From an uncultured Oscillospiraceae bacterium (lineage in GTDB: Bacteria; Bacillota; Clostridia; Oscillospirales; Oscillospiraceae): a stretch of 41,016 nucleotides of DNA. The notes beneath the pieces were generated by a model. It did no database searches, was not told the DNA's origin, and saw nothing but the letters and a program-made list of their open reading frames with translations. Shown here one piece after another: positions 1 through 41,016 of the stretch. The stretch's first letter is position 1. The number at the start of each line of letters is the position of its first letter. Where the stretch lies: positions 1 through 41,016 of the forward strand of contig CANREY010000125.1 in assembly GCA_947629755.1 (NCBI GenBank), written 5' to 3'. Position numbers and translations under genes: made by a program.

Positions 1-64
<64 letters not shown>

Positions 65-251
65 TGGTATCTTAACGGCTCCTCTCAGAGCCGCCAAAAT
101 CATTTCTTGATCGCTGTTTCTCAGCTCTCAAAAGAATCTCTTCGCTACTTTCGTAGCTTAAAGCCCTTCTCTTTTTTGGTGCTTTTCTCGTTTACATTGT
201 TTAATTCGCAAGGTGCATCTCCGCTTCCCCTCAAAGGCTCAGCGGACTTTT

Positions 252-280
252 AGAATAACATATCCGGGCGCTCTTGTCAA
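252..280 (-). promoter_or_regulatory. rrn promoter P2 (proximal)
   Basis: On the reverse strand TTGACA (280-275) and TATTCT (257-252) are spaced by 17 bases. It lies about 190 bases upstream of the mature 16S end and in tandem with P1. Confidence 0.75.
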
Positions 281-345
281 GACTTTTTTCAAAGTTTTTT
301 TGAAAACCCGCCGGACGTGTACCCGCTGTTCAACACAGCTTGCTT

Positions 346-374
346 AATATACTCCCACTTTTCCGATTTGTCAA
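346..374 (-). promoter_or_regulatory. rrn promoter P1 (distal)
   Basis: On the reverse strand TTGACA (374-369) and TATATT (351-346) are separated by exactly 17 bases, with A/T tracts directly upstream. This is the typical sigma-A rRNA promoter arrangement in Firmicutes. Confidence 0.8.
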
Positions 375-532
375 CAACTTTTTTTGAAAAAATCAAAAAA
401 TTTTTCGCCGTCCCCGTCCGTTATCACACATTATAATATATATGGTATTCGTCCGATTTCCGGGCGCGCAAATCTTGTGTTCCGCTTCTCAAGTTGTCCC
501 GGAGGCCAATAACGATATATGTATTTTTGTCA

Positions 533-2336
533 TCAATCCCCGACGAGCCTGTCCTTGGGCACCGAGACGTAATAGGTGTTATCCGTCTCATTGAAGGCGA
601 CCTCCAGCCCCAACACGTCGGTATAAAACTCAGCCGGCAGGAAATTGAGCCAATCGGCGGAGCGGTACACGAACTCGCGCTCATGCCTGACCCCGTCCAT
701 GTCGCTCCATACGGCCACGGCGCTACGGCGGTCGCGGCTCAGGTTAACGGTGCACCGTTGCCATGGGACGGCCACCGCCACGGCGGACAACTCGTCCTCC
801 GCGTTGAAGACCCCGCCGCCAAGAGCCCTGACCGCCTGGGCCACGATAAGGTCCGTGCCGTCCTCCAGCTCCACCACCGGATAATAAAGCCCGTCCCCCG
901 CGTACACGTTGGGGCGCTCACGGCTGTAAAACCGAAGCTCGGTGTCCTCGGAAAGGCCCTCGCCGTCAAGGAACTTCTCCCGCCAGACGTCTATGCTCAC
1001 CTTCTGGTGAGTATATGTATAGTCATAGTCCAGACGGTACATGAGGACGCCGGTCTTTTTCGCCTCCTCGATGTTCTCCCGGTTCTCAAGGTCAACGCGG
1101 TAATTTTCGACCATGCCGCAGATAAATGGCACAGCCCCCAAAACGCCGAGGCACAGTATCGCCGTCTGGAAAATTAACCCCCCCCGCGAGATTTTTCACG
1201 TCCCAGCCTCTCCCCGGCCAGCACCGTCACCGATGCCAGCAGATAGAGAAAGTACGGCGTGACCACCCGGCCTCCGCGGGATTCCGTGGGCAGAAGTACG
1301 GCCAGTGAAAAAAGGCCAAGAAGCATGACGAGGCCGGGTATCTCCCGTCCTGAGTATACGACCGCCACAGCCCAGAGCGCGGAGAGGACCAGCAGTGCGG
1401 CGGTCAGAACGAGCATCGCGTTTCCTGAGAAAAAGCCGCTTACCAGCGCCGCCGCGGCGCAGGTCCCGCCCGCATATTTCGGCCACCGTGCCCGGAGCTT
1501 TTCGCCGAGGGCCATTCCCGCCAGAAGGAAAAAGCAGGCCAGCAGGGCCCCGTGGGTCATATTCCCCGCCATAAATCCCACATCTGACTTGGCGGACGCG
1601 AATATCCGGGCAAAGATGCCCTCCGACGCCTCCACCGTCTCCTCCATGGCCCTCGACGTGGTGGCCGGGGAAAGCAAAATGGTGCTGAGCCCCTCCGCCG
1701 CCGCTACGAACGACACCGCGGGCACAAGTCTACCGCGGCGGGAACGGACGGCCTTCACGAAAAACCAACCCGTAAGGGCCAGCGCGACCAGACTTGATTG
1801 CTCATTCGACGCCCCGCAGGCGAAGGAGAGGACCGCACACCCCAGTATACCATGGCCACCGTGCGGTCAAGGAGCATGAGCGTCAGAAAAATGAGCGCGG
1901 TGGGGAAGACGTAGTTGAAGAAGCTCGACACCCACATCATGCCCTGATTTATGACCGGATAGGGAAGCGCCAGCACTCCCGCCATGAACACCGCCAGCGC
2001 AAACGGAACGTTCTCCCTCCTCCCCGCGGCAAGGGCGGCGCAGACAGGTATTGACCCGCAGCATAAGAGGCACGTCACAACGAAGCTCCAGTTGCCAAGC
2101 CATAGCACCACCTGCGCGCAGACGTGGACAAATACCCGCCCGTTGTAGGTCTCGTAGTGCTCTTTATTCATTCTTATAAAGTTGTCAAAGCCGTCCCGGA
2201 GGAAAAGCCTGTACTGGTAGTCGTCCGTAGCGGGCAATGTCAGGGACGCCATCACCGCCAGAAATACAGCGGCCACGGCGGCAACAATAAGAGCAAAGAG
2301 CTTATTTGTGTCCAGCCGTCTTTTTTCCGTATCCAT
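533..2336 (-). pseudogene. DUF6056-like membrane protein gene with two frameshifts
   Basis: Read leftward from an ATG at 2336 (AAGGGGGACGG ribosome site), three consecutive frames together encode about 600 residues of one multi-pass membrane protein. The N-terminal part has LPATDDYQY, a GRVFVH block and an SSFFNYVFP segment; the middle continues with CGASNEQSSL; the C-terminal part is soluble. This order fits the DUF6056 family (integral membrane proteins of unknown, possibly cell-surface glycan-related, role). The first break is at a C4 run on the plus strand (1840-1843) and the second at a C8 run (1178-1185); one extra base in each run would restore a single frame. It could be a real pseudogene, a phase-variable gene at the C8 run, or two homopolymer errors. 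It belongs to the host chromosome, not the prophage. Confidence 0.7.
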
Positions 2337-2371
2337 ACGTCCGTCCCCCTTGATATAATTCTTTCTTTGAT

Positions 2372-2404
2372 AAACAAAAATCCCGGAGCCGCTATGGCTC
2401 CGGG
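2372..2404 (-). terminator. Intrinsic terminator of the tRNA transcript
   Basis: A perfect 9-bp stem (CCCGGAGCC, 2382-2390, with GGCTCCGGG, 2396-2404; loop GCTAT on the plus strand) is followed on the reverse strand by ATTTTTGTTT. It lies immediately downstream of the tRNA CCA end. Confidence 0.85.
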
Positions 2405-2407
2405 GTT

Positions 2408-2452
2408 TGGTGGACGATACAGGACTTGAACCTGTGACCCTCCGCACGTCAA
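2408..2452 (-). tRNA. 3' part of a tRNA gene (possibly Val-GAC), split by integration
   Basis: On the reverse strand a T-arm (ACAGG-TTCAAGT-CCTGT), the 3' acceptor strand ATCGTCC, discriminator A and an encoded CCA are all present. Counting back, the variable loop is GGGTC, the 3' anticodon stem GCGGA and the anticodon position GAC. The bases further 5' (2453-2457) do not pair with the anticodon stem, and no 5' acceptor strand (GGACGAT-like) is found in the next 100 bases. The gene is therefore incomplete here. The Val assignment is weak because the crossover may lie inside the anticodon arm. Confidence 0.75.
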
Positions 2453-2503
2453 CGCCCGGTGCATACGCCCTTTCGCTTAGGGAAAAGCCAGTTTTTCTGA
2501 ATT
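2408..2503. other. Probable prophage attachment site (attL side)
   Basis: The host tRNA 3' end with its terminator abuts phage DNA whose first gene is the integrase, ending at 2504. Integrases of this family commonly use tRNA 3' halves as att cores. The core should lie within 2408-2452, with phage-derived sequence to its right. The complete tRNA and the second core copy would be at the other prophage end, outside this window. Confidence 0.7.
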
Positions 2504-3697
2504 TTATGGTTTTTGAACCTCAGATTGAACCTCAAAAGCTTTGGAAACGTACGAGGCAAGCTTATCGGGATGCTTGTCTACTAAGTGAGTGTATATATTT
2601 AATGTAATTCGGCTGTCGGCGTGTCCGGCAAGGTATTGTACGGTTTTAGGATCAGCGCCGGACAAAATCAAATTTGATATATATGTGTGCCGGAGGATGT
2701 GAGGAGTGACCTGAAAATCAATGGTGTAGCAGAAGTCCCCTCCACGGCTTTTCGCACCCTTGACTCGGTCAAATGTGACCTTGGTGACCGTCTCCATACG
2801 AGAGGCACGGTATGTCCGTTCACCCACCTTCCGGCGCTCAACGATCGTCCACAGATTTTTGTATTGAGTTTGGGACAGTGCGGTTTCCCCTCCGATGACA
2901 AACCCATCTCTATTCGGAAGTCCGGAGAGGTAATCCGATAGGCAGGACGGAACGGGGATGTCTCTGCGGCCGGCGGCACTCTTGAGCATGTCGTTAACCA
3001 CCGGTTGGTTATGCTCCCATCGGAGCGCCCGTTGTACAGAGATATAGTGCGTCTTACCTTTCGGTAAATGTACACAATCCCACTTGAGTGCCAGAATTTC
3101 TTCTCTCCTCATTCCGGTGTACAGCCCCAACATAATAAAAGGCTCCGCCCTGGTGCCTTTGACCGCATCAAGCAGGGTCTTGATCTGATCCTGAGAGAGG
3201 GCGGGTTTCGTTTTTGAACGGTATCCGGTATTCTTTAGCTTTCCACACGGATTCCGGTCGATCACTCCGTTATCAACGGCATTCTCGAACATATTACGCA
3301 TAACGGAGAGCACTTTCCCTTGGAGTGACGCGGACTTTCCGGTGAGAGCGATCATGACCATGCGGGCATCGTCGGGTTTAACATCAGCAATATACATGTC
3401 TCCGATAATCGGGTCTATGTGAAGTCGGGCCGCGCTCATGTGCTGTTCCTTGTTCTTCGGCTTCATATCTGCGGTAGCAAGAGCCAGCCACTTTTCGGCG
3501 TATTCGTGGACGGTAGGGTTGTCCTGACGGAACCTACACTCGGAAATCTCCGCCTTAGCCGTCTCGACCTTCGCCGTCAGCTCATCCGGTGTTTTCGCAT
3601 ACAGGGCGACATATTTGCCGTCAGCGTCCTTTATGCGCTTGCGATACTCTTTCCGGCTCGGAATATATTCATATGACGGTTTTTTGGGACGGCTCAT
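2504..3697 (-). CDS. int: Phage integrase, tyrosine recombinase
   Basis: A 397-residue site-specific recombinase that catalyses integration and, with an excisionase, excision. An N-terminal arm-binding region and a SAM-like core-binding domain (roughly residues 60-160) precede the catalytic domain. Visible active-site residues are the first Arg in TGMRREEI (about 195), the HxxR box in HILRHTY (about 334), the His of AGHADS (about 357) and the Tyr of IYTH (about 369). It is intact and normal in length for Firmicutes temperate phages. It is the outermost phage gene and points toward the split tRNA, as expected. A 17-bp palindrome ends 18 bases upstream of the start codon, as for the other leftward genes. 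Confidence 0.96.
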   Translation of the reverse strand: MSRPKKPSYEYIPSRKEYRKRIKDADGKYVALYAKTPDELTAKVETAKAEISECRFRQDNPTVHEYAEKWLALATADMKPKNKEQHMSAARLHIDPIIGDMYIADVKPDDARMVMIALTGKSASLQGKVLSVMRNMFENAVDNGVIDRNPCGKLKNTGYRSKTKPALSQDQIKTLLDAVKGTRAEPFIMLGLYTGMRREEILALKWDCVHLPKGKTHYISVQRALRWEHNQPVVNDMLKSAAGRRDIPVPSCLSDYLSGLPNRDGFVIGGETALSQTQYKNLWTIVERRKVGERTYRASRMETVTKVTFDRVKGAKSRGGDFCYTIDFQVTPHILRHTYISNLILSGADPKTVQYLAGHADSRITLNIYTHLVDKHPDKLASYVSKAFEVQSEVQKP

Positions 3698-3715
3698 GCG
3701 CGCCTCCTTCCACCT

Positions 3716-3732
3716 GTGTACATTTTGGACAC
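3716..3732. promoter_or_regulatory. 17-bp palindrome, site 1 (upstream of int)
   Basis: GTGTACATTTTGGACAC, one broken pair in the arms. It lies 18 bases upstream of the integrase start. A more degenerate relative, GCACCCGAATCGAGTAC, follows at 3750-3766. Together they suggest a repressed integrase promoter, but I cannot find a good -10/-35 here. Confidence 0.6.
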
Positions 3733-3825
3733 AGAGATTTTCTCATGCGGCACCCGAATCGAGTACCGATTGCCACATTATTTCCTTCGGCCGAACAGTT
3801 TCGTTATCTGCATCAAACAGGGGGT

Positions 3826-4710
3826 TCAACGCGCGTATCGTTGCTCGACGGTCAACGCATTTTTCTTTCTCAGCAAAACCTCGGATCTGGCCGCCGGGTC
3901 TTTGAGACAACGAAAGTATAATTCAGCTGTTGATTCGCAGTCTCCCAAAGCTGTGTGCGGAACACCTTTTAACTTGTACTTTGCTCTTAACGTATCAAGC
4001 TTGTAATTTGGAGAGTACACAGCTTTTTTAACAAAATCCCAAACATCGAACGTTACATTGCTGATTGATTGCCCTGTTCGTGTTTGCAGAAATTTGATGT
4101 CATAGCTTACAAAGTATCCCATAATCAAATCGTCCCCAATAAACTTAAGAAAGTTTGGAAACTCATCTCTCAAGTACGGCGCATTTGCTACATCAGCCCA
4201 GGCTATGTGATTTTTTGCTTGTGATTCGGGGTCTATTTTTCCGAGTGGGCAGATGAAACTATGATAGTAGTCAACCGCCTTGTGATGGCGGTAGCGAATT
4301 GCTCCAATTTCCAGAATATCATTATTTGACGGGTCGAGGCCAGTGGTTTCGACATCAATAACTGTAAAGTCCTCTCCCGGTAGGGCGTCAGTCGCCAAGT
4401 AGGAATTTTGCAACGTCATGTACGGGGCTTTATGCACCGGCATGGGCGGAACACTTGCCTCTTTGTCACTCTGGTTAATTCCGCCGTCTTCATCAGGCCG
4501 GGACCTTTTGGTCCATGCCGCACGAGCGAATCCTATACTGAGAGTAATGGCAAGAACGACGGCCGCAACAATAAGAATCACCTTTGTCTGTATTGGGACG
4601 TTCTTCGGTACCACGAGGATAATGAAGGCAATAAACAATATAATTAAGAGCAGAGTCAAAATGATCCATAGTTGAATCGGGGTTAACTTCTGCCGCCATT
4701 TCTTTCTCAT
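3826..4710 (-). CDS. Membrane-anchored DEDDh (DnaQ-like) exonuclease 1
   Basis: A 294-residue protein. Two hydrophobic segments (about 12-34 and 43-65) form an N-terminal membrane anchor, then a charged linker, then an exonuclease RNase T/DnaQ fold from about 114. Exo I is DVETTGLD (D119, E121), followed by ILEIGAIRY; the C-terminal motif HTALGDCEST supplies the DEDDh His and Asp. The expected activity is 3'-5' degradation of DNA or RNA, here tethered to the membrane. The ATG at 4710 was chosen because GGGGGG precedes it; an upstream extension to 4839 would run through the palindrome and promoter. It is paralogous to exonuclease 2 with a zinc-ribbon gene between them. Its position between int and the repressor suggests a lysogeny-expressed accessory (moron) role such as exclusion of incoming DNA; that is inference. 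Confidence 0.85.
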   Translation of the reverse strand: MRKKWRQKLTPIQLWIILTLLLIILFIAFIILVVPKNVPIQTKVILIVAAVVLAITLSIGFARAAWTKRSRPDEDGGINQSDKEASVPPMPVHKAPYMTLQNSYLATDALPGEDFTVIDVETTGLDPSNNDILEIGAIRYRHHKAVDYYHSFICPLGKIDPESQAKNHIAWADVANAPYLRDEFPNFLKFIGDDLIMGYFVSYDIKFLQTRTGQSISNVTFDVWDFVKKAVYSPNYKLDTLRAKYKLKGVPHTALGDCESTAELYFRCLKDPAARSEVLLRKKNALTVEQRYAR

Positions 4711-4728
4711 ATTTTGCCCCCCTATTTC

Positions 4729-4745
4729 GTGTCCAAATTGGACAC
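4729..4745. promoter_or_regulatory. 17-bp palindrome, site 2 (operator of exonuclease 1)
   Basis: GTGTCCAAATTGGACAC is a perfect palindrome around one central base. It begins 2 bases downstream of a -10 box and ends 18 bases before the start codon, so it covers the transcription start. Confidence 0.75.
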
Positions 4746-4747
4746 CT

Positions 4748-4776
4748 ACTTTAATCAAACGGGTGTCAGCTTTCAA
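4748..4776 (-). promoter_or_regulatory. Promoter of exonuclease 1
   Basis: On the reverse strand TTGAAA (4776-4771) and TAAAGT (4753-4748) have a 17-base spacer. The palindrome at 4729-4745 overlaps the expected start point, the classical geometry for repression. Confidence 0.55.
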
Positions 4777-4842
4777 ATAGGAAGTCCAAAAAGGCATCCT
4801 CGGAAATGATTGAAATATCCTGCCCTTTAGTAGTAGCAAAGA

Positions 4843-5472
4843 TTATTTCGTGTATTCAAACAGATATTCTTTGCTTGACCACACGTTTGACTTAAACCTT
4901 ACCTCTATTGTTTTCCAATCAGAAGGAGCTTCATAACCCACAACGCCGTTCATTTTCTTACCGGGAGCTATGGCCCCGTCAAGTTGAGGCTTGTCTGAGC
5001 TCGTCAGAGCAGAAAGACTGACACTTGTAGAATAATCGTCTATGTATGCTTCAAAAGACATCATCGAGCTCACGGCAATATCGGCCTTCGAGTTGTTTTG
5101 GATTTCAAATTCGCAAATGACAAAGACCTTGCCCTCGGACGGGGTAATATAATTTGCGCCGCTACTCTCTTTCACGTTGACCAAAGTGACGATAACATCG
5201 TTGAGCTCCGCGCTTTCGCCTACTCCAAAGACAGTAGGCTCGTTTTTATTGGGCTGATTGTTGTCGTCCTCTCCCTGTATACTGCCGTCATTTACCTTTT
5301 TGGGTTGCTCCTTGCCTCCGCCAAAGGCGGCGGCGATCAGAACGACACCAACAAGAATGAGCAAAACCCCAAGAACCACATGCTTTTTCCGCTTTGCTCC
5401 ACACTTGGGACACACTTTCGCAGATTTAGCGATTTCTTGCCCACAGGCCTTACATTTTACCATTTTTGCCAT
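4843..5472 (-). CDS. Zinc-ribbon, single-pass membrane, DUF4352-type protein
   Basis: A 209-residue protein. A short zinc ribbon (C7xxC10 and C21xxC24) is followed by one transmembrane helix (about 32-50), an acidic Asn/Gln-rich linker, and a beta-rich domain (about 70-205, FGVGESAELNDVIVTL onward) typical of the DUF4352 immunoglobulin-like family. The ribbon would be cytosolic and the DUF4352 domain outside. Start at 5472 follows a GGAG-type site; an upstream frame to 5511 would include the palindrome. It lies between the two membrane exonucleases on the same strand and may work with them as a sensor or anchor. No enzymatic residues are visible. Confidence 0.75.
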   Translation of the reverse strand: MAKMVKCKACGQEIAKSAKVCPKCGAKRKKHVVLGVLLILVGVVLIAAAFGGGKEQPKKVNDGSIQGEDDNNQPNKNEPTVFGVGESAELNDVIVTLVNVKESSGANYITPSEGKVFVICEFEIQNNSKADIAVSSMMSFEAYIDDYSTSVSLSALTSSDKPQLDGAIAPGKKMNGVVGYEAPSDWKTIEVRFKSNVWSSKEYLFEYTK

Positions 5473-5492
5473 GTGAATTTCTCCTCTTCTCG

Positions 5493-5509
5493 GTATCCGA
5501 CTTGGATAC
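5493..5509. promoter_or_regulatory. 17-bp palindrome, site 3 (upstream of the zinc-ribbon gene)
   Basis: GTATCCGACTTGGATAC. Compared with the other sites both position 3 and its partner position 15 have changed (G/C to A/T), so symmetry is retained. It ends 20 bases before the start codon at 5472. Confidence 0.6.
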
Positions 5510-5529
5510 ATGGGTATAATGACGGTAAT

Positions 5530-6405
5530 TCAATCGGCGTACTTCTCGCGAATTGGGTTTTTGATTTTTTGCCTCTCTTTAATTTCGGCTTGTGCTGATG
5601 GTTCCTTAAGAATATGGAAAAAGACTTGTGCCGTGGACTCACAATCGCCGAGGGCAGTATGTCGAGGCCCGGATAAAGCATATCTGTCTCTGAGTGTGTC
5701 CAATTTGTAATTGCGGGAGGTAATAGAATCTCGTGCAAAAGCTAAGACATCAAATGTGATATTGCTTATACTTTCTTCGGCTCTTGTTTGTAGGAATTTC
5801 ATATCATAGCCGATATTATAGCCGAGCAAGAGATCCTCCCCGATGAAATCAATGAAATTAGGAAATTCTTCGGATAACAGTGGTGCCGATGCAACATTCT
5901 CCCAAGTGATATGATTTCTTTCCTGTGCTGCCGGATTGAGAGCTCCAAGCGGGCATATGTAGCTTTGATAACGTGCATCTTCTTTCCACCCGCGGTAGCG
6001 AATTGCTCCTATTTCGAGTATATCGTTATTTCGTGGGTCAAGGCCAGTTGTTTCTACATCAATGACTGTAAAATCCCCTTCTGGCATATCGACGGTCTCC
6101 CAATAATGCGAATTAAGAGGGCAATATGGCGCAGGGGTTGTTGGCATCCTCCGATTTTTAACCTTTTTTGCTCCGGCGGGAGATGATTTTGAAGTTTTGA
6201 AAATAGTCACAAGCCGAGGGACGAAGATCGCAGATAATATTGAAACTCCAGCCGCAAATAACACTCCCCAAAAATCAATCTGTATTGTACCGTCAACGGT
6301 AGGGTAAATGGCGGCAATAATAACCATGCACAGGTAGAACACAACAAGAAAAATAAATATTCTCAGCAAAATATGTTTTTTCTTGCCAGAATGCTTTTTA
6401 GGCAC
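5530..6405 (-). CDS. Membrane-anchored DEDDh (DnaQ-like) exonuclease 2
   Basis: A 291-residue paralogue of exonuclease 1 with the same plan: a Lys-rich N-terminus, two membrane segments (about 12-33 and 44-66), a linker, then the exonuclease domain from about 111 with DVETTGLD (D116, E118), ILEIGAIRYR, and HTALGDCEST near the end. The catalytic parts are clearly related between the two proteins while the membrane segments differ in sequence, which suggests selection for membrane anchoring rather than recent duplication. The start is GTG at 6405 with GGGTG upstream. A TATAAT -10 and palindrome site 4 lie directly upstream, so it is likely transcribed on its own. Confidence 0.85.
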   Translation of the reverse strand: MPKKHSGKKKHILLRIFIFLVVFYLCMVIIAAIYPTVDGTIQIDFWGVLFAAGVSILSAIFVPRLVTIFKTSKSSPAGAKKVKNRRMPTTPAPYCPLNSHYWETVDMPEGDFTVIDVETTGLDPRNNDILEIGAIRYRGWKEDARYQSYICPLGALNPAAQERNHITWENVASAPLLSEEFPNFIDFIGEDLLLGYNIGYDMKFLQTRAEESISNITFDVLAFARDSITSRNYKLDTLRDRYALSGPRHTALGDCESTAQVFFHILKEPSAQAEIKERQKIKNPIREKYAD

Positions 6406-6422
6406 TCACTTCACCCTTTCTT

Positions 6423-6439
6423 GTGCCCGAATCGGGCAC
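6423..6439. promoter_or_regulatory. 17-bp palindrome, site 4 (operator of exonuclease 2)
   Basis: GTGCCCGAATCGGGCAC, a perfect palindrome. It starts 3 bases downstream of a reverse-strand TATAAT and ends 17 bases before the GTG start, the same geometry as site 2. It is also about 27 bases upstream of a divergent rightward extended -10 promoter. Confidence 0.78.
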
Positions 6440-6442
6440 ATT

Positions 6443-6448
6443 ATTATA
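6443..6448 (-). promoter_or_regulatory. -10 box of exonuclease 2 promoter
   Basis: Reverse-strand TATAAT directly before palindrome site 4. No good -35 is present at 16-18 bases, so the promoter may need an activator or be weak. Confidence 0.5.
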
Positions 6449-6465
6449 GAATTTGCATTATTCTG

Positions 6466-6474
6466 TGATATAAT
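6466..6474 (+). promoter_or_regulatory. Extended -10 promoter reading toward the small ORF at 6524
   Basis: TGATATAAT matches an extended -10 (TGnTATAAT). No strong -35 is seen. A transcript starting near 6481 would read through the small ORF and be antisense to the 3' end of the repressor gene. Confidence 0.45.
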
Positions 6475-6523
6475 GTCCCCGGCGCTAATACAAGGTGGGA
6501 CGTTTCGCCGGAAAGGGAAATAC

Positions 6524-6667
6524 ATGGACATAGAAAAACTGATAAGGGCTATTTGCGCTCTTCAGCGGCTTGAGAAGCTTCTGCTCCTCTCACTGCTTCG
6601 ATCCCTTGAACAAAATAGTCCACCTTCTGACGATCCTCAGGACTCAGAGCCTTCACGCGGGAAATAA
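6524..6667 (+). CDS. Small Leu-rich peptide antisense to the repressor gene
   Basis: A 47-residue ORF starting MDIEKLIRAI, with a purine-rich ribosome site (GGAAAGGGAAA) 5-6 bases upstream and an extended -10 promoter about 50 bases upstream. The core RLEKLLLLSLLR is an amphipathic Leu-rich helix. A second small ORF in this prophage (22022) carries the closely similar RVEKLLLLYALR. The last 119 bases overlap the repressor gene on the other strand. Function unknown. The Ser/Pro-rich end may just follow from the overlapping frame, so reality depends on expression data. Confidence 0.4.
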   Translation: MDIEKLIRAICALQRLEKLLLLSLLRSLEQNSPPSDDPQDSEPSRGK

Positions 6668-6908
6668 GCTCATCATCCAGGGCCTCCTCTCCGATTTCGG
6701 AGAGGAGGCCCTCATTTTCGTCAGTTAATCCCAGCAGATAATCGACGGAAACTTTGAAGTATTTGGCTATACGCAGAGTGCTTTTCGCCGAGGGCGTTTT
6801 TAGCCCCGATTCCCAGCCGCTGACTGTCGCCTGGCTGACGCCAAGATCCACAGACACCTCTTTTTGAGATTTTCCTTGAGCTTCACGTAGCTGTTTTATG
6901 CGAAGCAT
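6549..6908 (-). CDS. CI-like repressor, XRE-family HTH
   Basis: A 119-residue DNA-binding protein with an N-terminal Cro/C1-type helix-turn-helix (RIKQLREAQGKSQKEVS, then VSQATVSGWESG) and the family's usual DYLLGLTD segment near residue 58-65. The short C-terminal tail has no S24 peptidase/autocleavage domain, so induction would not be by RecA-stimulated self-cleavage. It is the rightmost leftward gene and is divergent from a Cro-like gene, the standard lysogeny switch. ATG at 6908 is preferred over a GTG at 6917 because the AAGGAG site is too close to the latter. It is also a candidate binder of the dispersed palindromes. Confidence 0.85.
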   Translation of the reverse strand: MLRIKQLREAQGKSQKEVSVDLGVSQATVSGWESGLKTPSAKSTLRIAKYFKVSVDYLLGLTDENEGLLSEIGEEALDDELISRVKALSPEDRQKVDYFVQGIEAVRGAEASQAAEERK

Positions 6909-6997
6909 CGTGGCCACAACTCCTTGCTAACTGAGCTTTTCTTAATAATATAACTGCTGGGTATAAAACGCAATCAAAAAAAGTTTCCTAATAGTTA

Positions 6998-7026
6998 TTG
7001 ACAAGTGGGACAAACTGTGCTATTTT
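6998..7026 (+). promoter_or_regulatory. Rightward early promoter (PR-like)
   Basis: TTGACA (6998-7003) and TATTTT (7021-7026) are spaced by 17 bases. It drives the Cro-like gene at 7084 and probably the downstream replication genes. Confidence 0.75.
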
Positions 7027-7027
7027 A

Positions 7028-7040
7028 TAACCACCGGTTA
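7028..7040. promoter_or_regulatory. Candidate switch operator
   Basis: TAACCACCGGTTA is a 13-bp palindrome (5-bp arms, 3-bp centre) sitting over the expected start point of the PR-like promoter. It differs from the 17-bp family, so two regulators may act in this prophage. Confidence 0.4.
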
Positions 7041-7083
7041 AATATTGCCTGGGCATATAACTTTACGGAAAGGAGATGGGCAT

Positions 7084-7296
7084 ATGAAAAGAGTTTGGCT
7101 TGCGAACCTGCGCGCTTCTACTGGAAAGATGCAGAAAGATGTTGCAGATAGCGCCGGCATTTCTCAGCCGGCATATTCCAGCATTGAGGCAGGTACTAAG
7201 AACCCAACCGTGGAGACGGCCAAACGCATCGCCGCAGTATTGGGCTTTGATTGGACCATGTTCTTTGAGGAACCTTCATCTGGGGACAGCGCTTGA
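7084..7296 (+). CDS. Cro-like XRE-family regulator
   Basis: A 70-residue protein that is almost entirely a helix-turn-helix: MQKDVADSAGISQPAYSSIEAGTK spans helices 2 and 3, followed by an ETAKRIAAVLGF helix. Start ATG 7084 follows AAGGAGATGGGCAT; an in-frame ATG at 7045 lacks a ribosome site. It is divergent from the CI-like gene and directly behind a strong promoter, so it is the expected early antirepressor-type regulator (Cro role). It overlaps nothing and is followed after 15 bases by the next gene. Confidence 0.82.
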   Translation: MKRVWLANLRASTGKMQKDVADSAGISQPAYSSIEAGTKNPTVETAKRIAAVLGFDWTMFFEEPSSGDSA

Positions 7297-7311
7297 AAGG
7301 AGGAGCAAAAC

Positions 7312-7653
7312 ATGACGGGGCAGAGGTATCAGCTCAAGGCCACAAAGGCGAGGCTCTATGGGCTGGTAAAACGGCACTTCGAGGTACCGGTGGCGTGTCA
7401 GCAGACAAATTTCGTCAAGCGATCCAGAAACAGAGATTATGCGCTGAAATTCTTCTATGAAGGAAGGATATATAGTTTCTTCCTTGCGGAATGCAGTGGT
7501 AAGGTGGTGCTTTCCCGAATGGTTGATACTCTGCGCGTGGCGCATGACCGGACATGGGACGCCGTGGACATCCAGCTTACGGAGCTACTGGAGCAGGGGT
7601 TGGCAGAACCAATAACGGAGGCAATAGCACAAGTGGCATCTACCCAGAAATAA
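7312..7653 (+). CDS. Hypothetical early phage protein
   Basis: A 113-residue protein that I do not recognise. It begins after a good AAAGGAGG site and ends with an Ala/Gln-rich tail. It is mixed alpha/beta in composition, with no Cys pairs, signal peptide or membrane segment. It is co-directional between two HTH regulators, so a regulatory or host-takeover role in early infection is possible but not shown. Confidence 0.6.
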   Translation: MTGQRYQLKATKARLYGLVKRHFEVPVACQQTNFVKRSRNRDYALKFFYEGRIYSFFLAECSGKVVLSRMVDTLRVAHDRTWDAVDIQLTELLEQGLAEPITEAIAQVASTQK

Positions 7654-7680
7654 TTATACCCCAGGGAGGGGGCTGATACC

Positions 7681-8133
7681 ATGGACAAAAAACCGATAAA
7701 TATTATTCAAAGGGCGCGGAACGGTAAGGGTTTGACGCAGGAAGCGCTGGCGGAGATAGCCGGATGCTCGGTCGACTCCGTCCGGGCATGGGAGAGCGGG
7801 GTTAGAAACTGCCCTGTCGACATGCTGGGAAAACTGGGCGAGATACTGTCGGCCCCATGGCTGACCGGGGTATATCTCCGGGAACAGTCGACCAGCTTGG
7901 ACGCGCTGATCCCCGCCTTTACTATCGGCCGTCCTTTGCCCGAAGCCGCGGCGGAGTACATATCAAACGTCATGGACTTCGTCGACAACAAGTTTGACAG
8001 GGCGCTGCTGCGGATGGTGGCCGACGGCCATATTGACGACGTGGAATCCGAGATCTTCGAGAGGATCATGGAGACCGGGGAAGCCATCACAGTCGCGTAC
8101 TATGAGATGCGGTTTGCCGCAAGAAAGGAGTAA
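7681..8133 (+). CDS. XRE-family HTH protein
   Basis: A 150-residue protein. The N-terminal 60 residues form an XRE helix-turn-helix (KGLTQEALAEIAGCSVDSVRAW, ESGVRNCPVDML). The C-terminal 80 residues are helical and acidic with no recognised domain. A GGGAGGGGGC purine stretch precedes the ATG. It is in the early regulatory operon between the Cro-like gene and the excisionase-like gene; it could be an antirepressor or an activator of replication or late genes. Confidence 0.75.
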   Translation: MDKKPINIIQRARNGKGLTQEALAEIAGCSVDSVRAWESGVRNCPVDMLGKLGEILSAPWLTGVYLREQSTSLDALIPAFTIGRPLPEAAAEYISNVMDFVDNKFDRALLRMVADGHIDDVESEIFERIMETGEAITVAYYEMRFAARKE

Positions 8134-8136
8134 GTC

Positions 8137-8367
8137 ATGAGTGAATTGCTCAGCAGAAAAGAGGCCGCGAAGCGGTTGCATATGTCGGAGGATCTTTTGG
8201 ATCAGGAGAGGGCCAGCGGACACTTGGCGTATATCCAGCGCAAGCCTGGCGGCAAGGTATATATCACCGATACGGCCATAGAAGAATATCTTGCCAGGGC
8301 GACGCACCCGGCGAGAGTGACCACAAGGGGAACGATGGAAACATACCGCCGCCGGAGGGTGATATGA
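8137..8367 (+). CDS. Excisionase-like MerR/HTH_17 DNA-binding protein
   Basis: A 76-residue protein starting SELLSRKEAAKRLHMSEDLLDQ, the winged HTH_17 pattern of phage Xis-type and MerR-like DNA-binding proteins, followed by a beta-wing (GGKVYITDTAIEEYL). It starts 3 bases after the previous stop, so the two are translationally coupled. The 3' end of the gene lies inside the first copy of a 52-bp direct repeat, which makes its Arg-rich C-terminus (TYRRRRVI) likely to be repeat-derived. It could assist the integrase in excision or act as a replication regulator. Confidence 0.7.
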   Translation: MSELLSRKEAAKRLHMSEDLLDQERASGHLAYIQRKPGGKVYITDTAIEEYLARATHPARVTTRGTMETYRRRRVI

Positions 8368-8478
8368 GCGATGGGCGCACGGTATAAGACCATGAGAACA
8401 GTGATCACCGGGCACAAAAATGCCCCCCGCCGGACGGTGAATCCGGCGAGGGGCGCATGGTATAAAACCATGAGAACA
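8349..8478. repeat. Two copies of a 52-bp repeat, period 78
   Basis: 8349-8400 and 8427-8478 share CCGCCGGA, GGTGA and then a 28-bp block beginning GGGCGCA and ending CATGAGAACA that matches at 26 of 28 positions. The right copy contains the small RNA gene described next. The left copy overlaps the end of the preceding gene and lacks the matching promoter and strong terminator stem, so it looks like a decayed duplicate. Confidence 0.8.
8415..8477 (-). ncRNA. Candidate leftward small RNA 1 (about 63 nt)
   Basis: On the reverse strand TTGCAA (8512-8507), a 17-base spacer and TATAAT (8489-8484) form a near-consensus promoter, giving a start near 8477. The RNA would begin with a 6-bp hairpin (CATGGT-TTTAT-ACCATG) and end in a strong terminator: GCCCC plus CGCCGGA paired with TCCGGCG plus GGGGC (8422-8454), followed by TTTTTG. 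It has no ribosome site or sizeable ORF. It is divergent from the replication initiator at 8529, its -35 lying close to that gene's ribosome site. Confidence 0.55.
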
Positions 8479-8483
8479 TTTTT

Positions 8484-8512
8484 ATTATACCACAGCTCCC
8501 ACACTTTTGCAA
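8484..8512 (-). promoter_or_regulatory. Promoter of small RNA 1
   Basis: TTGCAA, 17 bases, TATAAT on the reverse strand. TTATACCA (8485-8492) is also the inverted complement of TGGTATAA (8458-8465). Confidence 0.6.
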
Positions 8513-8528
8513 GGGGGAATGAGGAAAA

Positions 8529-9311
8529 ATGACTGAGGGCAGTCGAGGGGCCTATAACGCCGTGCTCCCGGCAGATGTTAGGTATGACGACGAGCTAAAG
8601 CCTAACGCCAAAATCCTCTATGCCGAGATTACAGCTCTTTGCGACAGCCGGGGATATTGCTGGGCCACCAACGGATACTTTGCCAAACTCTACAACGTTA
8701 CCGAGGCTACGGTAAGCCGATGGGTGTCTCAGCTTGACTCCAAGGGTTATATCCGATGTGAAATGGTACCCACGAGCACCGGCATTGAGCGCAGGATCTA
8801 CGCCGGCATATTTATAGTGACCAGGGGGGAGGTTGACAAAAAAGTCAAGACCCCCCTTGACAAAAAGCGCAAGACGGGTCTTGACAAAAATGTCAACACC
8901 CCTAAAGGTAATATATTTAATTCTTTTAACGATGAAAATTTATCGTTACCCCCTAAAGCCCCCCAAGGGGCGGCGCCGCCAGGAGAGAAGCGGAGATCAC
9001 GCGAAATTAAACCGGCACCGGATTGGAAGCCGGATCGGTTTGTCGGCTTTTGGCAATTCTACCCCAGGCATGAAAATAAGCAGGGAGCTATAAGGGCGTG
9101 GGACAAGCTCCAGCCCGGCGATGAGCTCATCGACAGGATGGGAAAAGCGCTAAAGCGGCTTAAGGCAACTGAAGCATGGAGAGACGGAATTGGGATCCCG
9201 CACGCGTCCACTTGGTTAAATAACGCCAGGTGGGAAGACGCCGATGACCTCCCGGAGAAACCCGGCGCCATCCGGGGCGGCTGGGCCGTGGACGAGGAGG
9301 TGATCAAGTGA
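8529..9311 (+). CDS. Replication initiator, winged-helix N-terminal domain
   Basis: A 260-residue protein. Residues about 10-95 form a winged helix-turn-helix (HTH_36-like: AKILYAEITALCDSRGYCWA, then YNVTEATVSRWVSQLDSKGYI) as in phage DnaA/RepA-type initiators. A low-complexity linker encoded by three 24-bp repeats (VDKKVKTP, LDKKRKTG, LDKNVNTP) follows, then a C-terminal domain (about 165-240, FWQFYPRHENKQGAIRAWDKL) common in helicase-loading initiator proteins. It overlaps the DnaB-type helicase gene by 4 bases, consistent with initiator/loader and helicase acting together. The repeats and adjacent AT-rich DNA inside the gene probably are the origin. Confidence 0.82.
   Translation: MTEGSRGAYNAVLPADVRYDDELKPNAKILYAEITALCDSRGYCWATNGYFAKLYNVTEATVSRWVSQLDSKGYIRCEMVPTSTGIERRIYAGIFIVTRGEVDKKVKTPLDKKRKTGLDKNVNTPKGNIFNSFNDENLSLPPKAPQGAAPPGEKRRSREIKPAPDWKPDRFVGFWQFYPRHENKQGAIRAWDKLQPGDELIDRMGKALKRLKATEAWRDGIGIPHASTWLNNARWEDADDLPEKPGAIRGGWAVDEEVIK
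8832..8903. repeat. Three 24-bp iterons within the initiator gene
   Basis: Exact 24-bp spacing: 8832-8855, 8856-8879, 8880-8903. Each begins (G/C)TTGACAAAAA and ends in a C/G-rich hexamer after a partly inverted GTCAA or GCAAG. The third unit contains TTGACAAAAATGTCAA, an inverted repeat. This is typical of initiator binding sites embedded in an initiator gene. Confidence 0.75.
8904..8948. other. AT-rich segment next to the iterons (probable origin unwinding element)
   Basis: A run of A/T-rich bases with AACGAT (8928-8933) and ATCGTT (8942-8947) as an inverted repeat follows the iterons directly, in an otherwise GC-rich gene. Iterons plus an AT-rich tract inside the initiator gene is the layout of lambda-type origins. 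Confidence 0.55.
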
Positions 9312-10663
9312 TTGACCGCTCGAATATTGACGACATCGAGTATGGGATCATCGGCGGCCTGTTGCTCTGGCCCAAGTATGCGGGCGTGGCAGTAGCGAAA
9401 CTGTCGGCCGATGCCTTTATGAACGAGGGCACTCGGACTGTCTACGAGGCAATATCTCACCTGCATTTTGCGGGAAAGCCCATTGATTGTGTGACGGTCC
9501 AGCGGGAAACCGGGCCCGATTATGTCCCGGTGATAAACGAGGCCCTTCCTCGCGCGACAGCTGAGGTTGAGTACTACTGCGATTTGTTGCTTGAGTACGA
9601 CCGGCTGTGGCATATCCACCTGCTGGCCGGCAATTTACAGAACGCCGCGAATATGACGGAGGCGGAAAAAACGCTTGAGCAAATCAATGCCTTGATGTGC
9701 TCAAGGAGCGAAGTCGAAACCGTGGACGCAATGGAGCTTGTAAAGGCGTACATACTGCGGAAAAACGAGAAATCACCACCACCGGAGTATATCAGCTTCG
9801 GAATGGAGGCCCTGGACAAGGCGCTCTTTGTAAGGCCTGGGGATGTGGTGATCATCGGCGGATACTCATCGGCCGGAAAAACCCTGCTTTCCCTTCAGTT
9901 TGCCCTCCACATGGCAAAAAAGTATCGGGTAGGATATTTTTCGTTGGAAACAGACACCGAAAAAATGGGCGAGCGCATGATCTCGCATTACGCCCAGATC
10001 GACTTCCGCCGAATAAAAACCGGCACGGAGGATTCGCGGGATCTGGAGCGTGTCTTAAAAATGGGCATGGAGTTAGGGGATTATTCGGGCCATCTGAAAT
10101 TTCACCGAGCCTCCGGGCTCTCCGTCAGGGACATTCAGGCAATAACCCTGAGCCTGCGGCACGAGATCATCTTCGTTGACTATCTGCAGATCGTCGACGC
10201 GCCGGGACGTGATTTTCGTGAAAAGGTCACCAACGTCTCCATGTCCCTCCACACACTTGCCCAGAGCCATAACGTGACGGTAATCGCGCTGGCTCAGCTC
10301 TCCCGCCCGGAAAGGACAAAAGCCGGAACAGCCCCTCCGAACATGTGGAGCTTCAAGGAGTCCGGGCAGATAGAGAACGACGCCGACGTGGCCATGTTGC
10401 TGTATCCCTCGGATATGAACGACAACGCTTCACCCCGTTACCTCAAGGTCAGCAAAAACAAGGATGGCACAAAAACTCAGATCGTTCTGGAATTTGATGG
10501 TGTCCACCAGACACTTAAGCCGATGCCTCCATCAATGGCGGAAAGATACCGCAATGTAATGAAGGCAAGCCGCGAGGCGGTGCGTCAACGAAACAGCGCT
10601 GACGGCTCAGGCCAGGTGACGCTTGAGGAGCTGGAGGGCGAGGACGATGACCTCCCGTTTTAA
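9308..10663 (+). CDS. Replicative DNA helicase, DnaB family
   Basis: A 451-residue hexameric 5'-3' replicative helicase. The N-terminal domain (about 1-120) matches DnaB-N (IEYGIIGGLLLWPKYA, SADAFMNEGTRTVYEAI). The RecA-like ATPase domain has Walker A GGYSSAGKT (about 182-190), Walker B with IIFVDYLQIVD (about 288-298), and the DnaB-C motif ALAQLSRPE. The C-terminus ends in acidic EGEDDDLPF, a single-strand-binding-protein-like tip. It follows the initiator with a 4-base overlap and forms the replication module. Confidence 0.93.
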   Translation: MIDRSNIDDIEYGIIGGLLLWPKYAGVAVAKLSADAFMNEGTRTVYEAISHLHFAGKPIDCVTVQRETGPDYVPVINEALPRATAEVEYYCDLLLEYDRLWHIHLLAGNLQNAANMTEAEKTLEQINALMCSRSEVETVDAMELVKAYILRKNEKSPPPEYISFGMEALDKALFVRPGDVVIIGGYSSAGKTLLSLQFALHMAKKYRVGYFSLETDTEKMGERMISHYAQIDFRRIKTGTEDSRDLERVLKMGMELGDYSGHLKFHRASGLSVRDIQAITLSLRHEIIFVDYLQIVDAPGRDFREKVTNVSMSLHTLAQSHNVTVIALAQLSRPERTKAGTAPPNMWSFKESGQIENDADVAMLLYPSDMNDNASPRYLKVSKNKDGTKTQIVLEFDGVHQTLKPMPPSMAERYRNVMKASREAVRQRNSADGSGQVTLEELEGEDDDLPF

Positions 10664-10704
10664 GCGGGTCTCAATAAACTTTAAAATCTTGACAGGAGGA
10701 AACC

Positions 10705-11481
10705 ATGAGAACAATAGCGATAATGAACCTTAAAGGGGGCGTTGCGAAAACCACCACGACGGTGAACGTGGCGGCGATCCTCGCCCATGATCACAAGAAA
10801 AAGGTGCTTGTGGTCGACGCGGACAGTCAATGCAACACCACCGAATTCCTCGGCTCGCCGACCGGGGGCGGTACCTTGGCTGATGTTCTGCGGGATAATG
10901 ATATTGGCATTTGGCAGAAGCAATATTTCCTTTATCGGTACGTCGTCGGAACAAATATCCCCAAGGTAGAGCTTATCTCCGGTAGCGATGAGCTTATGGA
11001 TCTGGACCTGACTAAGGTGGAAACGGACGCGGTCAACGTAGAATCCTTGCGTGAGATGCTAACTGGCTGCTCTTACGACTTCTGCCTTATTGATTGCCCG
11101 CCGGCATTCAACGCGGCCAGCGCCGCGGCGCTTCTGGCGGCGGACGAGGTCCTGATCCCTATTAAGCTGGACGCCTTTTCCCTGCGGGGAATGACGAACC
11201 TTATGCGTCAAATCGACAACATGAGGGCGATAAACCCCGATCTCAAGCTCCTTGGCTGTCTGCCTACAATGTGGTACGCCTGCGATCGCACCACGGACGC
11301 CGAAAAAACATTGCGGGATTACGGCTTTGCGGTACTCCCACATATACGCCGCACTGACAAGGTCGACGACATGACCTTTGCCCAGCGTCCGATCATTGAA
11401 TCCAGTCCTCGGAGCGCCGCGGCGATCGATTACCGGGCCTTTGTCCGTTGGCTCCTGAAGGGAGGCGGCGTAAATGGCTGA
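10705..11481 (+). CDS. parA: ParA-family partition ATPase
   Basis: A 258-residue Walker-type ATPase. The deviant Walker A KGGVAKTTT (residues 10-18) with its signature Lys, VVDADSQCN (motif A') and CLIDCPPAF (Walker B) are all present, with DEVLIPIKLDAFSLRG following. It would form nucleotide-dependent patterns on the nucleoid and move ParB-bound DNA. It overlaps the ParB gene by 8 bases. A complete par pair in an integrase-carrying phage suggests a stage of extrachromosomal maintenance, as in phage-plasmids, or use of ParA/ParB in replication or regulation. Confidence 0.9.
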   Translation: MRTIAIMNLKGGVAKTTTTVNVAAILAHDHKKKVLVVDADSQCNTTEFLGSPTGGGTLADVLRDNDIGIWQKQYFLYRYVVGTNIPKVELISGSDELMDLDLTKVETDAVNVESLREMLTGCSYDFCLIDCPPAFNAASAAALLAADEVLIPIKLDAFSLRGMTNLMRQIDNMRAINPDLKLLGCLPTMWYACDRTTDAEKTLRDYGFAVLPHIRRTDKVDDMTFAQRPIIESSPRSAAAIDYRAFVRWLLKGGGVNG

Positions 11482-12988
11482 TAAAAAAGGCTTTAACCTT
11501 GCTGAGGCCCTTGCGAGCGTGCCCAAATTGGACACCGCCGATGCCGGTCAAAAGAAGATAGAGTACATCGACACTGCCTACTTGTTCGACGATCCCAAAA
11601 ATTTTTACACGCTTTCAGATTTAGATTCCCTTGTGGAAAATATCGAGCTGGTCGGGCTCCAGCAACCGCTCCTTGTTCGCGCGGACCCGGAGAATCCGGG
11701 GTATTACGTAATCGTATCCGGGCATCGAAGAAGGGCTGCCATACGCAAGCTGGTGGATGAGGGCCGGGAGGACCTGCGCAAGATACCCTGCATTGTGGAG
11801 GCCGGGCAGGAGTCGGCGGCTATGCAGGAGCTGAGGCTCATTTTCGCAAACTCCAGCACCCGGAAGCTCACTGACGCGGAGCTCGCGGATCAGGCCGACC
11901 GTGTGACGGCCCTGCTCTATCAGCTCAAGGAGGAGGGAGTAGAGTTTCCCGGCCGTATGAGAGACCACGTGGCCGAGGCATGTCAGGTGAGCAAATCAAA
12001 GCTTGCGCGGCTGAAGGTTATCAAAGAAAAGCTTGAGCCGCCGTTTATTCAGCGATGGCAAGCCGGTGAACTGGACGAATCCCCGGCCTATGAGCTGGCC
12101 CGAATGCCCATGGAAATTCAGTGGCGAATCGGCAAGTTTAAAAAGCTCCCCTCCACCAGCGCCCTGTCGGCAATTCGGGAGAAGGCCGAGAAGGGGGCCA
12201 CGTGGACGCCGACGCTCAGATGTCCGGGCGGGACCCCGTGTACTAATTCCGACAATTTTCTGCGGTTGGCTGGAGAGCGTCCCTATAAAAACTGCGACGG
12301 ATCTAAGTGCTGCCTTGAGTGCTATGATGGGGCAAATTGTGATCATTATTGCTGTGACCGTATGTGCGCCGAGGCCAAAGCCACAAGGGCGGAGCGGCAA
12401 AGAAAGGAGAAAGATCGTCTCGACGCATCAGCGCAAAAGCGTTTGACAGAGGCTCAGCGTAAGACCATCCCTTTCGCAAAGCGGGTGATCCGCGCAGCTG
12501 ATGCGGCTGATTTGGCTGACGATGTAAGAATCAAATGGTGCAATTGGGGTATTGCGACTGTCGGCGACGCCAGGAATTGGGCAGATGGATGCTTCAAGAA
12601 CTGGCCCAAGTATGGAGCGGAATATCCACGGTTTGCTCCTAATGAATTGTTTTTTCCTCTTGAGACCTCGAAAACTCTGAAGTGTTCCGCCGACTATCTG
12701 CTGGGTCTGACCGACGATCTCCACCCCGGCGCGTCTCCAACCGGTTATATCACCGAGGGGAATCCCCCGGAGCCCACTGAGGCAATGGTACTACTGAATT
12801 ACGACATGGACGTGCCGTTTCGCCTTGATGCGAAATGGGATGGACATGGTTGGTGGGCGGCCGGCACGGCACTTACCGAAAAAGTCCTGGCGTGGTATCC
12901 TCTCCCGCCAACTCCGAAGATGTCGGAATTAAGCAAAGGCTCAAAGAATGAAGATCCTGATACGGAGGGCGACAATGACGAGACTTAA
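11474..12988 (+). CDS. parB: ParB-family protein with mosaic C-terminal half
   Basis: 504 residues, longer than ordinary ParB. Residues about 28-135 form the ParB N-terminal (CTPase) fold, with the box SGHRRRAAIRKL near 90. A KorB/ParB HTH region follows (about 160-200, ACQVSKSKLARLKVI). Next are a Cys-rich stretch (about 249-300, with ten or more Cys, possibly zinc-binding), a fragment resembling the XRE repressor tail (ADYLLGLTDD, about 402-412), and a C-terminal domain ending EKVLAWYPLPPTP that resembles DUF551. A palindrome of the 17-bp family (11519-11535) lies within codons 16-21. It overlaps parA and probably binds specific sites in this genome. Confidence 0.8.
   Translation: MADKKGFNLAEALASVPKLDTADAGQKKIEYIDTAYLFDDPKNFYTLSDLDSLVENIELVGLQQPLLVRADPENPGYYVIVSGHRRRAAIRKLVDEGREDLRKIPCIVEAGQESAAMQELRLIFANSSTRKLTDAELADQADRVTALLYQLKEEGVEFPGRMRDHVAEACQVSKSKLARLKVIKEKLEPPFIQRWQAGELDESPAYELARMPMEIQWRIGKFKKLPSTSALSAIREKAEKGATWTPTLRCPGGTPCTNSDNFLRLAGERPYKNCDGSKCCLECYDGANCDHYCCDRMCAEAKATRAERQRKEKDRLDASAQKRLTEAQRKTIPFAKRVIRAADAADLADDVRIKWCNWGIATVGDARNWADGCFKNWPKYGAEYPRFAPNELFFPLETSKTLKCSADYLLGLTDDLHPGASPTGYITEGNPPEPTEAMVLLNYDMDVPFRLDAKWDGHGWWAAGTALTEKVLAWYPLPPTPKMSELSKGSKNEDPDTEGDNDET
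11519..11535. promoter_or_regulatory. 17-bp palindrome, site 5 (inside parB)
   Basis: GTGCCCAAATTGGACAC, one mismatched pair. It is 45 bases into the parB reading frame, a position suited to autoregulation, transcription roadblock or partition loading. Because it is coding (SVPKLDT) the match may partly be chance. Confidence 0.5.
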
Positions 12989-13514
12989 AAAGGGCGACAT
13001 CTGCCCTCTCTGCGGAGAACCGATCATGACCAGTGATCCCTTTACCCTCGGATACCTGAGCGCATGGGCTGACCTTACATCCAGCCCAGAAACAGAGTCC
13101 CCGGCCGATGACAGTGGTGAGGATTTCCCGTTTGCTTACTCCGCATGTAATGAACGCGGAAAGGTCGCCCTCCGGGCCCAGCATGAGGCGAAAAGCCCGT
13201 GCGCCGCTTGCAGTTACGGCGGTAAACACTTGGACGCTCCGCCTTGCACAAATTGTCCGGCCTACCCGAAGGAGGCGGAGAACGAGCCGCTGACGCTGAA
13301 GGAACTGCGAGAGATGGACGGCCAGCCAGTCTATGTGGTCGCAAAAGAAGGGTCTGGATGGGCTGTGGTGGACTGGCACGGTGTCAATAAATCTTGGATG
13401 TATTTTAGCAAAACCGGGACAGCGGAGGGAATGAGTGCAAAAGCCGTTTTTGCCCACGATTATGGCACTGGCTGGATTGCTTACAGCCACCCGCCAAAGG
13501 GGGCCGGGGAATGA
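12975..13514 (+). CDS. Cys-rich phage protein with N-terminal zinc ribbon
   Basis: A 179-residue protein. CPLCGEP near the start forms half of a zinc ribbon; a second cluster CAACSYGGKHLDAPPCTNCP lies about 75-95. The C-terminal part (LTLKELREMDGQPVYVV, then WAVVDW) resembles a small beta domain often seen in Clostridia phage accessory proteins. The start at 12975 follows GGAGGGCGAC and overlaps the end of parB by 14 bases. Function unknown; zinc binding is inferred from Cys spacing. Confidence 0.65.
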   Translation: MTRLKKGDICPLCGEPIMTSDPFTLGYLSAWADLTSSPETESPADDSGEDFPFAYSACNERGKVALRAQHEAKSPCAACSYGGKHLDAPPCTNCPAYPKEAENEPLTLKELREMDGQPVYVVAKEGSGWAVVDWHGVNKSWMYFSKTGTAEGMSAKAVFAHDYGTGWIAYSHPPKGAGE

Positions 13515-13747
13515 GCATAGACCAACTGGCATTGTATGAGGAGGAGCCGAAGGCCGAGACGTGCTTCAGCTGTCGGCATTTCTCCGAGCTGAAAAAGCCA
13601 CGGGAAGTCGCGGAAGGAGCGGCCATTTACGGGTACTGCTTTAAGGACGGGACGAAAGACTATTCCCCCAACATGGGGAAGGGGTACCCGGTTTATATCC
13701 CGGAGGGAAAATGTAAGGACTGGAAGAAGCGCAGGGAAGACCGGTAA
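13511..13747 (+). CDS. Small Cys-rich hypothetical protein
   Basis: A 78-residue protein with CFSCRHF, a single Cys in YGYCFKDG and another in GKCKDW, compatible with one four-Cys zinc site. It overlaps the previous stop codon by 4 bases (ATGA), indicating translational coupling. No known function. Confidence 0.65.
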   Translation: MSIDQLALYEEEPKAETCFSCRHFSELKKPREVAEGAAIYGYCFKDGTKDYSPNMGKGYPVYIPEGKCKDWKKRREDR

Positions 13748-13760
13748 AGGAGGCGGCGAA

Positions 13761-13826
13761 GTGATCCATCTGGGAGAGACATTTTGCGTGGCGGTGACTA
13801 AAAAGAGATTTGGAGGCGTGGAATGA
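13761..13826 (+). CDS. Very small ORF (21 aa), doubtful
   Basis: GTG at 13761 follows a strong AAAGGAGGCGGCGAA site and encodes 21 residues ending in ATGA shared with the next start codon at 13823. Good ribosome site and coupling argue for translation, possibly just as a leader to set ribosome density on the next gene. There is no sequence family to support it. Confidence 0.35.
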   Translation: MIHLGETFCVAVTKKRFGGVE

Positions 13827-14698
13827 GGATACTTCCGATATTATTCACCACAGAGATGGTCCGGGCGCTTCAGGACGACATGAAAACGGCGACACGGCGG
13901 GTAATCAAATACTCCGCCAGCGACGTATATAAATCCGCTTGCTTTCATGGACGATGGCATGAGGGAATGACCGTTGATAATCTGCCACGGAGCTTAATCG
14001 ACTGGTACTGCAAGGAGGTCAAACGACCGCCATATGAGCCCGGCGATATTTTGTACATCAGGGAGACGTGGGCCGTACACCCGTGCCGCGAAAGTGATTG
14101 GCTGACACCGGATTTGCGCCGAAAATGCCGAAAAACCGGGGAAGGCATGGGTTGTTACATATTTGCTGCGGATGGGCTTAACGGAATAACCCCGTGCTGT
14201 ACAAGTGTTGCATATCATAAATGGTCCCCATCTATCCACATGCCGAAAGAGGCCGCAAGGATATTCCTCAAGGTGAAGGACGTGCGGGTGGAGAGGCTAC
14301 AGAACAGCTTCTTTGCCCCCATAAGCCCAATTTTTGATCTGTTGGCGGAGGGAATGGACATAGGAGACGACTGTCGGAATTGCATCGCAACTTACGGAAA
14401 TCCGTGTTGTGTCGATACCGTTGACGAAGATGGCTCTAACTTATACGGTGGAGACTGCGGGATACTCGATGTTGTCCGAGGAGATTATTCTGATCTTTGG
14501 AATCGCCTCTACGCCAAGCCAATGCCGGTGAAGGAGCGCGGTGTGGTGGTCAGGTACGAAAGCTACCCGTGGGAGGATATTCAGGAGGTCAGGACATACC
14601 GGGGTCTGCCTTGGCTGGTCATTGGCAACCCGTGGGTGTGGGTCATTGAGTTTGAGCGGACGGACAAGCCGGAGGGGTGGCCGCATGGTAAAGCGTAA
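13823..14698 (+). CDS. Phage ASCH/PUA-like accessory protein
   Basis: A 291-residue protein with FTTEMVRALQDDMKTATRR at the N-terminus, PPYEPGDILYIRETWA (about 72-87), SIHMPKEAARIFLKVKDVRVERLQ (about 136-160) and the C-terminal NPWVWVIEFERT. This set is characteristic of a widespread phage family with an ASCH-like RNA- or nucleotide-binding fold; the TRR motif is its usual signature. Biochemical role not known to me. It overlaps the following HNH gene by 14 bases. Confidence 0.65.
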   Translation: MRILPILFTTEMVRALQDDMKTATRRVIKYSASDVYKSACFHGRWHEGMTVDNLPRSLIDWYCKEVKRPPYEPGDILYIRETWAVHPCRESDWLTPDLRRKCRKTGEGMGCYIFAADGLNGITPCCTSVAYHKWSPSIHMPKEAARIFLKVKDVRVERLQNSFFAPISPIFDLLAEGMDIGDDCRNCIATYGNPCCVDTVDEDGSNLYGGDCGILDVVRGDYSDLWNRLYAKPMPVKERGVVVRYESYPWEDIQEVRTYRGLPWLVIGNPWVWVIEFERTDKPEGWPHGKA

Positions 14699-15074
14699 GC
14701 GTTGGACTGCGGAGGAGCGGGAGGCGGTCTACAAAAAGATGGACGGCCACTGCGCCTACTGCGGGTGCGAGCTTTCCCTTGAGGAAATGCAGGTCGACCA
14801 CATTACCCCCCTGAGACGATATGAGACGACCGAGGGATCTGACCGCCCGGAGCCCAATTCACTTGACAATCTTCTTCCGGCGTGCCGGAGCTGTAACCAC
14901 TATAAGGACACGATGTCGGTTGAAACATTCCGCTCCATGCTGGAGCGGGAGCCAGAGATACTGGCACGGGACAGCGTGGCATACAGAAACGCCGTCAGGT
15001 TTGGCTTAGTGATACCTAATCCGGGGCCGGTGAAATTCTATTTCGAGAGGAAGGGTGAATGTGATGGAACGTGA
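14685..15074 (+). CDS. HNH endonuclease
   Basis: A 129-residue nuclease. It has CAYCGCEL (first Cys pair), QVDHITPL (the catalytic DH), NSLDNLLPACRSCN (Asn and second Cys pair) and the closing HYKDTMS. The zinc-finger type HNH core is complete. It overlaps its neighbours at both ends, so it is part of the accessory operon rather than a free-standing homing gene. The role may be recombination, host DNA degradation or DNA processing. Confidence 0.85.
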   Translation: MVKRKRWTAEEREAVYKKMDGHCAYCGCELSLEEMQVDHITPLRRYETTEGSDRPEPNSLDNLLPACRSCNHYKDTMSVETFRSMLEREPEILARDSVAYRNAVRFGLVIPNPGPVKFYFERKGECDGT

Positions 15075-15479
15075 GATACTTTTCAGAGGCAAGAGGCTGG
15101 ATAACGGGGAATGGATTATAGGGCATTTGCTTACATACGAAGATGGACGGGCGAGGATAATTCCGAGCCATACGGATATTTTTGCTATGAGAAAGATGAC
15201 AGTATAATCCAGATGGTTGCCTATCCCGTCGACCCCGCCACCGTGGGGCAGTACGTGGGTATGCCGGATAAGAACAGGACGAAGATATTTGATGGTGACC
15301 TGCTGAAATATACGAGAGGTGAAGATGACGCGCCATATCGTGTATTTTGGGATAATTTTAGCTGGTACATACAATGCGAAAACCGTATGCCGGACAGGCT
15401 CAGCGGCTCCCAGCCTGAAGATTGGGAGATCATCGGCAATATCTACGATAACCCGGAGTTGTTGGAGGCGACGAAATGA
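15064..15479 (+). pseudogene. YopX-family protein gene with one frameshift
   Basis: The frame from ATG 15064 begins REILFRGKRLDNGEWIIGHLL, the standard YopX N-terminus, but stops after about 47 codons. The downstream frame carries the rest: YPVDPATVGQYVGMPDKN and KIFDGDLLKYT, again typical of YopX. The frames join if the T5 run at 15179-15183 had one more T. YopX proteins are common small phage proteins of unknown function. Either a recent mutation or a homopolymer sequencing error. Confidence 0.75.
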
Positions 15480-16270
15480 ACAGCACTAAAATCGAGTGGG
15501 CGGATATGACGTGGAATCCGGTGACGGGGTGTCGGCACGCTTGCGAATATTGTTACGCCCGGAGGATAGCTGAGCGGTTCGGCGGGGGAGGTACTGAGCT
15601 TTTATTGGAGGCCGCACGACTTGCCGAAGGCTCAATCGAGCTTGAGGAGCCGGTTATGAGAACGCAAAAGAGCGGGAAGACAGCCAAAGCCAGCTTCCCT
15701 TACGGGTTTATTCCCACCTTCCACCGTTATCGGCTGGACGAGCCTTTAAAGATGAATAAACCCCAGACGATATTTGTGGTGTCCATGGGGGACCTGTTCG
15801 GGGACTGGGTACCTACGAGCTGGATAAAGGCCGTCTTTGACGCCTGTCTCGCTGCGCCATGGCACACGTACATGTTCCTCACCAAAAACCCACAACGGTA
15901 TGTCATTCTGGATAAGATGGCGCTCCTGCCCCGCGGGGATAACTTCTGGTATGGTACGACGGTAACGAGTGCGGACGACAACACAGATTTGGATATGATG
16001 GACTTGCAGGATTCAGGGCTACATATTTTCTGGTCCGTGGAGCCGATGATGGGACCAATATCTGAAGTGTCGCTCTGGGTTCAGCACCCCGATCTAATCA
16101 TCGTGGGAGCCGAGACCGGGAACAGGAAAGGGAAGGTGACGCCGGAGCGGAAGTGGGTTGACGAGCTTCAGCTTAATTGTGTGAGTTTCCGTATCCCGGT
16201 ACTGTGGAAGGACAATATCCGGAAGCTCTATCCGGACCTACCGGCATCGGCACCGAGACCGGGGAGGTGA
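15476..16270 (+). CDS. DUF5131 (phage Gp37/Gp68) family protein
   Basis: A 264-residue protein with the opening KIEWADMTWNPVTGCRHACEY, in which CRHACEYCYA resembles a radical-SAM cysteine motif, then MGDLFGDWVP, FLTKNPQRY, GTTVTSADD, FWSVEPMMGPI, DLIIVGAETG. These are the hallmark motifs of the Gp37/Gp68 family, found in many tailed phages and thought to be radical-SAM-like enzymes of unknown substrate. It begins 4 bases before the end of the YopX gene. Confidence 0.85.
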   Translation: MNSTKIEWADMTWNPVTGCRHACEYCYARRIAERFGGGGTELLLEAARLAEGSIELEEPVMRTQKSGKTAKASFPYGFIPTFHRYRLDEPLKMNKPQTIFVVSMGDLFGDWVPTSWIKAVFDACLAAPWHTYMFLTKNPQRYVILDKMALLPRGDNFWYGTTVTSADDNTDLDMMDLQDSGLHIFWSVEPMMGPISEVSLWVQHPDLIIVGAETGNRKGKVTPERKWVDELQLNCVSFRIPVLWKDNIRKLYPDLPASAPRPGR

Positions 16271-16275
16271 GCGGG

Positions 16276-16479
16276 ATGAAATTCAGAGATTCAAAGACGG
16301 GGAGGGTGTACGGGGATATTGAGGACGCAAAGAGGATATTTTGCGTAAACCAGCCCGTATGCAGGAGACAGTGGTGTCCCTTGTGGGAGCCAGCGGAGTA
16401 CACATACTGCTATAAATGGGCAAAAGCCCACCCTATCGAGGCCGCAAAGCTGATGGGGTATGAAGTCATAGACGAATAG
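16276..16479 (+). CDS. Small Cys-rich hypothetical protein
   Basis: 67 residues. It begins MKFRDSKTGRVYGDIEDAKR and has four Cys (CVNQPVCRRQWCPLW, then YCYKW), then an amphipathic helix ending in MGYEVIDE. This composition is common among small Clostridia phage proteins. The start follows GGTGAGCGGG 5 bases after the previous gene. Confidence 0.6.
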   Translation: MKFRDSKTGRVYGDIEDAKRIFCVNQPVCRRQWCPLWEPAEYTYCYKWAKAHPIEAAKLMGYEVIDE

Positions 16480-16488
16480 GAGGACAAC

Positions 16489-17403
16489 ATGGATAAACAG
16501 AACAGTCAAACAGGGCTACGTGTAAAGTATGACGTCAAAAAGGTCGAGACGGGGGAGACAGTCAATAACTGCTTTGTTCTGCGACCCGACAAAGACCCGG
16601 CGGCTGTGGTGGCGCTTCGGACTTACGCACGGGTCACACCAAACAAGGCTTTGGCTGATGACATTATTACGTGGGTCGGGGCGGAACCGGCGGACAAGCC
16701 CCTGAGCGAGTGGACGCTGGGGGAGGCAAAAGCGGAGTGCCGCGGGCGGACGCCTACGGGCTTCGATAAAAACAAGGCATGTGTCGGATGCCCACTCAAC
16801 GGCAAGGTTTGTGATGACTGCGAGAATGTGTTTTTCCCCTTTGCGCCTGAAGACTGGAAAATTGACGGCGAAACTGAGGCAAAAACGGAGCGGGAGGGTC
16901 TGGGACCCTCCCCTACGGGAGAGACGGAGGGCCCGGCGATGGGCGTAGGGGCGGGTTCCAAACCCGCCCGGCCTCGGCTGGCGGAGGTGCTGGGGGTGGA
17001 AGTGGGAGAGCGGTTCCAAGTGGACGGGGCCGCAGGAGAATTTTGGGTGGAAAGTGACGGAGGCGTGAAGTCAAGCTGGACCGCTCCTTCTATTCCTCCC
17101 ATAACGAGGTATATTTTATACGCCATCAACCACCCGGAGAGCATCATCCGCGCTCCGCGGCTGACGGAATCCGAGATCGCCATTATGCGTGCCGTGGGGG
17201 CGAAGTGGGTGAGCAGGAACATAAATAACGGTGTTGATTGCGCAGTTATTTGCGCAGCAGTTTACCTGTGGAGGGAAAAGCCGTCGAGCAATATTGGCCT
17301 ATATTTTGCTGACGGTGGCCCGATTGCCACTGTTAACGATCCCGACATCTTTTCGAGCGTGAAGCCGGGGGAGTGTATCGGAGTGGAGGAGGCGGAGAGA
17401 TGA
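16489..17403 (+). CDS. Hypothetical protein, first of a duplicated pair
   Basis: 304 residues. The N-terminal half (LRVKYDVKKVETGETVNNCFVLRPDKDPAA) resembles phage proteins that report on metadata-like conserved cores, with a Cys cluster CVGCPLNGKVCDDC near 105. A Gly/Pro-rich linker is followed by a C-terminal domain from KPARPRLAEVLGVE through LTESEIAIMRAVGAKWVSRN to SSVKPGECIGVEE. That domain recurs in the next gene, including near-identical DNA at its two ends. Function not recognised. Confidence 0.55.
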   Translation: MDKQNSQTGLRVKYDVKKVETGETVNNCFVLRPDKDPAAVVALRTYARVTPNKALADDIITWVGAEPADKPLSEWTLGEAKAECRGRTPTGFDKNKACVGCPLNGKVCDDCENVFFPFAPEDWKIDGETEAKTEREGLGPSPTGETEGPAMGVGAGSKPARPRLAEVLGVEVGERFQVDGAAGEFWVESDGGVKSSWTAPSIPPITRYILYAINHPESIIRAPRLTESEIAIMRAVGAKWVSRNINNGVDCAVICAAVYLWREKPSSNIGLYFADGGPIATVNDPDIFSSVKPGECIGVEEAER

Positions 17404-17900
17404 TGCTCAGAAAACAGAAAACGGGAAAATCAGAAACTGAGACCGTGGTTGGGAAGGCTCGTGTTAAACCCGCCCGGTCGAAACTGGCGGAGGTGCTGGG
17501 GGTGGAAGAAGACGAGGAGTGGGAAGCCTACTCTGCCGTCCACCGTATACACAGAGGGAAACGAGAAATTAAAAGAGGCCAAGACTGGGTACAGGGTGAC
17601 AATGAGGCGTTTCTGGCCGTTCTGATAAATAATCCCAGTCAAATCAAACGCTTGCCTCGCCAGCGGCTTACGGAGCCGGAAATCGCCATCATGCGGGTGA
17701 TGAATGCAAAATACGTCACACGCCTTGATAACAGTACCGTTGGGCTGTGGGGTGAAAAGCCGGACTGTGACGTAGATGCTCCGGGTAACTTGAATTTTAC
17801 GCTTATATACCGTGGAGAACAATTTATCACCAAAGTATCTTCTTCGCTTTTCCCCAGCGTGAAGCCGGGGGAGTGTATCGGAGTGGAGGAAAAAATATGA
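17400..17900 (+). CDS. Hypothetical protein, second of a duplicated pair
   Basis: 166 residues, essentially the C-terminal domain of the preceding protein alone: KPARSKLAEVLGVE, LTEPEIAIMRVMNAKYVTRL, FPSVKPGECIGVEE. The 5' and 3' boundary sequences are almost identical in DNA to those of the first copy, while the interior has diverged. It overlaps the previous gene by ATGA. No function can be assigned. Confidence 0.6.
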   Translation: MMLRKQKTGKSETETVVGKARVKPARSKLAEVLGVEEDEEWEAYSAVHRIHRGKREIKRGQDWVQGDNEAFLAVLINNPSQIKRLPRQRLTEPEIAIMRVMNAKYVTRLDNSTVGLWGEKPDCDVDAPGNLNFTLIYRGEQFITKVSSSLFPSVKPGECIGVEEKI

Positions 17901-18559
17901 ACAATAAGCATTTGCCACAGTCGTGCGGAAATTGTAGGTACAGAAATGTAAGTATCTTTGATGGGCCTTGCAATTTTTGTCGACATTCGTTCTATCCGGG
18001 CGGGGATATGGATTGTTGGAGAAAGCGCCGTTGTTGGCAGACGCCGAATGTCACCCGCATATTGGCCGCGCTGATGGCCCTCGCAGCGCTGGTTGCGCTT
18101 CTGGTGTTTGGTAAAACAACGGCCATAGCGGCAGGATTCGATGATGAGCTCACGGCCCGACAGGAGGAGGTACACGCTGCGGCGGAGCTCTTGAGGGAGC
18201 TGGGCGTTGCCGAGGAGGACGCGGCGATTAAGGCCTTGTCCGTTGAGTGGTGGCGGTGTGAGCGGCTTCGTGGGGCACGGTATCTGGGGGTGTACACGGT
18301 CACGGGCTATGACATCGACTGCCCCCACTGCCAAGGTAAATACGTTAATCAATCGGCGTCGGGAGTACAGCTTACGCCGGGGCGGTCGGTGGCGATGTGC
18401 AAGGATTTTCCGTTTGGTACGGAGATTTACATAGAGGGGCTGGGCTTTTACGTCGTTGAGGACCGAGGCGTGGGGCCGGGACAAATTGATGTGGCGTGTT
18501 CAAGTCATTCGGAGTGCTATGCGCTGACGGGTCATTATGAGGTGTGGGTGCTAAAGTGA
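17897..18559 (+). CDS. Membrane protein with C-terminal 3D domain
   Basis: 220 residues. A Cys-rich head (CGNCRYRN, CNFCRHS) precedes one transmembrane helix (about 53-72), a helical linker (75-110), and a 3D domain: YTVTGYDIDCPHC, SVAMCKDFPFGTEIYIEGLGFYVVEDRG, then GQIDVACSSHSEC. The three Asp that name the domain (double-psi beta barrel, as in MltA/RpfB-type cell wall enzymes) are visible. A type II orientation would place the 3D domain outside, where it could act on peptidoglycan. It is unusual so far from lysis genes. Confidence 0.72.
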   Translation: MNNKHLPQSCGNCRYRNVSIFDGPCNFCRHSFYPGGDMDCWRKRRCWQTPNVTRILAALMALAALVALLVFGKTTAIAAGFDDELTARQEEVHAAAELLRELGVAEEDAAIKALSVEWWRCERLRGARYLGVYTVTGYDIDCPHCQGKYVNQSASGVQLTPGRSVAMCKDFPFGTEIYIEGLGFYVVEDRGVGPGQIDVACSSHSECYALTGHYEVWVLK

Positions 18560-18909
18560 AATCTCATACATATTCCTGCCGAGTTGATCCCGATCCGCCT
18601 GAACCGTTGGTGTGCGCGATATGCGGTAAGCCGGCTGTGGCGTTATGTGATTATCGGAAATATTGGCATTGTGGCCCCGTAGTGCGTACATTTGGCAAAA
18701 TACTTCCACAATTCAACCCCATAATCGCCAGTATTCGCACCTGTGACCGGCCCTTGTGCGCGGAGCACGCTTTCCATGCTGGACCGAATGAGGATTACTG
18801 TCCGGATCACTGCTCCGAGGTCTCCCGTGCGAGGAGCCGATGGGCGGAAACGGTATTTCGGGCCCAGTGCCGTAAGCTTGAAATAGATGTGCCCGATTCG
18901 GGCACGTAG
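18556..18909 (+). CDS. Cys/His-rich putative zinc-binding protein
   Basis: 117 residues from a GTG that overlaps the previous stop (GTGA). CAICGKPAVALCDY, CDRPLCAEH and YCPDHC suggest a cross-brace-like double zinc finger. The last codons and stop contain palindrome site 6. Function unknown; nucleic-acid or protein binding is plausible from the fingers. Confidence 0.6.
   Translation: MKSHTYSCRVDPDPPEPLVCAICGKPAVALCDYRKYWHCGPVVRTFGKILPQFNPIIASIRTCDRPLCAEHAFHAGPNEDYCPDHCSEVSRARSRWAETVFRAQCRKLEIDVPDSGT
18889..18905. promoter_or_regulatory. 17-bp palindrome, site 6
   Basis: GTGCCCGATTCGGGCAC, a perfect palindrome. It is at the stop of the upstream gene and ends 20 bases before the start of the small membrane protein gene at 18926. 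No convincing promoter is seen here. Confidence 0.7.
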
Positions 18910-18925
18910 AAGGCGGGGTGAAAGT

Positions 18926-19069
18926 ATGAAAGACTCTCCCTTTTGGGCGACGATGCTAAAAAACGCGGTTGTAGTGGTGTGCTTTACCATTTTGGCTTGT
19001 GTGTTTAATCACTGGTGGATCATCTTGTTCGCGTGGCCTTTTGAGCACGATGTAAAAACTTCCAAATAG
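18926..19069 (+). CDS. Small single-pass membrane protein
   Basis: 47 residues with a strongly hydrophobic stretch (about 12-38: VVVVCFTILACVF, WWIILFAWPF). A GGGGTGAAAG site precedes the ATG. Palindrome site 6 lies just upstream, matching the placement seen before the leftward genes. Its small size and hydrophobicity would fit an exclusion or regulatory peptide. Confidence 0.55.
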   Translation: MKDSPFWATMLKNAVVVVCFTILACVFNHWWIILFAWPFEHDVKTSK

Positions 19070-19103
19070 TAGTTTATATTTATAGAGGCGAGAGGCTTTA
19101 TGC

Positions 19104-19140
19104 CCACAGCCCGAATTCTGAAAGGAGTTTCGGGCTGTGG
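19104..19140 (+). promoter_or_regulatory. Hairpin enclosing the ribosome site and start codon of the Rep-like gene
   Basis: CCACAGCCCGAA (19104-19115) pairs perfectly with TTCGGGCTGTGG (19129-19140). The AAAGGAG site is in the 13-base loop, and the GTG start (19137-19139) is in the 3' arm. In mRNA this 12-bp stem should limit initiation unless opened. Confidence 0.75.
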
Positions 19141-19886
19141 CAAAATTCAAAAAGATCATAGAGGCGGGGCCGTTGGTAATAGAGACTATCTATCCTGCTC
19201 CGAATCCCAGAGATACGCCGGATGTCAGAGCGGGAAAGAAGAAGCTCAGCTCTGAGGCCCAGCAGAAGATTAACCACAAGTACGCATGGCAAAAGCTCCG
19301 TCTACTGCTGGCGGCCAACTTTAAAAGGCGGGATCTGTGGATCACATTGACATGCGATGATGAGCATCTGCCGAAGAACCGAGGGGAGGCGCAGTCTTTG
19401 ATCAAGGGCTTCTTTCGGCGGCTCCGTCGAGCTCGGACCCGGCGCGGACGCGATTTGCGCTATATCTACTCCATAGAGCACAAGCACGGCGACGGGCGAT
19501 GGCACTTTCACGCTGTCATAAATGCCACGGGTGACGATTACAAGGAGATCGTTTCGTTGTGGGGCAGTGCCCAGAACGTGGAGATCCGAAGTATTCGGGT
19601 CGACAAGGAGAAGAACTTCCGCACCCTGGCCATGTATATGTGCAAGGAACAGCGGGACGCCATTGGCCAACGATTGTGGTCCGGCTCCAAAAACTTGATC
19701 CGGCCAAAGCCTGAGTGTATGCGGGTACCGGACGATGAGACTATCCGCGTCCCACATGGCGCTACGACGCTGGAGGAGTCAAAGGTGCGTACTCAATATG
19801 GAGTATTTCAATATGTAGAATATCTTGTCCCCGGATGGGAACGCGGGGTGAGATCTTCGAGGCCCAGAAGACGCAGAAAGAAATAA
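19137..19886 (+). CDS. HUH-type rolling-circle Rep-like protein
   Basis: A 249-residue protein of the replication-associated REP_ORF2/G2P-like family. Motif I is LWITLTCDDEHLP (about 67-79), motif II RWHFHAVIN with the HUH pair H123 and H125, motif III LAMYMCKEQR with the likely catalytic Tyr 167. It ends in a basic Arg/Lys tail. Such proteins nick and religate single-stranded DNA. Here it lies next to packaging genes and away from the DnaB module, so it may process DNA ends or start a second replication mode; that is inference. Initiation appears controlled by the hairpin at its start. Confidence 0.78.
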   Translation: MAKFKKIIEAGPLVIETIYPAPNPRDTPDVRAGKKKLSSEAQQKINHKYAWQKLRLLLAANFKRRDLWITLTCDDEHLPKNRGEAQSLIKGFFRRLRRARTRRGRDLRYIYSIEHKHGDGRWHFHAVINATGDDYKEIVSLWGSAQNVEIRSIRVDKEKNFRTLAMYMCKEQRDAIGQRLWSGSKNLIRPKPECMRVPDDETIRVPHGATTLEESKVRTQYGVFQYVEYLVPGWERGVRSSRPRRRRKK

Positions 19887-19951
19887 AAAGCTTTTTATAT
19901 TTTTTCGGTCTTGGGGGATATATTAACTTTAGGAAAAGATGGTGAAAAGAC

Positions 19952-20143
19952 TTGCAAACAGCGGAAAAACGTGGTAGACTACGAGTAGTGAACGGATGGA
20001 TAATTTGCGAGTGCGGCAAGAAGCTCCAGCGAATCTCGCCGGCCACCGAGGCGGAGAATCTGGATCTCTGGTGTCGATACTGCAAGAGACCACACAAAGT
20101 GAACATCCACAGAGGCGAGTGCTTTGAGAGCCACGGCCCATGA
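19952..20143 (+). CDS. Small Com-like zinc-ribbon protein
   Basis: 63 residues beginning at TTG 19952. WIICECGKKLQRI and LWCRYCKRPHKV form one four-Cys ribbon, as in phage Com-type translational regulators and similar small phage proteins. The last codons contain copy A of a small structured RNA element and part of a terminator. The 65-base gap before it is AT-rich and contains the palindrome AAAAAGCTTTTT; nothing else is seen there. Confidence 0.6.
   Translation: MQTAEKRGRLRVVNGWIICECGKKLQRISPATEAENLDLWCRYCKRPHKVNIHRGECFESHGP
20112..20139 (+). ncRNA. Structured RNA element, copy A
   Basis: GAGGCGAGT, then stem GCTT (20121-20124), loop TGA, stem GAGC (20128-20131), then CACGGCCC. Shared with copies B (22862) and C (25019): GAGnCGAG before and CACGGnCC after a 4-bp stem of different sequence with a 3-nt loop. 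The outer GGC/GCC helix has G-C where B and C have C-G. It overlaps the following terminator stem. Confidence 0.5.
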
Positions 20144-20182
20144 TCATGCGTGATGCGTGTGATCGTTGGTCGTGGCTCTTTT
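20128..20182 (+). terminator. Intrinsic terminator after element A
   Basis: GAGCCACG (20128-20135) pairs with CGTGGCTC (20171-20178) followed by TTTTCGTTT; an inner TGATCA/TGATC part extends the stem. It lies between the zinc-ribbon gene and the HNH gene, so the packaging operon would need read-through or its own promoter. Confidence 0.65.
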
Positions 20183-20204
20183 CGTTTATCCGGGAGGTGG
20201 ACGC

Positions 20205-20573
20205 ATGGCTATGAGACCGCTGAGGCCCTGCAAGCATACGGGATGTCCGGTGCTGACGCGGGACGGATGGTGCGAGAAGCACCGGCCCAAGTATAGACGT
20301 GGCTCCAGCGATGAGTATCACTGGATGTACAGCCTACCGGTTTGGCGTGAGAACCTGAGGCCGGCACAGTTGACGCGGGAGCCGTTCTGTCGCGAGTGCG
20401 CGAAGGCAGGGCGAAGGGTGAGAGCCGCTGTTGTCGACCACATCGTGCCGCACCGTGGAGATTGGGCGTTGTTCGTGGACCCGGCCAATCATCAGAGCCT
20501 TTGCAAGTTCCACCATGACCAGAAGACGATGCGGGAACGAGCAGATATGCGGCAAGAAACAGCGGAAAATTGA
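20205..20573 (+). CDS. HNH endonuclease next to terminase
   Basis: A 122-residue HNH nuclease: CKHTGCPVLTRDGWCEKH at the N-terminus, then EPFCRECAKAG, VVDHIVPHRGDWALF, and NHQSLCKFHHDQKT. HNH enzymes of this type sit beside terminase in many cos-type HK97-like phages and cooperate with the large subunit in genome-end cleavage. The ATG follows a GGGAGGTGGAC site behind the terminator at 20128-20182. Confidence 0.9.
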   Translation: MAMRPLRPCKHTGCPVLTRDGWCEKHRPKYRRGSSDEYHWMYSLPVWRENLRPAQLTREPFCRECAKAGRRVRAAVVDHIVPHRGDWALFVDPANHQSLCKFHHDQKTMRERADMRQETAEN

Positions 20574-20805
20574 GACGAATCTGCAAAACGAAGCTACGTC
20601 CGCGCTTAGGCGCGTGGCCGTGCGCGGCCTCGGACGGGCGCAGGCGCGGCCGCACGGCCCCTTCGGGGCGATCCTCCCCCCACCCCGAAAAAGTTTTGGG
20701 CGCGTTTTCTCTCCACCCCGTGCCGTCTCGTTTGTGAGAAAAATTCCCCGATGAAGTTTTCGGAGGGCAGATCGCATGATGCAGTGAAAGAGCGGAGGTG
20801 AGAAT
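20574..20805 (+). other. Intergenic region before terS, candidate cos/pac region
   Basis: 232 bases without a gene. The left part is extremely GC-rich with a GGCCCC-TTC-GGGGC-type hairpin near 20655-20670. The right part has C-rich and A/T tracts (CCCCGAAAAAGTTTTGGGC, about 20692-20710) before the terS ribosome site. Genome-end sites of HNH-associated phages are usually located here, between HNH and terS. The sequence alone does not prove a cos site. Confidence 0.4.
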
Positions 20806-21312
20806 ATGGCTACGCGGCCCAAGACTGCTGATAGCATGGATAAACACTTGACCGCGGCCGAGAGAGCCGCCAGAAATCAGGCCGAGACCGATGTCGGCGT
20901 GGGCCGGGCGGAGACCCTCGTCATGCCGTCCAGCGTCAAGAAAGACAACGGCGCAAAAAAGTACTGGGCGGAGATCCTCAAACGCATGGAGGGCCTCGCC
21001 ATATTGGATTCTCTTGATGCTGAGGTGCTGGGAGTCTACTGCATGATGCTCTCCCGTCGAGACCTGACCAATGTCACATTGACCCGGCTCCTGAAGCAAT
21101 GCGCAAAGAAGGACACTCCTGACGAGGACCGCGTGGAGCTCCTTGGGCAGATCGAATCAATGTCCTCAAAGATTCAGGGGCAGGAACGTATTATCCTCAG
21201 CTACGCCGATAAATTGGGTCTCACGCCGACCGGCCGCGTAGCGCTTGCCAGGCGCCGGGCCGCGGCGGTAGAAAAGGCGGACCCCGACAGCGATTTGTTC
21301 GGAGACAGTTAA
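20806..21312 (+). CDS. terS: Terminase small subunit, P27 family
   Basis: 168 residues. A basic N-terminus with TAAERAARNQAETDV is followed by the typical KKYWAEILKRMEGL-ILDSLDAEVLGVYCMMLSRRD segment and a helical C-terminus (DKLGLTPTGRVALARRRA). This matches phage P27-type small terminases, which recognise the packaging site and regulate the large subunit. Strong GGAGGTGAGAAT ribosome site. In most relatives the large subunit follows directly; here about 1.6 kb of other genes intervenes. Confidence 0.9.
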   Translation: MATRPKTADSMDKHLTAAERAARNQAETDVGVGRAETLVMPSSVKKDNGAKKYWAEILKRMEGLAILDSLDAEVLGVYCMMLSRRDLTNVTLTRLLKQCAKKDTPDEDRVELLGQIESMSSKIQGQERIILSYADKLGLTPTGRVALARRRAAAVEKADPDSDLFGDS

Positions 21313-21330
21313 GACAATTGGAGAGATGAT

Positions 21331-21432
21331 ATGGAAACAGTAAAAACCCCAACAAAACTGGAGATGCGTCCAGTGGACGCACTTATCCCCTTCGCGGACA
21401 ACGGCAGGAAATGGCTGAATGGAAGGCCATAA
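21331..21432 (+). pseudogene. N-terminal remnant of a ParB-domain DNA methyltransferase gene
   Basis: A 33-codon ORF (METVKTPTKLEMRPVDALIP, then FADNGRKW) with a good GGAGAGATGAT ribosome site, ending abruptly. The opening is that of phage ParB-N/DNA-methyltransferase fusion proteins, which often follow terS. The domain is cut off before its conserved NPR-like continuation, so the rest of the gene was probably lost when the RHH/HNH cassette replaced it. Identification rests on a short stretch. Confidence 0.5.
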
Positions 21433-21475
21433 TGAATACGCACAGAACTTAATTGCGAAATTTTATAAAAACCTC

Positions 21476-21503
21476 TTGACTTTCGTGTAACCAAATGTAT
21501 AAT
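21476..21503 (+). promoter_or_regulatory. Promoter of the RHH gene
   Basis: TTGACT (21476-21481) and TATAAT (21498-21503) are separated by 16 bases. It provides independent transcription within the packaging region, as expected for an inserted cassette. Confidence 0.7.
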
Positions 21504-21535
21504 ATACTTATGGTGACACAAAAGGAGGTGGCGCG

Positions 21536-21706
21536 ATGTCACCGCGTACCGGAAGGCCGACTGATGACCCAAAAACGCATGATACAAGAGTCAGGATGTC
21601 CGATGAGGATATTCGTCGCCTTGAGATTTGCTGTCAGCGGACGGGGATGACCAAGGCGGAGGTCATACGTCAGGGAATTCGTGAGGTCTACGAGAAAGTG
21701 AAATAA
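21536..21706 (+). CDS. Ribbon-helix-helix (CopG/Arc-like) DNA-binding protein
   Basis: 56 residues: a short basic arm (PRTGRPTDDPKT), a beta strand DTRVRMS, helix DEDIRRLEICCQRTG, and helix MTKAEVIRQGIREVYEKV, a complete RHH fold. Strong AAAGGAGGTGGCGCG ribosome site. It has its own promoter, so it is probably expressed separately, and an autorepressor role is likely. No toxin partner is obvious next to it. The U-tract of a convergent leftward small RNA terminator overlaps its 3' end. Confidence 0.8.
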   Translation: MSPRTGRPTDDPKTHDTRVRMSDEDIRRLEICCQRTGMTKAEVIRQGIREVYEKVK

Positions 21707-21769
21707 AAAAGAGTCCCGGCGACCCGCTAAAGTCACACCGGAACTCTAAGCACCACCCCGAAGGCTGGT
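21704..21769 (-). ncRNA. Candidate leftward small RNA 2 (about 66 nt)
   Basis: The reverse-strand promoter gives a start near 21769. The RNA would open with ACCAGCC-TTCG-GGGTGGT, a UUCG-capped hairpin with one mismatch, and end with a 10-bp terminator (AGAGTTCCGG with CCGGGACTCT, one mismatch) followed by TTTTTTA at the end of the RHH gene. No ORF of note. Its layout parallels small RNA 1. Confidence 0.55.
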
Positions 21770-21775
21770 AAATTT

Positions 21776-21804
21776 ATTATACCGTAGCCTCCGGGAAATT
21801 TCAA
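21776..21804 (-). promoter_or_regulatory. Promoter of small RNA 2
   Basis: Reverse strand TTGAAA (21804-21799), 17 bases, TATAAT (21781-21776). The -35 abuts the ribosome site of the rightward gene at 21815. Confidence 0.65.
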
Positions 21805-21814
21805 GGAGGTTTTT

Positions 21815-22015
21815 ATGGAAAATGTTCTTATTAAGACCGGGGACATTCCCGGTGTGACAGTCAGGGACGGTAGCCCCTTTTATGATCTGTGCGGCAGATC
21901 TTTCCCTGTTGTTGGTGTCCTGAAGGACCGTAACGGCGGGCTTGTGCCTGTTTTGGACTTTAAGTGGATGGATGACAGGCAATGGAACGATCTGGCCGGA
22001 ATGAAAGCAGGGTGA
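21815..22015 (+). CDS. Hypothetical small protein
   Basis: 66 residues with a strong CAAGGAGGTTTTT ribosome site. The predicted fold is mostly beta (GDIPGVTVRDGSPFYDLCGR, VVGVLKDRNGGLVPVLDFKW) ending in a short helix. Not recognised. It lies in the cassette between terS and terL, 6 bases upstream of the small Leu-rich ORF. Confidence 0.5.
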   Translation: MENVLIKTGDIPGVTVRDGSPFYDLCGRSFPVVGVLKDRNGGLVPVLDFKWMDDRQWNDLAGMKAG

Positions 22016-22021
22016 CCAGCG

Positions 22022-22213
22022 GTGAACGAGGAAAGGCTTAGAAAATCCCTCTGTTCCCTGCCCCGTGTGGAAAAACTTCTTCTCCTTTACGCCTTGCGAA
22101 CACATCAGTGGCCCACCGGTGGTGCGACATGTTCCGGCGTTACGACGAGACAAAATTTCGCTGGTACGGGCGGCCTCGATGAATTGCACGGAGGCGATTA
22201 CGGCCATGGGTAA
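22022..22213 (+). CDS. Small ORF with Leu-rich motif shared with the 6524 ORF
   Basis: 63 codons from GTG 22022. The N-terminal half LCSLPRVEKLLLLYALR matches the 6524 peptide (ICALQRLEKLLLLSLLR) in length and Leu positions. The C-terminal part is Gly/Thr-rich and looks unselected. Its stop overlaps the ATG of the following HNH gene (ATGGGTAA), so its translation could couple to that gene. Function unknown. Confidence 0.4.
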   Translation: MNEERLRKSLCSLPRVEKLLLLYALRTHQWPTGGATCSGVTTRQNFAGTGGLDELHGGDYGHG

Positions 22214-22877
22214 GCTCATTGACTTGACAGGGCAACGATTCGGAAGATTGACGGTGGTGGGGCGATCTTTTGTACGAAAAGGGCAACTCTTTTGGACCTG
22301 TCGATGTGACTGCGGCAATATCTGCGATGTGCAAGGAAGCTCCCTACGAGGTGGACGTACAAGTAGTTGCGGCTGTCTCCATGACGAAATGGCCTGTGAG
22401 CGTCTCCGAGTCAATGATTACTATCGACATGGCGAATCTGGTGTAACTGATGCCAAACTATATCGCGTTTGGGTCAATATGAAGCAACGATGCTATAATC
22501 CGAAAAGCCCTGAGTATCACAATTATGGAGAGCGGGGAATTTCCGTCTGCCATGAGTGGGTCAACGATTTCACAACGTTTATGCATTGGGCTGAGGAAAA
22601 CGGCTACCGTCAAGGGCTTTCTATTGAGCGCATCGACAATAATGCCAATTATAGCCCCGAAAATTGCCGTTGGGCGACTTCGAGAGATCAAAGCAACAAC
22701 CAGCGAAAGACGGTTTTTCTAACATATAATGGAGAGACTAAGCCTCTTTCTTTTTTGGCGGAAGAACATGGACTTACGCGTGAGCTGGTTAAGCATCGTC
22801 TTATGCGTGGATGGACTATTGAGCGGGCCTTGACCGAGCCAGTACACAGTAAAACTAAATCGAGCCGAGAGTCTTAA
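22206..22877 (+). CDS. HNH/AP2-like homing-type endonuclease
   Basis: 223 residues. An N-terminal zinc-binding DNA-contact region (IDLTGQRFGRLTVVGRS, CRCDCGN, SSCGCLHDE) precedes the HNH-like core (VWVNMKQRCYNPKSPEYHNYGE, VCHEWVNDFTTFMHWA, LSIERIDNNANYSPENCRWAT) and a C-terminal AP2/NUMOD-like helix (LTRELVKHRLMRGWTIERAL). This is the standard layout of mobile phage endonucleases, commonly inserted next to terminase genes. Its last codons form structured RNA element copy B; the stop codon is the loop of that element. Confidence 0.85.
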   Translation: MGKLIDLTGQRFGRLTVVGRSFVRKGQLFWTCRCDCGNICDVQGSSLRGGRTSSCGCLHDEMACERLRVNDYYRHGESGVTDAKLYRVWVNMKQRCYNPKSPEYHNYGERGISVCHEWVNDFTTFMHWAEENGYRQGLSIERIDNNANYSPENCRWATSRDQSNNQRKTVFLTYNGETKPLSFLAEEHGLTRELVKHRLMRGWTIERALTEPVHSKTKSSRES

Positions 22878-22889
22878 AGACCACGGGCC
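22862..22889 (+). ncRNA. Structured RNA element, copy B
   Basis: GAGCCGAGA, stem GTCT, loop TAA (the HNH stop codon), stem AGAC, then CACGGGCC. It has the same layout as copy A in a different reading frame and copy C in non-coding DNA, so conservation is not due to protein sequence. It overlaps the terminator stem that follows. Confidence 0.55.
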
Positions 22890-22940
22890 AGTGTGAAGCT
22901 GCAGTTTGTCTGCGGTACCGACACTGGCCTTTATTCTTTT
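22886..22940 (+). terminator. Intrinsic terminator before terL
   Basis: GGCCAGTGT (22886-22894) pairs perfectly with ACACTGGCC (22921-22929), with an inner GCAG/CTGC hairpin, followed by TTTATTCTTTT. The terL ribosome site AGGAGG begins 13 bases later, so terL is transcribed only by read-through or antitermination unless a promoter is hidden here. Confidence 0.75.
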
Positions 22941-22954
22941 CAGGAGGTTTTGAT

Positions 22955-24757
22955 ATGGGGATGCGCCGCCAGAGCGGTTTGCATCACCCCGCGGCGGTGT
23001 ATGCCAAGCAGGTGGTGTACGGAAAATTACACGACCAGTGTTGCAAGTGGGAGATTCTGGCCTGCCAGCGGTTTCTTAACGATCTCAAGCGCCAGGGAAC
23101 GCCTGAATTTCCGTATGTTTTCGACACCACCCGCGCTGACCGCGTAATCCGCTTTTTCGGCCAGTGCAACCAGAGCCGCGGCGTGGAGGCCGGGCAGTCC
23201 GTCACGCTCCAGCCCTGGCAGGTGTTCGATCTGTCGAACGTGTATGGATTCGTCCATATGGACACCGGCGCACGGCGCTTCATAAAAACTTATAACAAGC
23301 GGGCCCGCGGCAATTTTAAATCCACAGAAAAGGCCATACAGGCGCTCTACCACATGTGCGCCGACGCCATGTACCCGCCATATCGCCCGGAGCTCGCCGT
23401 CTTTGAGATGGAGCCGGAGGTCGAGTGCGCGGCGGTGGACCGTTCACAGGCCATGCGCGTGTTCGGGGACGCCAAAAAAATCGGGCAAATATCTCCCAAC
23501 ATTGCCAAGCGCCTCTATATCCCCAAGAGCAATCCCGTGGTCCATAAGACCCGCGGCGGCTACATGCGGGCCCTGTCAAAGGATACCCGCAATAAGGACT
23601 CCGGAGCTCCATCCTACTTCGTATTGGATGAGTACCACGCACACCCCACGGCCGAGATCTACAACATTGGCCTTAACTCCTTCGGCAAGCGGCCCCAGGC
23701 TCTGCTGGACGTGATCACCACGGCCGGCGATGACGCCCAAAGCAAGCCCTGCTATGCCGAGGAGCAGTACTGTAAGCGGGTGCTGGACGGCGAAGTGGTC
23801 GACGAGACCTACTTTATCATGATCCGTGAGCTGGATGAGGGGGACAACCCCCACGATGAGGCGACTTGGCTGAAGGCCAACCCGTGCCTCCGGTATCCCA
23901 ACGAATATAGCCGGTACCTTCTAAATCAGATTCGTTCTGAGTACACGGCGGCTTACGGCTCCAACGATCCCGACAAGATCCGCGCTTTTCTGACCCGGCG
24001 TATGTGTCTTTGGCAGACCGGCGCCGTTAACCGCTATCTGGACGAAAACTGCATGAAGCATCTCCGGGCGTCCCAAGTATCCAGAGAGAACTTCGCGGCG
24101 CTGACGGACGGGCTGGAGGCCCTTATCGGATACGACCTGGGCAAACGGCGGGATCTATCCGGTACCGGAGCGGTTTTCGAGCTGCCGGACGGACGGTTCG
24201 CCATCAAAATGCACGGCTTTATGCCGCAGAACCGGGCCGCCGAGCATGAGCGGTCTGACCGTGTCCCCTACATCGCATGGGCCGCCGGCGGGTACTGCAC
24301 ACTGACGCCGGGTGAGGTCACTGAAAATAACTACGTCTACAACTGGATATGCGAAGGCGAGCGGGAACACGGGTGGAAGCTGGTGGAGGTGGATTATGAC
24401 GGGCACAATGCCACGGATCTGGCCATAGCCATAAATACGGACCGCAATAACGAGGATTTTTGTGTGGAGATAGCGCAGACGTGCGCCGGGCAGAATCTGG
24501 CTTGCAAGCGGTTCCGAGAACTTCTGCTGGAGGACCGGATCGTGACTGAGGAAAACCCGCTGATGATTTGGTGCGCGGGCAATGCCATCGAGATCATCAA
24601 CAACTACGGGGACATCAAACTCAGTAAGCGCCACAAAGACGACACCGAGCGCATCGACCCCCTTGCGGCCACCATGAACGCCTTGGGCCGAGCGCTGGTC
24701 CGGCAGGAGAAGCCGAGCTTGAGTAAACGGATCGCCGAGGGGAGCTGGAGCATGTGA
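22955..24757 (+). CDS. terL: Terminase large subunit
   Basis: A 600-residue packaging motor and nuclease of the Terminase_1 type. The ATPase domain has an adenine-binding QPWQ segment near 87, a Walker A-like KRARGNFKSTEKA (about 112-124) and Walker B YFVLDEYHAH (about 222-231). The C-terminal RNase H-like nuclease has acidic motifs GYDLGKRRD (about 391-399), VDYDGHNATD (about 478-487) and RIDPLAAT (about 565-572). Intact and normal in length. An AGGAGG site lies 7 bases upstream of the ATG. Together with terS and HNH it translocates and cuts concatemeric phage DNA. Confidence 0.95.
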   Translation: MGMRRQSGLHHPAAVYAKQVVYGKLHDQCCKWEILACQRFLNDLKRQGTPEFPYVFDTTRADRVIRFFGQCNQSRGVEAGQSVTLQPWQVFDLSNVYGFVHMDTGARRFIKTYNKRARGNFKSTEKAIQALYHMCADAMYPPYRPELAVFEMEPEVECAAVDRSQAMRVFGDAKKIGQISPNIAKRLYIPKSNPVVHKTRGGYMRALSKDTRNKDSGAPSYFVLDEYHAHPTAEIYNIGLNSFGKRPQALLDVITTAGDDAQSKPCYAEEQYCKRVLDGEVVDETYFIMIRELDEGDNPHDEATWLKANPCLRYPNEYSRYLLNQIRSEYTAAYGSNDPDKIRAFLTRRMCLWQTGAVNRYLDENCMKHLRASQVSRENFAALTDGLEALIGYDLGKRRDLSGTGAVFELPDGRFAIKMHGFMPQNRAAEHERSDRVPYIAWAAGGYCTLTPGEVTENNYVYNWICEGEREHGWKLVEVDYDGHNATDLAIAINTDRNNEDFCVEIAQTCAGQNLACKRFRELLLEDRIVTEENPLMIWCAGNAIEIINNYGDIKLSKRHKDDTERIDPLAATMNALGRALVRQEKPSLSKRIAEGSWSM

Positions 24758-25018
24758 CAGAACCTTTTTGACCGTGCCCGATTTGGGCACATACCGATTT
24801 TGCCTTGCCGCCGCGTTGACATCTGCGCCATGCGGAAAGAGCGGCGGCAAAGGCCCCTATATGTCCCAGCCCGGCGCGTGAGCCGGACGGGACCTGTCCT
24901 TCCTTTCCAAATGTATAAGACCATCAGGCCGGTAAAGGTCTCGGCTGTGTCCCGTGCCAGCGGGCACAACCGCTCCAGTGCAATTCTGGTGAGCCGGTAT
25001 TCCAATTTGTCCTTTTGC
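24758..25018 (+). ncRNA. Highly structured non-coding region between terL and the head genes
   Basis: No supported protein gene lies here. In order it holds palindrome site 7; a long stem GCCTTGCCGCCGC (24802-24814) with GCGGCGGCAAAGGC (24841-24854), one bulge; GTCCC/GGGAC enclosing CCGGC/GCCGG (24863-24893); AGACC/GGTCT (24918-24941); CGG-TGTG-CCCG paired with CGGG-CACA-CCG (24942-24972); and CCAG/CTGG (24974-24988). Five consecutive hairpins, followed by RNA element C and a terminator, suggest a leader RNA of the head operon or a free small RNA. Confidence 0.45.
24774..24790. promoter_or_regulatory. 17-bp palindrome, site 7
   Basis: GTGCCCGATTTGGGCAC, 16 bases after the terL stop codon. 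Identical to site 8. No start codon with a ribosome site follows within 30 bases, so here it could act as a roadblock, centromere-like site or hairpin rather than a promoter operator. Confidence 0.7.
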
Positions 25019-25046
25019 GAGCCGAGAGACTGCAAGTCCACGGGCC
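25019..25046 (+). ncRNA. Structured RNA element, copy C
   Basis: GAGCCGAGA, stem GACT, loop GCA, stem AGTC, then CACGGGCC. Flanks are identical to copy B, while the 4-bp stem differs by compensating changes (GTCT/AGAC versus GACT/AGTC). Confidence 0.55.
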
Positions 25047-25089
25047 GGGGATCAGACAGCATCTGATTTCCGGCCCGATTTTTTGTTTT
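25041..25089 (+). terminator. Intrinsic terminator before the head operon
   Basis: CGGGCCGG (25041-25048) pairs with CCGGCCCG (25070-25077), with an inner ATCAG/CTGAT stem, followed by ATTTTTTGTTTT. Its 5' arm uses the last bases of RNA element C, so the two structures compete. Confidence 0.8.
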
Positions 25090-25100
25090 CGGAGGTGCTT

Positions 25101-25304
25101 ATGAATCGCTTTTTGAAAGCTTCCCGTAAGGCGCTGGAAGCGATCATGCCAACGGCGCTTGTGTTGATCGGCGCTGTGGCCATAGCGGTGGGCGTCGGTA
25201 TGATCTATATACCGGCCGGTGTTATTGCCGGTGGGGCATTGGCGGCGGTCTGCGGCATTGTGCTGATTTTGGGAGGAGGTGGCGGCAATGGCAAACAGAT
25301 TTGA
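25101..25304 (+). CDS. Small two-helix membrane protein
   Basis: 67 residues. A short amphipathic N-terminus is followed by two hydrophobic helices (AIMPTALVLIGAVAIAVGVG and the following AGVIAGGALAAVCGIVLIL) and a Gly-rich end. GGAGGTGCTT precedes the ATG. It overlaps the portal gene by 17 bases. Its size and topology are holin-like, but the position between terL and portal is common for small membrane proteins of unknown role in Firmicutes phages. Confidence 0.6.
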   Translation: MNRFLKASRKALEAIMPTALVLIGAVAIAVGVGMIYIPAGVIAGGALAAVCGIVLILGGGGGNGKQI

Positions 25305-26589
25305 GCGGGGAGTCCATGCTTTAGCAGCCGGAACACCCCCGCGGGCGTCCCCTATCAGGAACGCCGTACCGGCACTCACGGTGGCAAGCCCCGAAGGGTG
25401 GCCCACGGGGAGCTCCACTGAGTCTGGCGCTATGAAATTGTCGGCGGTAAATCGTTGCCAAGTGCTGATAAGCGAGTCTTTGGGAAAAATGCCGATCTAC
25501 TGCATTGACTCGGAGCGGCGGCGGGTGGGCCACGATCTGCTCTATATGCTGAATGTACGGCCCAACGAGGCAATGACGCCCAGCGTAGAGAGGCAGATGG
25601 TGGAGGGGAACAGGCTGAGCGGCGGAAATGGCTATGAGTGGATCATACGCGACTCACGCACGGGGCGGCCTGTTGAGCTCATTCCACTGCCATGGGAATT
25701 GGTACACCCGTTTAAGGACAGCAATGGCGTGATCTGGTACGGAGTCTCTCACCCGGACACCGGGGCGTCTATGGTGCTATCAAGCCAGGACGTGTGCCAT
25801 TACAAAGCATATACCCACGACGGATTGACCGGCATCTCGATCCTGCGGCGGGCCTCGGAGGTGGTAAACGCTGGGAGAGCCGCTCAGCAGTATGAGGCAA
25901 ATTTCTTCGCAAACAGCGGACGGCCCTCCGGGGTACTGACGGTGGATACAGATTTAAGCGGCACTGTGCCGGAAACTGACGCCAATGGCAATGTGAAACA
26001 AATCAAGATGAAGGATGTTATCAGATCGGAGTGGGAGCGGGTCCACGCGGGGCCCAACAACGCCCACCGGATCGCCATTCTAGACCACGGTCTCAAGTAC
26101 CAGCCCATATCCGTCTCCAACGCCGACGCTCAATTTGTGGAGTCCAAGGCTGTGACAGTTGAGGACATCGCCCGTTTTTACGGCGTGCCTCTTTCAAAGC
26201 TCTACGCCGGGAAACAGGCTTATAACTCAAATGAGCAAAATGCCATCGACTACGTAGTCTCCACGCTCCACCCCATTGTGACCCAGTACGACCAGGAACG
26301 GACCTATAAACTGTTTCTTGATTCGGAGATAGCCCATGGGCTCAGGCTCCGGGCCAACATGATGGTGGAGCTGAAGGGTGACATCAAAAGCCGCGGCGAG
26401 TGGTACAAGGCCATGCGTGAAATCGGAGCTTTTTCAGTCAACGATATTCTGGCCTTGGAGGACTTGCCGTCAGTTGATGGCGGCGATGAGAGGTACGCCT
26501 CCCTCAACTACGTGCCACTCTCCCTGTTCCGACAACTCAGTATCAATCGAAACTCAAACGGAGGTAAAAACAATGAGGGTACAGCTTAA
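25288..26589 (+). CDS. Portal protein, HK97 family
   Basis: A 433-residue portal forming the dodecameric DNA channel at one capsid vertex. Family landmarks include ESGAMKLSAVNRCQVLISES, LYMLNVRPNEAMTP, GNGYEWIIRDSRTGRPVELIPL, and the stem/clip region ending FYGVPLSKLYAGKQAYNSNEQ. Full length. ATG 25288 follows GGGAGGAGGTGGCGGCA. It is between terminase and protease, the standard order. Confidence 0.95.
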   Translation: MANRFERGVHALAAGTPPRASPIRNAVPALTVASPEGWPTGSSTESGAMKLSAVNRCQVLISESLGKMPIYCIDSERRRVGHDLLYMLNVRPNEAMTPSVERQMVEGNRLSGGNGYEWIIRDSRTGRPVELIPLPWELVHPFKDSNGVIWYGVSHPDTGASMVLSSQDVCHYKAYTHDGLTGISILRRASEVVNAGRAAQQYEANFFANSGRPSGVLTVDTDLSGTVPETDANGNVKQIKMKDVIRSEWERVHAGPNNAHRIAILDHGLKYQPISVSNADAQFVESKAVTVEDIARFYGVPLSKLYAGKQAYNSNEQNAIDYVVSTLHPIVTQYDQERTYKLFLDSEIAHGLRLRANMMVELKGDIKSRGEWYKAMREIGAFSVNDILALEDLPSVDGGDERYASLNYVPLSLFRQLSINRNSNGGKNNEGTA

Positions 26590-27391
26590 CGGCTATGTGG
26601 TGGCTGACGATGACGTCTACTTTTACAGGTTTTTCGGCATCATCTGCTTTTCTCCGAGGGATGTGAGGCAGTTCCTGGCCAGCAACCCGAAGGGGGAGGA
26701 CCTTGTGCTGGAGATCAACAGCCCCGGCGGGTCTGTAATTCCGGGCTTTGAAATGTACTCGGCCTTGCGAGCCAACCGGGGCAATGTGCATGTTGTGGCC
26801 GAGGTACAGTCCCTGTCGGCCTCGGCGGCTTCGGTGCTGATGCTGGGTTGTGACCGGGTAATGCTTTCGCCGGTGGCGCAGGTCATGATCCATCTGCCCT
26901 CTACCACCACGGAGGGCAACGTCAATGACCATCGCGCCGCCATCAGGATGCTTGAGAGCACCACCACGTCCATACTTAACGCCTACGAGCTGAAGGTGGG
27001 CGGAAAACTCACCCGCGAGGACCTGGACGATCTTATCCGCGCGGAGACATGGATGCCGGCCCAACAGGCCGTGTCAGCGGGGCTGGCGGACGGGATCCTC
27101 TATCAGGAAGGCGAAACGCCTCTGGTGATCCCGGAGAACATCACCAATGCCGTTGGCGGCGGGATCCGCGCCCTGGCTATGAGCTCCGGGGCCATGCCCT
27201 CGGCGGAGAGCCTCCGGGCCAGGTATCAGAAGTTGGTGGATGAGGGCAAGGCCCCCGCGGTGAACGAGGACGGTACGCCGGTGGCTCCGGTCCCCCCAGC
27301 GAACCCCGCGCCCAATAGCGGGGCCATGAAGGACGACTGGCGGAACCTCGCCAGGGTCGAATTGAGTAAAAAACGGTTCCTTGCGAACTGA
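26573..27391 (+). CDS. Head maturation protease, ClpP/S14 type
   Basis: 272 residues. The ClpP fold covers about 1-190: INSPGGSVIPGFEMYSAL, the Ser in SLSASAAS (about 84), the His in VMIHLPS (107), with the acidic residue following. The Pro-rich C-terminal extension may serve as scaffold or be processed. It cleaves capsid precursors during maturation. The start overlaps the portal end by 17 bases after a GGAGGTAAAAACA site. Confidence 0.93.
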   Translation: MRVQLNGYVVADDDVYFYRFFGIICFSPRDVRQFLASNPKGEDLVLEINSPGGSVIPGFEMYSALRANRGNVHVVAEVQSLSASAASVLMLGCDRVMLSPVAQVMIHLPSTTTEGNVNDHRAAIRMLESTTTSILNAYELKVGGKLTREDLDDLIRAETWMPAQQAVSAGLADGILYQEGETPLVIPENITNAVGGGIRALAMSSGAMPSAESLRARYQKLVDEGKAPAVNEDGTPVAPVPPANPAPNSGAMKDDWRNLARVELSKKRFLAN

Positions 27392-27412
27392 AATTTGAAC
27401 GGAGGTAAAAAT

Positions 27413-28624
27413 ATGCGCGATAAACTCATGAGAAAGTTGCTGGATCTGAAAAACCAGCGGGCCGTCCAGTGGACCGCCGCCTGTACGGCCGTGGACGCCA
27501 ATGACGAGGCGGCCTACAATGCCGCCATTGCCAAGGTGGACGAAATCGACGCCGAGATCGCAAAAAACCAGAAGCTCCTTGACAAGTACCAGCCCCCCGC
27601 AACCGATACCGTGCTCGGCAACACCGTCAACGGCGCCAACAACAGCAACCTTGCGGCGCTCCGGTCCTCCAACGAGTATGTGAGGACTTTCTGCGATGCT
27701 ATCCGCAACGGCGTCACCCGCCGGGACGCCCGGAGGAGCGCGGACTACCACATCCTGACCGACGCCCTGACCGAGGGCACCGACACTGACGGCGGCTTCC
27801 TTGTGCCCGTGGACCTTGAGACCAGAATCAACGAGCTCCGGAGGCAGTTCGTCTCCCTGCGGAGCCTGATCACCGTGGAGCCTGTCACTACCCTGACCGG
27901 CTACCGGGTGCTGGACACCGCCCCCACCAAGGGCTTCACCAAACTGTCCGAGATGGGCGATATACCCCAGGATGACCAGCCCAAATTCAGCCGTTATGAC
28001 TTCAAGGTGGAGGACTACGGCCTGATCGTCCCCATCTCCAACGACCTCCTGCAGGACAACGACGCCGGCCTTATCCAGTACCTGGCCCGCTGGATGGCCA
28101 AGAAGTCTGTCATAACGGAGAACCTGGGGATTTTGACGATTCTGGACTCCATCGAGGATCCTACCACCTTGGATGCGGGGCAGGAGATCGTGGGTATCAA
28201 GAAGGCCCTGAACGTGAGCCTTGATCCCGACATCGCCCTGCGGGCCCGGCTCCTCTGCAATCAGACCACCTACAACGTCATGGACAACATCGAGGACAAT
28301 CAGGGACGCCCCATGATGCAACCCGACATTACCGCCGGCACCGGTTACCAGTTCAAGGGCAAGGGCATCACCGCCATCGGCAACACCTTCCTGAAGGACG
28401 ACGAGACCGGATCCCCGCTGTATGTGGGATCCTTCGCCGACGCCATCACCATGTTCGACCGGCAGGTTATGGAGTTGGCCACCACCAACATCGGCGGCAA
28501 GGCTTGGTCCACCAACTCTACCGAGGCCCGCGCCATCATGCGCTTCCAGATGAAGCATGTGGACAAGGAAGCCATTGTGGCCCTGAAACTGGCCGCCGGT
28601 AAGACCTCCGGCATCGGCGGTTGA
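27413..28624 (+). CDS. Major capsid protein, HK97 fold
   Basis: 403 residues. The N-terminal 105 residues are helical and charged (delta/scaffold-like domain: LLDLKNQRAVQW, AAIAKVDEIDAEI) and probably removed by the protease. The mature coat starts near LTEGTDTDGGFLVP, followed by the E-loop/P-domain/A-domain pattern of the phage_capsid family (FDRQVMELATTN, EARAIMRFQMKHV). Ribosome site GGAGGTAAAAAT. Confidence 0.95.
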   Translation: MRDKLMRKLLDLKNQRAVQWTAACTAVDANDEAAYNAAIAKVDEIDAEIAKNQKLLDKYQPPATDTVLGNTVNGANNSNLAALRSSNEYVRTFCDAIRNGVTRRDARRSADYHILTDALTEGTDTDGGFLVPVDLETRINELRRQFVSLRSLITVEPVTTLTGYRVLDTAPTKGFTKLSEMGDIPQDDQPKFSRYDFKVEDYGLIVPISNDLLQDNDAGLIQYLARWMAKKSVITENLGILTILDSIEDPTTLDAGQEIVGIKKALNVSLDPDIALRARLLCNQTTYNVMDNIEDNQGRPMMQPDITAGTGYQFKGKGITAIGNTFLKDDETGSPLYVGSFADAITMFDRQVMELATTNIGGKAWSTNSTEARAIMRFQMKHVDKEAIVALKLAAGKTSGIGG

Positions 28625-28638
28625 TGGAGGGCTTGACG

Positions 28639-29145
28639 ATGGCAAAGAGAAACGAATCCTCCACGCCGGGGGCTAAGACGAAAGAGAACAAATCCCCTGC
28701 TCCGGGGGCTGTGGCGGCCCCTGAGGGCTCTTTGACGGAGACGGCGGGTAATTCCACCGCCGTAACCGAAGCGGCCACAGCGGCCCCTGTGGCGGCTCAG
28801 GGCGAGGATAAGGCTCAGCCCTTGCCCTCGGCTGATCCCACTGTGGAGCTGGACGACACGGACAGGGCCGCCGCCGGCAGCTGGGACGACTTGGATGACG
28901 GCAACGGTGAGGGGGCTCGGCTCATGACCGTCACCTACAAGCCGGGTATCTATCTGCGAATCGGCCCCGGTAAGAATTTCGCCCACCGGCGGGTCCTGCC
29001 CTTCGGCACGCTGGTGTTCCCCGCGATCGTACCGGACTACGCCAAAGTCCCCGGCTGGCTTTGCGTGGGCACCGACAGCGGCGACGGAGAAACGATCATC
29101 TACGGCTGGGTCGACGAGACCCTGGTAGAGGATATGAAAGCCTGA
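28639..29145 (+). CDS. SH3-like domain protein, possible head decoration
   Basis: 168 residues. The first 80 are low-complexity Ala/Thr/Pro/Glu-rich. The rest resembles a bacterial SH3 domain (MTVTYKPGIYLRIGPGKNF, LPFGTLVFPAIV, IYGWVDETLV). GGAGGGCTTGACG precedes the chosen ATG. Its place directly after the capsid gene suggests a head-associated protein or decoration, but the family is broad. Confidence 0.6.
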   Translation: MAKRNESSTPGAKTKENKSPAPGAVAAPEGSLTETAGNSTAVTEAATAAPVAAQGEDKAQPLPSADPTVELDDTDRAAAGSWDDLDDGNGEGARLMTVTYKPGIYLRIGPGKNFAHRRVLPFGTLVFPAIVPDYAKVPGWLCVGTDSGDGETIIYGWVDETLVEDMKA

Positions 29146-29146
29146 T

Positions 29147-29163
29147 GTGCCCGATTTGGGCAC
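29147..29163. promoter_or_regulatory. 17-bp palindrome, site 8
   Basis: GTGCCCGATTTGGGCAC begins 2 bases after the stop of the SH3-like gene and ends 18 bases before the GTG start of the connector gene, immediately 5' of its GGAGGTGAGGACT site. Confidence 0.72.
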
Positions 29164-29181
29164 ACGAAGGAGGTGAGGACT

Positions 29182-29487
29182 GTGGCTCATGATTTGGCAT
29201 CGGTAAAGACCTATATGCGCTTTGACGACTTGGGGCTTGAGGATGATGAAAAGGCCGCCGAGGAGGCGGTGATCGACGAGCTCCGACAGGCGGCAATCCA
29301 GTATCTCGAAGCAAACGGCGTCCGGGAGCGGGAGGGTGACCTTGTCTACGATCTGGCGATCAAGGGCATGACGCTCCACGATTACGACCACCGGGACGAT
29401 CCGGCCCTCCATGAGGACTACCCCCTGGGGACGCGGTCCCGGATCAACCATCTCAAGCTCCGGGAGCTGGGGAGGACGGACGGATGA
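29182..29487 (+). CDS. Head-tail connector protein (gp6-like)
   Basis: 101 residues, largely helical: LASVKTYMRFDDLGLEDDEK, AVIDELRQAAIQYLEANG, DLAIKGMTLHDYDHR. This matches the QLRG/gp6-type DNA-packaging connector family. GTG start with a strong ribosome site. The start overlaps no gene, but the end overlaps the next by 4 bases (ATGA). Confidence 0.8.
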   Translation: MAHDLASVKTYMRFDDLGLEDDEKAAEEAVIDELRQAAIQYLEANGVREREGDLVYDLAIKGMTLHDYDHRDDPALHEDYPLGTRSRINHLKLRELGRTDG

Positions 29488-30215
29488 AAAGACCAGACAT
29501 CGGTACTTTTTCCACCCGTGCGCGTGTACTGCGCTTTAACGCAAAGGGCGGTGAATTTGGCTCTTGGGACGGCGCGGGAGCCTTCTGGTGTCATAAGACG
29601 CGGGCACGGGTCACGGGATATGTGTCCATGCCCGGCCTGGCCGCCGAGGGCTGGCGCGTCACATTGAGAGCACGGCCTCTTTCTGCAAGCGACTGCCTGA
29701 TGATCGGCGGCCAACGTCACTGGATCTTGGACGTCAACCCACCGGAGGACGGGTATATGTCGGTCACCACTGTGACTGTGCCCACGGTGGCGGTAACTCT
29801 TTACAACGTAAGGACCATAGTGGATGAGGCCACCTTCACCGACACGGTGGAAAACAATATCACCGTTCTTCGGGAGGTGCTGATCGCCTCCTCTCAGGGG
29901 GCCGACGCCACGGAATCCGGATTCAAGGGCCGGGACAGTGTCAAGTTATATGTACCCTTCGGATCCTTAGCCGTGGACGGCATCACCAAGACGCATAAGC
30001 GGTATGTAACGCCGGCAGAGTACGACGCTATGGAGGATACCGCGGGCGTGTGGACCTTAAAGCCCGGTACCGAATGTTTCTTCCTGCGGGGAGAAGTGCT
30101 GGCGCCAACGGCACGCCTGCAAGACCTGTCCGAAGCTCACCAGGTGTTTGTGACCGAATCTGTGGCCACCAAGGACTTCTACAGTCTGCGGCACTTTGAA
30201 GTAACGGGGGCGTAA
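29484..30215 (+). CDS. Head closure / head-tail joining protein
   Basis: 243 residues with two beta-rich halves. Residues about 1-105 resemble a phage head-tail adaptor (GTFSTRARVLRFN, LMIGGQRHWILDVNPPEDGY). The second half (about 120-243, DEATFTDTVENNITVLREVLI, VKLYVPFGSLAV) resembles a second closure-type module often separate in other phages. The fused arrangement is a mild oddity. Confidence 0.65.
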   Translation: MKRPDIGTFSTRARVLRFNAKGGEFGSWDGAGAFWCHKTRARVTGYVSMPGLAAEGWRVTLRARPLSASDCLMIGGQRHWILDVNPPEDGYMSVTTVTVPTVAVTLYNVRTIVDEATFTDTVENNITVLREVLIASSQGADATESGFKGRDSVKLYVPFGSLAVDGITKTHKRYVTPAEYDAMEDTAGVWTLKPGTECFFLRGEVLAPTARLQDLSEAHQVFVTESVATKDFYSLRHFEVTGA

Positions 30216-30251
30216 GTCATGAATTAATCGTCAAAGGAGTTTGAGCGAAAA

Positions 30252-30671
30252 ATGTACTTTAGAGCGACTATTATAGGGTGGGATATCCCCGCAAAACTCC
30301 GTATTGTTTCCGAAGAAACTGCCCACGAGCTCGCCGTTCAAGCGGTTCATGATATGGAGGACTATGTGCCTTATCGGTCTGGCCGCTTATGGAGAGGTAC
30401 AAAAGTAAAAAATGAGTACATCAGATGGCCAGGGCCGTATGCTGCAATGTTATACCGAGGGAACGTCATGGTCGACACGGTTACGCGCAGTCCGTTCGCC
30501 CGAAAGAGCGCGGGAAAAAAATCAATAGAGCGGTCACTTCGCTTTAGGCATTCCCCCCACGCAAAGGCACAATCTTATTGGTTTAAGGCAGCGCGTGATG
30601 CGAAGTTAAAAAAGTGGACCAAACTCGCGGAAAAGGATCTTAATAGGAGGCTTTCAAAATGGGTCATGTGA
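30252..30671 (+). CDS. Minor capsid / neck protein (gp10-like)
   Basis: 139 residues. It contains HDMEDYVPYRSGRLWRGTKV and PGPYAAMLYRGNVMVD, typical of the phage minor capsid protein family acting at the neck. The 3' end overlaps the next gene by 13 bases. Its codon use is more AT-rich than its neighbours, suggesting a different module origin. Confidence 0.78.
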   Translation: MYFRATIIGWDIPAKLRIVSEETAHELAVQAVHDMEDYVPYRSGRLWRGTKVKNEYIRWPGPYAAMLYRGNVMVDTVTRSPFARKSAGKKSIERSLRFRHSPHAKAQSYWFKAARDAKLKKWTKLAEKDLNRRLSKWVM

Positions 30672-31120
30672 CTAAAATAGAGAAGCCGCGCGTCCCGGTG
30701 AGCACGGATGAAGAAGCATCGGTTGAGCGTCAGGTTATGTCATGGATCAATACCTATCCCGACAAGCCGGGACGTATCGAGTTGGGGGCCCTGGCAGACG
30801 GAAAGCCTGGCATCGCCGTATTTGCGGATGAGGGTGGGGCTTTCTTTGAAACGCACTACATCACCGGCGGCCACAAGGCCGTCTACCCCTTTTCCGTCAT
30901 CCGGAGAATCATCCCCGGCAACAGCCCCGACGCACGCCTGAAAGCGGTGGAGCTTTTAAACCGCCTTGGGGCATGGACAACCGCTAACCGGCCGGAACTT
31001 CCTGGTAAGCTTCGCACCGTCCGGGTGGAGCCCACGTCCCGCGGAAAATTCGCTGGGGTTGGGGACGACGGCGATGAGGATTATGAAATTAAAATCAAAC
31101 TTACTTATGAGGTGATTTAA
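30659..31120 (+). CDS. Tail terminator / minor capsid protein
   Basis: 153 residues in the position and with the composition of a tail completion protein: VERQVMSWINTYPDKPGRIEL, GIAVFADEGGAFFETHYITGG, ending in an EIKIKLTYEVI strand. A second in-frame ATG at 30665 is equally possible. It precedes the major tail protein gene directly. Confidence 0.7.
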   Translation: MGHVTKIEKPRVPVSTDEEASVERQVMSWINTYPDKPGRIELGALADGKPGIAVFADEGGAFFETHYITGGHKAVYPFSVIRRIIPGNSPDARLKAVELLNRLGAWTTANRPELPGKLRTVRVEPTSRGKFAGVGDDGDEDYEIKIKLTYEVI

Positions 31121-31121
31121 A

Positions 31122-31673
31122 ATGGCAAAAAAGAAATTTACCTTCGTCACACCTCCGGGCGAACCCGTCGCCCGTGAGCTATGCCTGACATTGGGCAATG
31201 CCGGAACTTTTGAGGAGCCCTCTTGGCATCCCATGGGCACGAGGGTACAGAGCTCCAGCGTGGATTTTGACCATTCCGAGGAAACTGACGTCGACATTCT
31301 CGGCAACACCCACGGCAAGGCAAAAAAGGCGATCAAAACGCAGGAGCTTGACCCATGCCCCGTCGACTCCGGCGATGAGTATCAGAAAAAGCTTCTCGAA
31401 CTGACGATTATCGAGGACAACGTGGCCGCGTTGACGAATCAGGACCTTCTGATCGTCCACGCCTATTACAAGGACGATGCGGGCAACTTCTTCGCCGAGC
31501 GCTATCCCAGCAGTATGGTCCTTCCCACAAGCTTGGGCGGAGATGGCGGAGACTTCCTGACTATGCCGGTGAAGGTCACCTTCGGCGGACAACGCACGCC
31601 CGGTACCGTGAAGATCACCGAGGAGGGCGGCAAGAAATCCTATACCTTCACGCCCGGCATTGAGGAGGAATAA
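31122..31673 (+). CDS. Major tail protein
   Basis: 183 residues, beta-rich, beginning KKKFTFVTPPGEPVARELCL and ending KKSYTFTPGIEEE. The features, size and position between terminator and chaperone genes fit the tube protein of a long non-contractile tail. An acidic tail end is typical. No Ig-like extra domain is visible. Confidence 0.8.
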   Translation: MAKKKFTFVTPPGEPVARELCLTLGNAGTFEEPSWHPMGTRVQSSSVDFDHSEETDVDILGNTHGKAKKAIKTQELDPCPVDSGDEYQKKLLELTIIEDNVAALTNQDLLIVHAYYKDDAGNFFAERYPSSMVLPTSLGGDGGDFLTMPVKVTFGGQRTPGTVKITEEGGKKSYTFTPGIEEE

Positions 31674-31676
31674 GCC

Positions 31677-32129
31677 ATGGAGGAGCTCAATTTTGCTCTG
31701 GGCGTGAAGGAATTCAAGGTCAACGGCGGGAGGACCATCAGGTTCAACCCCGCCGATGAGGGCTTTCTGGAGACGCTATACGGGTTGCTCGCCAAGCTTG
31801 ACGATTTGTTGGCCGAGCGGCAGAAAAAGACGGAGAAAGCCGGCGAGGACTGGGCCAAGCGTTTTGAGTACGCCAGGTCCTGCGATGAGCGTATGCGCAA
31901 GGCGGTGGATGAGACATTCGGCGAGGGCTTCTGCGCCGACGTGTTCGGTTCTCTGAGGCTCTCCGCCGCCGCGGACGGGTTGTCGGTGGTGGAGAACTTC
32001 ATCTGGTCGGTGGTCGACCTCATGGATGAGGACATCAAGGCTAACCTCGCCCGCCGCAGCGAGCGCGTGCGCTACTACACCGACAAATACAAAAATCGCC
32101 GGACCGCCGCCAATGAGACGGTGTCATGA
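31677..32129 (+). CDS. Tail assembly chaperone (gpG-like)
   Basis: 150 residues: FKVNGGRTIRFNPADEGFLE, helical DEDIKANLARRSERV near the end. It is followed by an ATGA overlap with the Gp15 gene and lies before the tape measure gene, the position of gpG/gpGT chaperones. I see no clear slippery sequence; the second product seems to be made by reinitiation instead. Confidence 0.75.
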   Translation: MEELNFALGVKEFKVNGGRTIRFNPADEGFLETLYGLLAKLDDLLAERQKKTEKAGEDWAKRFEYARSCDERMRKAVDETFGEGFCADVFGSLRLSAAADGLSVVENFIWSVVDLMDEDIKANLARRSERVRYYTDKYKNRRTAANETVS

Positions 32130-32698
32130 ATACCGAACTTCCATTGTCCGTGACTGTGGGCGGAAGGGAATTCAAGATCCGATACGAATACGGAGCCGCC
32201 CTTGACATTCTGACGGCCATGGACGATTCAAAACTGGATGACAGGGACAGGGTCCCAACCGTCCTGTACATCTTCTACCCAGACGTGAGCGAGATGGAGC
32301 CGTCTGAGTATCAGGAGGCTCTTGAGCGGTTAAAGTGGTTTCTCAATATAGGTCAGGAGGAGGCCCCCGGCGCCGTCAACGTGCGCCTTGTGGACTGGGA
32401 ACAGGACTTCCCCCTGATCGTGGCCGCCGTAAACAGGGTGCTTGGCTTTGACGTCCGTGCGCACCCGGAGCTCCACTGGTGGACGTTCTACGCGGCGTTC
32501 ATGGAAATAGGCGACTGTGCATTCGCTCAGGTGGTATCTATCCGCTATAAACTGGCGCTGGGAAAAAAGCTTGAGAAGTTTGAGCGGGAATGGTACAGGC
32601 AAAACAAAAATCTGGTGGACTTCAAACGGAAGGGCCCGGAGAAGATCTCACCAAAATACACGAAGGCGGAGATGGACACAATCGCCAAACTGATCTGA
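32126..32698 (+). CDS. Bacteriophage Gp15-family protein
   Basis: 190 residues with the family's hallmark opening LPLSVTVGGREFKIRYEYG, then DRDRVPTVLYIFYPDVSEME and a C-terminal helical part. Gp15 proteins sit immediately before tape measure genes in siphophages and probably act as the second tail chaperone. Confidence 0.85.
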   Translation: MNTELPLSVTVGGREFKIRYEYGAALDILTAMDDSKLDDRDRVPTVLYIFYPDVSEMEPSEYQEALERLKWFLNIGQEEAPGAVNVRLVDWEQDFPLIVAAVNRVLGFDVRAHPELHWWTFYAAFMEIGDCAFAQVVSIRYKLALGKKLEKFEREWYRQNKNLVDFKRKGPEKISPKYTKAEMDTIAKLI

Positions 32699-32731
32699 TC
32701 ACGCCCATTTTGTAAATAAGGTGGTGACTTT

Positions 32732-35038
32732 ATGGCTGCTGGTGATGTAGCAATTAAGGTTAGTATGAATACATCTCATGCAGAGAAGGATTTGGCGGAG
32801 CTGAAGGCCAAAATTGAGAGATTTGAACGTAACATTAAATCTGATGAGGAGGGGCTTGGCCCTCTTAACGAAGACTTGAAAGCGGCGAAGGACGCGGCAA
32901 AGGTTACAGAAGATCAAATCAATAAACTGACGGCTCGTATTGCCCAGATGCGAGAGTTGGCGGAAATGGCTGGAATCAAAAAACCTATGGGGCTTGGAGA
33001 TGCTGAGGCAAAATTAAAGTCTCTAGAAAAGGAGCTTAAAGAGCAGAACGCCGAGGTCGAACGGCTTGACTCGACTTATACCAAGGTTTACGACAGAATA
33101 GCTGCCTCTAAAATTCAGCTGGAGGATATGAAGAACCAGGCCGGTCAAATGGAGGCCAAAATCGATGAGGCCAACTCGCCCATGGGTCGGCTACAGTCCT
33201 CCCTGGAGGAGGGCGGGAAGAGCGCCGCGAAGCTTTGGGAGAGAATCAAATCCCTTGCAATGAGCGCCCTTGTCTTTTCGGCTATGTCAAGCGGCTTCGC
33301 GGCACTGAGGAACTGGACAGGAAAGGTGATCAAGTCGAACGATGAGGCGCGGGCATCATTTGCCCGGCTTCAGGGTGCTCTCCTGACGCTGGTCCAGCCG
33401 CTGGTCCAAGTGATCATACCCGCCTTTACGGCCTTTGTGAACATTCTGACAGTGATTGTGTCGCGCATCGCCGCCGTGCTGTCGGCCCTGTTCGGCTCCA
33501 CGCTGGAGCAGTCCTCGGCCGCGGCGGAGAGCCTCTATGAGGAGACTAACGCCCTGAATGGCTTGGGCGGCGCCGCAAAGAAAGCAAAGGGCTCACTGGC
33601 CGGATTTGACGAGATCAACACTATAAATACCGACGACTCAGGCGGAGGCGGCGCCGGGGCGGGATCTTCGGATATTATGCCGGATTTTACGCTGGACAGC
33701 GGCATATCAAAACGGCTCAAGGAGATCGCGGACCTGGTCCTTCTCATCGGCGCCGGTCTGGCCCTTTGGAAGATCGGCACTATGCTCCCAGGCGTCCTTG
33801 GTACAATAGCCACGATACTCGGCGGTATACTGCTGACAGTAGGCGGCCTGCTGCTGGCGTGGCACGGCTTGTCCGACGCATGGGAAAACGGAGTGGATTG
33901 GGGAAACCTCATAGAATCCATTGGCGGCGTGGCCGCGGCGGCGCTGGGGCTATATCTGATTTTCGGCAAAATCGGGGCCGGCATCGCTCTCATTGTTGGT
34001 GGGATCGCCCTCCTGGTGACGGCTTTCCACGACGCCATGAACAATGGATGGAACCTCCAGAACACCCTTATGGCCATATCGGGACTTCTCGCGGGCGGCT
34101 TGGGCATATCATTGCTGACTGGCTCGTGGATACCCTTGCTTGTCACCGGAATCGCCTCGGTGCTTTTAGCGCTTGTAAATCTCACGGGACACGGCGAGGA
34201 ACTGATAGAAGGGCTTAAACTTGCTTTCAAAGGATTCGTTGACTTTTTTACCGGGATATTTACCGGTGACCTTGAAAAAGCAAAAGAGGGAATTCTGGCA
34301 ATCTTTTTGGGTTTGAAAACAGCAGGGCAGGCTCTGATCTCTGCGTTGAAAGATGCCTTTTTTGCGTTTTATAACTGGCTGGATGCGCAGACAGGCGGAA
34401 AATTAAGTGCGATTGTTGGAAAAATCAAAGCGTTAATCCAGAGTATCGTAGATTTTTTCACTTCATCTATCGATAAAATCAAAGCCTTGTTTCAGAAAAT
34501 TTCTGATTTCTTCTCAATCACTTTTGTGAACTGGTGGAAAGCCGCTTGGGAGAACTGCAAAAACATCTTCAAGGGCGTCTGGAACGGTATCATCGGCTTC
34601 TTGGAAAACGCGGTAAACCTGATCGTTACGGGCATCAACTGGCTCATAAAGCAGATGAACAAGATCAGCTTTTCGGTACCTGACTGGGTACCGGGCATCG
34701 GCGGTAAATCAGTAGGCGTCAACATCCCCTCAGTGAGCGAGGTAAGCATTCCCCGCCTTGCGCAGGGGGCAGTTATACCTCCAAACCGGGAGTTTGCGGC
34801 AATACTGGGAGACCAGCCGCGCGGATATAACATTGAGGCTCCTGAGGACCTGATCCGGAAAATCGTCCGGGAGGAGACCGGCGGCAACGCGGAGATGGTC
34901 GCTCTGTTACGGCAAATTTTGTCCGCAACAAAGGCGAAGCAGAAGCTGTATGTGAAGGAGCGGGTCTTGGCGGAGACGGCCAGAGACGGTATCAACGACA
35001 TGACCCGGCAGGCGGGGAAGCCCGTGCTGTTGTTCTGA
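32732..35038 (+). CDS. Tail tape measure protein
   Basis: 768 residues. A long N-terminal coiled coil (about 10-155, LAELKAKIERFERNIKSDEE and following heptads) leads into a central hydrophobic region with several helices (about 170-260, and 325-490, rich in Gly/Ile/Leu), then amphipathic DKIKALFQKISDFF repeats and a globular C-terminus (SVPDWVPGIGGKSVGV, RLAQGAVIPPNREFAAILGD) shared by many siphophage tape measures. Length is modest, so a short tail of about 110-120 nm is expected from the usual residue-to-length ratio. Confidence 0.92.
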   Translation: MAAGDVAIKVSMNTSHAEKDLAELKAKIERFERNIKSDEEGLGPLNEDLKAAKDAAKVTEDQINKLTARIAQMRELAEMAGIKKPMGLGDAEAKLKSLEKELKEQNAEVERLDSTYTKVYDRIAASKIQLEDMKNQAGQMEAKIDEANSPMGRLQSSLEEGGKSAAKLWERIKSLAMSALVFSAMSSGFAALRNWTGKVIKSNDEARASFARLQGALLTLVQPLVQVIIPAFTAFVNILTVIVSRIAAVLSALFGSTLEQSSAAAESLYEETNALNGLGGAAKKAKGSLAGFDEINTINTDDSGGGGAGAGSSDIMPDFTLDSGISKRLKEIADLVLLIGAGLALWKIGTMLPGVLGTIATILGGILLTVGGLLLAWHGLSDAWENGVDWGNLIESIGGVAAAALGLYLIFGKIGAGIALIVGGIALLVTAFHDAMNNGWNLQNTLMAISGLLAGGLGISLLTGSWIPLLVTGIASVLLALVNLTGHGEELIEGLKLAFKGFVDFFTGIFTGDLEKAKEGILAIFLGLKTAGQALISALKDAFFAFYNWLDAQTGGKLSAIVGKIKALIQSIVDFFTSSIDKIKALFQKISDFFSITFVNWWKAAWENCKNIFKGVWNGIIGFLENAVNLIVTGINWLIKQMNKISFSVPDWVPGIGGKSVGVNIPSVSEVSIPRLAQGAVIPPNREFAAILGDQPRGYNIEAPEDLIRKIVREETGGNAEMVALLRQILSATKAKQKLYVKERVLAETARDGINDMTRQAGKPVLLF

Positions 35039-35048
35039 GGTAGAAATC

Positions 35049-35432
35049 ATGGCATACGTACTTGAGATATTGTCGCCCTACGGCGAGTGGCATGATTACA
35101 CCCGGTACATAAAGCTTAAGGGCATGGGCTGGAGAAGAAATGACCTTGACACAGAGGACACAAAGCGCGTCAAAACCGGCACTATGCGGCGAAACAAGCT
35201 TGGTGCAAAGCGCACTTGTTCTTATGAAATCATGCCAACGGCAGGGCAGGAAGCGCTGATCCAGATGGACGATGATTTAAGTCAAGAAACATTTACCGCA
35301 AGATATTCTGACCTCCACGGAAAAAGAACGTCACAGTTTTATTGCTCCTCTTTTGAAGCCACTCTTGTCGAAATCGAAGAAGATGGAACGGAAATATGGG
35401 AAGGCCAACCGTTCACGATGATTGAGGTATAA
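35049..35432 (+). CDS. DUF6711-like tail protein
   Basis: 127 residues: VLEILSPYGEWHDYTRYIKLKG, KTGTMRRNKLGAKRTCSYEIMP, SQFYCSSFEATLVEIEEDG. This follows tape measure genes in many Clostridia siphophages and probably forms part of the distal tail. Its DNA is more AT-rich than the flanks. Confidence 0.7.
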   Translation: MAYVLEILSPYGEWHDYTRYIKLKGMGWRRNDLDTEDTKRVKTGTMRRNKLGAKRTCSYEIMPTAGQEALIQMDDDLSQETFTARYSDLHGKRTSQFYCSSFEATLVEIEEDGTEIWEGQPFTMIEV

Positions 35433-35434
35433 AA

Positions 35435-37307
35435 ATGGCGCTTAAAACTTCTGACCTTTGGAAAACCCTTCTGAGGACGCGTGGCACACGCAAGGAGTAC
35501 CGATTTGACATCAACGGCACGGTGTATGGCCCGGACGTGGAGGTTTCGCACAGCGTGGACAACGGGCTTTATGAGGAGTTTGGCATCGGTAACGCCGCCT
35601 GCGCGAAGCTGACGCTGTCCATGTTTGCTGACGATATACCGCGGGCGGCGACCATCAAGCGTTACATACGGCTGGTGAACGGGGAGCGGGTGAGCGAATG
35701 GTTGCCCGGCGGGGTGTATTTTGTGAACCGGCGGGCCGTGGAAGATGGCTATTGGACGGTGGAGGCCTTTGACGTTATGCGCAAGGCCGAACAATCATGG
35801 GAGCCGGATCAGACTTTAAATTTCCCCCTGCCAATGCCCGACGCCGTCGCGGATTTTTGCCGTATCATGGGCTGTGAGCTGGACGAGCGGACTAAGCTCA
35901 ATCCTGCGTACACCATCGACTACCCGGCCAGCGACCCGGAGAGTGAGACCGGGGACTATTACACCATTCGGCAGGAGCTCCAATGGATAGCGGCGGCCCA
36001 CGGCGGCAACTGGATAGTGACGGCGGAGGGCAAGCTTTTACTCGTAGGGCTTGGCGACGAGCCGGAGGAGACGAATTATCTCGTGACGCAGTACGGAGCA
36101 CCTATATTGTTTGGAGGTGTGGCTATACTTGTCGGATAAATTTTATGTGGGCCGGGATCTGACTGGGTTTGAGGACAACGGCAAGACCCGGCCCGTGTCA
36201 CGTGTGACGCTGGCCATAGATGATGACAATGTTATAACGGCGGGCGACGATAGCGGATACGAGATAACCGCCACCTGCCCCCACGCCACGCAGGAAATGG
36301 CGGAGGCGATACTTGCCAAGCTGAAGGGCTACCGTTACCAGATGTACACGGCGGAGGCGGCAAACATCGACCCGGCGGCGGAGCTGGGCGACGCCGTCAC
36401 GGCAGATGGCGTTTACGGCGTCATTTCCCGCCTGTCAGACGACGGCGGCGGATACCCGGATATTACAGCTCCCGGCGAGACGGAGCTTGAGGACGAATAC
36501 CCCATCGAGGGGCCAATGACGCGCAGGTTCAAAAAGTCCCTGGCAAAGACCAACTCGCGGATTTCAAAGCAGTCCGATGAGATAAATCTGAAGATCGAGG
36601 AGCTGGGGAAGCAAAGCTCCGAAGCGCTGGAGCAGAAATACTCGGAAATCGACCAGAAAATCGACAGCATCAAGCTTTCGGTTGTGAACGGCGAAGGGCA
36701 GTCGACGCTGTCGCTGAAGGCCGGGGAGACTGAGCTTTCCAGTGCGACAATCGTTTTCTCCGGGTTTGTGACGTTTACGGATCTCAGCACCTCCGGCAAA
36801 ACGACCATTTCCGGCGGGAATCTGACCACTGACATCATCCAGGACCAAAAGAAAAAGAACAACTGGAATCTGAACACCGGCGAGCTTGTGACCAACGGTA
36901 TGACCGCCAACAGCATCACGGCCAACGGCACGTTCAGGTGTGGAACGGATAGTCTTTACATTTACCTCCAAAACGGGAAAATGGAGGGATACAGAAACGA
37001 TTCAAGAGTAGGCTTTATCGACTATACCGCGGCCATGGAAGATTACGATATAGGAAGGGCGAGATACGGGATTCAGATGCAGGCAGATGGAGTTGTTCGT
37101 ATATCATCTCCGAAAATATCTGTTTCTGATACTTCGGATATTGGTGTTACTACGACCCATGGCTACACCGGTGGGGCCTATGGCACCATTGAGACATATA
37201 AAAACGGTAATAAGATAGGCCAAGCTTTTGGCCTCAGGTTCGTAAACGGACTTTGCGTAGGGTTAATTAAGCCGAATACTTTCTATGATTGGACCGCGGA
37301 GGCGTAA
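35435..37307 (+). pseudogene. Tail baseplate/spike protein gene with one frameshift
   Basis: Two overlapping frames encode consecutive parts of one protein. Frame 1 (35435-36139) gives KEYRFDINGTVYGPDVEVSH, VNRRAVEDGYWTVEAFDVMR and ends ILFGGVAILVG-stop. Frame 2 continues SDKFYVGRDLTGFEDNGKTRPVSR, ATQEMAEAILAKLKGYRYQ, then a coiled coil (about 36520-36680) and beta-rich spike-like repeats to 37307. Homologous phage proteins have both halves in one chain. The shift lies in 36111-36139 and would be corrected by losing one base, for example one G of GTCGGATAAA. No ribosome site precedes frame 2. It could be an error, a mutation or, less likely, a +1 programmed shift at the TAA. Confidence 0.65.
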
Positions 37308-37308
37308 G

Positions 37309-37671
37309 ATGATACTTATTTTTATCGCCGTCGACCGAGTGAACAGGTCGCAATGGCAAGTCACGGATTTTGACAAATCGAAGCTCCGGACCTTGGCGGA
37401 ACACGGGGTGGAGTTTTACGCCCTATACGCGGATGGACACCGGGAGCGGGTAGGTGTGGAGGCAGTCGTGCCGCCCGGTTCCACCGATGTTCCGGAGGCA
37501 ATCTCAGCGGACTCACCGACGATAGAGGAACGGCTTGACGCAATGTCCGCGATGCTTTCGCAGCTTACCACCGCCGTCATTGAGGTCAACCCGAAGAAAA
37601 AGGCGGCGCTCCAAGCCGCCGCGCTGAAGATCAATCAATTTTCCACAAATACAAAGGAGAAAAGCATATGA
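37309..37671 (+). CDS. Hypothetical tail-module protein
   Basis: 120 residues: an N-terminal beta part (MILIFIAVDRVNRSQWQVTD), a helical segment around SPTIEERLDAMSAMLSQLTTAVIEV, and a basic end. It starts 1 base after the baseplate gene stop and overlaps the next gene by ATGA. Small proteins like this between spike and fibre are common; function not known. Confidence 0.6.
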   Translation: MILIFIAVDRVNRSQWQVTDFDKSKLRTLAEHGVEFYALYADGHRERVGVEAVVPPGSTDVPEAISADSPTIEERLDAMSAMLSQLTTAVIEVNPKKKAALQAAALKINQFSTNTKEKSI

Positions 37672-37940
37672 GCGAGCCAAAAAAGCCGCTACTCATGCGG
37701 CGCGATGAGTTCATCCACGATCTGGAGCGGGTGCTTAACGGGCACGACCTTCCCGCCGTGGTGATGCAGCCGATCGTCGCGGATTACCTCAGGAGCATCG
37801 AGGACGCAATGAAACGGCAGTACGCCGAGGACGAGCAGGAGTACCGTAAGGCGTGTGAGGCCGCCAAGGCCGCGGAGGACGTGGAGAACGCCAAGGCCAA
37901 CATGGATTCCGCTGTGAGCGGGGAGGTCGCCGATGGCTGA
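37668..37940 (+). CDS. Hypothetical small helical protein
   Basis: 90 residues, almost wholly helical: LMRRDEFIHDLERVLNGHDLPAV, then an Ala/Glu-rich coiled-coil-like AKAAEDVENAKANMDSAVSG. It overlaps both neighbours (ATGA at the start and 8 bases at the end). It may be a fibre-associated chaperone or connector; not recognised. Confidence 0.6.
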   Translation: MSEPKKPLLMRRDEFIHDLERVLNGHDLPAVVMQPIVADYLRSIEDAMKRQYAEDEQEYRKACEAAKAAEDVENAKANMDSAVSGEVADG

Positions 37941-38814
37941 CAAAACGATAGGCGAGCTCAAGGCCGTCCCGATAGGTGAGCTCCCCCTTGCCCCGGACAT
38001 CTACGATGAGACGCTATTCGCCGTGGAGCAACAGGCCGAGGCAAGGCGCATTACCGGGCGGCAGATAACCAATTACGCAAGGTCGGCGGCAAAGCAATAC
38101 GTTGATACCGCCGTAAAGGCCGCTGAGGCCGCTGAAGCGTCAAAAAAAGCGGCGGCAGAGAGCGCAAAGGACGCCGCCGCCATCGCCCTCTACCCGCCTA
38201 TTCTGAAGGGCGGGAGCGACCACTGGTGGATATGGGACACCGAGCTTAACGACTACAAGGACAGCGGCGTGGACGCTGGCGTGTCGCTGGAGGTATCGCC
38301 GGAGACGATAACCGGTGAGCCCGGAACACCGGCTAAGGTAGAAAATCTGGGAACAGCCACAGACCCGGTGCTCCAGTTCACCCTCCCTCAAGGCACTCCC
38401 GGCACCTCCCCCACGGTGACGGTCACCAAGGAGGGCGGGGTCACTACCGTCACGATAACGGACACCACGGGGGAGCACACGGCTACCATTAAGGACGGCG
38501 AAGTAACGCGGGAGGCGATGGACGAGGCTATCGCGGAGCACGCGGCGAGGAGTTGGACGCTGGAGGTTACGGCGGATAAGTGGGTGGCGGGGACGGACAC
38601 GTGGGAGGAGTTCACGGGCTCGTGGAAGGCCGAGCTGACGGCGGAGGGAATGACGGCGGAGACGGTCATCGACACGGTAAACTTCGTCTCCGGGAGCCTT
38701 GAGGCGGCCAGCACGTGGGTCTACTACAAGCCCGGCGCGGGGACTGTGACGCTGTGGAGCAGGGACAAGCCCACGGAGGATTTCACGATAAGATTGACGG
38801 AGGTGGTGGTATGA
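37933..38814 (+). CDS. Tail fibre-like protein
   Basis: 293 residues. The N-terminus (TIGELKAVPIGELPLAPDIYDETLF) is the anchoring segment of many phage fibres. An Ala-rich helix (AAKQYVDTAVKAAEAAEASKKAA) follows, a WWIWDTELNDYKDSGVDAG adaptor, Pro/Gly/Thr-rich repeats, and a C-terminal beta domain. Its stop overlaps the next start (ATGA), so it is co-translated with the downstream fibre gene. Confidence 0.78.
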   Translation: MADKTIGELKAVPIGELPLAPDIYDETLFAVEQQAEARRITGRQITNYARSAAKQYVDTAVKAAEAAEASKKAAAESAKDAAAIALYPPILKGGSDHWWIWDTELNDYKDSGVDAGVSLEVSPETITGEPGTPAKVENLGTATDPVLQFTLPQGTPGTSPTVTVTKEGGVTTVTITDTTGEHTATIKDGEVTREAMDEAIAEHAARSWTLEVTADKWVAGTDTWEEFTGSWKAELTAEGMTAETVIDTVNFVSGSLEAASTWVYYKPGAGTVTLWSRDKPTEDFTIRLTEVVV

Positions 38815-39764
38815 ACGGGCTTAACGATATTGTCGGGCAGGACGCCAAGGAGGCGGGGCGGTGGTTTTCGAGGGACAACCTGCTTATCAACGCCTACTGG
38901 GGGAATAAAGCTTCTATCGTCAACCAGCGGGGGTTAGATGAGTACACAGGCACGGAATATACCATTGACCGGTGGGGATTGGACGCAAAGGACGGGGCGT
39001 CTGTCACTGTGAACGATGGTTATATCAGGCTCACAAGGACTGGGACAGATAATATTCAGGCATTTACACAGGTAGTTAACAGTCCGAGCCTTTTATCCGA
39101 ACGAACAGTCACGCTTAGTTTCTTGCACAGGGGAACGGGAACGACGCACCTGCTTTTTGCTTATATCACGACGAGCTTCGGGATCATTGGAGGGAAAGAA
39201 TTTACAAATACAAACGACTGGCAACTGGATTCAATCACGGTGACTTTACCGGCTGGTCTGAGTTATCTGAGCGTTTACATCTATTGCAATACGTCCTTGC
39301 AAAATGGGTATACGGATGTACTGGCCGCCAAGCTTGAGGAGGGCCGCGTCCAGACCCTCGCCCACCGCGAAAACGGCGTCTGGGTGCTCAATCGGACGAC
39401 CAGATATGAGGATGAGCTGAGTAGATGCCTAAGCAATCAACTTGTTATTTCCAAAATAAATAACTGGGTCTGCGTGGGTATTGGTCTTCCTTTAAGCGCC
39501 ACCAGCGTCAATATCCAAGTGTCTTTGCCAGTTCCTCTGCGAGCAATTCCTACTGTTAGGTATACTGGATCGTTTGGACTAATTGCCAACGGGACGTGGG
39601 GAAACGCAATAGATATAACATCCATGAGCGTTGTACACGTAATGTCCAACTCGTTAATTCTGGAATGTACCACGGCTTCTGATGTAGATGTAAACAAGAC
39701 CTACTTTCTTGCTAGCAAGAATAACAGCGCCGATAACAAGATTATTATCGACGCCAACCCATAA
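38811..39764 (+). CDS. Receptor-binding/tail fibre protein 1
   Basis: 317 residues with NLLINAYWGNKASIVNQRG at the N-terminus, a carbohydrate-module-like beta region (TVTLSFLHRGTGTTHLLF), the segment LAHRENGVWVLNRTTRYEDELSRC, and a variable C-terminal domain ending DANP. It shares the HRENG-WVLNR motif and DANP end with the gene at 39861; the C-terminal domains differ, as expected for receptor-binding modules. More AT-rich in the C-terminal domain than upstream. Confidence 0.78.
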   Translation: MNGLNDIVGQDAKEAGRWFSRDNLLINAYWGNKASIVNQRGLDEYTGTEYTIDRWGLDAKDGASVTVNDGYIRLTRTGTDNIQAFTQVVNSPSLLSERTVTLSFLHRGTGTTHLLFAYITTSFGIIGGKEFTNTNDWQLDSITVTLPAGLSYLSVYIYCNTSLQNGYTDVLAAKLEEGRVQTLAHRENGVWVLNRTTRYEDELSRCLSNQLVISKINNWVCVGIGLPLSATSVNIQVSLPVPLRAIPTVRYTGSFGLIANGTWGNAIDITSMSVVHVMSNSLILECTTASDVDVNKTYFLASKNNSADNKIIIDANP

Positions 39765-39794
39765 CAGGGCCGCACGGCCCAGAAAGGAGAAAAA

Positions 39795-39836
39795 ATGATT
39801 TCAGATGTAAGAAATTCCCACGGGGGGGGGTACTGA
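39795..39836 (+). CDS. Short leader ORF interrupted at a G9 tract
   Basis: ATG 39795 follows a strong AGAAAGGAGAAAAA site and encodes MISDVRNSHGGGY. The G9 run (39822-39830) precedes the stop. With one base fewer the frame would run to a TAA overlapping the start of the next fibre gene; with one more it would run past it. It may be a remnant or a translation-coupling leader. A GGGCC/GGCCC inverted repeat lies just upstream (39767-39780). Confidence 0.4.
   Translation: MISDVRNSHGGGY
39822..39830 (+). repeat. G9 homopolymer tract
   Basis: Nine consecutive G between the two fibre genes. Tracts of this length are prone to slippage during replication and to sequencing error. Confidence 0.9.
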
Positions 39837-39860
39837 AAACGATAGAGGGGGTGCGGCTCT

Positions 39861-40718
39861 ATGGCTGGCTTAAATCCCCTCTACCCTGCCCCCGACAAGT
39901 GGAGGCCGGGAGACAACCTCCTTGACAATTGGTACTTCGTCGGCGGCGGGAGCCAGTTGGGGTGGGGGCACTTTCCAATCAACCAGTGGGGGCAGACGAG
40001 TACTCAAACTGCCGGGTATTTTATTGACCGCTGGAGATATGGATCTGCACAAAGCGAAGGGTCTGCAACACTGACTGACGAAGGAATTGAGCTTGCACAT
40101 CCGGGAAACGATACTGGAAGAACCGAGTTAGCTCAGGTGATAGCAAATCCACCCACAGGCACTGTAACCGCTTCGCTTTTGACATCAAATAATCAACTGT
40201 TGACCGGGACAGGTACTATGGGGAATTTGGCCGTCCTAGTGGCTGGTAAACACGTAATAAATGTAACATCAACCACGTTTCAAATCCGCGCTTGGTACGG
40301 TGTGAGATTTACTGTCGTTGCCGCCATGCTGGAGCCCGGCCCGGAGCAGCACTTGGCACACAGGGAGAACGGCGCGTGGGTGCTGAACAGAGTGCCGGAC
40401 TACCGGGAGGAGCTCATGAAGTGTCAGGTATATTACAACGATTTGGGCATTCTTGATATTAGTGGATTTGTTTGGGGGGATAGATATTTCTATGGTACTA
40501 TCCCGTTGGATACAAAAATGCGTATACTCCCAGCGCTGAAATGCACATCTGTGGGAAATCTTGTTGTAAACGGGGGCGCACTACCTATAACAAATATATT
40601 TAGCGATAATATGAAAGGGAATGGTGTACGCATCAGGGCAGAAGGAGATTTTGGTAGTGCGGTCGGCTATACAGCCACTATCGTCAATTGCATATTGTCG
40701 TTAGACGCCAACCCATAA
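39861..40718 (+). CDS. Receptor-binding/tail fibre protein 2
   Basis: 285 residues: LYPAPDKWRPGDNLLDNWYF at the N-terminus, IDRWRYGSAQSEGSATLTDEG in the middle, the shared LAHRENGAWVLNRVPDYREEL segment, and a variable C-terminal domain ending DANP. It is related to fibre protein 1 in plan but not closely in sequence. The nearest ribosome site (GAGGGGG) is 12 bases upstream, so coupling from the preceding leader ORF could matter. The 3' half is AT-rich, which fits exchange of receptor-binding cassettes. Confidence 0.78.
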   Translation: MAGLNPLYPAPDKWRPGDNLLDNWYFVGGGSQLGWGHFPINQWGQTSTQTAGYFIDRWRYGSAQSEGSATLTDEGIELAHPGNDTGRTELAQVIANPPTGTVTASLLTSNNQLLTGTGTMGNLAVLVAGKHVINVTSTTFQIRAWYGVRFTVVAAMLEPGPEQHLAHRENGAWVLNRVPDYREELMKCQVYYNDLGILDISGFVWGDRYFYGTIPLDTKMRILPALKCTSVGNLVVNGGALPITNIFSDNMKGNGVRIRAEGDFGSAVGYTATIVNCILSLDANP

Positions 40719-40728
40719 GGAGGTACAT

Positions 40729-41016
40729 ATGGACGAATTTGAGTTTTACAACAAGCACTATCTCAAGACCCGCGAGGACGGGGCAATCACGGACGCGTGG
40801 AGCGACGGGCCGCTGAGGGACAAGCCGACCGAGGGGGCGGTGTGCTTCAACGACAAGGGCGGGTATCAGCTGCGCCTCATTCTGGACGGTGAGCCCACGG
40901 AGGAAAACCCGCCCATTTGGACGATGGACGGCATACCGCTCTACAAGTGGGACGGGCACAGCATACATAAGCGGACCGAGGAGGAGATAGAGGCGGACCG
41001 GGCGAAGATACCGCCC
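40729..41016 (+). CDS. Phage tail-module protein, N-terminal part only
   Basis: Opens with MDEFEFYNKHYLKTREDGAI after an AAGGAGGTACAT site and stays open for 96 codons to the window edge. LRDKPTEGAVCFNDKGGYQLRL and IPLYKWDGHSIHKRTEEEIE resemble small proteins that follow fibres in Clostridia siphophages, which often end in a helical region. The rest lies outside the window. Confidence 0.7.
   Translation, partial: MDEFEFYNKHYLKTREDGAITDAWSDGPLRDKPTEGAVCFNDKGGYQLRLILDGEPTEENPPIWTMDGIPLYKWDGHSIHKRTEEEIEADRAKIPP

Follow-up and report, generated by a model that had tools for sequence, protein, structure and literature searches.

Dispersed palindromes in an integrating phage family as probable parS-like sites of a phage-encoded ParABS system

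The new analysis indicates that a family of 17-bp palindromes in a prophage probably serves as the parS-like sites of a ParABS system that the phage encodes; they are scattered over the whole phage genome and not clustered at one centromere. As judged from sequence, the best-supported binder of these sites is the phage ParB, not the CI-like repressor, and it would read them through its helix-turn-helix (HTH). We infer that the system is a variant of ParABS with a role in partition, silencing or both. Dispersed ParB sites are an arrangement expected of plasmids, encountered here in phages that integrate into the chromosome, and through them the site code of a partition system becomes readable in many phages, mostly integrase-encoding, in which a plasmid-type function is unexpected. 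No earlier report of such sites was found in the accessible part of the open-licence literature.

The palindromes in the window and in related phages

The window, that is, the whole 41,016-nt stretch of DNA that was analysed, contains eight such palindromes at up to three mismatches where 1.1 are expected; 100 shuffles of the window gave a mean of 1.11 sites and at most 4, and none had 8. All eight positions named in the original prediction were recovered, and the consensus put forward there is exact at six of them, with two mismatches at 3716 and three at 5493, where the claimed symmetry-keeping paired change is real. A suggested ninth site at 3750 has four mismatches and is not counted. The sites are listed below; the distance between the end of each one and the start codon was counted by eye:

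3716..3732, minus strand: degenerate, 1 mismatch to the core; 18 nt before int
4729..4745, minus strand: exact; 18 nt before RNase T-like exonuclease 1
5493..5509, minus strand: degenerate yet symmetric, 2 mismatches to the core; 20 nt before a zinc-ribbon DUF4352 gene
6423..6439, minus strand: exact; 17 nt before exonuclease 2
11519..11535, plus strand: exact; within parB, from residue V16 (VPKLDT)
18889..18905, plus strand: exact; overlaps the 3' end of ORF 18544-18909; 21 nt before ATG 18927
24774..24790, plus strand: exact; directly after the large terminase gene
29147..29163, plus strand: exact; 18 nt before the head-tail adaptor gene (GTG 29182)

Six site ends had been placed 17-20 bases before a start codon, which is accurate for five, the sixth lying 21 bases before ATG 18927; all four leftward genes, from int to exonuclease 2, do have a site 17-20 nt before their start. 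The flanks of site 24774 resemble those of sites in two other genomes (G006:C19, position 21923, and G002:C24, position 39606).

A scan of the 2.2-Mb genome placed all six exact sites within the window, and no equal density was found in the host. When up to two mismatches are allowed, the same genome has 13 sites, of which 7 lie in the window, and a reversed control gives 6; the general motif GTGYCCRNNNYGGRCAC without mismatches occurs 6 times, against 4 for the reversed control. The comparison with related prophages that had been proposed found dispersed copies of this general motif in many of them. A ParB relative is encoded in 35 of 50 viral contigs that were selected by motif and blind to ParB (49 of the 52 listed contigs of at least 24 kb plus one 16-kb fragment, from source lists giving 80 of 94 and 80 of at least 120 matches), specifically in 18 of the 20 that have at least four sites and in 4 of the 11 that have one. 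Among 199 genomes, 4-16 sites were found in 7 of 7 with a ParB at E <1e-90, a cut of our own choice, and at least four sites in 8 of the 192 others; contigs were examined for five of these eight (G022, G037, G085, G098 and G118), leaving out G052, G061 and G110. Four tandem copies in contig L174 were considered as a site array and rejected, as they form a coding repeat (PVPKSGTT) in another gene.

ParA, ParB and covariation with the site

The proposed binder is encoded together with its ATPase:

10705..11481, plus strand: parA, ParA-like ATPase directly upstream of parB
11474..12988, plus strand: parB, with a ParB_N domain, an HTH EFPGRMRDHVAEACQVSKSKLARLKVI (recognition-helix residues K174 and R179) and a cysteine-rich C-terminal part

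ParA matches AAA_31 (E 2e-38) and phrog_164 and carries MNLKGGVAKTT in its sequence. In 159 of 171 loci its gene immediately precedes parB, at times overlapping it, and 1167 kb of ParB loci (the best 80 of 103) contain 173 exact sites versus 0 for the reversed pattern, counts over both sets of loci being not fully independent because many loci are overlapping contigs. In viral contigs a single-protein ParB query found nothing and an alignment search found the family; the stretch picked by this search as most conserved is the start of the HTH. ParB_N is matched in 21 of 21 family members (Pfam), and the family profile matches Noc, Spo0J and ParB chains, at best with 4e-16. By its sequence, the N-terminal CTPase fold is present with its motifs, GHRR at 83 and NSSTRKLT from 126 in the window protein, and CTP binding is predicted. 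Two features count against the assignment. C-terminal to ParB_N there is no known dimerisation domain, no Pfam match being common to the 21 members; this part may contain a dimerisation domain of unrecognised type. The canonical ParA-binding motif LG[RK]GL is absent, by eye, from the window ParB (N-terminus MADKKGFNLAEAL), in which another N-terminal peptide may act as the ParA-binding element.

The reading of the palindromes as centromere-like sites for the phage ParA and ParB, one of those offered originally, draws support from their dispersal, from a site within parB itself and from residue-base covariation. The internal site, at codons 16-24, was found within a 207-nt stretch around the parB start in 62 of 80 loci (53 exact, 9 with one mismatch; best 80 of 103) and was missing in 18, whereas random stretches of the same loci (n=1389) had an exact site in 1.7% and a site comparable to the 62 of 80 in 1.9%. 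Specifically, ParB residue 174 (lysine versus others) covaries with motif base 4 (p 2e-7, 61 loci) and predicts this base better than any other of the first 240 ParB columns, apart from the residue that the internal site itself encodes; when only the 180 sites outside parB are used, the value is 1.4e-7 over 66 loci. For hth150, Rep, ParA and DnaD, no column does better than 6.5e-5 on shared loci, and the best for ParA on its own 65 loci is 1e-5. A DnaB column reaches 5e-7 against base 7, better on those 56 loci than ParB 174 (2e-6). The HUH Rep protein (g19137) was rejected as binder: it is common to most phages, but its best covariation is 7e-5.

A second recognition-helix position points in the same direction, in that the canonical motif is absent where glutamate replaces Arg179, on two starred branches. 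A canonical site in parB is present in 0 of 5 proteins with Glu at position 179 versus 85 of 97 others, a comparison of those 102 of 122 non-redundant ParBs that fit a pattern at the HTH start; a sixth E-type protein (L456) did not pass this filter, and four C-terminal columns score above position 179. The symmetric variant GTGYCGRNNNYCGRCAC occurs in 4 of 6 E-type phages and also three times in an Arg-type phage (G205), alongside five canonical sites. Since independent changes are few (four for K174; three for E179, two of them on starred branches), tree-aware sign tests cannot reach significance. As the recognition helix varies naturally (Lys/Ala and Arg/Glu) and the sites vary to match, the code is open to direct test.

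Site placement and rival readings

Across the family there are about six sites per genome, one usually within parB, and they are spread more evenly than random (median gap 5.4 kb; CV 0.50 versus 0.78 at random, with 0 of 2000 as low). The start-codon geometry noted originally is real in aggregate, as 65 of 141 sites adjoin a ribosome-binding site and start codon versus 13.5% of 7200 random positions. In a crude test, 7 of 66 sites had a -10-like box 1-6 nt in front of them versus 4.8% at random, a weak enrichment at most, so that promoter overlap, suggested at site 6423 by a TATAAT ending 3 nt upstream (by eye), does not appear to be a general feature, and a general promoter-operator reading is not supported. 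The placement data bear on the possibility, which we regard as rather doubtful, that the phage ParB is mainly a long-range transcriptional silencer and that partition is secondary or lost. The sites adjoining start codons, the presence of a site at each of the four leftward window genes (two of them degenerate), the integrated state of relatives and an even spacing that fits coating would all suit such a function. A parallel is KorB/IncC of RK2, in which, as in the window system, a ParB-family protein has many operators; KorB does partition plus regulation, and its sites are mostly at promoters. KorB has 12 binding sites on RK2, according to a reference title in PMC11790492, and the accessible text of that paper describes KorB as a clamp of the ParB family able to silence promoters at distances of up to 1.5 kb. 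However, KorB/IncC resides on a plasmid and the window family in phages with apparently no general promoter overlap, KorB matched the ParB family profile only at E 0.01, and the ParA retained beside ParB would be superfluous for a pure repressor. Far more improbable is that the palindromes act as RNA hairpins at message 5' ends, for translation control or stability, as had also been suggested. They lie just upstream of Shine-Dalgarno sequences, could form stems of 6-7 bp and usually have matching halves (base 4 is symmetric in 136 of 169 sites), but C-A mismatches are as common on the mRNA strand as T-G wobbles (4 and 4; at the second pair 13 A-C and 12 G-T), and sites occur inside parB and other genes.

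The remaining original reading, operators and stoperators of a phage repressor, is unlikely, whether the protein keeping lytic genes off is taken to be the CI-like one (6549-6917) or another conserved regulator:

7681..8133, plus strand: HTH regulator (phrog_6499), considered as binder and disfavoured

Palindromes of 17 bp fit dimeric HTH proteins, and the dispersal of the sites, mostly outside promoters, and their intergenic placement resemble the stoperators of L5-like phages, with many repressor sites over the genome. In addition, BLASTP detected relatives of the phrog_6499 protein in 24-25 of the 26 genomes with the motif, those lacking ParAB among them, a count that may contain cross-hits to other HTH proteins. 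In contrast, L5-type stoperators are asymmetric, oriented with transcription, mostly in one direction, and bound by the immunity repressor, as far as the accessible text of PMC6550527 goes, whereas the window sites are palindromes. Moreover, the CI-cro gap (6918-7083) has no site, its best match having six mismatches, and the recognition helix of phrog_6499 varies strongly among phages that share the motif, with a best covariation of 4e-4 where ParB reaches 2e-6 over the same 42 loci.

Integration, known systems and proposed role

Two features at the left of the window relate to integration:

2408..2452, minus strand: tRNA-Val 3' end, likely attachment core
2504..3697, minus strand: tyrosine integrase (int)

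The same end recurs in a complete tRNA-Val(gac) on another contig (C106) of this genome. Two relatives (G019 and G025) are clearly integrated, with attachment repeats in tRNA genes and an integrase, and in two sets of ParB-bearing contigs 9 of 10 and 9 of 11 gave a match to an integrase model, albeit a broad one. The tRNA attachment repeats and integrases of these relatives, like the tRNA-Val end and integrase of the window, speak against an extrachromosomal phage-plasmid without integration; the phage may have a transient plasmid stage.

Several known systems share parts of this arrangement. The phage-plasmid N15, with SopABC, likewise has ParA/ParB relatives and several palindromic sites, the four IR sites being dispersed on its genome. 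These IR1-IR4 sites have GTG...CAC ends according to the oligonucleotide table in PMC7205306. N15 is, however, a linear plasmid prophage with four sites, whereas the window family integrates and has more sites per genome, including the one in parB. The Cluster A mycobacteriophages of the RedRock type are temperate phages with ParA, ParB and parS, as here, in which parABS stands in place of the integrase and the parS loci consist of eight 8-bp direct repeats (PMC7157519, in its accessible part); the window family has both an integrase and ParAB, and each of its sites is a single palindrome. Finally, the ParB-CTPase-DUF3850 prophage proteins (PNAS 2025, PMC12704722) resemble the window ParB in their ParB fold, unusual C-terminus and position beside parA, but DUF3850 was matched in 0 of 21 window-family members (Pfam), and the accessible text of that paper names no parS for them.

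In the proposed model of a dispersed ParABS, which extends established ParB biology, each site would load ParB clamps that then spread; with sites at even intervals, ParB could coat most of a genome of ~35-45 kb. Phage DNA covered in this way would be moved or held by ParA as long as it lies outside the chromosome (following infection, or once excised and replicated); on the integrated prophage, ParB may also dampen the transcription of nearby genes, chiefly the leftward genes whose start regions adjoin a site.

Counting against this model, the motif is also present in phages that have no ParA/ParB of the window family, namely G037:C18 (6 sites), G233 (3), G237 (3) and the fragment G243 (2), in which the sole ParB-related match is a ParB_N methyltransferase-like protein; two further phages (G201 and G218, 5 sites each) pair a ParA with a DUF3102 protein instead of a ParB. 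It is conceivable, if less likely than not in our estimate, that in phages without ParAB the motif hijacks ParB from a co-resident phage or plasmid, or is left over from a recent loss. Exact copies persist in all four genomes without ParAB, and a precedent exists in SGI1, whose parS mimics exploit the ParABS of IncC plasmids (PMC10954446, accessible part). On the other hand, another binder is equally possible, and the G037 genome has no ParB relative at E up to 1e-3, so that a helper ParB would have to be transient there. More speculatively, evenly spaced loading sites might make ParB a genome-wide coat that marks the free phage genome for positioning by ParA and quiets the integrated one, with site-only relatives exploiting the ParB of co-resident phages and the shared motif tying phages together as helpers or through incompatibility. 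Should ParB coating be the reason for the even spacing, these prophages would offer a simple system in which to study how integrated DNA is silenced or positioned over a whole domain. An accessible lysogen is at hand in the Flavonifractor phage Cormatin, which carries four exact sites.

Dispersed palindromes in the prophage and its relatives

The prophage in the window encodes a tyrosine integrase, regulators resembling CI and Cro, a DnaD-like replication initiator along with DnaB, ParA and ParB, and a Rep of the HUH type (PF23343); it also carries head genes. At its left junction lies a tRNA-Val 3' end, and the complete copy of this tRNA is on another contig. The eight palindromes of the original prediction are indeed present along it, above chance expectation and exact in six of the eight. 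Their predicted concentration in the prophage was borne out by a genome scan, as the only six exact copies in the 2.2-Mb genome all lie in the window; the reversed general motif, serving as control, matched four times in this genome.

ParB homologues were found in Cormatin, MT835558 and MT836068, as well as in seven prophages from related genomes. Their contigs, all picked by ParB homology and none for the motif, again carry it in dispersed form, with 3-9 exact sites per fetched stretch in the nine larger relatives and two in the 13-kb fragment MT836068. The generalised motif derived from relatives is GTGYCCRNNNYGGRCAC. Across 199 scanned genomes, all 7 with a strong ParB match contain 4-16 exact sites; among the 192 without one, 60 contain any exact site and 8 contain four or more. 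IMG/VR scans with two narrow motif versions yielded 94 and at least 120 stretches, against 8 for a reversed control built to match just the first of the two. N15, RK2 KorB, mycobacteriophage parABS and the L5 stoperators each share part of the features of this proposed ParB-site system, and our searches of open-licence papers gave no earlier description of the motif, nor of parS-like sites dispersed along an integrating prophage.

Elsewhere in the window, ATAACT/AGTTAT occurs three times in the CI-cro gap (6918-7083; at 6950, 6993 and 7057) and 14 times overall, and the copies between CI and cro are possibly the real CI/Cro operators. The two RNase T-like exonuclease genes (3826-4710 and 5530-6405), which have a 114-nt stretch in common at 79% identity, are a gene duplication within the leftward cargo region.

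ParB as the proposed site-binding protein

Among 50 motif-selected contigs, picked among the IMG/VR matches listed, 35 encode a ParB relative; 18 of the 20 that have at least four sites do so, as do 5 of 8 carrying three, 8 of 11 carrying two and 4 of 11 carrying one. In a 207-nt window around the parB start, a site also lies within the 5' end of parB itself, exact in 53 and with one mismatch in 9 of the best 80 of 103 loci picked by ParB alone, compared with 1.7% (exact) and 1.9% (one mismatch allowed) of 1389 random windows. Since the peptides encoded there differ (VPKLDT, VPESGT, VSDSDT), the DNA of this internal site is kept, and not the peptide alone.

The ParB helix-turn-helix (FPGRMRDHVAEAC..SKSKLARLKVI) is strongly conserved. 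In a covariation scan of the first 240 ParB columns, GTGCCC and GTGTCC sites are told apart by the residue that corresponds to K174 of the window protein (p 2e-7, 61 loci), also when only the 180 sites outside parB are counted (p 1.4e-7, 66 loci). Only one column does better, namely the residue that the parB-internal site itself encodes, and internal and dispersed sites thus have one common preference. Compared on shared loci, four other proteins fall behind ParB, their best columns reaching 4e-4 in hth150 (an HTH protein considered as alternative binder), 7e-5 in Rep, 7e-5 in ParA (1e-5 over its full 65 loci) and 6e-4 in DnaD. One DnaB column, however, reaches 5e-7 at base 7 and, over the same 56 loci, outdoes ParB 174 (2e-6); shared descent therefore contributes to the covariation. 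Glu replaces R179 in 5 of 102 ParBs, and the canonical internal site is found in 0 of these 5 versus 85 of the 97 others (Fisher 7e-5), with four C-terminal columns giving lower p values in the same comparison. On the tree, Glu179 requires three changes, two of them on starred branches; independent residue changes are few, and sign tests are unable to decide the covariation. The C-terminal half of the window ParB (11474-12985) contains a cysteine-rich region, has a WYPLP-like end and falls in no Pfam family.

Spacing, placement and possible role

In 17 ParAB-bearing contigs, the 4-9 sites each (median 6; median gap 5.4 kb) are spaced more evenly than under random placement between the outermost sites, with a gap CV of 0.50 versus 0.78 (as low in 0 of 2000) and 11 gaps below 1.5 kb versus 20.2 (p 0.005). 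All 11 sites of genome G019 lie inside a prophage bounded by 63-bp attachment repeats at tRNA-Ser, all five of G025 are bounded by 31-bp repeats at tRNA-Gly, and PMC10197239 lists Cormatin among induced prophages and gives its coordinates on the F. plautii chromosome. A partition-type role is favoured because parA adjoins parB in 159 of 171 loci; integration, together with the even spacing, points to coating or silencing as an additional role. By analogy with known ParB biology, ParB would load at the sites and spread, and ParA would act on the ParB-covered DNA.

A Shine-Dalgarno sequence and start codon adjoin 65 of 141 sites versus 13.5% of random positions, an excess much of which may come from sites lying in intergenic gaps; a -10 box stands beside 7 of 66 sites versus 4.8% at random, by a crude test an enrichment that is weak at most. 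Function as an RNA hairpin is disfavoured, as C-A is as common as T-G on the mRNA strand (4 versus 4; 13 versus 12 for the second pair, A-C and G-T). By eye, a terminator-like hairpin and T run end directly at the sites of G006:C12 45985 and G022:C72 1828, and the next gene's Shine-Dalgarno sequence follows, which leaves no room for a promoter. Two phage sites (G201 8587, G218 40431) fall in the 3' part of genes that, by eye, resemble single-strand-binding-protein genes. Four motif copies at 24-bp steps in contig L174 (6339-6427) were rejected as a site array, being a coincidence of codons in the coding tandem repeat PVPKSGTT.

Phages without ParAB and a variant site

Contig G037:C18 carries six exact sites without ParA or ParB, and its genome holds no ParB relative at E up to 1e-3. 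Neither a ParA nor a ParB of this family is encoded by contigs G233 and G237, with three sites each, or by the two-site fragment G243, and G210 has a truncated parA and three sites; viral contigs may be fragments. Two further phages, with five sites each, encode a DUF3102 protein (PF11300) in parB's place, directly after parA:

L320:4342-5430, DUF3102 protein of G201
L324:3834-4940, DUF3102 protein of G218

It is possible that this protein is a non-homologous replacement of the centromere-binding protein; the one in G218 has the N-terminal peptide KFDMGEFAKTL, which occurs in some ParBs. For all these site-bearing exceptions, a binder other than ParB, hijacking or recent loss are possible explanations, and SGI1 is described in PMC10954446 as a site-only element able to use a helper ParB.

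A symmetric variant, GTGYCGRNNNYCGRCAC, occurs in four of six phages with a Glu-type ParB (the sixth being L456) and in 15 IMG/VR stretches; L390 has it inside parB with one extra base, and none was found in L436. The variant is not exclusive to the Glu-type, since the Arg-type phage G205 (IMGVR_UViG_2799112543_000001), which is among those IMG/VR matches, carries three exact copies of GTGTCGGNNNCCGACAC (2477, 11954, 14283) together with five canonical sites, and thus has two dispersed site families in one phage.
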